DNA of 51,039 nucleotides from Treponema sp. Lineage in GTDB: Bacteria > Spirochaetota > Spirochaetia > Treponematales > Treponemataceae. The translations under genes and the position numbers were made by a program. Position 1 is the stretch's first letter. Each line of letters begins with the position of its first letter. The stretch spans positions 1 through 51,039 of the forward strand of contig JAILHD010000104.1 in the NCBI GenBank assembly GCA_024696155.1, in the 5' to 3' direction. Positions 1-51,039 of the stretch are shown here, one piece after another. Under the pieces are notes generated by a model. The model saw only the letters and a program-made list of their open reading frames with translations. It searched no databases and was not told where the DNA came from.

Positions 1-701
1 GATTTTGTACCAATATTCTGGCTTTCAAGCATACGGCGGATTTCGCGGTTCTTTCCTTCAATCAAAATGATTTTGATTTTGCGGGCTTTTAAAACCTTAC
101 AGGATTTACACTTATAAAAAACGTTGTCTACGCGGACTCCGTGCTCTAAAAGTTTTGCAGTTTCTTCGCTAACATCCTGGCTTGTTTCTACGATATATTC
201 TTTTTCTACCTGACTTGAAGGATGAGAAAGCTTTGCGGCAAAATCACCGTCGTTTGTAAAAAGAATTGCACCTTTACTGTACATATCCAGGCGGCCGACA
301 TTGTAGAGGCGCTCTGAGTATTTTTCCTTAAGGAGGTCTGCGGCTACCTGACGGCCCTTTTCGTCAGAAAGAGAGCATACAAAACCGGCAGGTTTATTCA
401 AAAGCACATAGCGTTTTTTTTCTTCAAGGCTGATTTTTTTGCCGTCTACGCAGATTTCATCAGCAGCTGTTACCTTTGTGCCAAGCTCTGTTACTACTCT
501 GCCGTTAACGCTTACGCGGCCGTCTAAAATTATCTGTTCACTCGCGCGGCGGCTTGCGACTCCTGAATGGGCAAGAAAAACCTGCAGTCGTACTGGCTCT
601 GAAGTCTGGGCATTTGATAAGCCGGCGTGCGAATCATCTTTATTATTATTTGCCTTAGGGGCAGTTTTGTTCTTATTTTTGAGAAAATCGTTAGCGGGCA
701 A
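1..701 (-). CDS. rluB: 23S rRNA pseudouridine synthase, RsuA/RluB family (partial, 3' end off the window)
   Basis: The translated minus strand has an N-terminal S4 RNA-binding domain (RLQVFLAHSGVASRRASE) followed by the RsuA-type catalytic domain. The catalytic motif GRLDMYSKG is present, with the aspartate that attacks uridine, and so is the later KNREIRRMLE segment. RluB makes a pseudouridine in 23S rRNA helix 80, but RluB, RluE, RluF and RsuA cannot be separated confidently here. No ATG or GTG fits. The best start is the TTG at 699-701, about 10 nt after AGGAG. It overlaps the end of scpB by 11 nt, so translation is probably coupled. The N-terminal stretch of about 35 residues is Lys/Asn-rich and low complexity. 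The C terminus lies beyond base 1. Confidence 0.85.
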   Translation of the reverse strand, partial: MPANDFLKNKNKTAPKANNNKDDSHAGLSNAQTSEPVRLQVFLAHSGVASRRASEQIILDGRVSVNGRVVTELGTKVTAADEICVDGKKISLEEKKRYVLLNKPAGFVCSLSDEKGRQVAADLLKEKYSERLYNVGRLDMYSKGAILFTNDGDFAAKLSHPSSQVEKEYIVETSQDVSEETAKLLEHGVRVDNVFYKCKSCKVLKARKIKIILIEGKNREIRRMLESQNIGTK

Positions 702-1230
702 GTTCGAATCTCTCCTGTTCGTCTTCGTCGAGTTTTGGAAGTTCTGAAATTGAGTTCAGGCGGAAGAGCTTTAAGAACTCTTTTGTGGTTCCAAAAAGGG
801 TCGGGCGGCCGGCAACTTCTTTTTTACCAACTTCCTTGATAAGATTTTTTTCTATAAGCAGACGAATCATATTGTCTACGCCGACACCGCGAATCTGTTC
901 AATTTCTGCACGGGTAATTGGCTGCGAATAAGCGATAATGGAAAGGGTTTCCATTGCAGATTTAGAAAGTTTTCCGTCGCGTTTTGAGCCATACTGTTCT
1001 TTAAGAACATCCCAGTATTCTTTTTTTGGTGTAAGGCAGTAGCCGCCTGTAATCATAGAAAGTTCAAGACCGCTTTCTTCGCCGGCAAGGCGCTCTTTTA
1101 AAACTTCAAGGCATTTTTCTGTAACTTCTTCGGAAAGCTGAGCCTTCTGTGCAAGCACCTTGGGTGGCACAGGATCACTTTCCAGGAATAAAATAGTTTC
1201 GATTAATGCGGTTTCTTTACAAAAATCCAT
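691..1230 (-). CDS. scpB: Segregation and condensation protein B
   Basis: A 179-aa protein with two winged-helix domains typical of ScpB, the dimeric subunit that binds ScpA and completes the SMC-ScpA-ScpB condensin acting in chromosome segregation. The family signature around residues 89-112 (LSKSAMETLSIIAYSQPITRAEIE) is clear, followed by the IRGVGVDNMIRLLIEKNLI helix-turn-helix and the GRPTLFGTTKEFL segment. Length is normal for the family. It lies downstream of scpA on the same strand. The 115-bp gap between them, unusually large for this operon, is filled by two palindromic repeats. The rRNA pseudouridine synthase gene begins inside its last codons. Confidence 0.95.
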   Translation of the reverse strand: MDFCKETALIETILFLESDPVPPKVLAQKAQLSEEVTEKCLEVLKERLAGEESGLELSMITGGYCLTPKKEYWDVLKEQYGSKRDGKLSKSAMETLSIIAYSQPITRAEIEQIRGVGVDNMIRLLIEKNLIKEVGKKEVAGRPTLFGTTKEFLKLFRLNSISELPKLDEDEQERFELAR

Positions 1231-1253
1231 ATCTTTTACCTTAATAAAAAGTC

Positions 1254-1270
1254 GGCAAGCACAGCTTGCC
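1254..1270. repeat. Perfect 7-bp hairpin in the scpA-scpB spacer
   Basis: GGCAAGC, a 3-nt loop, then GCTTGCC. It sits 19 nt from the family A element at 1290-1334. It lies inside a transcribed operon spacer, so it should form in the mRNA just upstream of scpB, but it has no U-tract to act as a terminator. Confidence 0.7.
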
Positions 1271-1289
1271 TCTGAGCCGTTTTAACGAT

Positions 1290-1334
1290 AATCCTAAAAC
1301 CACGTTGCTCAGCAACGTATTTTTTAACGGATTT
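1290..1334 (-). repeat. Palindromic repeat family A, copy 1 (scpA-scpB spacer)
   Basis: A 45-bp element. Its left arm AATCCTAAAAC and right arm TTTTTTAACGGATTT are identical to the arms of a second copy at 44272-44313 in the opposite orientation. The arms are partly complementary. Between them lies a copy-specific perfect hairpin (ACGTTGCT, one base, AGCAACGT). Conserved arms with a variable centre indicate a dispersed palindromic repeat rather than chance. Confidence 0.75.
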
Positions 1335-1345
1335 TCGCTTATCGG

Positions 1346-2158
1346 CTAATTTGTAGTCAATTCTTCTTCCGTTGGTACGTAACCCGCATTGTCATCGCGG
1401 GCGCATATTTTTATATCACCAAAATGGCGGTTTTGGAAGATAGTTATCATCTTAAATTTTACAGCTTCAAGAATTGCCATAAAAGCACAGATTACATCCA
1501 TAGGATTTCCTGCTCTGGTAAGAAGATCTGTAAAAAGGCATTCATGTTTTTCTTCCAGAAGTTCGTTCATCAGTGTTATTTTTTCGTTTACCGAAATTTC
1601 CTCATACATATTGAGGATTTTTTCGTTGGAATACTGATGCATTACAGACTTAAACATACTCTGAAGCTTCTGTAAAAGTTCCCAGGTATCAATTTCTTCC
1701 CACATTCCGTCGGAATCATCAAATGGAAGTACACGCTGAATCTTTTTGCGTTCAAAATTCCATTCTGAATCATCTTCCTGCTCTTCCATAAGGGAAGTAA
1801 GCTTTTTAAATTTCTGATATTCAATCAGTTTTTCTACAAGTTCAGCACGAGGATCTTCTTCATCTTCATCATCGTAAGCAACTTCAACAGGAAGAAGCAT
1901 ACGGCTTTTCATATAGATGAGTTTTGCAGCCCAACTGTAAAATTCGGAAAGATCGCCAAGATCTGTCTGAACAGCATAATCAAGGTATTCAAGGTACTGA
2001 TCTGTAATCTGTGCAATTGGAATGTCGTAAATATTTACTTTACTTTCGCGGATAAGGGCCCAAAGCAAATCAAGAGGGCCTTCAAATTCTCCAGCTTTGT
2101 ATTCTCGTTTTTCTTTTACAGCAACTGCTACATCAGCATTATTTTGATTCTGTTCCAT
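1346..2158 (-). CDS. scpA: Segregation and condensation protein A
   Basis: A 270-aa kleisin subunit that bridges the SMC head domains and recruits ScpB. The N-terminal family motif FEGPLDLLWALI at residues 25-36 is diagnostic, followed by the segment DIPIAQITDQYLEYL and the helical stretch LIYMKSRMLLP. The middle (residues 95-140) is acidic and lower in conservation, as in other ScpA proteins. The C-terminal winged helix ends in a short polar tail. The start codon lies 20 nt inside the end of folK, so the two are probably translationally coupled. The gene belongs to the recA-folK-scpA-scpB-pseudouridine synthase run. Confidence 0.95.
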   Translation of the reverse strand: MEQNQNNADVAVAVKEKREYKAGEFEGPLDLLWALIRESKVNIYDIPIAQITDQYLEYLDYAVQTDLGDLSEFYSWAAKLIYMKSRMLLPVEVAYDDEDEEDPRAELVEKLIEYQKFKKLTSLMEEQEDDSEWNFERKKIQRVLPFDDSDGMWEEIDTWELLQKLQSMFKSVMHQYSNEKILNMYEEISVNEKITLMNELLEEKHECLFTDLLTRAGNPMDVICAFMAILEAVKFKMITIFQNRHFGDIKICARDDNAGYVPTEEELTTN

Positions 2159-2705
2159 TCCGCACCACCTGATTAATATTCATTTCCCCAAATAAATCAT
2201 CAAAACTCCCCAGTTTTTCTATTTCAGCTGCATTCAGGAGAGCCAGAGCCGACTTAAACTCGTCTCTAATTTTTTTATCGGAAGATTCAGCCAAAATCTC
2301 AATAGCAGGAACAAGAACAAAAGCCCGTTCTTTTACTCGCGGATGCGGAATTTGAAGATCCGGCGTATCTATTTTTATGTCCCCAAACAGTTCAATATCA
2401 ATATCAAGCGAGCGAGGACCAAAGCGGATTTCTTTTGTACGGTCACGGCCAAAATCCGCCTCTATTTTCTGCGTTATTTTTAACAGATTTTCAGGTGTTG
2501 TTCCATCCGCCACAAAACCAACGGCTGCCATATTATAAAAATCATCCTGATCTTCTACATACATGGCGCGGGTTTTGTATACGGAAGAAAATTTTGCGCC
2601 TTCAAGGACATTGTTCAAACGCTCCACTGCCCCTCTCAAAAGTTCAAGCGGAGTTTTTCCAGAGAAAGTTCTGTTTGAGCCAAGTCCAAGTAAAACGCGA
2701 ATCAT
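2139..2705 (-). CDS. folK: 2-amino-4-hydroxy-6-hydroxymethyldihydropteridine pyrophosphokinase (HPPK)
   Basis: Transfers pyrophosphate from ATP to the pterin alcohol, the step before dihydropteroate synthase in folate synthesis. The N terminus LLGLGSN is the family start. The hallmark FGPRSLDIDIELFG (about residues 95-108), with the aspartates that bind magnesium and pterin, and the following IPHPRVKERAFVLVP block are intact. At 188 aa it is slightly longer than the usual 160 aa, by a C-terminal tail of about 30 residues. It begins 2 bp after the recA stop and overlaps scpA, so it should depend on the recA transcript. Confidence 0.95.
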   Translation of the reverse strand: MIRVLLGLGSNRTFSGKTPLELLRGAVERLNNVLEGAKFSSVYKTRAMYVEDQDDFYNMAAVGFVADGTTPENLLKITQKIEADFGRDRTKEIRFGPRSLDIDIELFGDIKIDTPDLQIPHPRVKERAFVLVPAIEILAESSDKKIRDEFKSALALLNAAEIEKLGSFDDLFGEMNINQVVRNGTESK

Positions 2706-2707
2706 TT

Positions 2708-3841
2708 TTAGAAAAGACCTTCCTGTGCAGATGGTGCTGCAGGCTCAGCCTTTTTTGCAGGCTTTTTTGCCTTTGCCGCAGCGTCAACCGGAGTACCGTC
2801 CTTGTTTTTAAGAACTTGTCCCGGAAAAACTTCTGCACGGATTTTTTCTTCAATCTGAGCTGCAATTTCAGGGTGCTGTTCAATAAAGGCAACGGAATTT
2901 TCCTTACCCTGACCAATTTTATCTTCACCCATTGTGTACCAGGCACCGCGTTTATCTACGATTCCGTGTTTAACTGCAGAATCAAGAAGGGATGCAGTTG
3001 CATTAATACCTTTTCCAAAATAAATATCCAGTTCACATTTTCTGAACGGAGGCGCAACTTTGTTTTTAACAACCTTTACGCGAACACGGTTTCCGATTGC
3101 ATCATCATCACCTTTACCGTCAATTGTTTCAACTCTACGGATTTCAAGGCGGACAGAAGAATAGAATTTAAGAGCCTGACCACCTGTTGTTGTTTCCGGA
3201 TTTCCAAACATTACACCAATCTTCATACGAATCTGGTTGATAAAAATTACAATACAGTTTGATTTTCCGATGATGGCAGTAAGTTTACGCAAAGCCTGGC
3301 TCATAAGACGAGCCTGCATACCCATTACAGCATCACCCATCTCACCTTCAATTTCTTTTTCTGGCGTAAGGGCTGCAACAGAGTCAACTACGATTACATC
3401 TACTGCGCCGCTGCGCACGAGGTTTTCTGTAATTTCAAGGGCCTGCTCACCAGTATCCGGCTGGCTGACCCAAAGTTCATCAATATTTACACCAAGATTT
3501 TTAGCATAAACAGGATCAAGAGCGTGTTCTGCATCAACAAAGGCTGCAACGCCGCCAAGTTTCTGAGCTTCTGCAATTGCGTGCAAAGCAAGAGTTGTTT
3601 TACCTGAACTTTCAGGTCCATACATTTCAATAATTCGACCACGAGGGTAACCGCCAATTCCAAGGGCTTCATCAAGAAGAATGGAACCAGACGGAACAAC
3701 ATCAATGCCAGAAGCATTAGCCTTGTCGCCAAGCTTCATAATTGCGCCCTGTCCGAACTGTTTTTCAATCTGAAGACGAGCCGCCTCCAGAGCCTTCATT
3801 TTCTCCGCGTTATCCATCGGAGCGTTTGTATTAACTGACAT
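2708..3841 (-). CDS. recA: Recombinase A
   Basis: A 377-aa DNA strand-exchange ATPase for homologous recombination. Walker A GPESSGKT is at residues 75-82. The Walker B region [10 protein letters not shown] and loop segments L1/L2 ([20 protein letters not shown]) are intact. The C-terminal tail is Lys/Ala-rich and ends AQEGLF; RecA tails are more often acidic. A strong Shine-Dalgarno (GGGAGGAAGG) precedes the ATG. The 124-bp AT-rich upstream region, free of genes, should hold the operon promoter. recX lies 41 kb away here (44678), not next to recA as in many bacteria. Confidence 0.98.
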
Positions 3842-3965
3842 TTAGCCACCTTCCTCCCTGTTTATAATATGGCCGAGACTATTAAGTTTTGACAAAATTT
3901 TGCAAAAATTTTTTAACAAATTTACAAAATATTCGTGAACATTACAAGTCGTAAGACAAGTAGGT

Positions 3966-5060
3966 TTACATTCTTTTTACAGTCTGATAAAGAGACCTGC
4001 CCTTTACCGTAACGTTCGTTCCGCGAACTTCAAGCTGACCTAAAATCTTTACGTACTGGTCGCTTTCTACATTTGGAACAACTTCAAAGCGCACAAGAAC
4101 AGTTCCTTCGTAGTGACGAAGCTGTTCATCGCCAATAATCAAATCGCAGGAATAAGAACCGTCTTCGTAAGTATTTGCATTAGAAACTTTTCCACCCCAG
4201 CTGACCCAGCAGCCAGAATAAAGAGAAGGATTTTCTTTTACACTTGCAAAGTCGGGAACATCACGAATGGTATCAAAATCTGGAATTTCAAAATAAGTTG
4301 ATAAAACACGCGCCTTCTGCTTAATTGCGGTGGAGGCATTTGAATTTGAAAGTCTGTTTACCTCTATCTGAGAAGCGTTATCGCGGTGCTCCTGAAAATA
4401 CTGTATTGCGGCAGAATAAGTTTTAGAAATATCTTTATCAGACATGATAAACTGATATGTCTGACCAGATAAATCACTTTCTTTTGCGTCTTTTTTTTCT
4501 TCATCAGAAAGTTCAAGAGCCGTTAAATCTGCGCGCGAGGCATTATAGGTCTTTCGCCCCGGAAAAAGCACAAAAAACAAAGCACAGCCAAGAATACAGG
4601 CAGCAGCAGGCAATGCAATGCTCAATACACGATCCGTATTTACACCAAGCGGCGGATAAAACTGTTCTATGCGGCCAGTGTCTACCCAGCGGCAGATTGT
4701 ATCGTAATCACCATGAGTGCGGATAAACTCTATTGCAGAATCGGCAGTTTTATTCTGAGGGTCATTTTCTTTAATTTCCAGATAATATTGAAGGGCACGA
4801 TCAGTTTCTCCACGGCGCAAAAAGATTGCAGCCTGACCTAAAAGCAGATCTGAATCTGTCATTCGTAAACGTCTTGCATGCTGAAAATACGAAGAAGCTG
4901 CCCCTATATCTCCAATATAAAGACATGCAATTCCGAGTTTTAAATAATATTCAAAATGTTCCTGATAGGTGTCCGCCTTGTCTTCCAAAAGTTTAATAGC
5001 CATTGAAAAACGACGGCGGCTCATATAGTTCCATGCAACTGTAAGAGTATCCTGACGCAT
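3966..5060 (-). CDS. Membrane-anchored TPR protein of unknown function
   Basis: A 364-aa protein. Residues 1-115 are tetratricopeptide-like helices with pairs such as YYLKLGIACLYIGDIGAASSYFQHA. A single membrane segment lies at about 146-167 (ALPAAACILGCALFFVLFP). It is followed by about 200 residues ending in a beta-rich domain (GCWVSWGGKVSNA through VKGRSLYQTVKRM) that looks like an OB-fold or small barrel. With no signal peptide, the TPR part is probably cytoplasmic and the beta domain extracytoplasmic. It is the last gene of the rpe-led run and starts 10 bp after the lipoprotein gene. A TATAAT string overlaps that gene's stop, so an internal promoter is possible. The specific role is unknown. 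Confidence 0.7.
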   Translation of the reverse strand: MRQDTLTVAWNYMSRRRFSMAIKLLEDKADTYQEHFEYYLKLGIACLYIGDIGAASSYFQHARRLRMTDSDLLLGQAAIFLRRGETDRALQYYLEIKENDPQNKTADSAIEFIRTHGDYDTICRWVDTGRIEQFYPPLGVNTDRVLSIALPAAACILGCALFFVLFPGRKTYNASRADLTALELSDEEKKDAKESDLSGQTYQFIMSDKDISKTYSAAIQYFQEHRDNASQIEVNRLSNSNASTAIKQKARVLSTYFEIPDFDTIRDVPDFASVKENPSLYSGCWVSWGGKVSNANTYEDGSYSCDLIIGDEQLRHYEGTVLVRFEVVPNVESDQYVKILGQLEVRGTNVTVKGRSLYQTVKRM

Positions 5061-5070
5061 AACTTAGATA

Positions 5071-6468
5071 TTATAAACCTAAAACCTCTAAAATTGCATC
5101 CAGTTCTGCGTTAAGTTGGAAAATTTCTGCACGGTTTAACGACGGATCATCTTCTTCCAGCGCAATAATCCGGTCTAAAAGACTCTGAACATATTCTGGT
5201 GTAAGCTGCTGATCTGTAAATTTATTAGGATTAATCGTTGTTTTTTTCTTTTTTGAAAATTTCTTTTTAGGAAGAACAACTTCCTTTTCGCCTTCTTCTT
5301 CAGTTTGAGGCTGAACTTCTACTTTTTCTTCCTTAGCAGAAACTTCTTCTACCTGAACAGGAACAACCTCTGCCACATGCTCAGAAGGTGCTTCAACAAC
5401 ATCATCTTCTTCTACATCCTCTACAGTTTCTACATCTTCTTCTGATTCATCCTTTGGAGGATAAATATAATTTTCACCACGAAGTTTTTCTGTATCTGTT
5501 CCAAACGCAAGATAGAAAATGCACTTTCCGCTTTCATCCGGATTAAGTTTGAATGTTGGCCATACAACTTCTACAGCAGAGTTATTGTAGGCAAAAACTG
5601 AATCAAACTGGCGGTAGCTGTACATATTTGGAAGCCATTCGTTTTTATTAAAGGTAGAATAGTTTCCAAGTGCAACGGCTTCCGGCGCTGTACAGTCTGC
5701 CCCAAAAAAGAACATCTGCATTGCAGCATTAGGATTACGGCTTATAATTCCTTTTTCATTTTCCATTTTTTTATAGAGAACTTCATGCTTTACAGGCATT
5801 CCCGCCCCTGTGTAAAAATGGAAATCATTTGTTTCGCCAAGAATGGTATCTAAAACTGCTTTTAAGGCAAGCTCCCGAGTCTGAGTAGTTTTGTTAGTAA
5901 CGGTTGCAGTTACCTTTACCATATCTGACTGACCGCGTTCTTCTGAAGGAAAAATCATAAATTCAAGAAGCACTTCGGCAGTTCCGGGAACGTTATAGGA
6001 AATTCTTAAGCCATGTTCACTAAGTGAATAACCAGGCTTTACAGTTCCATCATTAATAAGCTTTATGATTTTATTATTTGATTTAAGGTAGAAGGCACTG
6101 GAAGTAAATTCATTTGCAGTAGAAAAAACAGGTATAAGCTTATCTTCTGAATTTCTTACGGCAATATTAAAGCTTCCTACCCTCTTTTTATAGCGAAGAA
6201 CAACAAGCCCGTTACTTACTGGGATTGGTTTTCTGGCTTCTACCCAGTTTTCAATTTCTTTACGAGCAGGAGCCTGCACAGGCATTCCGTTCTCAGAAGC
6301 TTCTTCGCCAGCAGCGGCTGCATCAGCATTACCAGCGCTTTCAGTTTCTGCTGCAGCTTCTTTCTGTGAAGGCGCCTTATCAGAAACTTTTGTGCTTTTA
6401 CAAGAAGAAAAACACAATGCAAAAAGAGAAAAAATAACTGCAATTCCAGAAAGTTTTATAATCTTCAT
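5071..6468 (-). CDS. Putative lipoprotein with acidic and lysine-rich C-terminal region
   Basis: A 465-aa protein with a lipoprotein signal peptide; the lipobox ends at Cys23 (CFSSC). Residues 25-75 are a low-complexity Ala/Glu linker. Residues about 80-330 form a beta-rich domain (NGLVVLRYKKRVGSFNIAV, RELALKAVLDTILGE) with no family I recognise. Residues about 335-420 are very acidic, followed by a lysine cluster (KKKFSKKKK) and a helical tail. A periplasm-facing, membrane-tethered protein is likely. It sits between the coiled-coil periplasmic protein and the TPR membrane protein, so the three may form one envelope complex. That is inference from order alone. Confidence 0.65.
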   Translation of the reverse strand: MKIIKLSGIAVIFSLFALCFSSCKSTKVSDKAPSQKEAAAETESAGNADAAAAGEEASENGMPVQAPARKEIENWVEARKPIPVSNGLVVLRYKKRVGSFNIAVRNSEDKLIPVFSTANEFTSSAFYLKSNNKIIKLINDGTVKPGYSLSEHGLRISYNVPGTAEVLLEFMIFPSEERGQSDMVKVTATVTNKTTQTRELALKAVLDTILGETNDFHFYTGAGMPVKHEVLYKKMENEKGIISRNPNAAMQMFFFGADCTAPEAVALGNYSTFNKNEWLPNMYSYRQFDSVFAYNNSAVEVVWPTFKLNPDESGKCIFYLAFGTDTEKLRGENYIYPPKDESEEDVETVEDVEEDDVVEAPSEHVAEVVPVQVEEVSAKEEKVEVQPQTEEEGEKEVVLPKKKFSKKKKTTINPNKFTDQQLTPEYVQSLLDRIIALEEDDPSLNRAEIFQLNAELDAILEVLGL

Positions 6469-6478
6469 AGTCTTACTC

Positions 6479-7426
6479 TTAATACTCTTCTACTTCTTCA
6501 TCCTGCTCAGAAAGTCGTTTCTGAGCATCTATAGCCTTCTTACGAAGCAAACGAACCTGATCGCGGGTTTCGTTGTATGGCTCTGCATTAGGCACATCTA
6601 CACCATCTTTATAAGAAACTGAATTATAAGAAGACGCAGAATAAGCCTTAGAATCTTTCAGCATCTGAAGCTGGCCTTCCAGATCTCTTATCTGACGCTG
6701 AAGATTCTCATTTTCCTGCTGAGCTTCTGCAAGTTTCTGGCGGGTACGCTCAACAGCATCAAGATTATACATTTTAAGCTGACGTTCATACTCTTCTTTT
6801 GCAGAAAGATATTCTTCTCCAGTCTGTTTTAATAGATAAAGAAGTTTTTCTTCGCGCTGGCGCTGCATGATTGAATCAAGCTTAAACTGAGCTTCCGGCT
6901 TTTTTACGCAGGAAGGATATTCTTCTACAACGCGCTCATAAATCGGGCGGGCTTCGTCATAGCGGTAACCGGCATAAAGCGACTCTCCAATATAAAAAAG
7001 TGCCATGGGATACAAATCACACTTTTCGTTCTGATGGCAAAAATCGCTTAAAGCTATGATTGATTTTTCGTATTCACCAAGATTGTAAAGAAGTTTTCCT
7101 TTATAAAACTGAACCCGAGGGTAGTAAACTGATTGTTTATAGTTTTCTAGATAAAAATCGCAGTCGTCGAGGGCATTTTTATCATGCCCCGCATTTATTT
7201 CTGAAGCAATTAACATAAAGTAAGAATCGGGATTGCAGTTTTCTGGATATGCCACGGCTTTTTTTAGCATAAAAACCGCTGTTGTCCAGTCTCCCTGGGA
7301 ATAAGCCCTGCAGCCTTCTACAAACGCAGCAGAACCACTGCCACTTGTACCAGCCGCACCAAAAAGAGCTGAACCAGTAAATAAAGAAAATCCCAAAACT
7401 GCAATTACTGCGATTCTACTTTTCAT
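6479..7426 (-). CDS. Exported TPR and coiled-coil protein, YbgF/CpoB-like layout
   Basis: A 315-aa protein with an N-terminal signal peptide (MKSRIAVIAVLGFSLFTGSALFGA). TPR-like helices span about residues 33-190, including YPRVQFYKGKLLYNLGEYEKSIIALSDF and YIGESLYAGYRYDEARPIYE. A coiled coil follows at about 205-262, rich in Glu, Gln and Arg. CpoB/YbgF proteins carry the same parts in the reverse order (coiled coil, then TPR), so this is a similar kit and not a proven homologue. It starts 1 bp after the rpe stop and is followed at 10 bp by the lipoprotein gene. Confidence 0.65.
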   Translation of the reverse strand: MKSRIAVIAVLGFSLFTGSALFGAAGTSGSGSAAFVEGCRAYSQGDWTTAVFMLKKAVAYPENCNPDSYFMLIASEINAGHDKNALDDCDFYLENYKQSVYYPRVQFYKGKLLYNLGEYEKSIIALSDFCHQNEKCDLYPMALFYIGESLYAGYRYDEARPIYERVVEEYPSCVKKPEAQFKLDSIMQRQREEKLLYLLKQTGEEYLSAKEEYERQLKMYNLDAVERTRQKLAEAQQENENLQRQIRDLEGQLQMLKDSKAYSASSYNSVSYKDGVDVPNAEPYNETRDQVRLLRKKAIDAQKRLSEQDEEVEEY

Positions 7427-7427
7427 T

Positions 7428-8057
7428 CTAACTCCACTTTAACGAGCCGTTAAAGAACGAAGAGCCGGAAACAATCACATCTGCTCCTGCGTCAATTACA
7501 GACTTAAGTGTATCGTTATTTACACCACCGTCAACAGAAATCAGATAGTTATAATTATTTTCTTCCCTAAGTTTTTTAAGCTCACTTATCTTCTTTAAAC
7601 AAGATGGAATAAGTTTTTGACCACCGTATCCCGGGTTAACGGTCATCACTAATATAATATCGGCACATTCAAGGATTTCCTTTATTGAAGAAACTGGAGT
7701 TGAAGGAACTATTGAAACCCCAGCCTTTTTTCCAAGCTCATGTATATGCTGAATAATTCTATGTGCATGGACAGCTGCTTCAATATGGAAGGTAATCCAG
7801 TCGGCACCAGCTTCCGCAAAAGTCTGAATCTGAGTTTCAGGATGCTGAACCATAAGATGAACATCAAAAGAAAGCTTTGTAAGCTTACGGATTGAACGCA
7901 CAACAGGCTGACCGTAAGTGATTTCTGGAACAAAATCTCCGTCCATAACATCAATATGAACTACAGAACCATTATTATCTTCTATCTGCTTAATAGCTTT
8001 TTCCAAGCTGCTAAAATCGGCCGAAAGCAGAGACGGCGCTAATACAGGAGTTTTCAT
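7428..8057 (-). CDS. rpe: Ribulose-phosphate 3-epimerase
   Basis: Interconverts ribulose 5-phosphate and xylulose 5-phosphate in the pentose phosphate pathway. The 209-aa TIM barrel has all metal and catalytic positions: His34, Asp36 and Met38 in HIDVMDGDFVP, His67 in DVHLMV, and Asp176 in SVDGGVN. The phosphate loop VNPGYGGQK is intact. It is the first gene of a four-gene minus-strand run with three envelope proteins, an association of unclear meaning. A TAAAAT hexamer ends 9 nt before the ATG and no clear Shine-Dalgarno is seen, so the mRNA leader may be very short. Confidence 0.96.
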   Translation of the reverse strand: MKTPVLAPSLLSADFSSLEKAIKQIEDNNGSVVHIDVMDGDFVPEITYGQPVVRSIRKLTKLSFDVHLMVQHPETQIQTFAEAGADWITFHIEAAVHAHRIIQHIHELGKKAGVSIVPSTPVSSIKEILECADIILVMTVNPGYGGQKLIPSCLKKISELKKLREENNYNYLISVDGGVNNDTLKSVIDAGADVIVSGSSFFNGSLKWS

Positions 8058-8147
8058 TTGATTCCGATTTTATACTTTTTTAACGGCTTTTTCCATAATT
8101 TTTACAGATGCCAAAACAACGGGTTAAAAGTTAACAAAAAATTATAC

Positions 8148-8176
8148 TTGACACATAAGCAAATGTGCTGTATAAA
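8148..8176 (+). promoter_or_regulatory. Sigma70-type promoter for the TPR-greA run
   Basis: TTGACA at 8148-8153, a 17-bp spacer, then TATAAA at 8171-8176. This is the best consensus promoter in the window. Transcription should start near 8183, giving a leader of about 66 nt before the gene at 8249. Confidence 0.8.
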
Positions 8177-8248
8177 CTTTACCCCGCTTTTACTTATTTT
8201 TCAGTTGATTAATTTTTTTATCTCATATAAAATGAATTTAATAGGATT

Positions 8249-9184
8249 ATGGAGACAGAAACAAAAGCCGGACTAAAAAAAGTAATTCAGCTTTTTGAAG
8301 ACGGCCAGCCCGAACAGGCACAGAAGGTTATCAGTGATCTCTTTGAAATTGATATTGAATCAAAAGAGGTTGCTTATGCCAATAAGTGCTGCATCTTCTG
8401 GATTGATGCCATTAAACGTTTACAGGACTCAGAAGATTCCTATGTGCAGAGCGAAAACATTCTTTCGGAATGGCGGGCATTTCAGAATTTCATATCCCAT
8501 GAGACATTTGTATACGAACCGGTTCTTTATGCTGTTCAGAAAGGATTTTTTTCTTCGGCTCTCTTTCAATTTTTAAAGATTGTTGACGGAATAAAAGATT
8601 CGTTCCAGCGTGCAGACATCTACAGAAAAGCCGGAATCTGCTACAAAAAGCTTGGGGATTTTGAAAACGCACGAAACTGTCTTACAGAAGCAAACAATAC
8701 GCATCCTAACCTGGCTTCGGTTCTTGCAGAACTTGCAGACTGTTATTCACTTTGCGGAGACGACAGGGTTGGAAAAGTTTTGTTTAGAGAAGCGTTTTTT
8801 AAAGCACCTGAATTCATTGAACTTGATTTTCTGGATTCGGAACTTATCAAATGTCTGATTACCCAGACACGCGACAAAGGCTTTGAAAACAAGGAGCAGC
8901 TTTACTGGATTCCTGTTTACGGAACTTTGAATGGGGTTTTCAACATAAAAAGGGAACTCACTTCTCAGGAAGCAGGACAGCTTAGAAAAAACATTTATGC
9001 AATGGAAAACGAGTTTAAAGATCCCGCTTGTAATACAAAAATTCTCGTTCCAAAGATGCTGAACCATTATTTTTGGCTGATTGATCACTATGTTCTTTCT
9101 CACGAAAGTGCAGCAAAAATTAATGAAGTTCTATTAAAGATCAAATTATTGGACTCTTCGATTTACGAAGCGTACATTAAATAA
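8249..9184 (+). CDS. TPR protein of unknown function
   Basis: A soluble 311-aa helical protein without a signal peptide or membrane segment. A recognisable TPR pair is at about residues 120-175 (RADIYRKAGICYKKLGDFENARNCLTEANNTHPNLASVLAELADCY). The remainder is helical and matches nothing I know. A TAGGA Shine-Dalgarno precedes the ATG. It shares a promoter and strand with the giant GreA, 60 bp downstream, whose own N-terminal part is also helical-repeat-like. A role linked to transcription is possible but unsupported beyond position. Confidence 0.7.
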   Translation: METETKAGLKKVIQLFEDGQPEQAQKVISDLFEIDIESKEVAYANKCCIFWIDAIKRLQDSEDSYVQSENILSEWRAFQNFISHETFVYEPVLYAVQKGFFSSALFQFLKIVDGIKDSFQRADIYRKAGICYKKLGDFENARNCLTEANNTHPNLASVLAELADCYSLCGDDRVGKVLFREAFFKAPEFIELDFLDSELIKCLITQTRDKGFENKEQLYWIPVYGTLNGVFNIKRELTSQEAGQLRKNIYAMENEFKDPACNTKILVPKMLNHYFWLIDHYVLSHESAAKINEVLLKIKLLDSSIYEAYIK

Positions 9185-9244
9185 ATACAAGGGTTTGTTT
9201 ATCACAATGAATTCCAAAACTGGAGTTTTATAGGAGTTAGTACT

Positions 9245-12004
9245 ATGGCAGATTTAATTCAGTCAGTAGAGGACATGCTTAAAGAAGCAACTTGGACCAG
9301 AGCCACTATAAGCAATTACAAAGAAAGTGACATTAAAGAGCTGGCTAAGATTTTGGAGCAGGCAAATAACGAAAACTGCGTAGATCAGATTTATGATATT
9401 TGTGCAGAGCAGCTTGTTCACTCAAAAGACAGCATCATTGCTCTTTACATTTGCGGTATTACAGATTTGAAAAAAGGCGTCCTTGATAACTCTAACCTAG
9501 AAACCCTTGTAGATATCTTCCTTAAAAATCATAAAGAGAGTGTTGTTGAATCTTTATGTGAAGATATTCTTAGCGACGACAGCACAAACCGTTTTGCTCT
9601 TAGAACTCTTGCAGACTGCTATGCAGCAGATCCAGATAAAAAAGACAAAGTTTGGGAAATCTATGCAACTTTGGTAAAAGTTGATTTTGAAGAAGCCCTT
9701 CTTGCTAAAGTTTTGGGTGAACATTTTGAATCAGCTTCTAAAGAAGATCCTGCAAACGAAAAAGTTCTGATGAAGACTGCCATTGAATACTATAAAAAAG
9801 CAATTCTTCGCTTTATCAATCAGAACAACTACAATGGCGTAAAAGAAGTTTGGACAAAACTTATTGAACTTATGCCAGGTGAATTTGACTTCTTCCAGTT
9901 GCTCCGCCGTAAAATTGCAAAATCAATGGGCGAAACAAAAACTACAAACCTTATGCAGGATTTGTATGAATGGTACAAGGCTAACAAAAAATGGAAGATT
10001 GCCATTACAATTCTTAAACAGAATCTTGAAGTTGATCCTAAAGATACATGGGCACGCAATCAGATTATTGACTGCTACCGTGGCCGCTACGAAGGTCACT
10101 CTCAGCTTGAAAACTATATCCGCTCTTCAAATCTTGGACAGAGCTACCGCAACGTATTCGAAGCTATCAACGACTTTGAAAAACACATTGCATTTGATAA
10201 GGGAAGCTTTGTTTTCCATCGCAACTGGGGTGTTGGTAGAATCCGCAAGCTTGACGGCGATTCAATCGAAATCAACTTTGGTAAAGTAGCTGGAATTAAG
10301 AGCATGAAGCTTTCTATGGCTGTAACAGCTCTTAAACCTCTTTCTAAAGACCACATCTGGGTTCTTAAGGCTACAAAAACAAAAGAAGACCTTATTAAGA
10401 TGGTTAAGGGTTACAAAGAAGACGGAAAAGAAAAGTTCGGTACTGAATGGACTCTTAAAACAATCATCAAGAGCTACAACAACAACTGTGACTTTAAACA
10501 CATTAAGGCAGAACTTGTTCCTTCAATCCTTTCTACAGGTGAATGGACATCATGGAACCAGAAAGCAAAGAAGATTCTTGATTCAAATGCAGAATTTGGT
10601 GTAGATCCTAACGATATCAACATGTACACAGTACGTGAAAACGAAATAACACCAGAAGAAAAAATGTCTAACGAATTTAAGGCTCAGAAGCAGTTCTTTG
10701 CCCGCGTAGACATTTTGATGAAGTTCTTCTACAACGACATTACTGACAATACTAGCGATTACTTTGCAGAAATGTACTCGTACTTTACAAGTTACCTCAA
10801 GAACATCAGCAAGGTTGATGAGCAGGTTCTTGGCGCTTACCTTGTTGCAAAAAGAATTGGAACAGAAGACAAAACTTATGCAATTCAGATTCCACAGACT
10901 TTTGCAGACCTTTACAACAGAATCGAAGATCCTCGTGTAATTTACGAAGATTTGAAAGATACAAAGAATACAAGCCTTCGTGCAGACTTTATCAGCTGCA
11001 TCAGACTTCTTCCTGACTGGCACACACAGTACATCAGAATGTTCCCAACTGTATTGGACATGAAGATGCTGGACACTCTTATTAAAGACGGCTACACAGA
11101 AGAAGTTCAGAAGTTCATCAAAGTTGCATTCGAGCAGTTCAAGGACTACCGTGAAGCAGTTTTGTTTATGTTCAAAGAATGCCAGGACAAAAACTGGTAC
11201 CAGGAAGCTGGCGTAAGCTACGAAAAACAGCTTATTACTTTGATTAACATCATTCAGCTTGCAGAAAGAGAGATTCTTAACCACGTTCACTCTACAGAGA
11301 ACAAAAAGATTAAGAAGACTGCTACTACCCTGCTCTTCAAAGACGATGCATTGTTCAAGTTCATGTTCAGCGGTGACGAAAGCACTGTAGTTAAGATGTA
11401 CACATTGATTGATGATACACCATTTGATGATCCAGCAGCTAAGTCTCAGACTCGTAACAAGATTTTGGAAAAATACCCAGACTTTAAGTTCCGTGTATCA
11501 GAAGAAAAATCTAATGCACAGGCTAAAGGTATGCTCGTTACAGCTAAGAAACTTGAAGAAAAGAAAGCTGAACTTGATAACATTCAGAACGTACTTCTTC
11601 CTGAAAACGCTAAGGACGTTGCAGAAGCACGTGCTAAGGGCGACTTGAAAGAAAACGCTGAATACAAAGCAGCTCGCGAACAGCAGCATATGCTTACTCT
11701 TAAAGTTCAGACTTTGCAGTCAGAAATTGCACGTGCTGTAATTTTTGACCCTACAACTTCTACAACTTCTGTAGTTTCTTTTGCAACTGTTGTTACACTT
11801 ACAAACAACGACACAGGAAAAGACGAAGTATTTACAATTCTTGGACCTTGGGAATCAGATCCAGACAACAATGTTATTTCTTACATGTCTCCGTTCGGAA
11901 ACGCAATTCTGGATAAAAAGGTTGGAGATACAGCAGTATTTACAATCAATGACCACAAGAATAACTACACAGTAAAATCTATTAAAAAGGCTACAAACTA
12001 CTAA
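9245..12004 (+). CDS. greA: Transcription elongation factor GreA, oversized spirochaete-type fusion
   Basis: A 919-aa protein whose last 157 residues (about 763-919) are a complete GreA: an N-terminal coiled coil with the tip motif GDLKENAEY at 799-807 (Asp800 and Glu803 matching the catalytic acidic pair) and the C-terminal FKBP-like domain ending DKKVGDTAVFTIND. GreA enters the RNA polymerase secondary channel and stimulates cleavage of backtracked RNA. The first 300 residues are helical-repeat-like. Residues about 318-375 (GSFVFHRNWGVGRIRKLDGDSIEINFG) resemble the Tudor-like fold of CarD-type polymerase-binding domains; this is inference from motif shape. Long GreA proteins are known in spirochaetes. 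An AGGAG sequence precedes the ATG, and a hairpin follows the stop. Confidence 0.93.
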   Translation: MADLIQSVEDMLKEATWTRATISNYKESDIKELAKILEQANNENCVDQIYDICAEQLVHSKDSIIALYICGITDLKKGVLDNSNLETLVDIFLKNHKESVVESLCEDILSDDSTNRFALRTLADCYAADPDKKDKVWEIYATLVKVDFEEALLAKVLGEHFESASKEDPANEKVLMKTAIEYYKKAILRFINQNNYNGVKEVWTKLIELMPGEFDFFQLLRRKIAKSMGETKTTNLMQDLYEWYKANKKWKIAITILKQNLEVDPKDTWARNQIIDCYRGRYEGHSQLENYIRSSNLGQSYRNVFEAINDFEKHIAFDKGSFVFHRNWGVGRIRKLDGDSIEINFGKVAGIKSMKLSMAVTALKPLSKDHIWVLKATKTKEDLIKMVKGYKEDGKEKFGTEWTLKTIIKSYNNNCDFKHIKAELVPSILSTGEWTSWNQKAKKILDSNAEFGVDPNDINMYTVRENEITPEEKMSNEFKAQKQFFARVDILMKFFYNDITDNTSDYFAEMYSYFTSYLKNISKVDEQVLGAYLVAKRIGTEDKTYAIQIPQTFADLYNRIEDPRVIYEDLKDTKNTSLRADFISCIRLLPDWHTQYIRMFPTVLDMKMLDTLIKDGYTEEVQKFIKVAFEQFKDYREAVLFMFKECQDKNWYQEAGVSYEKQLITLINIIQLAEREILNHVHSTENKKIKKTATTLLFKDDALFKFMFSGDESTVVKMYTLIDDTPFDDPAAKSQTRNKILEKYPDFKFRVSEEKSNAQAKGMLVTAKKLEEKKAELDNIQNVLLPENAKDVAEARAKGDLKENAEYKAAREQQHMLTLKVQTLQSEIARAVIFDPTTSTTSVVSFATVVTLTNNDTGKDEVFTILGPWESDPDNNVISYMSPFGNAILDKKVGDTAVFTINDHKNNYTVKSIKKATNY

Positions 12005-12032
12005 TTTAAGCGCTTTTTAATATTAGTATCTG

Positions 12033-12072
12033 GCAGGCTGTTCGGGGACTTCCTGGGCAGCCTGTTGTTTTA
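12033..12072 (+). terminator. Probable terminator after greA
   Basis: CAGGCTG at 12034-12040 pairs with CAGCCTG at 12058-12064 and is followed by TTGTTTT. The 17-nt loop is large and the U-tract is broken, so it may be leaky. Confidence 0.6.
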
Positions 12073-12092
12073 TATAGGGGGGAAAGTAACTG

Positions 12093-13049
12093 ATGTCTGA
12101 CATTTCTACAAAAATTATTGAACTTTTGCCGACTGCCTATGTTATTCCAGGACTTACAAACGTCGGAATCATTACAGAAAAACGCTGTGGTAAGACAGAT
12201 GTTTACATGATTGACTCAGGCACCACAGAAATTGACGGCGAATATATTCTTTCTATCTTAGATACTTTTTTTGAACAGCGTGGTGAAAAATATAAAATTA
12301 AGGCCATCATTAACACACACGGGCATACAGACCACACAGGTGCCAATCACTATATTCAAAAAACAACAGAATGCGACATATGGATTGCAAATCTGGAACG
12401 TCCTTATATAGAAAATCCTGTCTTGCAGGCAACAGACATCTGGGGTGGAACACCTCCGCACGAGATTCAGACAGCATATTTTAAGCCTCAGCCTTCGAAG
12501 GTAACCAAAATAATTGAAGAAGAAGACTGCATTAAATTAAGCGGCGGAAGATTCATAAGCTTTGTAATGCTTCCAGGCCATAGTTTTGAAATGACTGCAG
12601 TTGTTTATTCTGATAAAGCCGGAAAAAAAGTCGTTTTTGCAGGAGACGGAATTTTTACCCGCGATGAACTTTCCAAGCACTGGATTCCATATATGGCTCA
12701 TCCATTTAAGTTTATGGAGTCTTTGGATAAACTTTCAAAACTTGAAAACGTTGAATGGTGTATTCCAGGGCACGGCGATTTTATAAACCGGAATCTAAAT
12801 GAAACAATAGAAATGGATACTTTAGCCATTCTTGAAACAAAGCAGCTGCTTTTGAACCTGCTTTCTAAGGGAAGAAAAACCAGCGGGGAACTTTTAAAGG
12901 ATGTTGCAGATATAAATGAAATAAAATTAGGATTTGGCCAGTCCGTATTAATACGAAGCACGCTCAAATCCTATTTAGCAGCCCTGCATGACCAGGGCCT
13001 TATTAAAGTAATTATAGAAGATAATACCTTCTACTGGTATATAGCTTAG
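12093..13049 (+). CDS. Metallo-beta-lactamase-fold hydrolase with C-terminal winged helix
   Basis: A 318-aa MBL-fold protein. The metal motif THGHTDH gives His76, His78, Asp80 and His81. Further ligands appear in [14 protein letters not shown] and PGHGDF. After residue 240 a helical region ([18 protein letters not shown] and [20 protein letters not shown]) has the look of a winged helix, as in LACTB2-like and some RNA- or nucleotide-processing members. The substrate cannot be read from sequence. A GGGGGG Shine-Dalgarno lies 9-10 nt before the ATG. Its stop codon overlaps that of deoC on the other strand, with no room for separate terminators. Confidence 0.82.
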
Positions 13050-13759
13050 TCTTCAAAAGCTTTTACAATTGCTTCTCCGCTTGAAGTTCCAATGCGGTTT
13101 GCACCAGCTTTAATCATATCCAAAGCAGATTCTGCACTTCTTACACCACCAGAAGCCTTTACTCCCATATCGTTTCCAACAGTTTTACGCATAAGAGCAA
13201 CATGAGCTGCAGTTGCACCGTTTGGAAGAAGTTTTCCGTCCTTATCTTTAAGGATTGCAAAACCTGTAGAAGTCTTAACAAAATCTGCACCAGCTTTTTT
13301 AGCACAAAGACAGCAGTTTTCAATCATTTTGTCGTCAAGATAGCAGGTTTCAAGAATTACTTTTACACAGATATGTTTGCCAAGTTTTTTACCTTCTGCC
13401 TTAGCAGCATCAACAACAGCAGCAATATCTGCTCCAACTTCTGAATAACGACCGTCTACAGCAGCACCAACATTGATAACCATATCAACTTCGGTAGCAC
13501 CTTTCTGAACGCAAACAGCGGCTTCGTAAGCCTTAACTTCTGAGGGTGTAGCACCAAGAGGAAATCCAACTACAGTACAAACATTTACAGAGGAACCTTC
13601 CAAAAGTTTTGCAGCAAGTGAAACGTAACTTGGATTAATACAAACTGATGCAAAACTGTACTCCTTTGCCTCTGCACAAAGTTTTTCAATCTGAGAAACA
13701 GTTGCCTGCGGTGCAAGCAATGTGTGATCAATATAAGATGATATTTCGTGTTTATTCAT
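13046..13759 (-). CDS. deoC: Deoxyribose-phosphate aldolase
   Basis: Cleaves 2-deoxyribose 5-phosphate to glyceraldehyde 3-phosphate and acetaldehyde in deoxynucleoside use. The class I TIM barrel is intact at 237 aa. The Schiff-base lysine is Lys162 in [11 protein letters not shown], the second lysine is Lys201 in [10 protein letters not shown], and Asp92 lies in ATEVDMVIN. Other deo genes are absent nearby. The gene lacks a Shine-Dalgarno: a perfect TATAAT ends exactly 6 nt before its ATG, so the mRNA is probably leaderless. Confidence 0.95.
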
Positions 13760-13765
13760 AATTCT

Positions 13766-13771
13766 ATTATA
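13766..13771 (-). promoter_or_regulatory. -10 box of a leaderless deoC promoter
   Basis: TATAAT on the minus strand, 6 nt from the deoC ATG at 13759. The -35 region is poor (TTTATT at a 17-bp spacing). Confidence 0.6.
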
Positions 13772-13781
13772 TAGAAAACGG

Positions 13782-13810
13782 TTGCCGAAATAAAGTTCTT
13801 AAGGTATATT
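13782..13810 (+). promoter_or_regulatory. Promoter of the ferredoxin gene
   Basis: TTGCCG at 13782-13787, a 17-bp spacer, and TATATT at 13805-13810, divergent from the deoC promoter. The predicted leader (about 13817-13861) holds AACTTG at 13819-13824 pairing with CAAGTT at 13839-13844, then a short U run. It could be a weak attenuator hairpin. Confidence 0.7.
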
Positions 13811-13861
13811 TATTGGAGAACTTGTCTGGCAAAATCACCAAGTTTTTATAGGAGCAAAACT

Positions 13862-14032
13862 ATGGCATTCAAAATTAACGACAGTTGTGTAAACTGCGGT
13901 ACATGCGAACCAGATTGTCCAGTTGGAGCAATTTCAGAAAGCGGAGACAAAAGAGTAATTGACGCAAATGCTTGCATCAGTTGCGGAACTTGCGCTGCTG
14001 AATGTCCAGCAGAAGCAATTGTAGAAGAGTAA
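13862..14032 (+). CDS. 2[4Fe-4S] ferredoxin, 56 aa
   Basis: A small clostridial-type ferredoxin. It has two CxxCxxCxxxCP clusters, with cysteines 9, 12, 15, 19 and 38, 41, 44, 48, so each of the two cubanes is complete. The two halves are internally similar (CVNCGTCEPDCP and CISCGTCAAECP). It would carry low-potential electrons for anaerobic oxidoreductases such as pyruvate:ferredoxin oxidoreductase or hydrogenase, none of which is encoded here. GGAG lies 8 nt before the ATG. It is a single-gene unit with its own promoter and terminator, which suits a highly expressed protein. Confidence 0.96.
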   Translation: MAFKINDSCVNCGTCEPDCPVGAISESGDKRVIDANACISCGTCAAECPAEAIVEE

Positions 14033-14052
14033 TTTCGTTTTTCGATTTTACC

Positions 14053-14093
14053 AAAAGACAGGTTCTCTGGCAGGAATCTGTCTTTTTTATTTT
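14053..14093 (+). terminator. Terminator of the ferredoxin gene
   Basis: AAAGACAG at 14054-14061 pairs with CTGTCTTT at 14078-14085 and runs into a T-rich tract. Loop of 16 nt. Confidence 0.8.
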
Positions 14094-14122
14094 AAAAACA
14101 TAAGTTATTATTTATATAAACG

Positions 14123-15094
14123 ATGAATAAAAAGTTTCTTCTTGCTGTAATCTTTTCAATTTCTTCTCTTTGGGCACAAAGCAAAATAAAGCCGGTAATA
14201 ATAGAAAAAAATACACTTCCTCAGCTAGACAGTCTTCAGGCATATTTATATATAGAAGACGGTGAATCAAAAAAACAGATAAAAAACGAACAGTTCAATC
14301 AGTACACTACAATTGTAGAAGACAACAGCAAAGCTGTTATGGCAGGCCGTGAACCAGAATTTCTTTTTTTTAAGTACAAGGTTGCAGAAAGATTTACGGT
14401 GCTGGAACTTTGCGCCCGCTGCAATATTAATTACGACACAATAATCACGCTTAATTCAATTGCCAGTAAAGATGATGTAATTAAAGGCGAAACTCTTATT
14501 ATTCCAACCGTTCAGGGACTTTTTATCCCGCTTGATAAATGCCACAACGCAATAGAAACACTTTTACAGCAAAATTATAAAAATCAAAACTTAACAAATC
14601 CAATCTTATACTTTACAATTGAAGGACGAAGTTTTGTATTTTTGCAGGGCAAAAGGCTTAGTCCAACAGAACGGGCCTTTTATCTTGATTCCAGTTTGAG
14701 ACTGCCGCTGGATGAAAATTCTTTTTATGTATCTTCTGAGTTTGGTTCCCGAAAGAATCCTCTTTCAGGTCAGATTAAAAATCACAATGGAATTGACCTT
14801 GCAGCCGAAGAAGGAACTCCTGTCTATGCCGTAAAAGACGGAGATGTGGCTTATACTGTTAGTAACGACCCCACATTCGGGAACTACATCATTTTGAGCC
14901 ATGATTTGGGAAAACAAAGCAGTGTTTACGCCCATCTTTCCAAAATCTTTGTTGAACAGTACAGCTTTGTAAAAAAAGGAACAATCATCGGACTTGTGGG
15001 ACACACAGGAATGGCGACAGGGGATCATTTACACTTTGAAATCCGCAAGGGTGGAAAAGCCTTGAATCCGCGTGAAAAGTTAAATTTTAAATAG
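14123..15094 (+). CDS. Exported LysM and M23 peptidase-domain protein
   Basis: A 323-aa protein with a signal peptide ending near SLWAQS. A LysM-like domain spans about residues 84-130 (YKVAERFTVLELCARCNINYDTIITLNSI...GETLIIP). A full M23 (lysostaphin-type) domain follows from about 203. Its zinc ligands are His221 and Asp225 (HNGIDLA) and His304 (DHLHFE), with His302 and His271 (YAHLS) as catalytic positions. It should be an active peptidoglycan endopeptidase in the periplasm, or an amidase activator if inactive in vivo. No Shine-Dalgarno is visible, and TATTAT and TATAAA strings crowd the start. The PEGA protein follows 6 bp later. Confidence 0.9.
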   Translation: MNKKFLLAVIFSISSLWAQSKIKPVIIEKNTLPQLDSLQAYLYIEDGESKKQIKNEQFNQYTTIVEDNSKAVMAGREPEFLFFKYKVAERFTVLELCARCNINYDTIITLNSIASKDDVIKGETLIIPTVQGLFIPLDKCHNAIETLLQQNYKNQNLTNPILYFTIEGRSFVFLQGKRLSPTERAFYLDSSLRLPLDENSFYVSSEFGSRKNPLSGQIKNHNGIDLAAEEGTPVYAVKDGDVAYTVSNDPTFGNYIILSHDLGKQSSVYAHLSKIFVEQYSFVKKGTIIGLVGHTGMATGDHLHFEIRKGGKALNPREKLNFK

Positions 15095-15100
15095 GATGTA

Positions 15101-16105
15101 ATGAAGACAGGTTTGAAGCTCAAAAAACTATCTTTCCTCTTTTTATTTCCGATGGTAGTTTTACCGGCGGAATCTGAGCTTTTTGCAGAATCATTTAGAA
15201 CAAGTAAACTTCATTACGCAACAATAGAACAGACTTTGGATTTTGAAACTCAAAAATCACTTGGCACAAACGAGGCTCTTGCAATAAAACTGCCTGAAAA
15301 CCGCAGATTTATAGAAGGCATTGAAGTAAAATTTGACATACCAGAAGACGTTGCTTACTGGCAGGACTGCGTTGCATGTTCTGTTTACGATAAAATAACG
15401 CCTTCTCCATCTGAAAGTCAGATTGACTATTCGGGAGACAGAAAGTTTGTAAGTACTTTTCCAAGCAGACTTTCGTGGGTGCTTCAGATTCCTTTAAAAC
15501 AGACAACTCTATTAAAACAGAATCAGTACACCACCCTTATGGACGTTACAGATTTTTCTGATGGTGTGATTTTTATCCGACTTCAGCCAGTTATGAAGGG
15601 TGTACCAGAAGAAACTCTTGCAGCAATAATAAAAACTTCTATTAAACCGATTCTTTCTGATCAGGGGGAACTAAAAGTTTCTCTTACAACTTTAAGCGGT
15701 AAAAAACCTGAACAGTGCACTGTCTATATAGATGAAAAACTTACAACTCTTTCTAAAGAAAATACAATTCTTTTAGAAAAAGGCGTACACGACGTTTCTG
15801 TAACTTCTACTTCTTACCGTAACGAAGTCCGCACAGTGCGAATTGACCAGGCAAAAACAACTGAACTTAAAATTGAACTTAAAAGCATTGAACCTGCAAT
15901 TTTTGTAACAGCTCCAGAAGGTTCAGCAATTTTTCTGGATGACAAGCCGTTTAAAAATCTTGGCAAAGAATACATAATTTCAGAAGGAGAGCATAAAATC
16001 CGGTTTACAATCGGTGATTATGAAATTACACGCACACTTTCTGTAATTAAAGGCAAATCTTATAAAATCAACTGCTCTGTAGACCTTCAGATTGAAGAAG
16101 AATAA
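15101..16105 (+). CDS. Exported PEGA-domain protein
   Basis: A 334-aa protein with an N-terminal signal peptide (LKKLSFLFLFPMVVLPAESELFAES). Residues about 30-185 are a beta-rich region I cannot place. Two PEGA-like repeats follow, at about 190-262 (KPEQCTVYIDEKLTTLSKENTILLEKGVHDVSVTSTSY) and 265-334 (PAIFVTAPEGSAIFLDDKPFKNLG, then EGEHKIRFTIGDYEITRTLSV). PEGA modules are common in surface or periplasmic spirochaete proteins. It is co-directional with and 6 bp after the LysM/M23 peptidase, suggesting a shared cell-wall role. Confidence 0.78.
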   Translation: MKTGLKLKKLSFLFLFPMVVLPAESELFAESFRTSKLHYATIEQTLDFETQKSLGTNEALAIKLPENRRFIEGIEVKFDIPEDVAYWQDCVACSVYDKITPSPSESQIDYSGDRKFVSTFPSRLSWVLQIPLKQTTLLKQNQYTTLMDVTDFSDGVIFIRLQPVMKGVPEETLAAIIKTSIKPILSDQGELKVSLTTLSGKKPEQCTVYIDEKLTTLSKENTILLEKGVHDVSVTSTSYRNEVRTVRIDQAKTTELKIELKSIEPAIFVTAPEGSAIFLDDKPFKNLGKEYIISEGEHKIRFTIGDYEITRTLSVIKGKSYKINCSVDLQIEEE

Positions 16106-16175
16106 ATTTTGCAAAATTCCTTAAAAATCCTTTTTTAAATTAAAGTTTTTGCCACTCATACCCGATATTATAAAT

Positions 16176-16257
16176 GTCGGGAACATTTTCCCCTCCCACC
16201 CATGTTCCCGACTGCCTGATTAAGGCATGGCGCAGATACATTCTGCGCCTTTTTTTT
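16176..16257 (+). ncRNA. Candidate small RNA: three hairpins, C-rich loop, own terminator
   Basis: The first hairpin is perfect: GTCGGGAACA at 16176-16185 pairs with TGTTCCCGAC at 16203-16212, around a 17-nt loop holding CCCCTCCCACCC. The second is TGCCT (16213-16217) with AGGCA (16223-16227). The third, GGCGCAG (16229-16235) with CTGCGCC (16243-16249), is followed by eight Ts. A TATTAT or TATAAA -10 lies just upstream at 16166-16174, so a transcript could begin at about 16178 and end near 16257. The C-rich loop could pair with Shine-Dalgarno sequences. The alternative is a double terminator for the PEGA gene. Confidence 0.5.
16229..16257 (+). terminator. Strong intrinsic terminator before the PBP1A gene
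   Basis: A 7-bp GC stem (GGCGCAG with CTGCGCC), a 7-nt loop and an 8-nt T run. It ends transcripts from the LysM/M23-PEGA pair and any small RNA starting near 16178. Confidence 0.88.
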
Positions 16258-16284
16258 GCCCTTTTCGTATATTCAAAAAAACTG

Positions 16285-16290
16285 TATAAT
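16285..16290 (+). promoter_or_regulatory. -10 box of the PBP1A promoter
   Basis: Perfect TATAAT ending 10 nt before the ATG at 16301, with no Shine-Dalgarno between. The leader is at most a few nucleotides. The best -35 at 17 bp spacing is TTTTCG, which is weak. Confidence 0.55.
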
Positions 16291-16300
16291 TTCTTCTATT

Positions 16301-18868
16301 ATGAAAAAACTTTTAAAAGCTCCAATCATAATCTCTGGTGTCTTATTTTTCTTTGCAATCGGCATTGGCGGAGCACTTGGAGCATCACTTGCTGCAACTA
16401 GAAACATCATAAACTCTGAATACATTACAGAATTTGAAACAGCACTTCCTACAAAACTGCTGGATATAAACGGAGAAGTAATTACTGAATTTGCTTCTGA
16501 TGAAAAACGCGAAATCATTGCTTTTAAGGATTTGCCTCAGCACCTTGTAGATGCACTGATTACCCGCGAAGACCGAATATTCTTTTCACACAACGGTTTT
16601 AACCTTAAAGCTATCTTCCGTGGCGTGTTCGGTATTCTTACAGGCCGATCTCTTGGTGGTGGTTCTACCCTAACCCAGCAGATTGCAGGAACCCTTTACT
16701 GCGACCGAAACGATAAATCTATTACCCGAAAACTTAAGGAACTGTGGTGGGCCATTCAGATGGAACGCCGTTATTCTAAAAACGAGATTCTTGAACTTTA
16801 TCTTAACAAGATTTACTTTGGTGGCGGTACTTACGGTGTAAACGCTGCCTCAAAATATTACTTTGGCCATGGAGCAACAGAAATTACTCCTGCAGAAGCT
16901 GCAATCCTTGTAATCCAGCTTTCTAACCCGGCTTTTTACAATCCTTTTGATCATCCTAACCGTGCCATGGACAGACAGAAAAACGTTCTTGATTCAATGG
17001 TTTCACAGGGCTTTATTACAAAAGCAGAAGCAAATGAATCTTTCAACGACTTCTGGGCTGATTTTGACTACACACGAACATCATCTTCTGCATACATGAT
17101 GCGTGATGATAAGGCACCTTGGTTCAGCGAATATGTTCGTCGTGAACTTGGTGGCATGATGTACGGTTCAGACAATATCTACACAGATGGTTTTACCGTA
17201 AACACAACTTTAAATCTTGCTCACCAGAAAATTGCGCAAGATGTTATGGAAAAATGGATCAACAATGCTAATGCCCGCTATAAAAAGGAACATTCTGCAA
17301 AGGCAGGAGTTGCTTACGGAACTTACGTACCTATTTCTGAAATGATTGCTCTTTTATTTGACATTCCGGGACTTAAGGTAAGTGAACAGCGCGCAGAACT
17401 TGTTGCAAACAATGAATTTATTAATCAGGTAAGCCCTGTTCTGGACGTTATTTCTATGATGAACGGTTCAGAAAAGTTGAAAATCAACATTATTAACCGT
17501 GCAGTTGCAATTTCTAAACAGGCTGATGAAAAGACAACTATTGAAGGCACTATGATTGCCCTTGACCACGAAAACGGGTATATTGACGCGCTCGTTGGTG
17601 GAAGCAAATTTGATCAGGAAAACCAGTTCATTCGTGCAACTCAGGCTAAGGTTCAACCTGGTTCTACATTCAAGCCGCTTTATTATTCAGCCGCAATTGA
17701 TTCACGCAAATTTACACCGACAACAATAATTTCTGACTCCCCTGTTGTATTCCATACAGCAGACGGAAAACCTTATATTCCTTTGAACTTTAAAGGTGAA
17801 TGGGAAGGAGACGTTACAGTTTACCACGCACTTACACGCTCAATGAACGTTCCATCTTTAAAAGTTCTTGACGGTATTGGATTTGAAGCCGCCATCAGCC
17901 GCGCAGTAGCCCTACTTGGTATTTCTAAAGAAGAGCTTCCTAGCCGTGCATTTGTTCCAGGATATCCTATTGGACTTGGTGTATGCTCTGTTCGCCCTGT
18001 AGAAATGGCACGAGCTTATGCAATTTTTGCAAACGGCGGTAAAGACGTTACTCCAATGGCAATCCGTACAGTAGAAGACAAAAACGGAAACGTTATTTTG
18101 AATCCTGAACTTGAAATCCGCAAAGCTCAGGCTGCAAAAGGTGATAAGATTCAGGTTATTTCGCCACAGACAGCATACGTAATGGTTAAGCTTTTGGAAC
18201 AGACAGTATTCAACGGTGGTACTTTGAGCGCTCAGAGCTGGCATTTTGATTACACTGCAGAAAACGGTAGAAAATACAGAATGCCTGCAGGCGGTAAAAC
18301 TGGTACAACTCAGAACTGGGCCGATGCCTGGACATGTGGATTTACACCTTACTACGCAGCAGCTTTCTGGTTCGGATTTGATAAGCCTGGTCAGTCACTC
18401 GGTTTGAATATTACAGGTGCTACACTTGCAGGTTATGCCTGGGGTGAATATTTTGATAAAGTTCATGAAAATCTTCCTCCAAAGCAGTTTACACGCCCAA
18501 TTGAAGGTGTTGTAGAAGCAACAGTATGTTCTGTAAGTGGTGGCATTCTTACTGATGGTTGTGGAGACCACAAAACAACTCAGTGGTATCTTGAAGGAAC
18601 TCAGCCAACAGAAATGTGTCCTGTTCATTCAAGCCAGTCTAGTTCAATCATTGCTGTAAACCGTCTTGAACGAGAAATGTACAAATCTGGTCAGCGTTAC
18701 ACACAGAGTGTTGATACAACACCTCTTAAACTTGATCTGGACTTCTTGAATTCAAATTACGTGCCTCCACGCAGAAAGACAGAAGATTTTGATCAGGACG
18801 AAAACGAATCTTCTGGCAATAAACCAAAACAGACTGTAGAATATGATTATAACTATCTGATGGAATAG
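16301..18868 (+). CDS. Penicillin-binding protein 1A, bifunctional peptidoglycan synthase
   Basis: An 855-aa class A PBP. One N-terminal membrane anchor is at about residues 9-31. The GT51 glycosyltransferase domain carries the catalytic Glu90 in REDRIFFSHNGF and the motif GGSTLTQQ. The transpeptidase domain has SxxK at Ser455-Lys458 (PGSTFK), SMN in TRSMNVPSL, and KTG at 666-668 (GGKTGTTQ). It polymerises and cross-links cell-wall glycan. I start it at the ATG that gives a standard KKLLKAPIII anchor; 15 further in-frame codons upstream would have to read through the -10 box. An insert-like helical stretch at about 310-400 separates the domains. The ParB-like gene follows at 5 bp. Confidence 0.95.
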   Translation: MKKLLKAPIIISGVLFFFAIGIGGALGASLAATRNIINSEYITEFETALPTKLLDINGEVITEFASDEKREIIAFKDLPQHLVDALITREDRIFFSHNGFNLKAIFRGVFGILTGRSLGGGSTLTQQIAGTLYCDRNDKSITRKLKELWWAIQMERRYSKNEILELYLNKIYFGGGTYGVNAASKYYFGHGATEITPAEAAILVIQLSNPAFYNPFDHPNRAMDRQKNVLDSMVSQGFITKAEANESFNDFWADFDYTRTSSSAYMMRDDKAPWFSEYVRRELGGMMYGSDNIYTDGFTVNTTLNLAHQKIAQDVMEKWINNANARYKKEHSAKAGVAYGTYVPISEMIALLFDIPGLKVSEQRAELVANNEFINQVSPVLDVISMMNGSEKLKINIINRAVAISKQADEKTTIEGTMIALDHENGYIDALVGGSKFDQENQFIRATQAKVQPGSTFKPLYYSAAIDSRKFTPTTIISDSPVVFHTADGKPYIPLNFKGEWEGDVTVYHALTRSMNVPSLKVLDGIGFEAAISRAVALLGISKEELPSRAFVPGYPIGLGVCSVRPVEMARAYAIFANGGKDVTPMAIRTVEDKNGNVILNPELEIRKAQAAKGDKIQVISPQTAYVMVKLLEQTVFNGGTLSAQSWHFDYTAENGRKYRMPAGGKTGTTQNWADAWTCGFTPYYAAAFWFGFDKPGQSLGLNITGATLAGYAWGEYFDKVHENLPPKQFTRPIEGVVEATVCSVSGGILTDGCGDHKTTQWYLEGTQPTEMCPVHSSQSSSIIAVNRLEREMYKSGQRYTQSVDTTPLKLDLDFLNSNYVPPRRKTEDFDQDENESSGNKPKQTVEYDYNYLME

Positions 18869-18873
18869 GCTGA

Positions 18874-19281
18874 ATGTTAATAGCAATAAAGGATATAAAA
18901 ATTAAAAAAAGAGTTCGCAAAGATTTGGGTGACCTTGAAAATCTAAAGGACAGTCTGCGCACTTATGGCCTTTTAAATCCTATTACACTCAACAGCCGCT
19001 ACGAGCTGATTGCTGGGGAACGACGTCTTACCGCTGCAACTCAGCTTGGCTGGACAAATATTCAGGCAAATATTGTAGATAACCTCACAGAAGTTGAACA
19101 GCTGGAAATGGAAATTGAAGAAAACAACCAGCGCAAAGAGTTTACTGATGAAGAACTATTAAAAGGTTATATGAGGCTCGAACGCCTTAGAAATCCAGGA
19201 TTCTTTTACAGAATTTTCCTGTTCTTTAAGCATTTATTCCAAAAGATTGCTGACTGGTGGAAGAAACGAAAGAAGAAATAA
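18874..19281 (+). CDS. ParB N-terminal-like domain protein with hydrophobic-basic tail
   Basis: A 135-aa protein. Residues 1-92 match the ParB/Spo0J N-terminal (ParB-nuclease-like, CTP-binding) domain: IKDIKIKKRVRKD, then LIAGERRLTAATQLGW (the arginine box at 48-51) and EENNQRKEFT (83-91). The central helix-turn-helix and the C-terminal dimer domain of real ParB are missing. The last 26 residues alternate aromatic and basic residues (FFYRIFLFFKHLFQ, then DWWKKRKKK), suggesting a membrane-touching amphipathic helix. It follows the PBP1A gene by 5 bp. Its last 56 bp overlap the convergent rlmJ gene. It is unlikely to be the chromosome partitioning ParB. Confidence 0.8.
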   Translation: MLIAIKDIKIKKRVRKDLGDLENLKDSLRTYGLLNPITLNSRYELIAGERRLTAATQLGWTNIQANIVDNLTEVEQLEMEIEENNQRKEFTDEELLKGYMRLERLRNPGFFYRIFLFFKHLFQKIADWWKKRKKK

Positions 19282-20143
19282 CTTCCAGCTCATTATTAAT
19301 TTCTTCTTCAAGTTTCCACGGGGCATTTAATACAAGCATTCCGCTACCATAAAGACGCGGCGGATTTTTTTCGCTCTGTTCGTATTCTTTTAGACTCATT
19401 TCCTTGTGACTGTCTTTTGAAGCTATCTCTAACCGCAAATCACAGATTTCTATGTTTGGATTTACAGAACGTGCAGAAGTCTGAATTTCATTGAGCATCT
19501 GATTGATTTCTGCTTCACGGTGGGCAAGGAGCGGATACCATAGCATTATGATTCCGTTTGTCCATTTTTTATTTACCGCACAGATAGTTTTAGCACAGTT
19601 TATGTAATCTGAAGTTTCTTCATAGCTTGGATCTATAAGAACAGCACCGCGTTTGGTTTTAGGTGGAGTAAGAGCTTTTAACATTTCAAAGCCGTTGCGA
19701 TTGTGAACCTGAACATTTTTGCAAAGGCCTTCAAATTCTGGGTGCAGCATATTTTTTTTAAGGTTATCTACTTCCTTTGGATGTAGTTCAGAGAGAACTA
19801 TAAAATCCTGTGCTCTGGAAAGCATTCGCGCAATTTCCGGCGAGCCTGGATAGAAGTTTTTGGAATAGTAACGGTCAATTAGAGAAAGATAATCGTTTAG
19901 GAGAGGATGCGAGCCGGAAATCATCTTCTTTGAAGAAATAAGACGGGAAATTCCCTTTGCAGCCTCGCTCGTTTTTTGACTGCGATTATCCAGAAGGTCG
20001 TAAAGGCCGCTCCCTGAGTGTGTATCAAAATAGGTGTACGGTTTTTCCTTTTTGTTCAGACTGGAAAGAACAAAAAAAAGTGTGAGATGTTTTAAAATGT
20101 CGGCATGGTTTCCAGCGTGAAAGATGTGCTGATAGCTTAACAT
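19226..20143 (-). CDS. rlmJ: 23S rRNA (adenine-N6)-methyltransferase RlmJ
   Basis: A 305-aa RlmJ family protein, which methylates A2030 of 23S rRNA in E. coli. The N terminus LSYQHIFHAGNHADILKHL is diagnostic, and THSGSGLYDL is the SAM-binding region. The catalytic motif reads DPSYE (Asp171 to Glu175) where E. coli has DPPY, a conservative change in this amino-methyltransferase motif class. The start overlaps the NAD synthase stop by 7 bp, so translation is probably coupled. The 3' end overlaps the convergent ParB-like gene. Confidence 0.92.
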   Translation of the reverse strand: MLSYQHIFHAGNHADILKHLTLFFVLSSLNKKEKPYTYFDTHSGSGLYDLLDNRSQKTSEAAKGISRLISSKKMISGSHPLLNDYLSLIDRYYSKNFYPGSPEIARMLSRAQDFIVLSELHPKEVDNLKKNMLHPEFEGLCKNVQVHNRNGFEMLKALTPPKTKRGAVLIDPSYEETSDYINCAKTICAVNKKWTNGIIMLWYPLLAHREAEINQMLNEIQTSARSVNPNIEICDLRLEIASKDSHKEMSLKEYEQSEKNPPRLYGSGMLVLNAPWKLEEEINNELEVISSFVSSTSQQSFGINA

Positions 20144-22137
20144 CGTTTGCCGCCTTTAAGTTCATCTTCAAGAACATCAATTTCTTTTAGCCAGATTGCA
20201 GCAGAAGCATCGCTAGGCATTCGCCAGTCACCGCGCGGAGAAAGATTGATTGTACCCACTTTTGCACCATCTGGCATGCACGAACGTTTGAACTGCTGGC
20301 TGAAAAAGCGGCGGTAGAAAGTACGCAGCCATTTGAGCATTGTTGCGTCGTCGTATGGAAGAGCGGCGTTTTTAGCAAGGAAGAATATTTTTTTTGGACT
20401 GAAGCCAAAACGCAAAAGATAATACAGATAAAAATCATGAAGCTCGTAAGGACCAACAAGATCTTCTGTTACCTGGCTGATTTTACCATTGGTTGGTGGA
20501 AGAAGTTCAGGGCTTACAGGGGTGTCCAAAATGTCTCGGAGTACGGCTGAGTAGGCATTATTACCAGTATTGGCTGCCTGCTCGCAGAACCATTCAACAA
20601 GATAGCGAACAAGGGTCTTTGGGACAGAAGAGTTTACACCGTACATCGACATGTGGTCGCCGTTATAAGTGCACCAGCCGAGTGCAAGTTCAGAAAGGTC
20701 TCCTGTACCGATTACGATTCCATTTGTTTTATTAGCGTAGTTCATAAGAACAAGAGTACGTGTACGAGCCTGTCCGTTTTCGTAAGTAACGTCGTGCATA
20801 TTTTCGTCCTGGCCAATATCCTTAAAATGCTGACGAACAGCGTCTGCAATAGGAATTTCTTTTAAAGTGGCACCGCACTCACGGGCAAGTTTGCAGGCAT
20901 TCTGGTATGTGCGGTCTGTTGTACCAAAACAAGGCATTGTAATTGCGGTAATTTTCTTATGATCGATTTTGCAAAGGTCAAAGGCACGGCAGGTTACTAG
21001 AAGTGCAAGCGTTGAATCAAGGCCTCCAGAAAGTCCGATAACAGCGGACTGACAGTTGATATGGCGGAGGCGTTTTGCAAGTCCCTGAGCCTGTAAGTTG
21101 ATTACCTGTTCACAGCGGAGGGTGCGGTTTGCTTTGTCAGAAGGCACAAATGGATGAGCGTCAACAAAACGTTTGAGAGTGCAATTTCCTTCTGCAAGCT
21201 CTAGAGCCTTATCATCCCCGCACAAATCAATTTCTACAGTTGTATAATCTGCAGCAAACGGCGCGTGATTTACAGAGAATCCAAAACTTGTAGTACGGCG
21301 TCGCTCCTGACAAAGACGCTCAATATCAATATCTGCATAAATAATTTCGTCATCGTAAAAAAGCTCAGACTGGGCAAGCATTGTACCGTTTTCGCAAATC
21401 ATTTTGTGACCTGCAAAAACCATATCCTGAGTTGATTCGTCTTTTCCTGCATTTGAATAAACATAAGCCGCAATCAACTTTGCACTGTGATTCTGAACAA
21501 GATTTCTGCGGTAATCAGCCTTGCCAATAATTTCGTTTCCTGCAGAAAGATTTACAATTACATTTGCACCATTCAGCACGTGGCGTGTAGAAGGTGGAAG
21601 CGGAGTCCAAAGGTCTTCGCAAATTTCACACGCAATTTTGAGTTCTGGATTATTTTTATCACAAATAAGAATGTCGGTTCCAAATGGAACGTCATCAAAG
21701 CCTGCAAAAGAAATAAAGCGTGTTTCCATATCAGGCTGGAACGGAGTGAACTGACGGCGCTCATAGAATTCACCATAATTTGGAAGAAAAGTCTTTGCAA
21801 TCAACGAAAGAAGTTTTCCACCATAAATGGCAGCAGCACAGTTATAAATGCCCTCTCCCACAGGTACAGGAAGTCCAACAAAAATAAGACTATCAAGAGC
21901 CGCAGTTTCTTTTATTATAGAACAAAGGGCCTTCTCTGCCCCATTCTGCAGCGATTTTTGAAAAAACAAATCACCACATGTATAACCTGTAATAGAAAGT
22001 TCAGGAAAAACAACAATTTTTGCACCACCAGCACAAGCTTCTTTAGCGGCCTTTATTATATTTTCTGCATTAGTGATGCAGTCCGCAACAACAAGACGAG
22101 GACTAACACATGCACTACGAATAAAACCAAAATTCAT
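20137..22137 (-). CDS. nadE: Glutamine-dependent NAD+ synthetase
   Basis: A 666-aa two-domain enzyme. The N-terminal nitrilase-fold glutaminase domain has the triad Glu46 (FPELSITGY), Lys115 (KTFLPNYGE) and Cys173 (CEICEDLW). The C-terminal synthetase domain has the ATP pyrophosphatase loop SGGLDSTLAL. It amidates deamido-NAD in the last step of NAD synthesis, using ammonia tunnelled from glutamine. Length fits the long form. There is no Shine-Dalgarno: TAAAAT ends exactly 6 nt before the ATG, which predicts a leaderless mRNA. Confidence 0.97.
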   Translation of the reverse strand: MNFGFIRSACVSPRLVVADCITNAENIIKAAKEACAGGAKIVVFPELSITGYTCGDLFFQKSLQNGAEKALCSIIKETAALDSLIFVGLPVPVGEGIYNCAAAIYGGKLLSLIAKTFLPNYGEFYERRQFTPFQPDMETRFISFAGFDDVPFGTDILICDKNNPELKIACEICEDLWTPLPPSTRHVLNGANVIVNLSAGNEIIGKADYRRNLVQNHSAKLIAAYVYSNAGKDESTQDMVFAGHKMICENGTMLAQSELFYDDEIIYADIDIERLCQERRRTTSFGFSVNHAPFAADYTTVEIDLCGDDKALELAEGNCTLKRFVDAHPFVPSDKANRTLRCEQVINLQAQGLAKRLRHINCQSAVIGLSGGLDSTLALLVTCRAFDLCKIDHKKITAITMPCFGTTDRTYQNACKLARECGATLKEIPIADAVRQHFKDIGQDENMHDVTYENGQARTRTLVLMNYANKTNGIVIGTGDLSELALGWCTYNGDHMSMYGVNSSVPKTLVRYLVEWFCEQAANTGNNAYSAVLRDILDTPVSPELLPPTNGKISQVTEDLVGPYELHDFYLYYLLRFGFSPKKIFFLAKNAALPYDDATMLKWLRTFYRRFFSQQFKRSCMPDGAKVGTINLSPRGDWRMPSDASAAIWLKEIDVLEDELKGGKRC

Positions 22138-22143
22138 AAGTGT

Positions 22144-22149
22144 ATTTTA
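22144..22149 (-). promoter_or_regulatory. -10 box of a leaderless nadE promoter
   Basis: TAAAAT on the minus strand with a 6-nt gap to the ATG at 22137; TTAATT lies at a 17-bp spacing as a weak -35. Confidence 0.55.
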
Positions 22150-22198
22150 TCATAAAATATGGGAAAAATTAAGTATGATAATTTTGGGTTAAAATTAA

Positions 22199-22227
22199 AA
22201 CTCCCGACTCGTAATGAATCGGGAGTT
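22199..22227 (-). terminator. Terminator of argG
   Basis: AACTCCCGA (22199-22207) pairs perfectly with TCGGGAGTT (22219-22227). On the minus strand it runs into TTTTAATTTT. A second small hairpin, GCCTTA with TAAGGC at 22250-22266, lies closer to the argG stop. Confidence 0.85.
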
Positions 22228-22292
22228 ATTGTGATATTGTGCCCCGCCAGCCTTACGGCTTAAGGCATTTTATTGCTTTTTAAATTTTCCGA

Positions 22293-23558
22293 TTACTCTG
22301 TCGGACGTTTTTTAAAGCTCTTACTCTCTATAATAGCCTGGCCCTCGCCTACTTGTTGCTCCATCATAGCGCGAACCTTTAATGGAAGTCCGAACAATGT
22401 AATAAAGCCTTCTGCATCTTTGTGGTTGTAAAGTTCACCAGTTGTGAAAGATGCAATTGATTCGTTGTAGAGGCTGTATTTTGAGCCAGAACCTGCACCG
22501 CGGATTGCACCCTTAATCAACTTAACTTTTGCCCAGCCGGTAACAGTTTCTTCTGTCTTGTCAACAAAGGCCATAAGGCTGTCGAACAATGTTGTGAACC
22601 ATTTTCCGTCGTAAATGAGCTCGCCGATTTTGATTGCAATCTGCTGCTTGTAGTGGTAAGTATCGCGGTCAAGACAGATGTGATCCATCATGCGGTGAGC
22701 AAAGTAAAGGATTGCTCCACCCGGTGTTTCGTAAACACCGCGGCTCTTCATGCCGACACAGCGGTTTTCACAGATATCAACAAGACCAACACCGTTACGT
22801 CCACCGATTACGTTGAGTTCGTTCAAAAGATCAAGGGCATTCATTTTTTTACCGTTGAGGGCAACTGGAATTCCTTTTTCAAATTCGATTGTTACGTACT
22901 CGCCTGCATCTGGAGCTTCTTCCGGTACAACAGTATTTTTGAGCATGTGCTTGTAGTTTGGCTCGTTTTCTGTCTTTTCAAGTTCAAGACCTTCGTGGCT
23001 AAGGTGCCAGATGTTCTCGTCGCGTGAGTAAGACTGGTCTTTTTTCATTGGAACTTCAAGTCCGCGGTCTTCAAGATATTTGATTTCAGCTTCGCGGCTG
23101 TCCATGTTCCATTTGTCATCACGCCATGCAGCGATTACTTTCAAGTCTGGAGCAAAAGCCTTGATTGCAAGTTCAAAACGAACCTGATCGTTTCCCTTAC
23201 CTGTAGCACCGTGACAGATTGCAACAGCGCCTTCCTGGCGGGCATATTCAACAAGGATTTTTCCGATAAGAGGGCGGGCTGTAGAAGTTCCCAAAAGATA
23301 TTCATCTTCGTAAACTGCGTTAGCCTTTACAGCAGGCCAGATGTATTCTTCAATATATTCCTGACGTGCATCTACAACATAGCATGCAGAAGCACCAGTT
23401 TTAAGAGCACGTGATTTAATTGCAGCCCAGTCATCGCCCTGTCCTACGTCGATGCAGACAGCGATTACATCATAATCATAATTTTCTTTGAGCCATGGGA
23501 TGATAACAGTTGTATCAAGTCCACCAGAATAAGCTAAAACTACTTTATCTTTTGCCAT
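22293..23558 (-). CDS. argG: Argininosuccinate synthase
   Basis: A 421-aa enzyme that joins citrulline and aspartate using ATP in arginine synthesis. The ATP loop AYSGGLDT is at residues 9-16, followed by CIDVGQ. The citrulline/aspartate-binding segments STARPLIGK, HGATGKGNDQVRFE and YSRDENIWHLSHEG are intact. A strong AGGAGG precedes the ATG, in contrast to nearby genes that lack one. No argH is in the window. The hairpin terminator at 22199-22227 marks it as a single-gene unit. Confidence 0.97.
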   Translation of the reverse strand: MAKDKVVLAYSGGLDTTVIIPWLKENYDYDVIAVCIDVGQGDDWAAIKSRALKTGASACYVVDARQEYIEEYIWPAVKANAVYEDEYLLGTSTARPLIGKILVEYARQEGAVAICHGATGKGNDQVRFELAIKAFAPDLKVIAAWRDDKWNMDSREAEIKYLEDRGLEVPMKKDQSYSRDENIWHLSHEGLELEKTENEPNYKHMLKNTVVPEEAPDAGEYVTIEFEKGIPVALNGKKMNALDLLNELNVIGGRNGVGLVDICENRCVGMKSRGVYETPGGAILYFAHRMMDHICLDRDTYHYKQQIAIKIGELIYDGKWFTTLFDSLMAFVDKTEETVTGWAKVKLIKGAIRGAGSGSKYSLYNESIASFTTGELYNHKDAEGFITLFGLPLKVRAMMEQQVGEGQAIIESKSFKKRPTE

Positions 23559-23660
23559 AAACGGCCTCCTAAACTGTATAAATATACAAAAATACTATAT
23601 CTTTATGCATAAAATTGCAATATTTTTCCTAAAAATGTGCGAAAAAATGCTTACTATATA

Positions 23661-23689
23661 TTGAAACTACATGTCGTTTTAAGTACCCT
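23661..23689 (+). promoter_or_regulatory. Possible leaderless hisH promoter
   Basis: TTGAAA at 23661-23666, a 17-bp spacer and the weak hexamer TACCCT at 23684-23689, with a 7-nt gap to the ATG at 23697. It is suggested mainly by the spacing shared with other genes here. Confidence 0.35.
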
Positions 23690-23696
23690 TACAACC

Positions 23697-24320
23697 ATGA
23701 TTGGAATTGTTGATTACAATGCGGGAAACATTACAAGTGTGGAACGCGCGCTGGAAAGTCTTGGAATTAATTTTGTGCTTTCAAAAAAGCCTGAAGACCT
23801 GGAAAAATGTGACAAACTGATTTTCCCGGGAGTTGGGGACGCGGCTTACGCCATGACTCAGCTTAAAGAAACCGGCTTTGATGAATTTTTGAAGCGAAAG
23901 TGTAAGGACGGCCTTCCGCTTTTGGGAATCTGCCTTGGCTCTCAGATTATTTTTGACTGGAGCGAAGAAGGCGACACTCCTTGTCTAGGCCTTGTTAAAG
24001 GAAAAATCCGGTATTTTGAATCGATTAAGGCGGGACTTTCTCACGAAGGATTTAAGATTCCGCAGATTGGCTGGAATAACCTTTCTGTAAAACACGGCGG
24101 CTCCCCAATTTTGAACAGCGTAAAAGACGGCGCAGATTTTTATTTTGTCCATTCATACGTAATCTGCCCTGAAGACGAAAATGTAATCAAGGCAAGTGCC
24201 GACTACGGTATTGAAGTTCCGGCTGTCATTCAGTGCGGAAACATTTATGCATGTCAGTTCCACCCGGAAAAATCCGGCGAGGAAGGTTTAAAGATACTGA
24301 AGAACTTCTGCGAGATGTAA
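23697..24320 (+). CDS. hisH: Imidazole glycerol phosphate synthase, glutaminase subunit
   Basis: A 207-aa class I glutamine amidotransferase that feeds ammonia to HisF. The nucleophile is Cys79 in GICLGSQ, and the partners are His189 and Glu191 in CQFHPEKSG. I start at the ATG giving IGIVDYNAGNITSVERAL, the family N terminus; 20 more in-frame codons upstream look non-coding. There is no Shine-Dalgarno. hisF begins 1 bp after the stop. No other his gene is nearby, so the pair is split from the rest of the pathway, if the pathway is present. Confidence 0.95.
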   Translation: MIGIVDYNAGNITSVERALESLGINFVLSKKPEDLEKCDKLIFPGVGDAAYAMTQLKETGFDEFLKRKCKDGLPLLGICLGSQIIFDWSEEGDTPCLGLVKGKIRYFESIKAGLSHEGFKIPQIGWNNLSVKHGGSPILNSVKDGADFYFVHSYVICPEDENVIKASADYGIEVPAVIQCGNIYACQFHPEKSGEEGLKILKNFCEM

Positions 24321-24321
24321 T

Positions 24322-25086
24322 ATGCTAAAAAAAAGAATTATTGTTTGTCTGGATGTAAAGGACGGACGCACGACTAAGGGCGTTAAGTTTCAGAATAATA
24401 TTGATATTGGGGATCCGGTTGAGATGGCGGCAGAGTATTACCGTCAGGGCGTAGACGAGCTTGTTTTTTATGACATTATTGCTTCTGCTCGCGGACGAGG
24501 CCCGATTCTTGATTTGATTGCGAAGGTTGCTTCACAGGTTTTCATTCCTTTCTGCGTTGGCGGCGGCATTGGTACAATAGAAGATATCCGCTCGACAATT
24601 CTTGCGGGGGCGGAAAAGGTTTCTCTGAACAGTCAGGCGGTAAAAAATCCGGGGCTGATTACTGAGGGGGCTCGCATTTTTGGAAACCAGTGCATTGTGC
24701 TTGGAATGGATGTAAGGCGCGACCCTACAAAACCAAGTGGATTTGGAACAACCATAAACGGCGGCCGTGTGGATACCGGTCTTGATGCTCTTGAATGGGC
24801 AAAAAAAGGTGTTGAGCTTGGCGCCGGAGAAATTGTTTTGAACTCGATGGATGCCGACGGTACAAAAAACGGTTACGATATAGAATTGACCAGACTGATT
24901 GCAGAAAACGTTGCCGTTCCGGTTATTGCAAGCGGCGGCGGCGGAACTCCACAGCACATGGCAGACGTTCTTAAAGAAGGAAAAGCTGATGCAGCACTTA
25001 TTGCCACAATGGTGCATTCCGGTGCATACACGGTAGGCGGAATTAAAAAAGAGCTGGATAGGCTTGGGGTACCGGTGAGAAAGTAA
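24322..25086 (+). CDS. hisF: Imidazole glycerol phosphate synthase, cyclase subunit
   Basis: A 254-aa TIM barrel that closes the imidazole ring and releases AICAR. The catalytic acids Asp11 (VCLDVKDGRTTKGVKF) and Asp130 (VLGMDVRRD) are present, along with the phosphate sites VGGGIGT and SGGGGTP. Length is typical. It is tightly coupled to hisH (1 bp) and followed 2 bp later by mazG, so three genes probably form one transcript. AICAR links it to purine synthesis, and purC is 2.3 kb downstream in another unit. Confidence 0.96.
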   Translation: MLKKRIIVCLDVKDGRTTKGVKFQNNIDIGDPVEMAAEYYRQGVDELVFYDIIASARGRGPILDLIAKVASQVFIPFCVGGGIGTIEDIRSTILAGAEKVSLNSQAVKNPGLITEGARIFGNQCIVLGMDVRRDPTKPSGFGTTINGGRVDTGLDALEWAKKGVELGAGEIVLNSMDADGTKNGYDIELTRLIAENVAVPVIASGGGGTPQHMADVLKEGKADAALIATMVHSGAYTVGGIKKELDRLGVPVRK

Positions 25087-25088
25087 TT

Positions 25089-26048
25089 ATGAATGATAAA
25101 TTAAATGCTGCTTTGAATGCAGGTGTTGATTGCGAAAGCACAAAATCAACTACCGAGGCATTCACATATTTTTTTAAGACAATTCAGACTCTGCGTGCTA
25201 AGGGCGGCTGCCCATGGGACAGGGAACAGACTCCCCTTTCAATGCGCCGTGACTTAATAGAAGAAACCTTTGAGGCTGTGGATGCAATTTCGCAAAATGA
25301 CGCAGAGCACGCAAAGGAAGAGCTTGGTGACGTATTCTTAAATACTTCTATGATTTCCTACATGTACGAGCAGGAAGGCAGCTTTAAGGTTGCAGATGTT
25401 CTTACAGAACTTGCAGACAAGCTTATCCGCCGTCACCCTCATGTTTTTCCTCAGAGTGAGGGAGCCAGCGAGGCAAAGGGCCAGGTAAAAAACAGTGATG
25501 AAGTTTTGAACCAGTGGGACAGAATTAAACAGAATGTAGAAGGCCGTAAGGGAGACTCAATTCTGGACGAAGTACCGGAAGGTTTTCCACCGATTTTACG
25601 GGCCTACAAGCTTCAGAAAAAAGCTGCAAAAAAAGGTTTTGACTGGGATACACCGGAACTGGTTGAAGAAAAGATAGAAGAAGAATTTGTGGAAGTAAAA
25701 GAAGCCAAAATTGAAAGGAATAAAGCTGCAGAGGCGGCAGACGGCACTGTTACGTCGGCAGAAACAACCTCTCACACCGAACCTTTCACAGTAAGCTCAA
25801 ATGCTGTTTTAGATGCCGCACAGCTTCACCTTGAAGAAGAAATAGGCGACCTTCTCTTTGCTGTAATCAACTATGCGCGTAAACTTGGCGTAGACCCGGA
25901 AACAGCTCTAACCCGCACAAATCAGAAATTCTACCGCCGTTTTACCTACGTAGAAAAAAAGATGACAGAAAATAATATCCCTATGGATCACGAACATCTT
26001 AAAGAGGAAGATAATTTCTGGAACGAAGCAAAGGTGCAAGGCTTGTAA
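25089..26048 (+). CDS. mazG: Nucleoside triphosphate pyrophosphohydrolase MazG
   Basis: A 319-aa enzyme that hydrolyses NTPs and dNTPs to monophosphates and pyrophosphate, clearing damaged or excess nucleotides. The first MazG domain has the hallmark KGGCPWDREQT (38-48) and the acidic helix LIEETFEAVDAI. The second has EEEIGDLLFAVINYARKLGVDPE. E. coli MazG is about 263 aa; the extra length is an N-terminal extension and an Ala/Thr/Glu-rich linker at about 200-240. MazG is the last gene of a run with hisH and hisF, 2 bp after hisF. Confidence 0.93.
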   Translation: MNDKLNAALNAGVDCESTKSTTEAFTYFFKTIQTLRAKGGCPWDREQTPLSMRRDLIEETFEAVDAISQNDAEHAKEELGDVFLNTSMISYMYEQEGSFKVADVLTELADKLIRRHPHVFPQSEGASEAKGQVKNSDEVLNQWDRIKQNVEGRKGDSILDEVPEGFPPILRAYKLQKKAAKKGFDWDTPELVEEKIEEEFVEVKEAKIERNKAAEAADGTVTSAETTSHTEPFTVSSNAVLDAAQLHLEEEIGDLLFAVINYARKLGVDPETALTRTNQKFYRRFTYVEKKMTENNIPMDHEHLKEEDNFWNEAKVQGL

Positions 26049-26072
26049 TCATAAGGCCAGCTGCCGGAACAT

Positions 26073-26107
26073 TTTAGTAATATTTAAGAATGTTTAATAA
26101 TACTAAA
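26073..26107. promoter_or_regulatory. Imperfect 15-bp palindrome upstream of the icd promoter
   Basis: TTTAGTAATATTTAA (26073-26087) and TTTAATAATACTAAA (26093-26107) are complementary at 13 of 15 positions around a 5-bp centre. It ends 2 bp before the icd -35 box. An operator or UP-element role is inference. Confidence 0.45.
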
Positions 26108-26109
26108 GA

Positions 26110-26138
26110 TTGTAAAGCCTTGCGATTTTTTGTATAAT
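26110..26138 (+). promoter_or_regulatory. Leaderless icd promoter
   Basis: TTGTAA at 26110-26115, a 17-bp spacer and perfect TATAAT at 26133-26138, 6 nt before the ATG at 26145. The expected start site falls on or next to that ATG. Confidence 0.75.
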
Positions 26139-26144
26139 GCGGTC

Positions 26145-27353
26145 ATGGCAAAAATTCAGATGAAAAATGCCATCGCAGAGCTCGATGGCGATGAAATGAC
26201 TCGTGTTTTATGGAAAGTGATTAAGGATGAACTTCTTACTCCCTTTGTAGACTTAAAGACAGAATACTACGATCTGGGCTTGAAAAGCCGCGATGATTCG
26301 GACGATAAAATCACTTACGAAGCTGCTGCAGCAATCAAACGCCTTCACGTTGGTGTAAAATGTGCCACAATCACATCAAATCAGGCACGCGTAGAAGAAT
26401 ATCATTTGAAGCAGCTCACACCGTCTCCAAACGGAATTATCCGCGCAGAACTTGACGGAACTGTATTCCGCGAGCCGATTTTTGTCAGCAACGTTCACGG
26501 AACTGTAAGCTGCTGGAAAAAGCCGATTGTTCTTGGCCGCCACGCATACGGTGACGTTTACAAAAATACAGAAATCAAAACTCCTTGTGCAGGAAAAGCT
26601 GAACTTGTTTTTACAGGTGCAGACGGAAAAGAAATCCGCAAATTGATTAAAGACATGCCGGGACCTGGAATCATTCAGGGAATCCACAACCTTGATGACT
26701 CAATCGAAAGCTTTGCCCGCTGTTGTCTTACATACGCACTTGACCGCAAAATCAGCGTTTGGTTTGGCGCAAAAGATACAATCTCTAAAACTTACGACGG
26801 AAACTTTAAGGCAATCTTCAACCGCGTTTACGAGGAAGAATTCAAAGCTAAATTTGAAGCTGCCGGAATCGAATACTTCTACACTCTGATTGATGACGCT
26901 GTAGCCCGCGTTATGAGAAGCGAAGGCGGATTCATGTGGGCAACAAAGAACTACGACGGCGACGTTATGAGCGACATGATTGCTTCTGCCTGCGGTTCAC
27001 TTGCAATGATGACATCAGTTCTTGTCAGCCCGGACGGAAACTTTGAATACGAAGCTTCGCACGGAACTGTTCAGAAGCACTATTACCGCTACCTTAAGGG
27101 TGAAAAAACTTCTACAAACCCTGTTGCTACAATTTTTGCCTGGACAGGTGCCCTTACAAAACGCGGCGAAATGGACGGAACTCCAGAACTCGTAGACTTT
27201 GCTAAAAAGCTTGAAAAAGCCACACTTGGCACAATCGAAGAAGGCTACATGACAGGCGACATTGCCCGTATCGCAGAGCCAGCTGCAAAGAAAGTTCTCA
27301 ATTCATGGGAATACATTGCGGCAATCCGTGAAAGACTTGAAAAACTTTTGTAA
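26145..27353 (+). CDS. icd: Isocitrate dehydrogenase (NADP), dimeric eukaryote-like type
   Basis: A 402-aa protein of the dimeric (type II) isocitrate dehydrogenase class common in eukaryotes and some bacteria, seen in LDGDEMTRVLWKVIKD, ATITSNQARVEEYHLKQLTPSPNGIIRAELDGTVFREPI and the C-terminal EASHGTVQKHYYRYLKGEKTSTNPVATIFAW. It makes 2-oxoglutarate and NADPH. I use the internal start giving MAKIQMKNAIAELDGDEMT; the ATG 15 nt upstream overlaps the -10 box and is unlikely to be translated. No other TCA-cycle gene lies nearby. A strong terminator follows. Confidence 0.96.
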   Translation: MAKIQMKNAIAELDGDEMTRVLWKVIKDELLTPFVDLKTEYYDLGLKSRDDSDDKITYEAAAAIKRLHVGVKCATITSNQARVEEYHLKQLTPSPNGIIRAELDGTVFREPIFVSNVHGTVSCWKKPIVLGRHAYGDVYKNTEIKTPCAGKAELVFTGADGKEIRKLIKDMPGPGIIQGIHNLDDSIESFARCCLTYALDRKISVWFGAKDTISKTYDGNFKAIFNRVYEEEFKAKFEAAGIEYFYTLIDDAVARVMRSEGGFMWATKNYDGDVMSDMIASACGSLAMMTSVLVSPDGNFEYEASHGTVQKHYYRYLKGEKTSTNPVATIFAWTGALTKRGEMDGTPELVDFAKKLEKATLGTIEEGYMTGDIARIAEPAAKKVLNSWEYIAAIRERLEKLL

Positions 27354-27371
27354 AATATAATTCCAGACAAA

Positions 27372-27406
27372 AAAAAGGCTGCCCGCAAAAGCGGACAGCC
27401 TTTTTC
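27372..27406. terminator. Bidirectional terminator between icd and purC
   Basis: GGCTGCCCGC and GCGGACAGCC form a 10-bp stem with one mismatch and a 4-nt loop, flanked by an A run on the left and a T run on the right. It can serve both convergent genes. Confidence 0.9.
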
Positions 27407-27421
27407 TATTTAACAATCAGC

Positions 27422-28267
27422 TTATTTGTGGCAGATTTTTGTCTGACACTCTTTATAAATTGCGCTTGTTTTTTCTGCAACGTCGGCAGGAATTTCCTTA
27501 ATATTTGGGTCTCCAGCCAGGTTATTAGCCTTGAGCCAGTCACGTACAAACTGCTTGTCGTAGCTTGCAGGACTTCCGCCAACCTCGTACTTGCTCAAAT
27601 CCCAGAAGCGTGAGCTGTCCGGTGTAAGAACTTCATCAGCAAGAACAAGCTCACCATTTTCATCAAGACCAAACTCAAATTTAGTATCGGCAATGATGAT
27701 TCCGTTTTTGTAAGCGTGCTCATAGCATTTTTTGTAAACGGCAATTGCAGTCTTTTCGATCTTAGAACCAAGCTCTTCGCCAAGGTCATCCTTCATGTAC
27801 TGGCAGGTAACGTTGATATCATGACCTTCCTTAGCCTTTGTTGAAGGAGTACAGATAGGTTCAGCAAGCTTTTCAGCCTCTTTATATTCTTTATTGAACT
27901 TGTGGCCAAGGAAAGGCTCGCCCTTCTTGTAAGCCTCGTACATAGAACCGAACATATAACCGCGAACGATAACCTCGTAAGGAATCATCTTAAGCTTTTT
28001 TACAAGAATTGTGCGTCCTTCGTATTCAGGCTTCTGGAATTCTGCAGGCATATCCTTCAAATCAGAAGAAATCATGTGATTTTTTACGATGTCGCCGGTG
28101 TACTCAAACCAGAAGTTAGAAAGAGCATTCAAAACCTTGCCCTTATCCTTAATCAAAGTCGGCAGGATTACATCAAATGCACTAAGACGGTCAGTAGTAA
28201 CAATAACCATGCGTCCGTCTTCCAAATCATAAACTTCGCGAACTTTACCAGAAATAATTTTTTTCAT
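27422..28267 (-). CDS. purC: Phosphoribosylaminoimidazole-succinocarboxamide synthase
   Basis: A 281-aa SAICAR synthetase, which joins CAIR and aspartate using ATP in purine synthesis. Family motifs are GKVREVYDL, TDRLSAFDVILPT, EVIVRGYMFGS, ADTKFEFG and DEVLTPDSSRFW. Length and motifs fit the longer, yeast-like subgroup rather than the 235-aa enterobacterial form. GGGAAGAA serves as Shine-Dalgarno. It begins 18 bp after the murI stop on the same strand, and the intervening TATATAA may give it its own promoter. Confidence 0.96.
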   Translation of the reverse strand: MKKIISGKVREVYDLEDGRMVIVTTDRLSAFDVILPTLIKDKGKVLNALSNFWFEYTGDIVKNHMISSDLKDMPAEFQKPEYEGRTILVKKLKMIPYEVIVRGYMFGSMYEAYKKGEPFLGHKFNKEYKEAEKLAEPICTPSTKAKEGHDINVTCQYMKDDLGEELGSKIEKTAIAVYKKCYEHAYKNGIIIADTKFEFGLDENGELVLADEVLTPDSSRFWDLSKYEVGGSPASYDKQFVRDWLKANNLAGDPNIKEIPADVAEKTSAIYKECQTKICHK

Positions 28268-28285
28268 AATTTCTTCCCTTTTTCG

Positions 28286-29104
28286 TTATATAATATTTTT
28301 GAACACAAGTCCAAAACGTTTGCAAATTACATCGTACTCTTTTTCGTCCTTTTTTTCAGTAAAACCGGTAATGAACAAAGAGGGAGAAGCCTCTCCCTGC
28401 GGTCGCACTTCGTTGCGCCCTACCCTCTCTGCGGGCTCAGACGCCGCCCGCAACGCCTGCTTTACAACGCCTTCTACCGAATCAACAACCTTAATTTCTT
28501 CCCCGCAAACCTTCTGAATAAGATTTGCAATATTCAAAAAATGAGTACAGCCAAGAATAATCACATCACAATCTTCTTTACGGAAGAACTCTACCGCAGG
28601 CTTGATTGCAGCAATACATTCATCTTCTGTAGCTGTAAATGATTCATGTTCCACAAAAGAAATCAAGTCAGCATCACCACGGCAAACAAGAGTACAGTCT
28701 GCCGCAAACTGCTGTTTTAAATTCTGATTATAAGGATGATTTACAGTAGAATTAGTTGCCAGAAGGCCAATACGGCGTTTTTTAGAAATGCTTGCCGCAA
28801 GTTTAATAGCAGGAACAGTGCCCACAAAAACAGTAGAAGGAAAAGCCTCGCGAACCTTATCCAGGGCATTAACGCTCATTGTGTTACAGGCAATCACAAT
28901 TACTTTAGGATCAAATTTCTGGATTATTTTATTACAGATAGAAATTACAGCTTCTATAATCTGTTCAGAAGATTTCTGACCATAAGGGAAATTTTTTGTG
29001 TCGGCTACATAAACACAGGACGCAGACGGACACTTTTCCCTCAAAAAGTTCATATAAGGAATTCCGCCAGTTCCTGAATCAAGGAACACAAAATCAACAG
29101 ACAC
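28286..29104 (-). CDS. murI: Glutamate racemase with an in-frame palindromic repeat insertion
   Basis: Makes D-glutamate for peptidoglycan. The 272-aa protein (GTG start at 29104, placed 5 nt after GGAGG) has FLDSGTGG, the two catalytic cysteines Cys73 (ACNTMS) and Cys186 (GCTHF), and YGQKSSE. A GTG 12 nt upstream is the alternative start. Residues about 216-242 (RAASEPAERVGRNEVRPQGEA) are encoded by a palindromic repeat also found between genes at 46303-46374. It is inserted without a frameshift between the last helix after VDSVEGVVKQA and the final strand LFITGF. The enzyme is presumably still active, because the insertion is away from both cysteines. Confidence 0.93.
   Translation of the reverse strand: MSVDFVFLDSGTGGIPYMNFLREKCPSASCVYVADTKNFPYGQKSSEQIIEAVISICNKIIQKFDPKVIVIACNTMSVNALDKVREAFPSTVFVGTVPAIKLAASISKKRRIGLLATNSTVNHPYNQNLKQQFAADCTLVCRGDADLISFVEHESFTATEDECIAAIKPAVEFFRKEDCDVIILGCTHFLNIANLIQKVCGEEIKVVDSVEGVVKQALRAASEPAERVGRNEVRPQGEASPSLFITGFTEKKDEKEYDVICKRFGLVFKNII
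28381..28458 (-). repeat. Palindromic repeat family B, copy inside murI
   Basis: About 78 bp. It has the same three-hairpin plan and much the same sequence as 46303-46374: AGGGAG with CTCCCT, then a stem around ACTTCGTTGCG, then GCGGGC with GCCCGC, ending in CGCAACGCC. Here it lies in coding sequence, is a multiple of three within the reading frame, and adds no stop codon. Confidence 0.8.
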
Positions 29105-29176
29105 ATCTGCCTCCACAAGTTTCTATATAATAGCGAAAAAGCGTAAAAAAAGGAAGATTTTTGAATACAAACGCAT

Positions 29177-29182
29177 TATAAT
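29177..29182 (+). promoter_or_regulatory. -10 box of a leaderless promoter (pentapeptide protein)
   Basis: Perfect TATAAT with a 6-nt gap to the ATG at 29189 and no Shine-Dalgarno. The -35 region is poor. Confidence 0.6.
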
Positions 29183-29188
29183 ATATGT

Positions 29189-29872
29189 ATGTTCACAATC
29201 AACAAATGCCTTGTAAGCAACTGTTCAGAAGATGCACTTTCATCATTTGACGAATTCGGAAACATAAAAACAGAACGCGGGTACTGCATAGACCATACAC
29301 CAGACCCTGGACGCTCTCAAACAGAAATTTACAACTACATTAAAAATCACGAAAAAATCATAGGATTAAACGCCTGCGGAATTATTTTTAAAGACATAGA
29401 TTTTTCAAATAAAAAATTTTTTGGCTGTAATTTTTCTCACTGTACCTTCCAGAACATCAAGTGGGAGCACAGCCTTGTCCGCATTTCTATCTTTGACTTT
29501 GCATTTTTTAACGACTGCAATTTTATTCAGAGTAATACAATTTTTACAAGCTTTGCCTGCTGTACCTTTAGCTCAACCATTTTTAATTCCAGCGATATGA
29601 AGCAGTGTAATTTAAACGGCACAAAAGCCTATCAGTGTTCTTTTGACAATTCAGACTTCTTTAGTTCTCGTTTTATAAAGGCAACACTTGTAAACACCTC
29701 TTTCAGAAACTGTAATCTTAAAAAGACAATCTTTAATAAATCAGACAGACAGAATGTTTCTTTTAAGATGTCAAATACGCGGGAAGCTATTTTTGACACA
29801 CCAGATAACATAATAGGCTCTGGAGAAATTGACAGCCTTCAATTTGGTAACGCAATAGTGGACGGTGATTAA
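29189..29872 (+). CDS. Pentapeptide-repeat protein
   Basis: A 227-aa protein. Residues 1-70 form a small cysteine-containing start (NKCLVSNCSEDALSSF). From about 75 to 205 the sequence follows the A(D/N)LXX-type repeat, here with many Phe and Cys at the centre positions: FKDIDFSNKKFFGCNFSHCTF, FNSSDMKQCNLNGTKAYQCSF, FFSSRFIKATLVNTSFRNCNL. This predicts a right-handed beta-helix. The function is unknown; some family members mimic DNA and protect gyrase, but there is no evidence for that here. The next gene starts at the base after its stop codon, so the two are coupled. Confidence 0.82.
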   Translation: MFTINKCLVSNCSEDALSSFDEFGNIKTERGYCIDHTPDPGRSQTEIYNYIKNHEKIIGLNACGIIFKDIDFSNKKFFGCNFSHCTFQNIKWEHSLVRISIFDFAFFNDCNFIQSNTIFTSFACCTFSSTIFNSSDMKQCNLNGTKAYQCSFDNSDFFSSRFIKATLVNTSFRNCNLKKTIFNKSDRQNVSFKMSNTREAIFDTPDNIIGSGEIDSLQFGNAIVDGD

Positions 29873-30430
29873 ATGAAAGTATACTACCATCATAACCAAG
29901 GCGGATTTTCTAACTGCTATATTGTTGTAAACGAGGCGGTAAAAGAAGCCATTATAATAGATCCGGGCAAAGTAACAGACGAAATCATTTCTCAAATAGA
30001 AGATAACAGACTTTCAATTTCAGGAATTCTGATTACTCATAACCATGGCAGCCATGTTCACGGGCTTAAGACACTGCAAAAAATCTATTCTCCAAAGATT
30101 TTTGCAGCCGACTGGGAAGTTGCAGGTGACGCTACAACCGTACTTTCTAACGATGGCCACATAAGAATTGCAAAACTAACCGTACAGTACATGACAGTTC
30201 CTGGACATACTTCAGATTCAATGGTTTATAAAATAGAAAACGTACTTTTTACAGGAGACGTTTTGGGAGCAGGCAGCATTGGATCTACAAACTCCAGCTA
30301 TTCCAAATTCATTCTTGAATCAAACATTAAAAATAAAATATATACAATGGATGACCAGACAGTAATTATGCCGGGGCACGGACCGCTTTCAACACTTGGC
30401 GCATTAAAAGCGCTTATGGATGAGTTTTAA
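29873..30430 (+). CDS. Metallo-beta-lactamase-fold hydrolase, glyoxalase II-like, with altered metal motif
   Basis: A 185-aa MBL-fold protein. The usual THxHxDH motif reads THNHGSH, so Ser60 replaces the aspartate that normally binds the second metal. The other ligands look normal: His56, His58, His61, PGHTSDSMVY, FTGDVLG and MPGHGPLSTLG. It may bind one metal, or use a different second site. It has no Shine-Dalgarno and starts immediately after the pentapeptide gene, so translation probably depends on that gene. Its stop overlaps the end of the convergent metallopeptidase-like gene. Confidence 0.82.
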   Translation: MKVYYHHNQGGFSNCYIVVNEAVKEAIIIDPGKVTDEIISQIEDNRLSISGILITHNHGSHVHGLKTLQKIYSPKIFAADWEVAGDATTVLSNDGHIRIAKLTVQYMTVPGHTSDSMVYKIENVLFTGDVLGAGSIGSTNSSYSKFILESNIKNKIYTMDDQTVIMPGHGPLSTLGALKALMDEF

Positions 30431-32352
30431 TATCTTCTTACAATAGAAATATTTCCGCAAACGATTCCGTAGCGGTCAAAAACAAAATCATTCATCATAC
30501 CAGCTGCGTCTTCAAAAGCCGCTGCATTATTCTGCCGTATATAAGCACATAGATACGGAGTTGCAGCCATTACAGTTCCGCGGTTGGCAAGATGAACAAA
30601 ATATTTTGAAACTTCCGTAATAGGCTGCTGCATAATATATGCCATAAATTCGTTGTGCATAAGATATTCATCGCTGATGTCATAGCCCAAAGAAGGCTGC
30701 GAGCGGAAGTAATCAATTAAAAACTGGCGAGAATCATAATCAATAGTGCCATAAACAGCTGCAACAAAGTTTCTGAACTCTTCATCGCGGAAGAAGATTG
30801 TATGCCAGCCTTCGTGTGCCAAAAGATTATAACGGCTCCAGTTTGGAGTTTCGCGGCTAACAGAAACCAGTCCGCCTTCATTAGCACGAACATATTTTCC
30901 ATCTACTTCAAAAAATCCGTTTACAATCAGAATCTTTTTCAAAAGTTCTTCTTCATAATTAAGGCGGAAGTTTAAATCTGTTGCTGCATTAAAGAACTTA
31001 GCCATACTCTGAGCGCTGTAATCGTGGGCATTGTAACCGTGCATGCCGCTAAGCTCTTCGTTAGACATTAGACGACCTTTATAGCCTTCTTTTTCTACAA
31101 AGTATGCAAGGCGGGTAAAGAACTTATCCTGAACCTCGTAATTACGGGTATCAAAGAATAAAATACGGTCAAATCTGTCCCATTCAAAAATCTCATAATC
31201 AGCAGTACGCCATTTTAAAACATCGTATTCTAGAATAAAGCCTGGATCAGTTGGAACAGGCACCAGTACTTCGCCAGAATTAACAGAAATATTGTTAGAA
31301 GCAATAAAATCAGATTTTTTAAAGGCACTCTCAGAAACCTTCATATACATAGAAGAAACGCACATCTTGTTAGAAGTAAGCGTCATTCTGCTGCAAGGAT
31401 TTTTTAATGCCGCAATCGGAATAATCACCTTATTTGCAGTAGGCGCATTGTTAATGTAAAGGCGTTCGCCACCAGCATTAAGTTCAACAGTTACCTTTTC
31501 TTCCAGCGTAGACTTAAATTTTGGAACATCGTAAAGCCCAACGCATACTTCAGGAAGCGGATTCTGCACATTCTTCATATTATAAATGGTAGCCGCATTA
31601 GAAAAATCAAAGCTGGAATTAGAAGTGTCAATTTTTCCGCCACTGTAAGCAAAACCATAACGCGGAATAGATGTACTAACATCAAAACCAAGCATTGCGT
31701 CAGTTACACATGCAGCAACAATCCGTGTTCGCAAAGTAGAAAAAATAAAAAAGCCGTGCGGAATATTTCCACTATCAAAACTATTTTTATTAAGCGCAAT
31801 AGAAACATCAAAAACATCAGGCAGATTTTTTACATTCGCCTGAGCTACAAGCCGGTTTCCACCGCCATAAACCTGCGAAATAAATTTCCCCTTTGAATTA
31901 AAATCTTCGTCTGTAAGAAAGCCTACCTGCAGAGGAAGGTCTACAGCATTTGCAAAAATCTGTTTCTGACGGCTGGTAGGTAAAATTTTTACGCGCACCA
32001 TAACCGCCGCACTTCCGTAACGGTCAAAACTTTCATAGATTTTTTCTTTCTGAGCCTTAGAAAACATAAAGCTTGCGTATTTTGCCTGCTTTATCCAGCC
32101 TTTGTGCGCAGCACCATCCAAAGCCACAAGGTCTGTAGAAGATTTATCGTAAGTAAATTCAAGTTTTACAGGAGTTGCAGTGCCAAAAGTAAAAAAGAAC
32201 CACAAAAAGAACAGATCAAAAAGCACAAATGCAACAATTCCAACCGTAAAATACTGCATATTGCGCGGAAGCCGTTTAAACCATCGAGCCGATTTTTTTA
32301 CAGGAATATAAACGCCCTTAAAAGCTGACTTAAAAATATTCTTTCCACCCAT
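30427..32352 (-). CDS. Membrane-anchored protein with HEGWH metallopeptidase-like motif
   Basis: A 641-aa protein with a basic N terminus and one membrane segment at about 34-57 (FTVGIVAFVLFDLFFLWFFF); the rest should be outside the cytoplasm. Residues 60-400 are beta-rich and unrecognised. Residues about 420-600 are helical and contain HEGWH at 513-517, an HExxH zinc-protease motif. Glu568 (HNEFMAYIM) about 50 residues later is a candidate third ligand. I do not know the family. No Shine-Dalgarno is present; TAAAAT ends 6 nt before the ATG. Confidence 0.7.
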   Translation of the reverse strand: MGGKNIFKSAFKGVYIPVKKSARWFKRLPRNMQYFTVGIVAFVLFDLFFLWFFFTFGTATPVKLEFTYDKSSTDLVALDGAAHKGWIKQAKYASFMFSKAQKEKIYESFDRYGSAAVMVRVKILPTSRQKQIFANAVDLPLQVGFLTDEDFNSKGKFISQVYGGGNRLVAQANVKNLPDVFDVSIALNKNSFDSGNIPHGFFIFSTLRTRIVAACVTDAMLGFDVSTSIPRYGFAYSGGKIDTSNSSFDFSNAATIYNMKNVQNPLPEVCVGLYDVPKFKSTLEEKVTVELNAGGERLYINNAPTANKVIIPIAALKNPCSRMTLTSNKMCVSSMYMKVSESAFKKSDFIASNNISVNSGEVLVPVPTDPGFILEYDVLKWRTADYEIFEWDRFDRILFFDTRNYEVQDKFFTRLAYFVEKEGYKGRLMSNEELSGMHGYNAHDYSAQSMAKFFNAATDLNFRLNYEEELLKKILIVNGFFEVDGKYVRANEGGLVSVSRETPNWSRYNLLAHEGWHTIFFRDEEFRNFVAAVYGTIDYDSRQFLIDYFRSQPSLGYDISDEYLMHNEFMAYIMQQPITEVSKYFVHLANRGTVMAATPYLCAYIRQNNAAAFEDAAGMMNDFVFDRYGIVCGNISIVRRY

Positions 32353-32358
32353 ATCCCT

Positions 32359-32364
32359 ATTTTA
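32359..32364 (-). promoter_or_regulatory. -10 box of a leaderless promoter (HEGWH protein)
   Basis: TAAAAT on the minus strand with a 6-nt gap to the ATG at 32352. It is one half of a back-to-back pair with the box at 32384-32389. Confidence 0.55.
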
Positions 32365-32389
32365 CCAAATATTACAAAAAGTTTATACT
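32361..32389 (+). promoter_or_regulatory. Leaderless promoter of the 173-aa protein gene
   Basis: TTTACC at 32361-32366, a 17-bp spacer and TATACT at 32384-32389, 6 nt before the ATG at 32396. It overlaps the divergent promoter. Confidence 0.6.
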
Positions 32390-32395
32390 GATTCC

Positions 32396-32917
32396 ATGCT
32401 CGTAATAATCCCAAATCCAAACCAGACAACAGAGCTTATCCGCATGCAAAAGGAGTTCATTAAAAAAGCAAACTCCGCTCCTCTTCCCCACCCCGTTTTT
32501 TACCAGAACGCCCCGCTTTGGATTTTTATAGAAGAAAACAATTCTTTTACGCGCGATTTTTCAAAAGATGAGCTAAAGAAATTTTCTGCAGAGCTTACAA
32601 AAGTAGAATTAGATTCCTCACAAGTTTATTTTTCTAAAAACTTGCAGCAAATAGTTTTAGGCATTCATTCACGTATAAGCACCACAAAAATCACTTTGCA
32701 GGGCGAATTAGTTCTCTGCCAGACTGCAACGGTCGTAAACGGCACATCAACTTCCGAATGCATAGAACCATTGCTTAATCTCTGCAAAACAGAGATTCCT
32801 GGGGGACCTTCAAAAAGTTTTCCTTTGCAGCTAAAAGTTTTCCGCGTTGCAAACGCCGTAAAGCCAGATTCCCACAGTTTTGCAGTTACAGACTTTGTCT
32901 GGAAGAAATTTAAATAA
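32396..32917 (+). CDS. Unknown 173-aa protein
   Basis: No family recognised. It is a soluble alpha/beta protein without signal peptide or membrane segments, starting MLVIIPNPNQTTELIRMQKEF and ending in a basic DFVWKKFK. It has paired strand-like stretches (KITLQGELVLCQT, FPLQLKVFRVANAV). It is divergent from the HEGWH membrane protein, from which it is separated by 43 bp, and is followed by a strong terminator, so it is a single-gene unit with its own promoter. Confidence 0.65.
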   Translation: MLVIIPNPNQTTELIRMQKEFIKKANSAPLPHPVFYQNAPLWIFIEENNSFTRDFSKDELKKFSAELTKVELDSSQVYFSKNLQQIVLGIHSRISTTKITLQGELVLCQTATVVNGTSTSECIEPLLNLCKTEIPGGPSKSFPLQLKVFRVANAVKPDSHSFAVTDFVWKKFK

Positions 32918-32918
32918 A

Positions 32919-32950
32919 AAAATCCGTGCAAAATTAATCGCACGGATTTT
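32919..32950. terminator. Bidirectional terminator
   Basis: AAAATCCGTGC pairs with GCACGGATTTT around a 10-nt loop. It serves the 173-aa gene on the plus strand and the thrA run on the minus strand. Confidence 0.9.
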
Positions 32951-32957
32951 ATAAAGT

Positions 32958-33446
32958 TTACATCACAATCGAGCCACGATCCATGGCTGTTAGACCGGTT
33001 TTAACGTACTCTAAGATGCCATATGGCTCCAAAAGACGCACTAAACTGTCGATTTTTTCTTCACTTCCGGTAGCTTCTACAATCACAGAATCTATACCAA
33101 CGTCTACTATATGCGCACGGAAGATTTCGCAGGTTTCGATGATAACGGCACGGTTTGTACCTTCTGCTTTTACCTTAATCAGAGCCATTTCGCGCTGTGT
33201 AGAAGAAGCTTTCTCACACTTTTTGATTGAAATTACTTCTACAAGTTTTGCAAGCTGCTTCTGAATCTGCTCAAGAATGTACTCATCGCCGTTTACAACA
33301 ATTGTCATGCGCGACTGTCCCGGCTTGTTTGTCTCGCAAACTGTAAGAGAATCAATATTGTAACCGCGACGGCTAAAGAGGCCAGAAACACGGCTCAAAA
33401 CACCAGCATGGTTTTCTACTAAAACTGAAAGTACAAATTTATTCAT
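32958..33446 (-). CDS. ilvN: Acetolactate synthase small (regulatory) subunit
   Basis: A 162-aa ACT-domain protein of the IlvN/IlvH class. The N-terminal ACT domain reads LSVLVENHAGVLSRVSGLFSRRGYNIDSL; the C-terminal half has VDVGIDSVIVEATGSEEKID. It binds valine and controls the catalytic IlvB subunit in branched-chain amino acid synthesis. The catalytic subunit is not in the window. It starts 12 bp after thrA with an AGGAG, so its expression is tied to the aspartate pathway, which feeds isoleucine through threonine. Confidence 0.93.
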   Translation of the reverse strand: MNKFVLSVLVENHAGVLSRVSGLFSRRGYNIDSLTVCETNKPGQSRMTIVVNGDEYILEQIQKQLAKLVEVISIKKCEKASSTQREMALIKVKAEGTNRAVIIETCEIFRAHIVDVGIDSVIVEATGSEEKIDSLVRLLEPYGILEYVKTGLTAMDRGSIVM

Positions 33447-33458
33447 AAAAGTCTCCTT

Positions 33459-35963
33459 CTAGCGCTCTGGGTTAAAGCTTACAGTTCTTAATACGTCTCC
33501 GAATACACCAGCAGCTGTTACACCAGCACCGGCACCGTAACCGCGGACTGTAAGAGGAATTGGCTGATAGCGTTCTGTGTAGAATACGAATGCGTTTTCG
33601 CCACCGCGTACTCCGTACAAAGGATCGTTCTGACCAACTTCCATCATACCAACACTTGCCTTACCGTCTTTAATTGTAGCACCCATTCGCAGAACTTTGC
33701 CAGCTTTTTTCAAATCTGCAATCTTTTTTGCAAAGTAGTCGTCAACTTCAGGAAGCTTTTTAAGGAATTCTTCTACGGTTCCGGTTGAATCAAAGCTGTC
33801 CGGGAATACTTTATAAAGTGTAATGTCTTCAAGTTCAAGATCATAGCCTGATTCGCGGGCAATAATAAGAGCCTTGCGGGCAACGTCCATTCCATTCAAG
33901 TCATCACGTGGATCCGGCTCTGTGTAGCGCAGTTCTTTTGCTTCAAGAACTGCCTTACTAAAAGGAACACCTTCGTCGAGTTTTCCAAAGATGTAAGAAA
34001 GGGAACCAGACATAATTCCGTTAAAGCTTGAAAGCTTATCGCCAGATTTATAGAGGTTCTGTAAAGTATCGATAATTGGAAGACCGGCACCAACGTTTGT
34101 TTCGTAGAGGAAACGGCGGTGCATTTTGTTTGCCGTGCGGCGAAGCTCGTGATAGAACTCAATATTTTTAGAATTTGCACGTTTGTTAGGAGTTGCAATG
34201 CTCATTCCTGCATTCAAAATGTCCAGATAGCGGTCAGGCAAGTCATAAGAAGCTGTACAGTCAACAAAAACAGGATTGAGCGGCTTCTTTTCTTTTACAA
34301 AGTTGATAATCTGATCAACATTTGCATCTGAATTGAACGGATATTCAGGATTTTTCATCTGGTCGCGCCAGTTAGAAAGATCAATTCCGTCCTCGTTCAG
34401 AATCATACCGTCAATAGTTGTGATTGCAAGCACCTTAATATCTACGTTTTCACTCAAAAGCTTGTCGTGCTGCTGGTAAATCTGGTCGATTAAAGTACCG
34501 CCGATTGTTCCTGCTCCAAAGGCAAAAACTTCAATGCTCTGGGCAGTGTGGAAGAAGAAGCGGTGAACTGCCTTAACAGCTGTATCTGTAAACTCGCCGG
34601 AAATTACGGCAGAAATACAGCGTTCACTAGATCCCTGTGCAAGAGCAATGATATTGATATCCTGTGAAGAAAGTGCGTTTGTAAATTTTGAAGCAACACC
34701 GCGATTTTTAATCATGCCGTCGCCAACAACGCTTACAATCGAACAGTCTTTAATAACTTCAATTTCGTCAATAATGCGCTCACGGATTTCAAGTTCAAAT
34801 TCTTTTGCAACTGCATCACGAACTGTGTCTACTTCGCTGTCGCGTACACAGAAAGAAATTGTATATTCAGAAGATGACTGGGTAATCAAAAGAACAGAAG
34901 AACCGGCAGCGCTTACAGCATTAAATACGCGGCTTGCCATTCCAGTGCGTCCTCGCATTGCTGTTCCGCCAACACTTACCATAGAAACATGCTTTAAAGA
35001 ACTGATACCACAAATGCTGAACTTTTTGCGGCTTTCAAAAGGACCTTTTCCGATTCTTGTACCGCGGGCACTTGGGTTGTGGCTGTTCAAGCTCCATGCT
35101 TCAATGCCTTTTGCCTGAAGAGGTGCCAGAGTTTTTGGATGAAGAACTTTTGAACCAAAGAATGAAAGTTCCATTGCCTCTTCGTAACTCATATCATCAA
35201 CAAGAATTGCATCTTTTACAACACGTGGATCAGCTGTGTAAACACCGTCTACGTCTGTCCAGAATTCTACGCGTTTTACGCCAAAGCATGTACCAATGAT
35301 TGCGGCAGAAAAGTCTGAACCGTTGCGTCCAAGAAGTCCCATTACAGGTTTTGAACCGGTTCCTTTTGTCCATGAACAGATAAAGCCCGGGAACAAAAGA
35401 ATGCGGGTCTGACTGTTTGATTCACCATCACGGAAAGGACGGCAGGCTTCTGTAGATTTTCCGTAATCAGCCTCACCTTCTTTCTGATTTCCGGTTGTGA
35501 ATACATATTTACGCGAATCCAGAAGCATTACGCTCTGTTCTTTTGCACGAAGAACTGCTTCCATAATTGGAGCAGAACAAAGTTCACCCATACCCATAAT
35601 GCGGCAGTGAACAGTATCAGGACATTCGCCAAAAGAACCTACGCCTGCAAGAAGTTTTGCAAGTTCGTCAAAGTTAGGCTGAATTGTAGCCATTACTTTT
35701 TCTGCATCAAAGCCCTTAAGTTTAGACTGAAGTTCAAAACAGATTTCTTCATGGATTTTCTTAATGTCAAAAACAAAGGTTTCAGCTGGAGTCCCGGTGG
35801 TACACCCGTCAATTGCAGCCTGAAGACTGTTAGAAACGCCGGCAGCGGCACTAACAACAACACTAAGACGGTCTTCTTTTGCGCGGCCTATAATAATATC
35901 CGCAGAAGAAAGAATACGGCGGGCATTTGCCATAGATGTTCCGCCAAATTTCAATGTAATCAT
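33459..35963 (-). CDS. thrA: Bifunctional aspartokinase / homoserine dehydrogenase
   Basis: An 834-aa fusion catalysing the first and third steps of threonine synthesis. The aspartokinase domain starts with KFGGTSMANARRI and has ACT regulatory segments at about 315-460 (MVSVGGTAMRGRTGMASRVFNAV, IIALAQGSSERCISAV). The homoserine dehydrogenase domain follows (FAFGAGTIGGTLIDQ, NVGAGLPIIDTL, SYIFGKLDEGVPFS). Threonine feedback is expected from the family. AAGGGG precedes the ATG and TATAAA lies upstream, with an inverted repeat next to it. It follows the opp genes by 94 bp. Confidence 0.97.
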   Translation of the reverse strand: MITLKFGGTSMANARRILSSADIIIGRAKEDRLSVVVSAAAGVSNSLQAAIDGCTTGTPAETFVFDIKKIHEEICFELQSKLKGFDAEKVMATIQPNFDELAKLLAGVGSFGECPDTVHCRIMGMGELCSAPIMEAVLRAKEQSVMLLDSRKYVFTTGNQKEGEADYGKSTEACRPFRDGESNSQTRILLFPGFICSWTKGTGSKPVMGLLGRNGSDFSAAIIGTCFGVKRVEFWTDVDGVYTADPRVVKDAILVDDMSYEEAMELSFFGSKVLHPKTLAPLQAKGIEAWSLNSHNPSARGTRIGKGPFESRKKFSICGISSLKHVSMVSVGGTAMRGRTGMASRVFNAVSAAGSSVLLITQSSSEYTISFCVRDSEVDTVRDAVAKEFELEIRERIIDEIEVIKDCSIVSVVGDGMIKNRGVASKFTNALSSQDINIIALAQGSSERCISAVISGEFTDTAVKAVHRFFFHTAQSIEVFAFGAGTIGGTLIDQIYQQHDKLLSENVDIKVLAITTIDGMILNEDGIDLSNWRDQMKNPEYPFNSDANVDQIINFVKEKKPLNPVFVDCTASYDLPDRYLDILNAGMSIATPNKRANSKNIEFYHELRRTANKMHRRFLYETNVGAGLPIIDTLQNLYKSGDKLSSFNGIMSGSLSYIFGKLDEGVPFSKAVLEAKELRYTEPDPRDDLNGMDVARKALIIARESGYDLELEDITLYKVFPDSFDSTGTVEEFLKKLPEVDDYFAKKIADLKKAGKVLRMGATIKDGKASVGMMEVGQNDPLYGVRGGENAFVFYTERYQPIPLTVRGYGAGAGVTAAGVFGDVLRTVSFNPER

Positions 35964-35980
35964 AGGTGTACCCCTTTATA

Positions 35981-36000
35981 CTTTTGCAGTACGGCAAAAG
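35981..36000. promoter_or_regulatory. Inverted repeat in the thrA promoter region
   Basis: CTTTTGC (35981-35987), a 6-bp centre, GCAAAAG (35994-36000). It lies directly upstream of the minus-strand TATAAA (35975-35980), in the spacer position, where a bound repressor would block polymerase. The role is inferred. There is no T run, so a terminator is unlikely. Confidence 0.4.
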
Positions 36001-36057
36001 TTTTTAAATATTTTTGTAATTATAAAGAAAAATACAAGTAATCTCAATCAGTATGGG

Positions 36058-37017
36058 CTATTCTAAAAAACATCTTACGCGATGATTTTCGTCAATTGAG
36101 CGAAAGGCTGGAAGTTCTTTACGGCAGCGTTCTGTTGCATGAGGACATCGATATGCAAATGGACAGCAATTTTCCCGTTCAAGAGTTGTTTTTACTTCTT
36201 TATTTGATGAAGAAAATTCACCCTTAGCGCCGTTAAAAAGCAGCTTTGTATACGGATGAAAGGCAGTTTTGTAAAGATCTGCGGCAGGGGCTTCTTCTAC
36301 AAGAACGCCGCGGTACATTACGCCGATTTTATCGCAAAAATAGCAGGCAACTTTGAGGTCGTGGGTAATAAAAACGTAAGTAAGATTACGGGAAGCTTTA
36401 AGGTCGCTCAAAAGATTGATAATCTGTCCCTGAATTGAAACGTCAAGGGCACTTACAACTTCATCACAGAGAATAAGGCGGGGATTCATAATAAGTCCGC
36501 GGGCAATGGAGATACGCTGGCGCTGACCACCAGAAAACTCTGCCGGACGGCGGAATAAATCTTCTCCCTTTAAGCCGACTTCGCTAATAATTTTTTCTGC
36601 CCGCTCAAGGGCCTCTTTTTTTCCCTGCCAGAGAGAAGAATAGCGCAATCCAGCCGTAATTACATCAAAAACTGACATTCTCGGATTAAGCGAGCGCGCA
36701 GGGTCCTGAAAGATATATTTTACTTCTTCGCGATAGCGGGAAAGTTCCTTTTTACCAAGCGAAGAAAGAGAAAGCTTTTTTCCACTTTCCGGGTAATAAA
36801 AAATCTCGCCTGCTGTCTGGCGGTATAGCTGAATAAGCATTTTTGCAGTGGTAGTTTTTCCGCAGCCTGATTCGCCTACAATTCCATAAGTCGTACCACG
36901 CTCAACATCAAAAGAAAGGTCGTTCACCGCATAAACGTTCTGCTTGTTCTTTGCAAAAAAGCCTGCTTCCAGGTTGAACTGTTTATATAGATTTTTTACT
37001 TCGATAATATTTCCCAT
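36058..37017 (-). CDS. oppF: Oligopeptide ABC transporter ATP-binding protein OppF
   Basis: A 319-aa ATPase of the peptide/opine/nickel ABC class. Walker A GESGCGKTT, signature SGGQRQR and Walker B LILCDEVVSALD are intact. The C-terminal oligopeptide-specific block CPFAYRCPHATERC has the cysteine pattern that can hold an iron-sulfur cluster in this subfamily. I start at the ATG giving GNIIEVKNLYKQF, 2 bp after the upstream stop and about 8 nt after GAGGAAAA. Earlier in-frame codons would overlap the fused permease-ATPase gene. It is the last of the opp genes. Confidence 0.94.
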   Translation of the reverse strand: MGNIIEVKNLYKQFNLEAGFFAKNKQNVYAVNDLSFDVERGTTYGIVGESGCGKTTTAKMLIQLYRQTAGEIFYYPESGKKLSLSSLGKKELSRYREEVKYIFQDPARSLNPRMSVFDVITAGLRYSSLWQGKKEALERAEKIISEVGLKGEDLFRRPAEFSGGQRQRISIARGLIMNPRLILCDEVVSALDVSIQGQIINLLSDLKASRNLTYVFITHDLKVACYFCDKIGVMYRGVLVEEAPAADLYKTAFHPYTKLLFNGAKGEFSSSNKEVKTTLERENCCPFAYRCPHATERCRKELPAFRSIDENHRVRCFLE

Positions 37018-37018
37018 A

Positions 37019-39082
37019 TTAGTTTTCCTCAAAAAGTTCTGCGCCCTGAGCATCTGCAAGTTCGTCAAGTTTTACGCGCTCATCTTCGCTGATTGACTGC
37101 ATTCGACTGGCAGTATAATGACTTCCAAACTGAGGAACAGCACCCACCAGAGCCTTTGTATACGGATGCTTTGGATTTTTTATAACCTCTTCCGGCGTTC
37201 CCGTTTCCATAATTTTTCCACGGTACATTACGGCAATGCGGTCAGAAATATGAGCAACAAGGTCTATATTGTGGCTTATAAATATAATAGAAAGATTGCG
37301 TTCTTTTTTCAGGCGCAGTAAAAGCGAAACTATCTGAGCCTGAATGGTAACATCAAGCGCAGTTGTAGGTTCGTCTGCAATCAAAAGTTCGCAGTTCTGT
37401 GCAAGGGCAAGCGCAATTCCAATACGTTGTAACTGCCCTCCACTAAATTGATGAGGAAAAGCTGTTAGGCGTGATGCAGGGTCTGGAATTCCAACTTCTG
37501 AAAGCAGGGCCGAAGCTTTTTTGTATGCATCTTCTTTTGTAATCTTAGGTTCCAGAATGCGATAGGTTTCCCAGAAAACACTTCCAATATTCTGCAGCGG
37601 GTCAAAACTTCTTCCAGGTTCCTGAAAGATTAAGCTGATTTTCTGCCCGCGGTATTGTCGAAGTTCCGTCTGAGAAAGCTTCATTAAATCTACCCCGTTG
37701 TAAAAAATGGAACCGCGGGCAGAAGCATTGCGAGGCAAAAGTCCTGGAATTGCAGTGGTACTTACAGATTTTCCGCTTCCAGACTCTCCTACAATTCCAA
37801 GGATTTCTCCACGATGCAGGTCAAAACTTACACCGCGGGCAGCGTAAACAGGGACAAAGTCTGTGCCTTGAAGAACATCGAAGGTGACGTAAAGGTTTTG
37901 TACACTGAGTAGCGGGGGCGTTGCGGGGACGGTTTCCGTCGTAATCACATCTCCATCATCAGTGCCCCTAACGGAAACCTCAGAAGCCTGCTTCGCAGTC
38001 TGCTGACATTTAAGGCATCTTCGCGCTCTTCTCTTCTTAAATACCGCGCTGTAAGGGTCAAAGAAATCTCTAAGCGCGTCGCCAATAAAATTAAAGGCAA
38101 GAGTTACAAGAAGCAGCATAAGAACAGGGTACAAAAGCCACGGGAAATTCTTGAGGTTAGAAAGAGTGGAAATGTCGCGGTTGATAAGGCTACCCCAGCT
38201 TACTGCAGGGTCAGCAATTCCAAGTCCCAGGTAAGAAAGTGTTGTTTCGCTCATAATAAAGCCCGGTATACTCAGGGCTGTACTTACAATCAAAAGGCTT
38301 GCAGTCTGCGGAATTATGTGGCGAAAAATTACAACAACAGAAGGAACACCTTCGAGCGCTGCATCTACAACAAACTCTTCGCGCTTTACGGCATGAACTA
38401 TACCGCGGATTGTACGGGCACTGCCAGGCCACCCTACAAGGGCAAGAATAAGTGTGATTATCATGTAAGAAGTACCGGTGTCCATCTTTGCATTAAGAAG
38501 AGAACGCAAAAAAAGAATAAAATAAAGCGAAGGAATGAGCATAAAAAACTCTGAAAGTCGCATGATGCCCCAGTCGGTAACACCTCCAAAATAACCCGAA
38601 AGGCCGCCAAGAAGTACCGCAAGAAGCAATGAAACAGCAGTAGCCACAAATCCGATTGTTAGTGAAATACGGCTTCCGTAAACTATACGCGAAAAAAGGT
38701 CGCGGCCAAGGTTATCGGCTCCCAGAAGATAAACGGGATAGCCGTCCTTGCAGCCAAAAAGGTGGCGGCGGCAGGGAATTATACCAAGAATTTTATATGG
38801 CTCGCCTTTTACAAAAAAGTTCAGACTGTGAATATATTCTGCGTTACGAACCCGCGCATACTTCCAGGTAATCTGATTGATTACGCGGTATTCACGTACC
38901 TTAGGTCCACGCAAAGTAAGCTGAACGTTAGCAGGATGATAGGTATTCTGCTCAAAACTCAAAGTTGAAGGATACGGCGCAATAAACTCTGCAAAAATCA
39001 TTATAAGATAAATCAGCACAAGAAAAATAAAAGAAACAAGTGCCAGTTTTTGTGTTCTAAGATATTCAAAAAACTTTTTCAT
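37019..39082 (-). CDS. Fused oligopeptide permease and ATPase (OppC-OppD)
   Basis: A 687-aa protein in one frame. Residues 1-350 are an OppC-type permease: an N-terminal membrane segment (ALVSFIFLVLIYLIMIF), the periplasmic loop, then five more spans with the EAA-like coupling motif around DAALEGVPSVVVIFRHIIPQ, ending IGDALRDFFDPY. Residues about 400-687 are an OppD ATPase: Walker A GESGSGKS, signature FSGGQLQRIG, Walker B LLIADEPTTALD. These are normally two genes. The linker at about 355-400 is encoded partly by an inverted repeat (37931-37979). A fused half-transporter is workable because permease and ATPase pair one to one. Confidence 0.92.
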   Translation of the reverse strand: MKKFFEYLRTQKLALVSFIFLVLIYLIMIFAEFIAPYPSTLSFEQNTYHPANVQLTLRGPKVREYRVINQITWKYARVRNAEYIHSLNFFVKGEPYKILGIIPCRRHLFGCKDGYPVYLLGADNLGRDLFSRIVYGSRISLTIGFVATAVSLLLAVLLGGLSGYFGGVTDWGIMRLSEFFMLIPSLYFILFLRSLLNAKMDTGTSYMIITLILALVGWPGSARTIRGIVHAVKREEFVVDAALEGVPSVVVIFRHIIPQTASLLIVSTALSIPGFIMSETTLSYLGLGIADPAVSWGSLINRDISTLSNLKNFPWLLYPVLMLLLVTLAFNFIGDALRDFFDPYSAVFKKRRARRCLKCQQTAKQASEVSVRGTDDGDVITTETVPATPPLLSVQNLYVTFDVLQGTDFVPVYAARGVSFDLHRGEILGIVGESGSGKSVSTTAIPGLLPRNASARGSIFYNGVDLMKLSQTELRQYRGQKISLIFQEPGRSFDPLQNIGSVFWETYRILEPKITKEDAYKKASALLSEVGIPDPASRLTAFPHQFSGGQLQRIGIALALAQNCELLIADEPTTALDVTIQAQIVSLLLRLKKERNLSIIFISHNIDLVAHISDRIAVMYRGKIMETGTPEEVIKNPKHPYTKALVGAVPQFGSHYTASRMQSISEDERVKLDELADAQGAELFEEN
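37931..37979. repeat. Inverted repeat in the OppC-OppD linker
   Basis: GGTTTCCGT (37931-37939) and ACGGAAACC (37971-37979) with a 31-nt loop. A small GAAGC-CT-GCTTC palindrome follows at 37983-37994, and the GGCGTTGCGGG at 37918-37928 matches the complement of one end of family B. The block codes for linker residues about 365-390, in frame. Confidence 0.6.
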
Positions 39083-39094
39083 AATTCCAGCCCC

Positions 39095-40168
39095 CTATTC
39101 TTTTCCGTATCTGATTCTTGGGTCAACAAGGGCAAGAAGAATGTCGCTTGCAATCATGCCGATTAAAACAAGAGCCGAGATAAACATACTGTTTGCAAGT
39201 ACAAGATTTATATCCTGCTGCATTACAGCCTCATACATAAGGCGCCCAATTCCAGGGTAGGCAAAAATAATTTCCAAAACCAGAGAGCCGCTAAAAAGCG
39301 ATGCCAGAAGATTTGCACTTCCTGTAATGTACGGATTTAGAGTATTACGGAAGGCATGATTCAGATAAACGCGTTTTTCTGAAATACCACGGGCACGCAG
39401 GGCAAATATATAGGGCATTCCCATCTGATCAAGCATTGTGGCACGTATCATTCGCATTGTACCACCGATTCCACCTAAGAACGAAACTAAAAGCGGCAGA
39501 AAAATGTGGTGCACATAGCTGAACGTAAAATGGAGAGGTGCCTCGCCAAAAGTAAAATCAGGATACGCTGTAACAGGAAAAAGCCCCGTAACGGCGGCAA
39601 AAAGCTGAACAAGGATTAATAAAAGCAGCCCCGGAAAAGCGTGGAAAAATAAAGCAAAAAAGGTGACCGCTGTATCAACATTTGTTCCCGCCTTGCTGGA
39701 AAAATAAACGCCCAGCAAAAACGAGAACAGCGTAATAAAAACAAGGGAAATCAGATTCAGTAATACGGAGTTCCAGATTCGGCTGCGGATTAAAAAACTT
39801 ACAGGCGCGCGTGAAATAAGGCTTGTTCCCAAATCGTGATGCACAAGTACGCGGTTGAGCCATTTAAAATACTGAACGTAAAAAGGCTTATCAAGGCCAA
39901 ACTCTGCACGCAGACGTGCAATCTGTTTTTCATTAAGCAGCTGATTTTCATCTTTGCCAGGGGTAGAGCCAGAGCTCATTTTTGCAGTCCCGTTGTCCAT
40001 AGATGACATAATCTGCTGGCTCATCATCTGGTCAACAATGTCGCCAGGTGCAAGTTCCATCAGCCCGAACAGGGCAAAGCCTAAAAGAAAAAGCAGGACG
40101 AGCATAGTAATCAGTCGTCCTGTTATAAACGCCGCTAAAGGCGCTTTTTTTTGAAAAAGTTTCCACAT
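39095..40168 (-). CDS. oppB: Oligopeptide ABC transporter permease OppB
   Basis: A 357-aa inner-membrane permease of the peptide/nickel class. The first span (LITMLVLLFLLGFALFGLMELAPGD) leads into a long periplasmic loop with the family segment ARLRAEFGLDKPFYVQYFKWLNRVLVHHDLG. The EAA loop is ALRARGISEKRVYLNHAFRNTLNPYI. I start at the ATG giving MWKLFQKKAPL; longer in-frame reading overlaps the cyclase gene and codes for nothing family-like. TAAAAT ends 8 nt before this ATG and no Shine-Dalgarno is evident. It is followed 12 bp later by the fused OppC-OppD gene. Confidence 0.94.
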   Translation of the reverse strand: MWKLFQKKAPLAAFITGRLITMLVLLFLLGFALFGLMELAPGDIVDQMMSQQIMSSMDNGTAKMSSGSTPGKDENQLLNEKQIARLRAEFGLDKPFYVQYFKWLNRVLVHHDLGTSLISRAPVSFLIRSRIWNSVLLNLISLVFITLFSFLLGVYFSSKAGTNVDTAVTFFALFFHAFPGLLLLILVQLFAAVTGLFPVTAYPDFTFGEAPLHFTFSYVHHIFLPLLVSFLGGIGGTMRMIRATMLDQMGMPYIFALRARGISEKRVYLNHAFRNTLNPYITGSANLLASLFSGSLVLEIIFAYPGIGRLMYEAVMQQDINLVLANSMFISALVLIGMIASDILLALVDPRIRYGKE

Positions 40169-40196
40169 ATTTTTAAATTTTATTTGTAAAAAAAAT

Positions 40197-41879
40197 TTAT
40201 TGAGCAAGCTTATCCGGCATAGGATTACGGATTTCAAGACGACGTTCTGCAAGATACTGCTTATCATCAACTTTGTATGCAGCAATATTCTTACCCTTGC
40301 GTTTTGCAAAGTAAAGATTATCATCAGCCTGCAGAATAGGATCTGCAGGTTTTGCACCAATTCCTAAACTTGCAGAAACCTTTACATCCTGAGAATACTT
40401 GATTCTAAAGATTTTTGTACGGATTGATTCTGCATAACGGATAACATCATCAAAAGTTGTGCGTTCAAAAAGAAGCACCATTTCTTCTCCACCGTAACGG
40501 TAAGCCCTGATTGACCTGCGTTCGGTATCCAGAAGAACTCCACCAACCTTTTTTAATACTTCATCACCAAAAGCATGACCGTAAGAATCGTTTATTTTTT
40601 TAAAGTCATCAAGGTCAATCATAATGGCACAGTAATTTCTCTTAATAAAATTAAGATAGCGGATACGGGCATTAAGTGCGCGTCTTGTAGAAAGTTTTGT
40701 AAGGCCATCTGTCTGAAGTTCTGTAATAACAGCATAGAACAGAAGTAAAATAACAAATATGATAAATACATTCAAAAGAATCGTATGAATATACTCTTTT
40801 GATTTTCCATTAATCTCTGCTTGTAAGAAAAGCTCATTCATTATGTTCGTAAATTTCTCCTTTGCCAGCAATGTATAGTCCTGAACAACACTATCTGATA
40901 ACTCTCTTGAATCGTTTGAAACTTCCTGGAAAATTTTTGTACGTGCACTTGCCATGTCGACAGGCAGTTCTGCCATCAGTTTTCTAGAAAGACTAATTTT
41001 TTTAAGCTTGAAGAAAAACTGATCGCAGTAATTACCATAAAGCTCATTAAATTCAACCGCTTTTTTATAATCATTATGAGACAAAGCCCATAGTGTTTTA
41101 ATATACAAAACAGGCATGTGGAAGTCGAATGCTGTAAAACGAGAAACAACTTCCTCTGGTGAATAATATTTATCCCAAAGTTTACATGCAGAGTCGTAAG
41201 CCTCGTCATATTTTTCCTGAGCAAGCAGGATAAGGGCTTTTATAACCTTTCCATCGCGTTCAAAATAAACAGGAAACTCAGGGCTTATAGAACTTGTAAA
41301 GCTTGCATCTTTCATTATCTGTTCTGCAGCAAGTGCTGCACGATCATATTCACCCTGCTTAATAAGATATGCAGAATTAACAAGACATGCCTGAATACGT
41401 GTCATAGGATTTTCACATTCATAGAAAGAGCCAAAGGTAGAAGCCTTATTTATTACATCAAAAGCTTCCTGATCTGCGCCTATTTCCAGAAAGTACTTTG
41501 CCATATTGGCATAGATAAAAATTGTATTGTCTTTATTCTCTGACTTCTGACTGTAAAAAAGAGCATTTCCTACATTATTAAAGTAAGAATGCATGTCACC
41601 TTTTTGATAGTAAAGATTTGAAATCAAAAGATGAATCTGACTGTACTGAGCATCTGTAAGTTTTTTCAATTTTAACAGAGGAACAAGAAGACTTAAATCA
41701 TGGTCAATCTGATCCTGCTTATACTGAAGCAAAGCAAGTGCCGTATCAATTCTTTTCTGATTGTTTGATTTTAACTCTTTGTAATAAGAATGTCTTACTA
41801 AGCGGCCGCCAACGTTACATGCAAAAATAGCAAAAACAATTAAAAAAATTCGAAAATTTTTTCTGCTTCTGTAGCGCAT
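40197..41879 (-). CDS. Diguanylate cyclase with extracytoplasmic TPR-like sensor
   Basis: A 560-aa protein. One membrane segment lies at about 8-26, followed by about 340 residues of TPR-like helices (IYANMAKYFLEIGADQEAFDVINKAS, LVNSAYLIKQGEYDRAALAAEQIM), then a second segment (ILLNVFIIFVILLLFYAVI). A GGDEF domain with the active-site motif GGEEM at 463-467 and IDLDDFKKINDSYGHAFGDEVL ends the protein. It should make cyclic di-GMP in response to a periplasmic signal. No RxxD inhibitory site is seen just before the motif. It lies between oppA and oppB on the same strand, 49 bp after oppA and 28 bp before oppB. GGGAGAG precedes the ATG. Confidence 0.92.
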   Translation of the reverse strand: MRYRSRKNFRIFLIVFAIFACNVGGRLVRHSYYKELKSNNQKRIDTALALLQYKQDQIDHDLSLLVPLLKLKKLTDAQYSQIHLLISNLYYQKGDMHSYFNNVGNALFYSQKSENKDNTIFIYANMAKYFLEIGADQEAFDVINKASTFGSFYECENPMTRIQACLVNSAYLIKQGEYDRAALAAEQIMKDASFTSSISPEFPVYFERDGKVIKALILLAQEKYDEAYDSACKLWDKYYSPEEVVSRFTAFDFHMPVLYIKTLWALSHNDYKKAVEFNELYGNYCDQFFFKLKKISLSRKLMAELPVDMASARTKIFQEVSNDSRELSDSVVQDYTLLAKEKFTNIMNELFLQAEINGKSKEYIHTILLNVFIIFVILLLFYAVITELQTDGLTKLSTRRALNARIRYLNFIKRNYCAIMIDLDDFKKINDSYGHAFGDEVLKKVGGVLLDTERRSIRAYRYGGEEMVLLFERTTFDDVIRYAESIRTKIFRIKYSQDVKVSASLGIGAKPADPILQADDNLYFAKRKGKNIAAYKVDDKQYLAERRLEIRNPMPDKLAQ

Positions 41880-41928
41880 ACATACTCTCCCTAAATTTTA
41901 TTTACCTACTATTTTAAATCCCATCAGG

Positions 41929-43776
41929 CTATTTGTCTAGAAAAATCCAGTCTTTATTAATGCCGACTCTGTTATCATAATAAACATTTTCAAGATTCCA
42001 GCGGTTACGGATGGCATAAAAAGTCCGCGGACGCACAAGATAGATTACGGGGCACTGTTCCAGAATTATACTCTGGTATTCGTCCCAGATTTTTTTTGCT
42101 TCGACATGGTCAATGGTGTAAGAACCTTTTGCATAAAGTTCATCAATTCTGGCTTCCCATTCAGTTGCAGGCTCTTTCTGCAACGGATACCACACATGAA
42201 GATTTCCGTTACTAAGCCAGACATTAGGCCCCTGAGTTGGGAATGAAGCCGATCCAAAAAGGACTATAAAACTCTGCCAGTCAAAGGTTGACATAAGGCT
42301 TTCTACACCCTTTTGAAAGTCCACCTGGCGCACATTAATTTTTATTCCCATTTTTGCAGCTTCATCACTGATGATTTGTCCTATATCGCTTAAAACCGTA
42401 ACACCAGAATAAATAGAAAGATCAAATTCTAGTGGATTTCCATCCGAATCATACATGAGTCCATCTGCACCGCGTTTAATTCCAATAGAAGAAAGAAGTT
42501 TTTCTGCGCGCGCAAAATCATAGCGGTATTCAAGCTGGATTTTTTCGTTGTAGTAAGGATTTGTTGGCGGAAAGAAGAAATATCGCGGCTCCGCAAGGCC
42601 TCGATAAGTCTGATTGATGATTCGTTCGCGATTTAAGATGCAGCTCATAGCCTGGCGGAATTCTTTTTTTGTAAACCAGCGGTAAAAAGGTTCATCCTTA
42701 TGCACAGGATTCTGATTAAAAGTCCACATATAACTGGACATTGAACCTTCTGCATTAAAAACCGTATAGTCATCTTTCTGATTATTAACCACATCATGAA
42801 CCTCTTCAGGACGCAGAGATGTAGCCTCAGTTTTTCCCTGTCTAAAAAGCAGAAAATCTGTATTCTGATCCCCAACAATCTGACATACAAGCTGTTCATA
42901 ATATGGAATGGAGTTTCCATTTTCGTCTTTTTCCCAGTAATAAGGATTACGGGTAAAAACAAGACGTCTGGAAGGAATATATTCTGTAATATAGAACATT
43001 CCGCATGAAGGAATAGTTTTTGGATCGCAGTCTACGCTAAAAAGTTTTTTAACAGCTGCAAGGCCACCTTTTTCTTTTGCAGGGCGATATATAAAAGAAG
43101 GACAGCAGCTAAGACTAACAGTAAGAATAGGATCTGCAACTACACGCGGAAAAATAAAATCAAAATTTTTATCATCAATTTTTACGCAGTCAATATGACT
43201 AAGAGAGCCGTCCGGCATTTCAACACACTGCCCTTCATAACCGCCAAAGCCTGCTTCGTCATCACCATCAATTTCGTTATACCAGAAAATAAAATCGTCA
43301 GAAGTAACGGGGATTTTTTTTTCAGAATTATAATAAGTCCAGAAAACGTCATCGCGAAGTTTACAATGAACAGTCAAAGTGCCAGTTTCTTCGTTTTCTT
43401 CAAGAGTATAAGATGCAAGATGAGAAGTCCACTCGCGATTTATTGGATTGTAATCAAATAAATAATCAACGGTTTTCCAGATAATTCCATAGCTCTGCCC
43501 ATCGGTATAGCCTAGAACCTGATTAAACGTCTTTGGATCATCAAGAATTGTATCGTTCCAGATGCCGCCTACCTTACCCGGCACATATTTTTCATTATTA
43601 TAGGGTTTAGAAACTGATTTTCTGATTAAATCGTAATCAACTGATTTTTGAAGAGTTTCAATTTCTGCAATATCCATTTCCAGAGTTTTTGTACAAGATA
43701 CAAGCAGAAAAACAATTCCACCTAAGGCCAGTGTAAAAAAAGTTTTAGCATTTTTTTTGATTTTTAATTTTGCCAT
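41929..43776 (-). CDS. oppA: Oligopeptide-binding lipoprotein OppA
   Basis: A 615-aa solute-binding protein of the peptide ABC (SBP_bac_5) class. The lipobox gives Cys28 (FLLVSC) as the anchor. Family features are GGIWNDTILDDPKTFNQVLG, the domain around SFIYRPAKEKGGLAAVKKLF, and FRQAMSCILNRERIINQ. It should deliver oligopeptides to the OppBCDF complex encoded just downstream. I start at the ATG giving MAKLKIKKNAK; TAAAAT ends 8 nt before it and no Shine-Dalgarno is present. Longer reading adds 18 residues with no signal-peptide logic. Confidence 0.93.
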   Translation of the reverse strand: MAKLKIKKNAKTFFTLALGGIVFLLVSCTKTLEMDIAEIETLQKSVDYDLIRKSVSKPYNNEKYVPGKVGGIWNDTILDDPKTFNQVLGYTDGQSYGIIWKTVDYLFDYNPINREWTSHLASYTLEENEETGTLTVHCKLRDDVFWTYYNSEKKIPVTSDDFIFWYNEIDGDDEAGFGGYEGQCVEMPDGSLSHIDCVKIDDKNFDFIFPRVVADPILTVSLSCCPSFIYRPAKEKGGLAAVKKLFSVDCDPKTIPSCGMFYITEYIPSRRLVFTRNPYYWEKDENGNSIPYYEQLVCQIVGDQNTDFLLFRQGKTEATSLRPEEVHDVVNNQKDDYTVFNAEGSMSSYMWTFNQNPVHKDEPFYRWFTKKEFRQAMSCILNRERIINQTYRGLAEPRYFFFPPTNPYYNEKIQLEYRYDFARAEKLLSSIGIKRGADGLMYDSDGNPLEFDLSIYSGVTVLSDIGQIISDEAAKMGIKINVRQVDFQKGVESLMSTFDWQSFIVLFGSASFPTQGPNVWLSNGNLHVWYPLQKEPATEWEARIDELYAKGSYTIDHVEAKKIWDEYQSIILEQCPVIYLVRPRTFYAIRNRWNLENVYYDNRVGINKDWIFLDK

Positions 43777-43821
43777 TTGAATATATTTTACAGGATAAAA
43801 GAGGGAATGAAAATAAAAAAA

Positions 43822-43870
43822 AGCTTCCAATCACTTAGAAGCTCTTTTTAGGTCGGGCAAACCGGATTCG
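43822..43870 (-). pseudogene. Copy of the tRNA-Pro 3' end and its terminator
   Basis: 49 bp identical to 44019-44067: the terminator hairpin (AGCTTC with GAAGCT) plus 21 nt from the 3' end of tRNA-Pro, from the discriminator base into the T-loop. The rest of the tRNA is missing; a 148-bp hairpin-rich segment follows instead. Confidence 0.85.
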
Positions 43871-44018
43871 GCTTACAGTCGCAAACTTCGTGTTTGCTCC
43901 TTCCAGCCCGCCTTCGTTCGCTGGCGGCAGCATCCATGCTGCCTTTTCGCCTGACGGCGCGCTCACTTCGTTTCGAATCCGTACAAATACATATAAGGCA
44001 AGGTTAAAAAAATAAAAG
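43871..44018. repeat. 148-bp hairpin-rich segment between tRNA-Pro 3'-end copies
   Basis: It contains GCAAAC with GTTTGC, CCAGC with GCTGG and GCAGCA with TGCTGC as successive hairpins. CGGATTCG at its left edge (43863-43870) is answered by CGAATCCG at 43974-43981, closing the set into one large stem. No reading frame of note is present. Confidence 0.65.
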
Positions 44019-44042
44019 AGCTTCCAATCACTTAGAAGCTCT
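44006..44042 (-). terminator. Terminator of tRNA-Pro
   Basis: GAGCTTC (44018-44024) pairs with GAAGCTC (44035-44041). On the minus strand the stem is followed by a T-rich run. It is repeated with the tRNA 3' end at 43822. Confidence 0.85.
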
Positions 44043-44049
44043 TTTTAGG

Positions 44050-44122
44050 TCGGGCAAACCGGATTCGAACCAGCGACCTCAACGTCCCGAACGTCGCGCG
44101 CTACCAACTGCGCTATTGCCCG
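44050..44122 (-). tRNA. tRNA-Pro (CGG)
   Basis: A 73-nt cloverleaf. The acceptor pairs CGGGCAA with TTGCCCG, including the C1-G72 pair typical of bacterial tRNA-Pro, with A73. The D-arm is GCGC-AGTTGGTA-GCGC. The anticodon loop TTCGGGA gives CGG, reading CCG codons. The T-loop is TTCGAAT. CCA is not encoded. A terminator-like hairpin abuts its 5' end at 44123-44145. Confidence 0.95.
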
Positions 44123-44145
44123 AAAAAATTGCGAAGCAATTTTTT
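44123..44145. repeat. Perfect A/T-tailed hairpin abutting the 5' end of tRNA-Pro
   Basis: AAAAAATTGC, a 3-nt loop, GCAATTTTTT. It has the shape of an intrinsic terminator in both directions yet sits directly before the mature tRNA 5' end. A second copy of the same context occurs at 44396-44415. Confidence 0.7.
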
Positions 44146-44150
44146 CTTAC

Positions 44151-44182
44151 GAATAGTGCTCGCTTCGCTGCGCGCTATTCGC
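44151..44182. repeat. Imperfect 10-bp hairpin upstream of tRNA-Pro
   Basis: CGAATAGTGC and GCGCTATTCG pair with one G-T wobble around a 12-nt loop. It is part of the palindrome field between the two tRNA genes. Nothing else is recognisable in 44183-44246. Confidence 0.6.
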
Positions 44183-44271
44183 GGTATATGTAGCTTCCAA
44201 GAGGGAAGTGTAATATAAAAGTTTAAGACGGTCGCTGGAAGCGGCATCAACGTCCCGAACCTGTAAATAGC

Positions 44272-44313
44272 AAATCCGTTAAAAAACGAGCCGTGAGGGT
44301 CGTTTTAGGATTT
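44272..44313 (+). repeat. Palindromic repeat family A, copy 2 (inside the tRNA-Pro relic)
   Basis: The arms AAATCCGTTAAAAAA and GTTTTAGGATTT match those of the element at 1290-1334 in reverse orientation. The centre (ACGA...TCGT around GCCGTGAGGG) differs. It interrupts the anticodon region of the relic. Confidence 0.75.
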
Positions 44314-44336
44314 ACCTGCAAACATCGCGCTACCAA

Positions 44337-44380
44337 TGCAGACGTCATACGTCTGCAACAAGTTTTGCATTGCAAAACTT
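44337..44380. repeat. Double perfect hairpin inserted in the D-loop of the tRNA-Pro relic
   Basis: TGCAGACGT-CAT-ACGTCTGCA (44337-44357) and AAGTTTTGCA-T-TGCAAAACTT (44360-44380): two perfect stems of 9 and 10 bp in 44 bp. Confidence 0.75.
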
Positions 44381-44451
44381 GCGCGCTATTGCCCGAAAAA
44401 ATTGCGAAGCAATTTCTTTCCTTGCTATTTCACACCAAAAAAGGTGCTCAT

Positions 44452-44483
44452 AAAAGAAAAAGCCTTCCGAATCGGAAGGCTTT
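44452..44483 (-). terminator. Terminator of tRNA-Asp
   Basis: AAGCCTTCCGA pairs with TCGGAAGGCTT (44460-44482); on the minus strand it is followed by TTTTCTTTT. Confidence 0.9.
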
Positions 44484-44485
44484 AG

Positions 44486-44559
44486 CGCGAGTGACGGGGC
44501 TCGAACCCGTGATCTCCGGCGTGACAGGCCAGCGCGATAACCAGCTTCGCTACACCCGC
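44486..44559 (-). tRNA. tRNA-Asp (GTC)
   Basis: A 74-nt cloverleaf. The acceptor pairs GCGGGTG with CACTCGC, with one G-T pair and G73, the aspartate identity base. The anticodon loop CTGTCAC gives GTC. T-loop TTCGAGC. CCA is not encoded. It has a near-consensus promoter immediately upstream and a strong terminator, so it is its own unit. Confidence 0.96.
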
Positions 44560-44571
44560 GTGATGTTTAAT

Positions 44572-44600
44572 AATATATACTCTTCACTTATTTTGGTCAA
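44572..44600 (-). promoter_or_regulatory. Promoter of tRNA-Asp
   Basis: On the minus strand, TTGACC (44600-44595), a 17-bp spacer and TATATT (44577-44572), with the start expected about 6 nt before the mature tRNA. Confidence 0.8.
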
Positions 44601-44662
44601 TAGGTTAAATCATAAATTTTGAAAAAAAGTTAAAATTTTTTCAAAAAAATTTTCTTTAGTTG

Positions 44663-44671
44663 TGTTATACT
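44663..44671 (+). promoter_or_regulatory. Extended -10 of a leaderless recX promoter
   Basis: TGT followed by TATACT (44666-44671): an extended -10 with a 6-nt gap to the ATG at 44678. There is no Shine-Dalgarno and the -35 region is A-rich without a match, which extended -10 promoters tolerate. Confidence 0.65.
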
Positions 44672-44677
44672 ATCCTC

Positions 44678-45274
44678 ATGAAAATCACAAAGTTTGAACC
44701 TACATCATCAGGACTTTGCCGCATCACGCCTGATGAAGGAGCCATATTCTATATAAGAAAAGAATACATTCCAAACATAGATTTTGATTCCATCTATGCA
44801 GGCGCAGAGTTCAACGAAGAACAAACTTCCGAACTTCTGGATGCCGGACTTGCAGCCGTAGTAGAACTTAAAGCAATCACATACCTTGCCCGCTGCGAAC
44901 AGTGCAGATTCAAACTTACAAACAAGCTGATTCAAAAAGGCTACGAAAAACAATACATTCAGATAGCACTAGATTTTCTAGAAAGCGTGAACCTTTTAAG
45001 CGATTCCCGCTATGCCACCGCCTGGCTTAACAGCAGAAAAACAAATCACTACGAAGGACGCACAAAACTTTCCGCAGAACTCGCTGCCCGCGGAATCAGC
45101 CGCGAAGTTGCCGCCGCTGCCCTTGATGAATTTTTTACAGAAAACGACGAAGAAGAAATCTGTCGCAAAGCCGTAGAAAAGCTTAGCCGTACAAAATCAG
45201 GAGATAAATTAAAGGCGGCATTAATAAACGCGGGTTTTTCTTACAAAGTATTTAATTACCTATTGACAAAGTAG
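44678..45274 (+). CDS. recX: Regulatory protein RecX
   Basis: A 198-aa RecX family protein, which binds and restrains RecA filaments. Repeated three-helix units carry the family pattern: ITYLARCEQCRFKLTNKLIQKGY, ALDFLESVNLLSDSRYATAWLNSRK, GRTKLSAELAARGISREVAAAAL and SGDKLKAALINAGFSYKVFNYLL. I start at the ATG giving MKITKFEPTSSG, since an ATG 18 nt upstream would overlap the -10 box. It stands alone, 41 kb from recA, with its own promoter, so recA and recX are not co-transcribed. Confidence 0.9.
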   Translation: MKITKFEPTSSGLCRITPDEGAIFYIRKEYIPNIDFDSIYAGAEFNEEQTSELLDAGLAAVVELKAITYLARCEQCRFKLTNKLIQKGYEKQYIQIALDFLESVNLLSDSRYATAWLNSRKTNHYEGRTKLSAELAARGISREVAAAALDEFFTENDEEEICRKAVEKLSRTKSGDKLKAALINAGFSYKVFNYLLTK

Positions 45275-45290
45275 GGAAATAATATAAAAT
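45263..45290 (+). promoter_or_regulatory. cysK promoter
   Basis: TTGACA at 45263-45268, inside the last recX codons, a 16-bp spacer and TAAAAT at 45285-45290. The start is expected near 45297. Confidence 0.7.
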
Positions 45291-45301
45291 AAAAAACATA
45301 A

Positions 45302-45324
45302 ATACCTACTAACTTAATGGGTAA
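45302..45324. promoter_or_regulatory. Probable Rrf2-type operator in the cysK leader
   Basis: ATACCTACTAA (45302-45312) and TTAATGGGTAA (45314-45324) form an imperfect palindrome around one base, with TACC and GGTA as conserved ends. Rrf2-family regulators (IscR, CymR-like) use sites of this style before cysteine and Fe-S genes. It lies just after the predicted start, suited to repression. Confidence 0.5.
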
Positions 45325-45358
45325 TATAAAAAACTAAGATACAAAAAAGGAGCTGACT

Positions 45359-46297
45359 ATGGCAGACGTAAAACAGAGCGCATTGGAATTGATTGGCGGA
45401 ACACCGCTTTTACAGTTGAACGGTTATGCAAAAAAATCAGGTATTAAAGACACAAAGATTCTTGCTAAACTTGAATATTTAAATCCAGCAGGAAGCGTAA
45501 AAGACCGTGTTGCACTTGCAATGATTGAAGACGCAGAAGAAAAAGGCATCTTAAAGCCAGGTGCTACAATCATCGAACCAACTTCAGGAAACACAGGTAT
45601 TGGTCTTGCAGCAGTTGCAGCCGCAAAAGGTTACCATGCAATCCTTACACTGCCAGAAACAATGAGTGTAGAACGCCGCAACCTTCTTAAAGCATATGGT
45701 GCAGAAATTGTACTTACAGAAGGCGCAAAAGGAATGAAAGGCGCTATTGCAAAGGCAGAAGAACTCCAAGCAGCAACTCCAGGTTCAATTATCCCAGGTC
45801 AGTTTGTAAACCCAGCCAACCCAGCTATTCATAAAAAAACAACGGGTCCAGAAATCTGGAAGCAGACAGATGGTAAAGTTGACATTTTTGTAGCAGGAAT
45901 TGGAACCGGCGGTACAATTACAGGTGTTGGTGAATATCTTAAAGAACAGAATCCAAACGTAAAAATCGTTGCCGTTGAACCAGCAAAAAGCCCTGTTTTG
46001 TCAAAAGGAGAAGCAGGTCCTCACAAAATCCAGGGAATCGGTGCAGGCTTTATCCCTGATGTTTTGAACACAAAGATTTATGACGAAATCATTCCAATCG
46101 AAAACGAAGATGCCTTTACAGAAGGCCGCACATTTGCACAGAGCGAAGGAATTCTTGTTGGTATTTCAAGTGGTGCCGCTCTCAAGGCAGCAAAAATCCT
46201 TGCAGAACGCCCAGAAAACAAAGGAAAAACAATCGTAGTTCTTTTGCCAGATTCAGGCGACCGCTACCTTTCAACACCTTTGTTCAGCGATAACTAA
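45359..46297 (+). CDS. cysK: Cysteine synthase A (O-acetylserine thiol-lyase)
   Basis: A 312-aa PLP enzyme that makes cysteine from O-acetylserine and sulfide. The PLP lysine is Lys48 in [10 protein letters not shown]. The substrate loop is TSGNTGIG and the phosphate-binding loop GTGGTITG. The C-terminal segment [11 protein letters not shown] is intact. AGGAG lies 8 nt before the ATG. cysE is not nearby. A consensus promoter and a palindrome in the leader suggest control by sulfur or cysteine supply. A family B palindromic repeat follows the stop by 6 bp and may fold in the 3' end of the mRNA. Confidence 0.97.
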
Positions 46298-46302
46298 TAA
46301 GG

Positions 46303-46374
46303 AGGGCGGAGCCCCGCCCTACGGCCGCACTTTGTTGCGGCCTACCCCACCCAGCGGGAGAGCCCGCAACACCC
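46303..46374 (+). repeat. Palindromic repeat family B, intergenic copy after cysK
   Basis: Three hairpins in 72 bp: AGGGCGG with CCGCCCT, GGCCGCA with TGCGGCC around CTTTGT, and GCGGG with CCCGC. It aligns along its length with the copy inside murI (28381-28458), on the plus strand in the same sense. It is much richer in GC than its surroundings. Confidence 0.8.
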
Positions 46375-46393
46375 CAATTCTACAAATCTAGTT

Positions 46394-46771
46394 TTATGGC
46401 TTATATTTCTTTGAAAGGCTTTTATATTCTGCATTTATTGCCTTAAGCCGTTCAGCATCTTCATTAGTCCATTCAGAAGAACGTTTAAGAGATGGAAGCA
46501 TTTTATCCAGCAAAATTTTTTCTTCAGCAATAATCTCATCAAGACCTGCTTCAGAATCCTCTATTGCAGTCTGAATATCCGCATTCAGCTGATTTGCAAG
46601 AGAAAACATTGTATCAATCTGTTCGCGGGTAATAATTTCAGTATCATCAGAAATTACATCTTCTGTAACTTCAATCTTAGCCTTAGAAGTTTTTTTAGAC
46701 TTTTTTGCTTTTGCAGCAAAACAAGGCAGAGTGATTACAAACATAAGAAGCACAATTAAAGATTTTTTCAT
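46394..46771 (-). CDS. Small exported protein of unknown function
   Basis: A 125-aa protein with a signal peptide (KKSLIVLLMFVITLPCFAAKA, cleavage near CFA-AKA). A lysine-rich stretch (KAKKSKKTSKAK) and a helical, acidic body (TREQIDTMFSLANQLNADIQTAIEDSEAGLDEIIAEEKILLDKM) follow. No family recognised. GGAG lies 7 nt before the ATG. It is the only minus-strand gene in this stretch and is divergent from the next cluster. Confidence 0.7.
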   Translation of the reverse strand: MKKSLIVLLMFVITLPCFAAKAKKSKKTSKAKIEVTEDVISDDTEIITREQIDTMFSLANQLNADIQTAIEDSEAGLDEIIAEEKILLDKMLPSLKRSSEWTNEDAERLKAINAEYKSLSKKYKP

Positions 46772-46871
46772 AAATAACTCCGTGTTAATTATATCATATC
46801 TTTAAAAGTTGCGGGAAGCACAATTTTCAGATAAAATATACTAACTATAGAATTTAGATTTGAGGTGCGTC

Positions 46872-47927
46872 ATGTACTGCAGGCCATTTACGAATCCGCC
46901 TGAACATATAATAGTAAAACACAAGGCCATTTTTGGCACTTATGCAGGAGTTTCGCCGCACATAGACATTCGCGGAATGAGAGCCCCTTACGCAGGAATT
47001 CCGTTTCCAACCTTTCTTACAAAATTAAGAATTAAAAGCCGCATTAATTATGTCTTTAATATGGGCAATTTTATAGGCCTTGCAGAAATCATGGATTTTA
47101 AGGCACTTGGACTTTCAGAAGTAATTTTCTGGAACACACAGACAGGAAAGCGCTACGTATACCATGCCGTTATGCCTCCACGCCGCCGCTTCATTCCAAA
47201 CATCACAAAAAGAGGCATCTGCGCGTGCTACAGAAAATCGCGGTTTTTAAAAATTTCATGGGGACGCAATCACAAACACGGAGCAATGAGCTTTTCTGCA
47301 AAAGGAAACTCCGTACGCCCTAACTCAGAAGGCTATTTTTATTCTCAGGTAGAAGATGACTTTCACACAGACTGCATGTTTGTAAATCCTTCGCCAACAT
47401 CTTCGCGCTGTTCCGTAACCTGGTTTACAACAATGAAGATTAACGGCCATATTGCCATAAATAAGGAAGAAGCCGCAGATTCACAAGGGCTTGCAATCAT
47501 GACCTTGAACCGCACTTACATCAAAGTGCATTCAAAAATCAAAATTGCATACGGACTTGGAGTTTTCAAAGATAAAAAAATTGCTTTCCAGCTTAAAAAC
47601 TCAAATCTGGACGCTGCCGATTCAGACCGATACAACGACAACGTGCTTGTCATAGACGGAAAGCAGACGGCACTTCCTCCTGTCTACATGACACACCCTT
47701 TTGGAATTGACCAAAAATGGATAATTCAGGATACAGAAAGCATGGTGGACTTAACGTTTACACCAGTTTCTAAAAATTCGCGGGTTCTGAACATAATTGC
47801 ACTGCGTACCAGCGACAACACTATGTACGGAACCTTTGAAGGAGTCCTTATGACTGCTGACGGTGAACGAATTACGCTCAAAGGATTCCCTGGCATTTTA
47901 TACAGAAACTTAATCAGACTCATTTAA
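46872..47927 (+). CDS. Conserved protein, possibly DUF2804 family
   Basis: A 351-aa soluble protein. It is beta-rich, with paired blocks such as KISWGRNHKHGAMSFSAKGNSVRPNSEGYF and GIDQKWIIQDTESMVDLTFTPVSKNSR. From memory the layout resembles DUF2804 (uncharacterised, lipocalin-like beta barrel), but I cannot confirm it. GAGGTG lies 4 nt before this ATG; a TTG 12 nt upstream in frame is possible. It is followed by the 658-aa protein gene after 11 bp, and the two should be co-transcribed. Confidence 0.6.
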   Translation: MYCRPFTNPPEHIIVKHKAIFGTYAGVSPHIDIRGMRAPYAGIPFPTFLTKLRIKSRINYVFNMGNFIGLAEIMDFKALGLSEVIFWNTQTGKRYVYHAVMPPRRRFIPNITKRGICACYRKSRFLKISWGRNHKHGAMSFSAKGNSVRPNSEGYFYSQVEDDFHTDCMFVNPSPTSSRCSVTWFTTMKINGHIAINKEEAADSQGLAIMTLNRTYIKVHSKIKIAYGLGVFKDKKIAFQLKNSNLDAADSDRYNDNVLVIDGKQTALPPVYMTHPFGIDQKWIIQDTESMVDLTFTPVSKNSRVLNIIALRTSDNTMYGTFEGVLMTADGERITLKGFPGILYRNLIRLI

Positions 47928-47938
47928 AGAGGTTGCGT

Positions 47939-49915
47939 ATGAATGACGACATCAAAACAGCAGACTGGGCACCAGGAACTTTGGACAACACTCGAAAAAA
48001 CATTGGTGATATTGACCGCGAAGAAGCACAGTTAATGGCAAAAAAACTTGGCGGCCAGGTTATGTACGAACGTTCTACAGACACAAGCAGTGCATCAAAA
48101 GGCGCCGGCAAAATCATCAGAAGCCCTGTTGTAGGCGGCGGAAGTTCAGGCGGAGCAGGAGGCAGTTCCGGACAGAACAGACAGACTGGTGTTCCAACAG
48201 CCCCTCAGCCAAAACACAAACACAATAATGAATCGCTTCCTAACGTTTCTAAAAAAGCATCGATGGCATTTGACAAACTTATGATGTCGCCAGAATACAA
48301 AATCAAGCCAAACTACGGATTTTTTAACTTTGTTCGTGCATGGCAGAAAAACGGAGTAGAAAAACTCAATTCTGATTTTGTAAATTACGATGTAAAATCG
48401 ATGATAGACCATATGGAAGGTTTTATCACCGTTATAAAAACCCTTATTCAGATGGCGCCTGCCACTTACAAGTCAAAAATCGCCGCAGATACAGAGCCAA
48501 AATTCAAACTTTTACGCATGGTTGCAGGCTGGACAATGCAGACAATCCGCGTAGAATACGTAAACATTACAACTTCTCCTCAGCCATGGATTGTTGCAGA
48601 CATGATTCCATTCGTACGCGCAATCTATAAAAATCTTATTACAGTTTACTATTACGGAAATAATAAAATTCCAAAGCTGATTAAAGAGATTTATGCAGAT
48701 GAATGTGCATATCCCGAAGCTCCAAGAGAAAAACTTTCAGGACTTGCAAAGCACGCCATCACAGAGTGGCTTTATCTGGACACCGAAGTTATCAAAAAAC
48801 TCTATCCGCTTTTAATGCGCATGTGTTCAGACTCTCTGGAACAGTATCCCGGATTTTTTAACGCAAAAGTTGCAGACATCCTGAAATTTGTAGGACTGCA
48901 CAAATTCGACCTTCTTTTGCCAGAAAAACCAAAACCTCAGGAAGAAGTTAAAAAAGAAGTGCCTAAAAAACCTGAACCACCACAGCGTGGCGTAAAAGAT
49001 CAGACCGTAATTACAGGCTTAAAACTTCTGGAACAGTTGTTTCCTAAATCAGGTCTTGAAAAACTGGAAGAAAATCCTGATTTGTACCCGTACTTTCAGC
49101 CTATTTTCCGTTACGAAGACGGCTTTAATGTAGTTTCTCCCAAAAATCCGATTCAGAAAATCGTTGTTTTGCAGACAATTATTGAATACTGCTTCCAGGG
49201 TTGCCGCAACATCAACTTTACGCTTGAAGACGAGCATAAAAAAGATGATGTAGACACCATCTACAAGGTTCTGGACGATTGGTCTGCCTACCGCGAAGAC
49301 GTTTTTGGACGCCTTTACTGCGACCCGCTTTTGGATTTAACAAATTCAATCTACTCTCAGCCTGATTTTGCAAAATCACACATTGGAAAGCGCACCATCA
49401 CAAATCTTTTGTGGCAGAACACCTATCACTTTATGCCAATGTTCAAATTTGACAAACTGATTCTTGAACACCCTGCCGACGAAAGCAAATACAAGCCTCT
49501 TTTTAACCGCACAGATTTTGCCCGCAGATTTCTTACAACCGTTGTAAATCAGTGTGACCAGGCTGCAAAAACAAAGGGCAAAGTTGAACTAATAGAAAAC
49601 CCTTGGCAGCATTATAAATTTGACGTTCAAAACGAAGTTTCCAAGCGCCTTGACGTTCTTTTGGGGGCACAGAATCACGGTCCAAATACAAACGCAACAA
49701 ACGCTAACCTTTTAAAGTATACCTTATGTTTTGTAGCAGTTCTTGACTGGTACATTAACAATATGGAAAGCCCTGCCTACCAGACAGACCCAATGGATAT
49801 TTACCGCGTTTCCAGCGAGGACGGTAAGCCTCAGTTCACCATTAAAGAACGCACCGACCAGAACAAGCTTTTTGCCGACGCAATCAAGGCAAACTACCAG
49901 AAAGGAGCAAAATAA
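47939..49915 (+). CDS. Large cytoplasmic protein of unknown function
   Basis: A 658-aa protein without signal peptide or membrane segments. Residues 1-105 are polar and disordered, with a Gly/Ser run (VVGGGSSGGAGGSSGQNRQ). Residues about 110-330 are helical with many aromatic residues. A Lys/Pro/Glu linker lies at about 338-360 (PEKPKPQEEVKKEVPKKPE). A second helical domain runs to about 640. No catalytic motif was recognised. AGAGG lies 6 nt before this ATG. It sits between the beta-rich protein and a small lipoprotein in one run. Confidence 0.65.
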   Translation: MNDDIKTADWAPGTLDNTRKNIGDIDREEAQLMAKKLGGQVMYERSTDTSSASKGAGKIIRSPVVGGGSSGGAGGSSGQNRQTGVPTAPQPKHKHNNESLPNVSKKASMAFDKLMMSPEYKIKPNYGFFNFVRAWQKNGVEKLNSDFVNYDVKSMIDHMEGFITVIKTLIQMAPATYKSKIAADTEPKFKLLRMVAGWTMQTIRVEYVNITTSPQPWIVADMIPFVRAIYKNLITVYYYGNNKIPKLIKEIYADECAYPEAPREKLSGLAKHAITEWLYLDTEVIKKLYPLLMRMCSDSLEQYPGFFNAKVADILKFVGLHKFDLLLPEKPKPQEEVKKEVPKKPEPPQRGVKDQTVITGLKLLEQLFPKSGLEKLEENPDLYPYFQPIFRYEDGFNVVSPKNPIQKIVVLQTIIEYCFQGCRNINFTLEDEHKKDDVDTIYKVLDDWSAYREDVFGRLYCDPLLDLTNSIYSQPDFAKSHIGKRTITNLLWQNTYHFMPMFKFDKLILEHPADESKYKPLFNRTDFARRFLTTVVNQCDQAAKTKGKVELIENPWQHYKFDVQNEVSKRLDVLLGAQNHGPNTNATNANLLKYTLCFVAVLDWYINNMESPAYQTDPMDIYRVSSEDGKPQFTIKERTDQNKLFADAIKANYQKGAK

Positions 49916-50232
49916 TGAAGGTAAAAAAACTTTTTTCTGCTGTTACATTACTTCTTGGCTTTGCCGGATGCCATCTAGATTTTAAGAACACCTGCGAAGA
50001 TGTTTGGATTGTTACAAATAATTCAGACAAACCTGTTACAGTAAATTTTGACACAAAAGCACAGGAAATACCTGCAAAAAGTAGTAAAAAAATTTACAAC
50101 TATCCATATGATGCAGAAATTAGTATTGATGATTCATTTAAAGTAAAATTTACGGAATCTTACAATTACTCAGAAAGTAAAGCAAGAAGAACTCTAATAA
50201 TCACAGATGAACCTTCAGAAGAATCTGTATAA
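49915..50232 (+). CDS. Small putative lipoprotein
   Basis: A 105-aa protein. The signal peptide ends in the lipobox LLGFAGC with Cys19 as the lipid anchor. The mature part is a short beta-type domain (DVWIVTNNSDKPVTVNFDTKAQEIPAKSSKKIYNYPYDAEISI) resembling a single immunoglobulin-like or PEGA-like sandwich; no family is assigned. The start overlaps the stop of the 658-aa gene by one base (TAATG), a sign of translational coupling, and AGGAG precedes it. Confidence 0.75.
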   Translation: MKVKKLFSAVTLLLGFAGCHLDFKNTCEDVWIVTNNSDKPVTVNFDTKAQEIPAKSSKKIYNYPYDAEISIDDSFKVKFTESYNYSESKARRTLIITDEPSEESV

Positions 50233-50250
50233 GGTCTATACATCTTCTTT

Positions 50251-50292
50251 CCTTTTAGTCAGAATTTCATTATATTAATTCTGACTAAAAGG
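50251..50292. promoter_or_regulatory. Perfect 16-bp inverted repeat covering the cobW-type gene's ribosome-binding site
   Basis: CCTTTTAGTCAGAATT (50251-50266) and AATTCTGACTAAAAGG (50277-50292) pair without mismatch around a 10-nt AT-rich loop that contains TATATT. The right arm includes most of the AAAAGGAG Shine-Dalgarno of the next gene. It may be an operator, an mRNA hairpin that hides the ribosome site, or both. Confidence 0.7.
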
Positions 50293-50302
50293 AGATTTCA
50301 CT

Positions 50303-51039
50303 ATGTCAAATAAGAAAATTCCAATTACATTGTTGTGCGGTTATCTTGGCGCGGGTAAAACTACCCTTTTGAACCGCGTACTTACAAATCAGAAAGGCTA
50401 TAAGGTTGCCGTAATTGTAAACGACATCGGCGAAGTAAACGTTGACGAACGCCTTATTTCTAAAGAAGCACAGATTACAGACTCTTCAAGTCTGGTTCCT
50501 CTTACAAACGGCTGTATCTGCTGTACCCTTAAGAGCGACATGGTTCAGCAGATTGAAAACCTGATGAAATCAGGAAAATTCGACTACATCATGGTAGAAG
50601 CCAGCGGTGTATGTGAACCAATGCCTATTGCCCAGGCTATGGAACAAATTGAAATTGGTTATGTTGATAACGTTGTCGGCGTTGTTGATGCAAGCCGCCT
50701 TGTAGAAGAATTTGATTCAGGTCACGCACTTGAAGAAACCCTTAAAAAAGATGCAGAAGAAAGCGAAGAAGACATTGAATCACTTTTGATTCAGCAGATT
50801 GAATTCTGTTCTACACTTATCATCAACAAACGTGACCTTGTAACTGACGAGCAGATGAAGGTTGTACGCGCCGTAATCAACAAGATTCAACCAAGCGTAA
50901 AAGTAATTGAAACTACACGCTGCGAAGTTCCTGTAGAAGATGTAATCGGAACAAACCGCTTTGACTTTGAAACAGTTTATGCATCTGCCGGCTGGGTAAA
51001 AGCCCTTGAAGAGCATGACGAAGAAGACGATGATGATGA
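50303..51039 (+). CDS. CobW/P47K family GTPase, metallochaperone (partial, 3' end off the window)
   Basis: At least 245 residues, open at the window end. G1 is GYLGAGKT at 13-20, the metal-binding CxCC motif is at 71-74 (GCICCTLKSD), and the G4-like NKRD is at 175-178. Family members (COG0523) insert zinc, cobalt or other metals into target enzymes and are often induced by zinc starvation. The last visible residues are strongly acidic (EEHDEEDDDD), a metal-sequestering stretch often found before the C-terminal domain. GGAG lies 9 nt before the ATG, within reach of a perfect inverted repeat that could control it. Confidence 0.93.
   Translation, partial: MSNKKIPITLLCGYLGAGKTTLLNRVLTNQKGYKVAVIVNDIGEVNVDERLISKEAQITDSSSLVPLTNGCICCTLKSDMVQQIENLMKSGKFDYIMVEASGVCEPMPIAQAMEQIEIGYVDNVVGVVDASRLVEEFDSGHALEETLKKDAEESEEDIESLLIQQIEFCSTLIINKRDLVTDEQMKVVRAVINKIQPSVKVIETTRCEVPVEDVIGTNRFDFETVYASAGWVKALEEHDEEDDDD

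Follow-up and report, generated by a model that had tools for sequence, protein, structure and literature searches.

A minority of treponemal genes appear to be transcribed from sigma70 promoters whose +1 likely coincides with the start codon, yielding leaderless mRNAs that would be read without Shine-Dalgarno (SD) pairing; we give this reading a probability of about 0.86. Its basis in the sequence is a TATAAT-like hexamer, a peak in the distance from this hexamer to the start codon with a sharp lower edge, a lack of SD words, TGn and -35 elements placed in register, and orthologs that tend to keep the gap. The position of the 5' end on the ATG and the direct start of the ribosome there are what we infer from these features.

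The window, the whole stretch of 51,039 nucleotides of Treponema sp. DNA analysed here, drew attention to the pattern. We define the gap as the number of nucleotides between the end of the hexamer and the start codon, so that gap 6 puts the first T of the hexamer at -12. The original prediction had named seven genes with a -10 box at a gap of exactly 6 and no SD sequence, and both parts held, with a TATAAT-like hexamer at this gap in 7/7 and an SD word in 0/7. An eighth start of the same geometry, not listed in that prediction, is the TTG at 46860, preceded by TAGAAT; SD words between -20 and -4 were found in 0/8 of the gap-6 window starts. The genes and their predicted -10 boxes are as follows.

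13046..13759, minus strand: deoC, deoxyribose-phosphate aldolase (TIGR00126, 8.9e-75)
13766..13771, minus strand: deoC -10 TATAAT, 6 nt upstream of ATG 13759
20137..22137, minus strand: nadE, NAD+ synthase with nitrilase-type domain (NF002730, 6.9e-259; Pfam NAD_synthase, CN_hydrolase)
22144..22149, minus strand: nadE -10 TAAAAT, TGn-extended (TGATAAAAT), 6 nt upstream of ATG 22137
26133..26138, plus strand: icd -10 TATAAT, 6 nt upstream of ATG 26145; not TGn-extended, because TG directly abuts the hexamer
26145..27353, plus strand: icd, NADP-dependent isocitrate dehydrogenase (NF006156, 2.8e-186, aligned from residue 1)
29177..29182, plus strand: pentapeptide gene -10 TATAAT, 6 nt upstream of ATG 29189
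29189..29872, plus strand: pentapeptide-repeat protein (PF13599, 3.9e-12)
30427..32352, minus strand: HEGWH protein, 641 aa (no match in Pfam or NCBIfam)
32359..32364, minus strand: HEGWH gene -10 TAAAAT, 6 nt upstream of ATG 32352
32384..32389, plus strand: 173-aa gene -10 TATACT, 6 nt upstream of ATG 32396
32396..32917, plus strand: 173-aa protein (no match in Pfam or NCBIfam)
44666..44671, plus strand: recX -10 TATACT, 6 nt upstream of ATG 44678
44678..45274, plus strand: recX (Pfam RecX_HTH1, RecX_HTH2)
46848..46853, plus strand: candidate -10 TAGAAT of a DUF2804 gene, 6 nt upstream of the putative start TTG 46860

Five further genes had been proposed to fit with gaps of 7 to 10. This stood for oppA (8), rpe (9) and the PBP1A gene (10) but not for hisH, which carries solely TATTTT at gap 10 ahead of a GTG, nor for oppB, where no TAnnnT was found within 15 nt of either possible start (40360 or 40060). 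SD words were present, as claimed, at argG, cysK, recA, the GreA-domain gene and the gene at 46771, although the label ferredoxin for the last was not borne out, no Pfam family being found.

For an independent sample we used the source genome (about 689 kb, window excluded) and two same-genus genomes (about 393-400 kb each), giving 1109 gene starts from three genomes. Starts were called with our own simple codon-based caller, which missed the starts of the pentapeptide and 173-aa genes in the window, and those less than 80 nt from the end of a stretch were removed before counting. The strict hexamer was TATAAT-like, and the middle three bases were left free in the looser pattern TAnnnT. SD words were scored as GGAG, AGGA, GAGG or AAGG within -20 to -4; SD use is judged from these words because the assembly contained no match to the 16S tail pattern GGATCACCTCCTTT, leaving the anti-SD unreadable. 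The DNA upstream of starts is AT-rich. A raw scan of the whole genome for TATAATN{0,20}ATG, with places given for the first matches only, returned 730 matches where the reversed control gave 608, and it was set aside as too noisy because it does not take gene starts into account.

The distance test, set beforehand, placed the peak at gap 6 in the sample without the window, with 44/1109 starts against 10.04 expected (P 2.5e-15). Its lower edge is sharp, with 3, 44 and 26 hexamers at gaps 5, 6 and 7 (n=1109), and gaps 0-5 are without enrichment. The peak is found in the source genome alone (18/502, P 1.6e-6) and in the two same-genus genomes singly (11/302, P 8.4e-5; 15/305, P 4.0e-7). It lies above all 200 dinucleotide shuffles (mean 7.65, maximum 15), and ATGs inside genes (n=22,652) give a flat profile with 3.9 per 1109 at gap 6. 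In a motif-free scan with the window included, TATAAT was the most over-represented hexamer at gap 6 (17 vs 1.9). The pooled TAnnnT pattern peaks more weakly (66 vs 32.9), and its 41 cases at gap 7 are not significant. The gap had been described as fixed at 6 nt; the peak at 6 is real, but gap 7 is also enriched for the strict hexamer and 6/11 icd orthologs have gap 9.

Beyond the genus, the strict hexamer stood at gaps 6 and 7 in 0/127 E. coli starts, and non-spirochaete control loci had no peak (2/690 starts vs 1.14 expected), as opposed to 8/185 starts vs 1.29 expected at named spirochaete loci; two control loci below 4 kb were left out of this count. Small samples from other families of the order gave 10/144 for the strict hexamer at gaps 6 and 7 together (G027, P 2.7e-4; gap 6 alone, P 0.13) and 10/130 for any TAnnnT (G020, P 1.2e-6). 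The class would comprise roughly 3-7% of genes; in the sampled source genome about one gene in twenty has such a box at gap 6 or 7.

The gap-6 starts differ from the others in their upstream elements. An SD word precedes 2/44 of them, compared with 585/1039 starts without a hexamer at gap 6 or 7 (P 6.7e-13), which bears out the proposal that SD-led and gap-6 genes coexist in the same genomes. Start codons of the set are ATG in 42/44 and GTG in 2. When the five window starts are taken in, a TGn extension is found on 22/49 gap-6 hexamers vs 37/350 hexamers at gaps 12-44 (P 3.5e-8), and TTG occupies -35..-33 at 8/49 gap-6 starts vs 38/1109 (P 4e-4). The onset of TTG is at -36 or -35 in 13/49, and at any other position from -44 to -25 in at most 2. 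The putative -35 and TGn elements are thus in register with sigma70 promoters, in which the -35 stands about 17 bp from the -10. We had also considered a pyrimidine at -1 as a specific mark of a +1 at the ATG (36/44 at gap 6 vs 174/301), and dropped it because gaps 7-10 are equally high (21/26 at gap 7, 26/32 at gaps 8-10).

Could the hexamer be an A/U-rich translation signal, either S1-binding or a Bacteroidota-like non-SD element, lying in a longer leader and not in a promoter? Non-SD translation signals of this sort occur in other phyla and the upstream regions are rich in A and T, yet the enriched words TATAAT, TAAAAT and TAGAAT sit at one distance, TGn and TTG are placed at promoter spacing, and enrichment is absent from gaps 0-5, which makes this explanation improbable. 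On the leaderless reading these are predicted sigma70 promoters, in which a TATAAT-like -10, often TGn-extended and accompanied by a weak TTG at -35, stops 6-7 nt short of the start codon. The usual distance from the -10 to +1 is about 7 nt, and on this ground transcription likely begins at the A of the ATG. Ribosomes, probably as 70S with fMet-tRNA, would then start directly on the 5' AUG.

Orthologs within the genus often appear to prefer the same gap. The ortholog table held 68 rows, of which 19 without an alignable N-terminus were removed, and gap 6 was found in 15/49 usable starts vs 0.49 expected, the rows not being independent. The strict hexamer is at gap 6 in five and at gap 7 in one of 12 deoC orthologs, and gap 6 occurs in 5 of the 11 nadE orthologs counted; nadE of G016 was excluded as two fragments, and its fragment with the N-terminus had no gap-6 hexamer by eye. 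Among 11 icd orthologs (that of G002, a fragment without the N-terminus, excluded) one has gap 6, six have gap 9 and four have an SD word. Gap 6 is seen in 2 of 12 recX orthologs (3 with any TAnnnT), and 7/12 lack a hexamer of this kind close to the start. In the nearest relative (G004, 55 reciprocal pairs) the motif is on both sides in 4 pairs and on one side only in 0, the four consisting of the window's HEGWH gene and three genes from one stretch. In the more distant G001 of the same genus (36 pairs), 0/4 motif-bearing pairs share it. The orthologs of one gene, as for icd and deoC, apparently can use either mode inside the genus.

These alignments also bear on whether the promoters are real and the ATG mis-assigned, translation beginning at a later start codon behind an ordinary leader. 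In most relatives homology does not pin down the HEGWH and 173-aa starts (19/22 rows dropped), and TTG 46860 is a candidate start; against this, alignments begin at residue 1 in 11/11 icd and 11/12 deoC genus orthologs, as does that of NF006156 to icd, and we consider a later start slightly less probable still than a translation signal. Chance in AT-rich DNA, singled out by the reader of one window, has a next to negligible probability, since the peak recurs in the 1109 starts outside the window, even though the window, with 5/40 called starts at gap 6 (0.35 expected), is richer in them than the remainder of the sample from its genome (18/502, P 0.02), as expected for a stretch chosen after the pattern had been noticed. 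Chance is refuted for the class, of whose hexamers about a quarter (10/44) would arise by chance; an individual gene might yet fit by chance.

The divergent HEGWH and 173-aa genes carry the predicted leaderless geometry on both sides of a short intergenic stretch.

32353..32395, no strand assigned: 43-bp intergenic stretch in which two predicted leaderless promoters stand back to back, with 19 bp between their -10 boxes

The predicted transcription starts of this pair are 44 bp apart. The 173-aa homologues are placed divergently in the genus, where the intergenic stretch is 43-46 bp in 8/11 pairs (window pair counted), with -10 boxes 19 or 21 bp apart and predicted starts separated by about 44-47 bp. 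Identity to the window copies in the genus is 35-74% for the HEGWH protein and 22-45% for its partner. HEGWH homologues number 832 proteins at E <= 0.001, and among the best 120 of the 832 some are named Treponema sp. JC4 or T. bryantii. The only other divergent pairs within 60 bp bearing hexamers at gaps 6-8 on both sides were L108, L248 and L276, and a general pile-up of divergent pairs at 43-47 bp was given up as a claim, the cases being too few.

It is possible, if rather doubtful, that the conserved 43-46 bp module forms an either-or switch of two back-to-back leaderless promoters. The ATG of each gene would be its own +1, and the -35 region of each promoter would fall on or beside the -10 of the other, so that one polymerase would exclude the other. 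Neither mRNA would have a leader available for regulation, and the module, made up of little besides the two promoters, would have persisted in the genus as both proteins diverged to the identities given above. Bidirectional promoters of E. coli (PMC12825309) share with this proposed arrangement the packing of divergent promoters and the blocking of one polymerase binding event by another. They have a shared -10, however, and their starts are spaced mostly by 18 bp, in other cases by 10 or 23 bp; in the stretch from 32359 to 32389 we found no such shared -10 but two separate boxes 19 bp apart, and both genes here are predicted to be leaderless.

Leaderless initiation has precedents in Deinococcus and some other bacteria. 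Zheng 2011 (PMC3160421) computed leaderless genes with TANNNT about 12 bp before the start in 207/953 bacterial genomes, and put 6/18 Spirochaetes at 1.8-6.9% leaderless. The class described here has in common with theirs the signal and its position (first T at -12), the SD absence and a similar share of genes (3-7%). The word Treponema is absent from the main text of that study; what is shown here is gene-by-gene conservation and differences of mode in one genus. The ORF-adjacent -10 motif of Deinococcus-Thermus (PMC12340547) likewise lies mostly 6-7 bp before the ORF, is conserved in homologues and exists alongside an SD class. It covers close to a third of the genes in D. radiodurans, compared with about one in twenty here, and according to the section headings of that paper its promoter activity was tested, whereas ours is predicted. 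In Leptospira interrogans, of the same phylum as the treponemes, dRNA-seq (PMC5243855) placed the start exactly on the start codon in 184 genes at 30 C and 170 at 37 C, and 430-450 genes had a mapped start within 10 bp. That paper states that it identified no promoter motifs beyond sigma54 elements, whereas -10, TGn and -35 are visible in our set. To this we add the apparent conservation within a genus, the seeming difference of mode among icd and deoC orthologs, and a divergent pair, 43-46 bp apart, in which both genes look leaderless.

At the level of sequence, and with controls, our results argue that these treponemes start a definite minority of their genes in the leaderless mode, alongside others that are SD-led. 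Gene prediction that relies on an SD may put these starts in the wrong place. Because icd and deoC differ in mode within the genus, they offer natural pairs for studying how a gene shifts between SD-led and leaderless initiation, and the compact HEGWH/173-aa pair could serve to test how promoters interfere where leaders are missing.

The upstream DNA of deoC, nadE, icd, the pentapeptide gene, the gene for the 641-aa HEGWH protein, the 173-aa gene and recX was read directly, and the gene names of the window were tested against Pfam and NCBIfam. The original prediction held that a TATAAT-like -10 hexamer ends exactly 6 nt before the start codon of these genes (gap 6) without a Shine-Dalgarno (SD) sequence. 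Indeed, the hexamer stands at gap 6 in 7/7, and no SD word lies within -20 to -4 of any of them. Among five looser cases proposed alongside, the pattern holds for oppA (gap 8), rpe (gap 9) and PBP1A (gap 10), weakly for hisH and not for oppB. The tabulation of 47 window starts, some of which are alternative starts of one gene, contained one further candidate:

46848-46860, + strand: TAGAAT at gap 6 before TTG 46860, candidate eighth start, of the DUF2804 gene

This is possibly a leaderless TTG start, which would be unusual if real.

Outside the window, we counted TATAAT with at most one mismatch (T1, A2 and T6 fixed) at each gap before 1109 starts, 502 from the same genome and 302 and 305 from two genomes of the same genus. 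Because the simple gene caller relies on codon usage and is blind to upstream DNA, its choice of starts could not create a peak. The counts at gaps 0 to 10 were 14, 10, 9, 3, 5, 3, 44, 26, 11, 12 and 9, whereas gaps 12-60 averaged 10.04 each (P 2.5e-15 at gap 6 and 1.9e-5 at gap 7), and the excess at gap 6 was significant in each of the three genomes separately. The predicted peak over shuffled sequence was thus borne out, as 200 dinucleotide shuffles gave at most 15 at gap 6 and at most 21 at any gap from 0 to 15. ATGs inside genes (n = 22,652) yielded 3.9 per 1109 at gap 6, and with the same caller the hexamer was found at gaps 6 and 7 in 0/127 E. coli starts. Leaving the middle bases free (TAnnnT) weakened the pooled peak (66 versus 32.9 expected). 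Across gaps 6-9, the surplus above background amounted to 4.5% of starts in the genome of the window (window excluded), 3.2% in the same-genus genome G001 and 6.7% in the nearest relative, G004, against -1.3% in E. coli. If a transcription start is barred from lying downstream of the ATG, a jump like the one between gap 5 (3) and gap 6 (44) would be expected.

In a motif-free search including the window, TATAAT showed the greatest excess of all hexamers at gap 6; the other leading words were mostly SD words, with TAAAAT and TAGAAT among the top ones. The extended -10 element TGn accompanied 22/49 gap-6 hexamers (the 44 plus five window starts) versus 37/350 of those lying at gaps 12-44 (P 3.5e-8); TTG started at -36 in 5/49 and at -35 in 8/49. 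With the A of the ATG taken as +1, these positions give the -35 element, the -10 element and the start codon the standard spacing of a sigma70 promoter. SD words occurred in 2/44 gap-6 genes versus 585/1039 genes lacking the hexamer at both gap 6 and gap 7 (P 6.7e-13). A pyrimidine at -1, found at 36/44 gap-6 starts versus 174/301 SD-less first genes, proves little as a mark of +1 at the ATG, being equally frequent at gaps 7-10. Gap-6 hexamers without SD are a real feature of these genomes, and their reading as leaderless promoters is well supported by the sequence patterns.

Orthologs of six of the seven genes (all except the pentapeptide gene) were examined in 17 same-genus genomes for one search and 12 for the others, with fragments (nadE of G016 and icd of G002) excluded beforehand. 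After 19 of 68 rows were dropped (HEGWH 10, 173-aa 9), 49 with an alignable N-terminus remained: 15 had the hexamer at gap 6 versus 0.49 expected per gap, three at gap 7 and seven at gap 9. The gap-6 P of 1e-17 assumes independent rows, which these are not. For deoC (n = 12), five had gap 6, one gap 7, four an SD word and two neither. For nadE (n = 11), gap 6 was found in five, gap 7 in one and none in five, one of which carries TAAACT at 6. The recX orthologs (n = 12) had gap 6 in two, gap 7 in one, gap 9 in one and none of these in eight; recX in the window lies about 41 kb from recA. Of the icd orthologs (n = 11), one had gap 6, six gap 9 and four an SD word. The six (L172-L176 and L181) have TATAAT or TATACT, with ATT (four) or ACT (two) just before the ATG, so that a 6-nt gap followed by ATT or ACT would leave a leader of about three bases. 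Among unselected reciprocal pairs, the motif at gap 6 or 7 was present in both genomes in 4/55 and in one only in none against G004, the shared pairs comprising the HEGWH gene of the window and three on a single stretch; against G001 it was present in one genome only in 4/36 and in both in none. The initiation mode thus appears alike in the nearest relative and different at larger distance.

The HEGWH and 173-aa genes (30427-32917), for whose proteins no family was found in Pfam or NCBIfam, are divergent, with 43 bp between the ATGs (6 + hexamer + 19 + hexamer + 6). A HEGWH homologue was present in 12 genomes of the genus and a divergent ORF in 11, including that of the window, with none in G006. 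With HEGWH starts set at the most upstream in-frame ATG and those of the neighbor at the closest ATG opening an ORF of 80 aa or more, the intergenic length was 43-46 bp in 8/11. TAnnnT lay at gap 6 in 8/11 and gap 7 in 2/11 on the divergent-gene side, and at gaps 6-8 in 9/11 on the HEGWH side. G004 has 86 bp with gap 6 on both sides, G001 62 bp, and G005 no hexamer on the HEGWH side; G008 has 58 bp and a TATACT box separated by about 20 nt from its called ATG, its gap-7 hexamer being a different one. By eye, 19 or 21 bp separate the two boxes in the genus. Were both to act as promoters, there would hardly be room for two polymerases at the same time. Whereas E. coli bidirectional promoters share one -10 (PMC12825309), this pair has two separate predicted -10 boxes. 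Three more divergent pairs, 46-47 bp apart and by eye with 21 bp between boxes, carry TAnnnT at gaps 6-8 before either gene: L108:13169-13217, L248:14340-14388 and L276:1960-2007.

A wider sample consisted of loci fetched for recA. Fifteen named spirochaete loci had gap 6 in 8/185 starts versus 1.29 expected (P 6e-5), and 63 of 65 non-spirochaete loci (two under 4 kb skipped) in 2/690 versus 1.14 expected. In two other families of the order, small samples showed an excess at gaps 6-7 (G020, of 70% GC, and G027, where gap 6 alone was not significant). Among six named-record icd genes with an N-terminus, TATAAT precedes the ATG by 8 nt in T. parvum and by 9 nt in an uncultured Treponema, and the remaining four look SD-led by eye. 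In G024, from another family, icd has TATACT at gap 6; icd of G018 and G021 has no gap-6 hexamer. At three other spirochaete loci (L029:6990, L031:5547 and L032:11082), a TATAAT-like box precedes the first start called beyond recA, with a gap of 6 or 7.

The assembly containing the window comprises 2.40 Mb in 181 contigs. The best RecA segments match uncultured Treponema (82%) and T. parvum (80%), placing the host beside Treponema. Over its last 302 residues, the HEGWH protein shares 88% identity with a Treponema sp. JC4 protein and 73-74% with T. bryantii proteins. A partial second NadE-like match in the same assembly (L147, G000:C151:6169-6642; 70% identity over residues 1-158) may reflect either a duplicate copy or a contig that does not belong to the bin.

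The predicted leaderless class is a further case of an already known phenomenon. Leaderless genes were recognized by TANNNT about 12 bp upstream in 207/953 bacterial genomes, including 6/18 spirochaetes, averaging 3.9% (1.8-6.9) of genes (Zheng 2011); in Leptospira interrogans, 184 and 170 transcription starts coincided exactly with the start codon by differential RNA-seq; and nearly a third of Deinococcus radiodurans genes have a -10 motif some 6-7 bp ahead of the ORF (PMC12340547). Among the titles listed, in a search with most subscription journals outside it, no report of leaderless mRNA in treponemes was found, and earlier reports may exist; 'leaderless' occurs eight times in PMC9200625, which by its title deals with antimicrobial peptides, in PMC12687308 in a reference title only and is absent from the accessible part of the Borrelia paper PMC10319736. 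What the predicted class adds to the known systems is its conservation within the genus, orthologs that differ in mode and a compact divergent pair.
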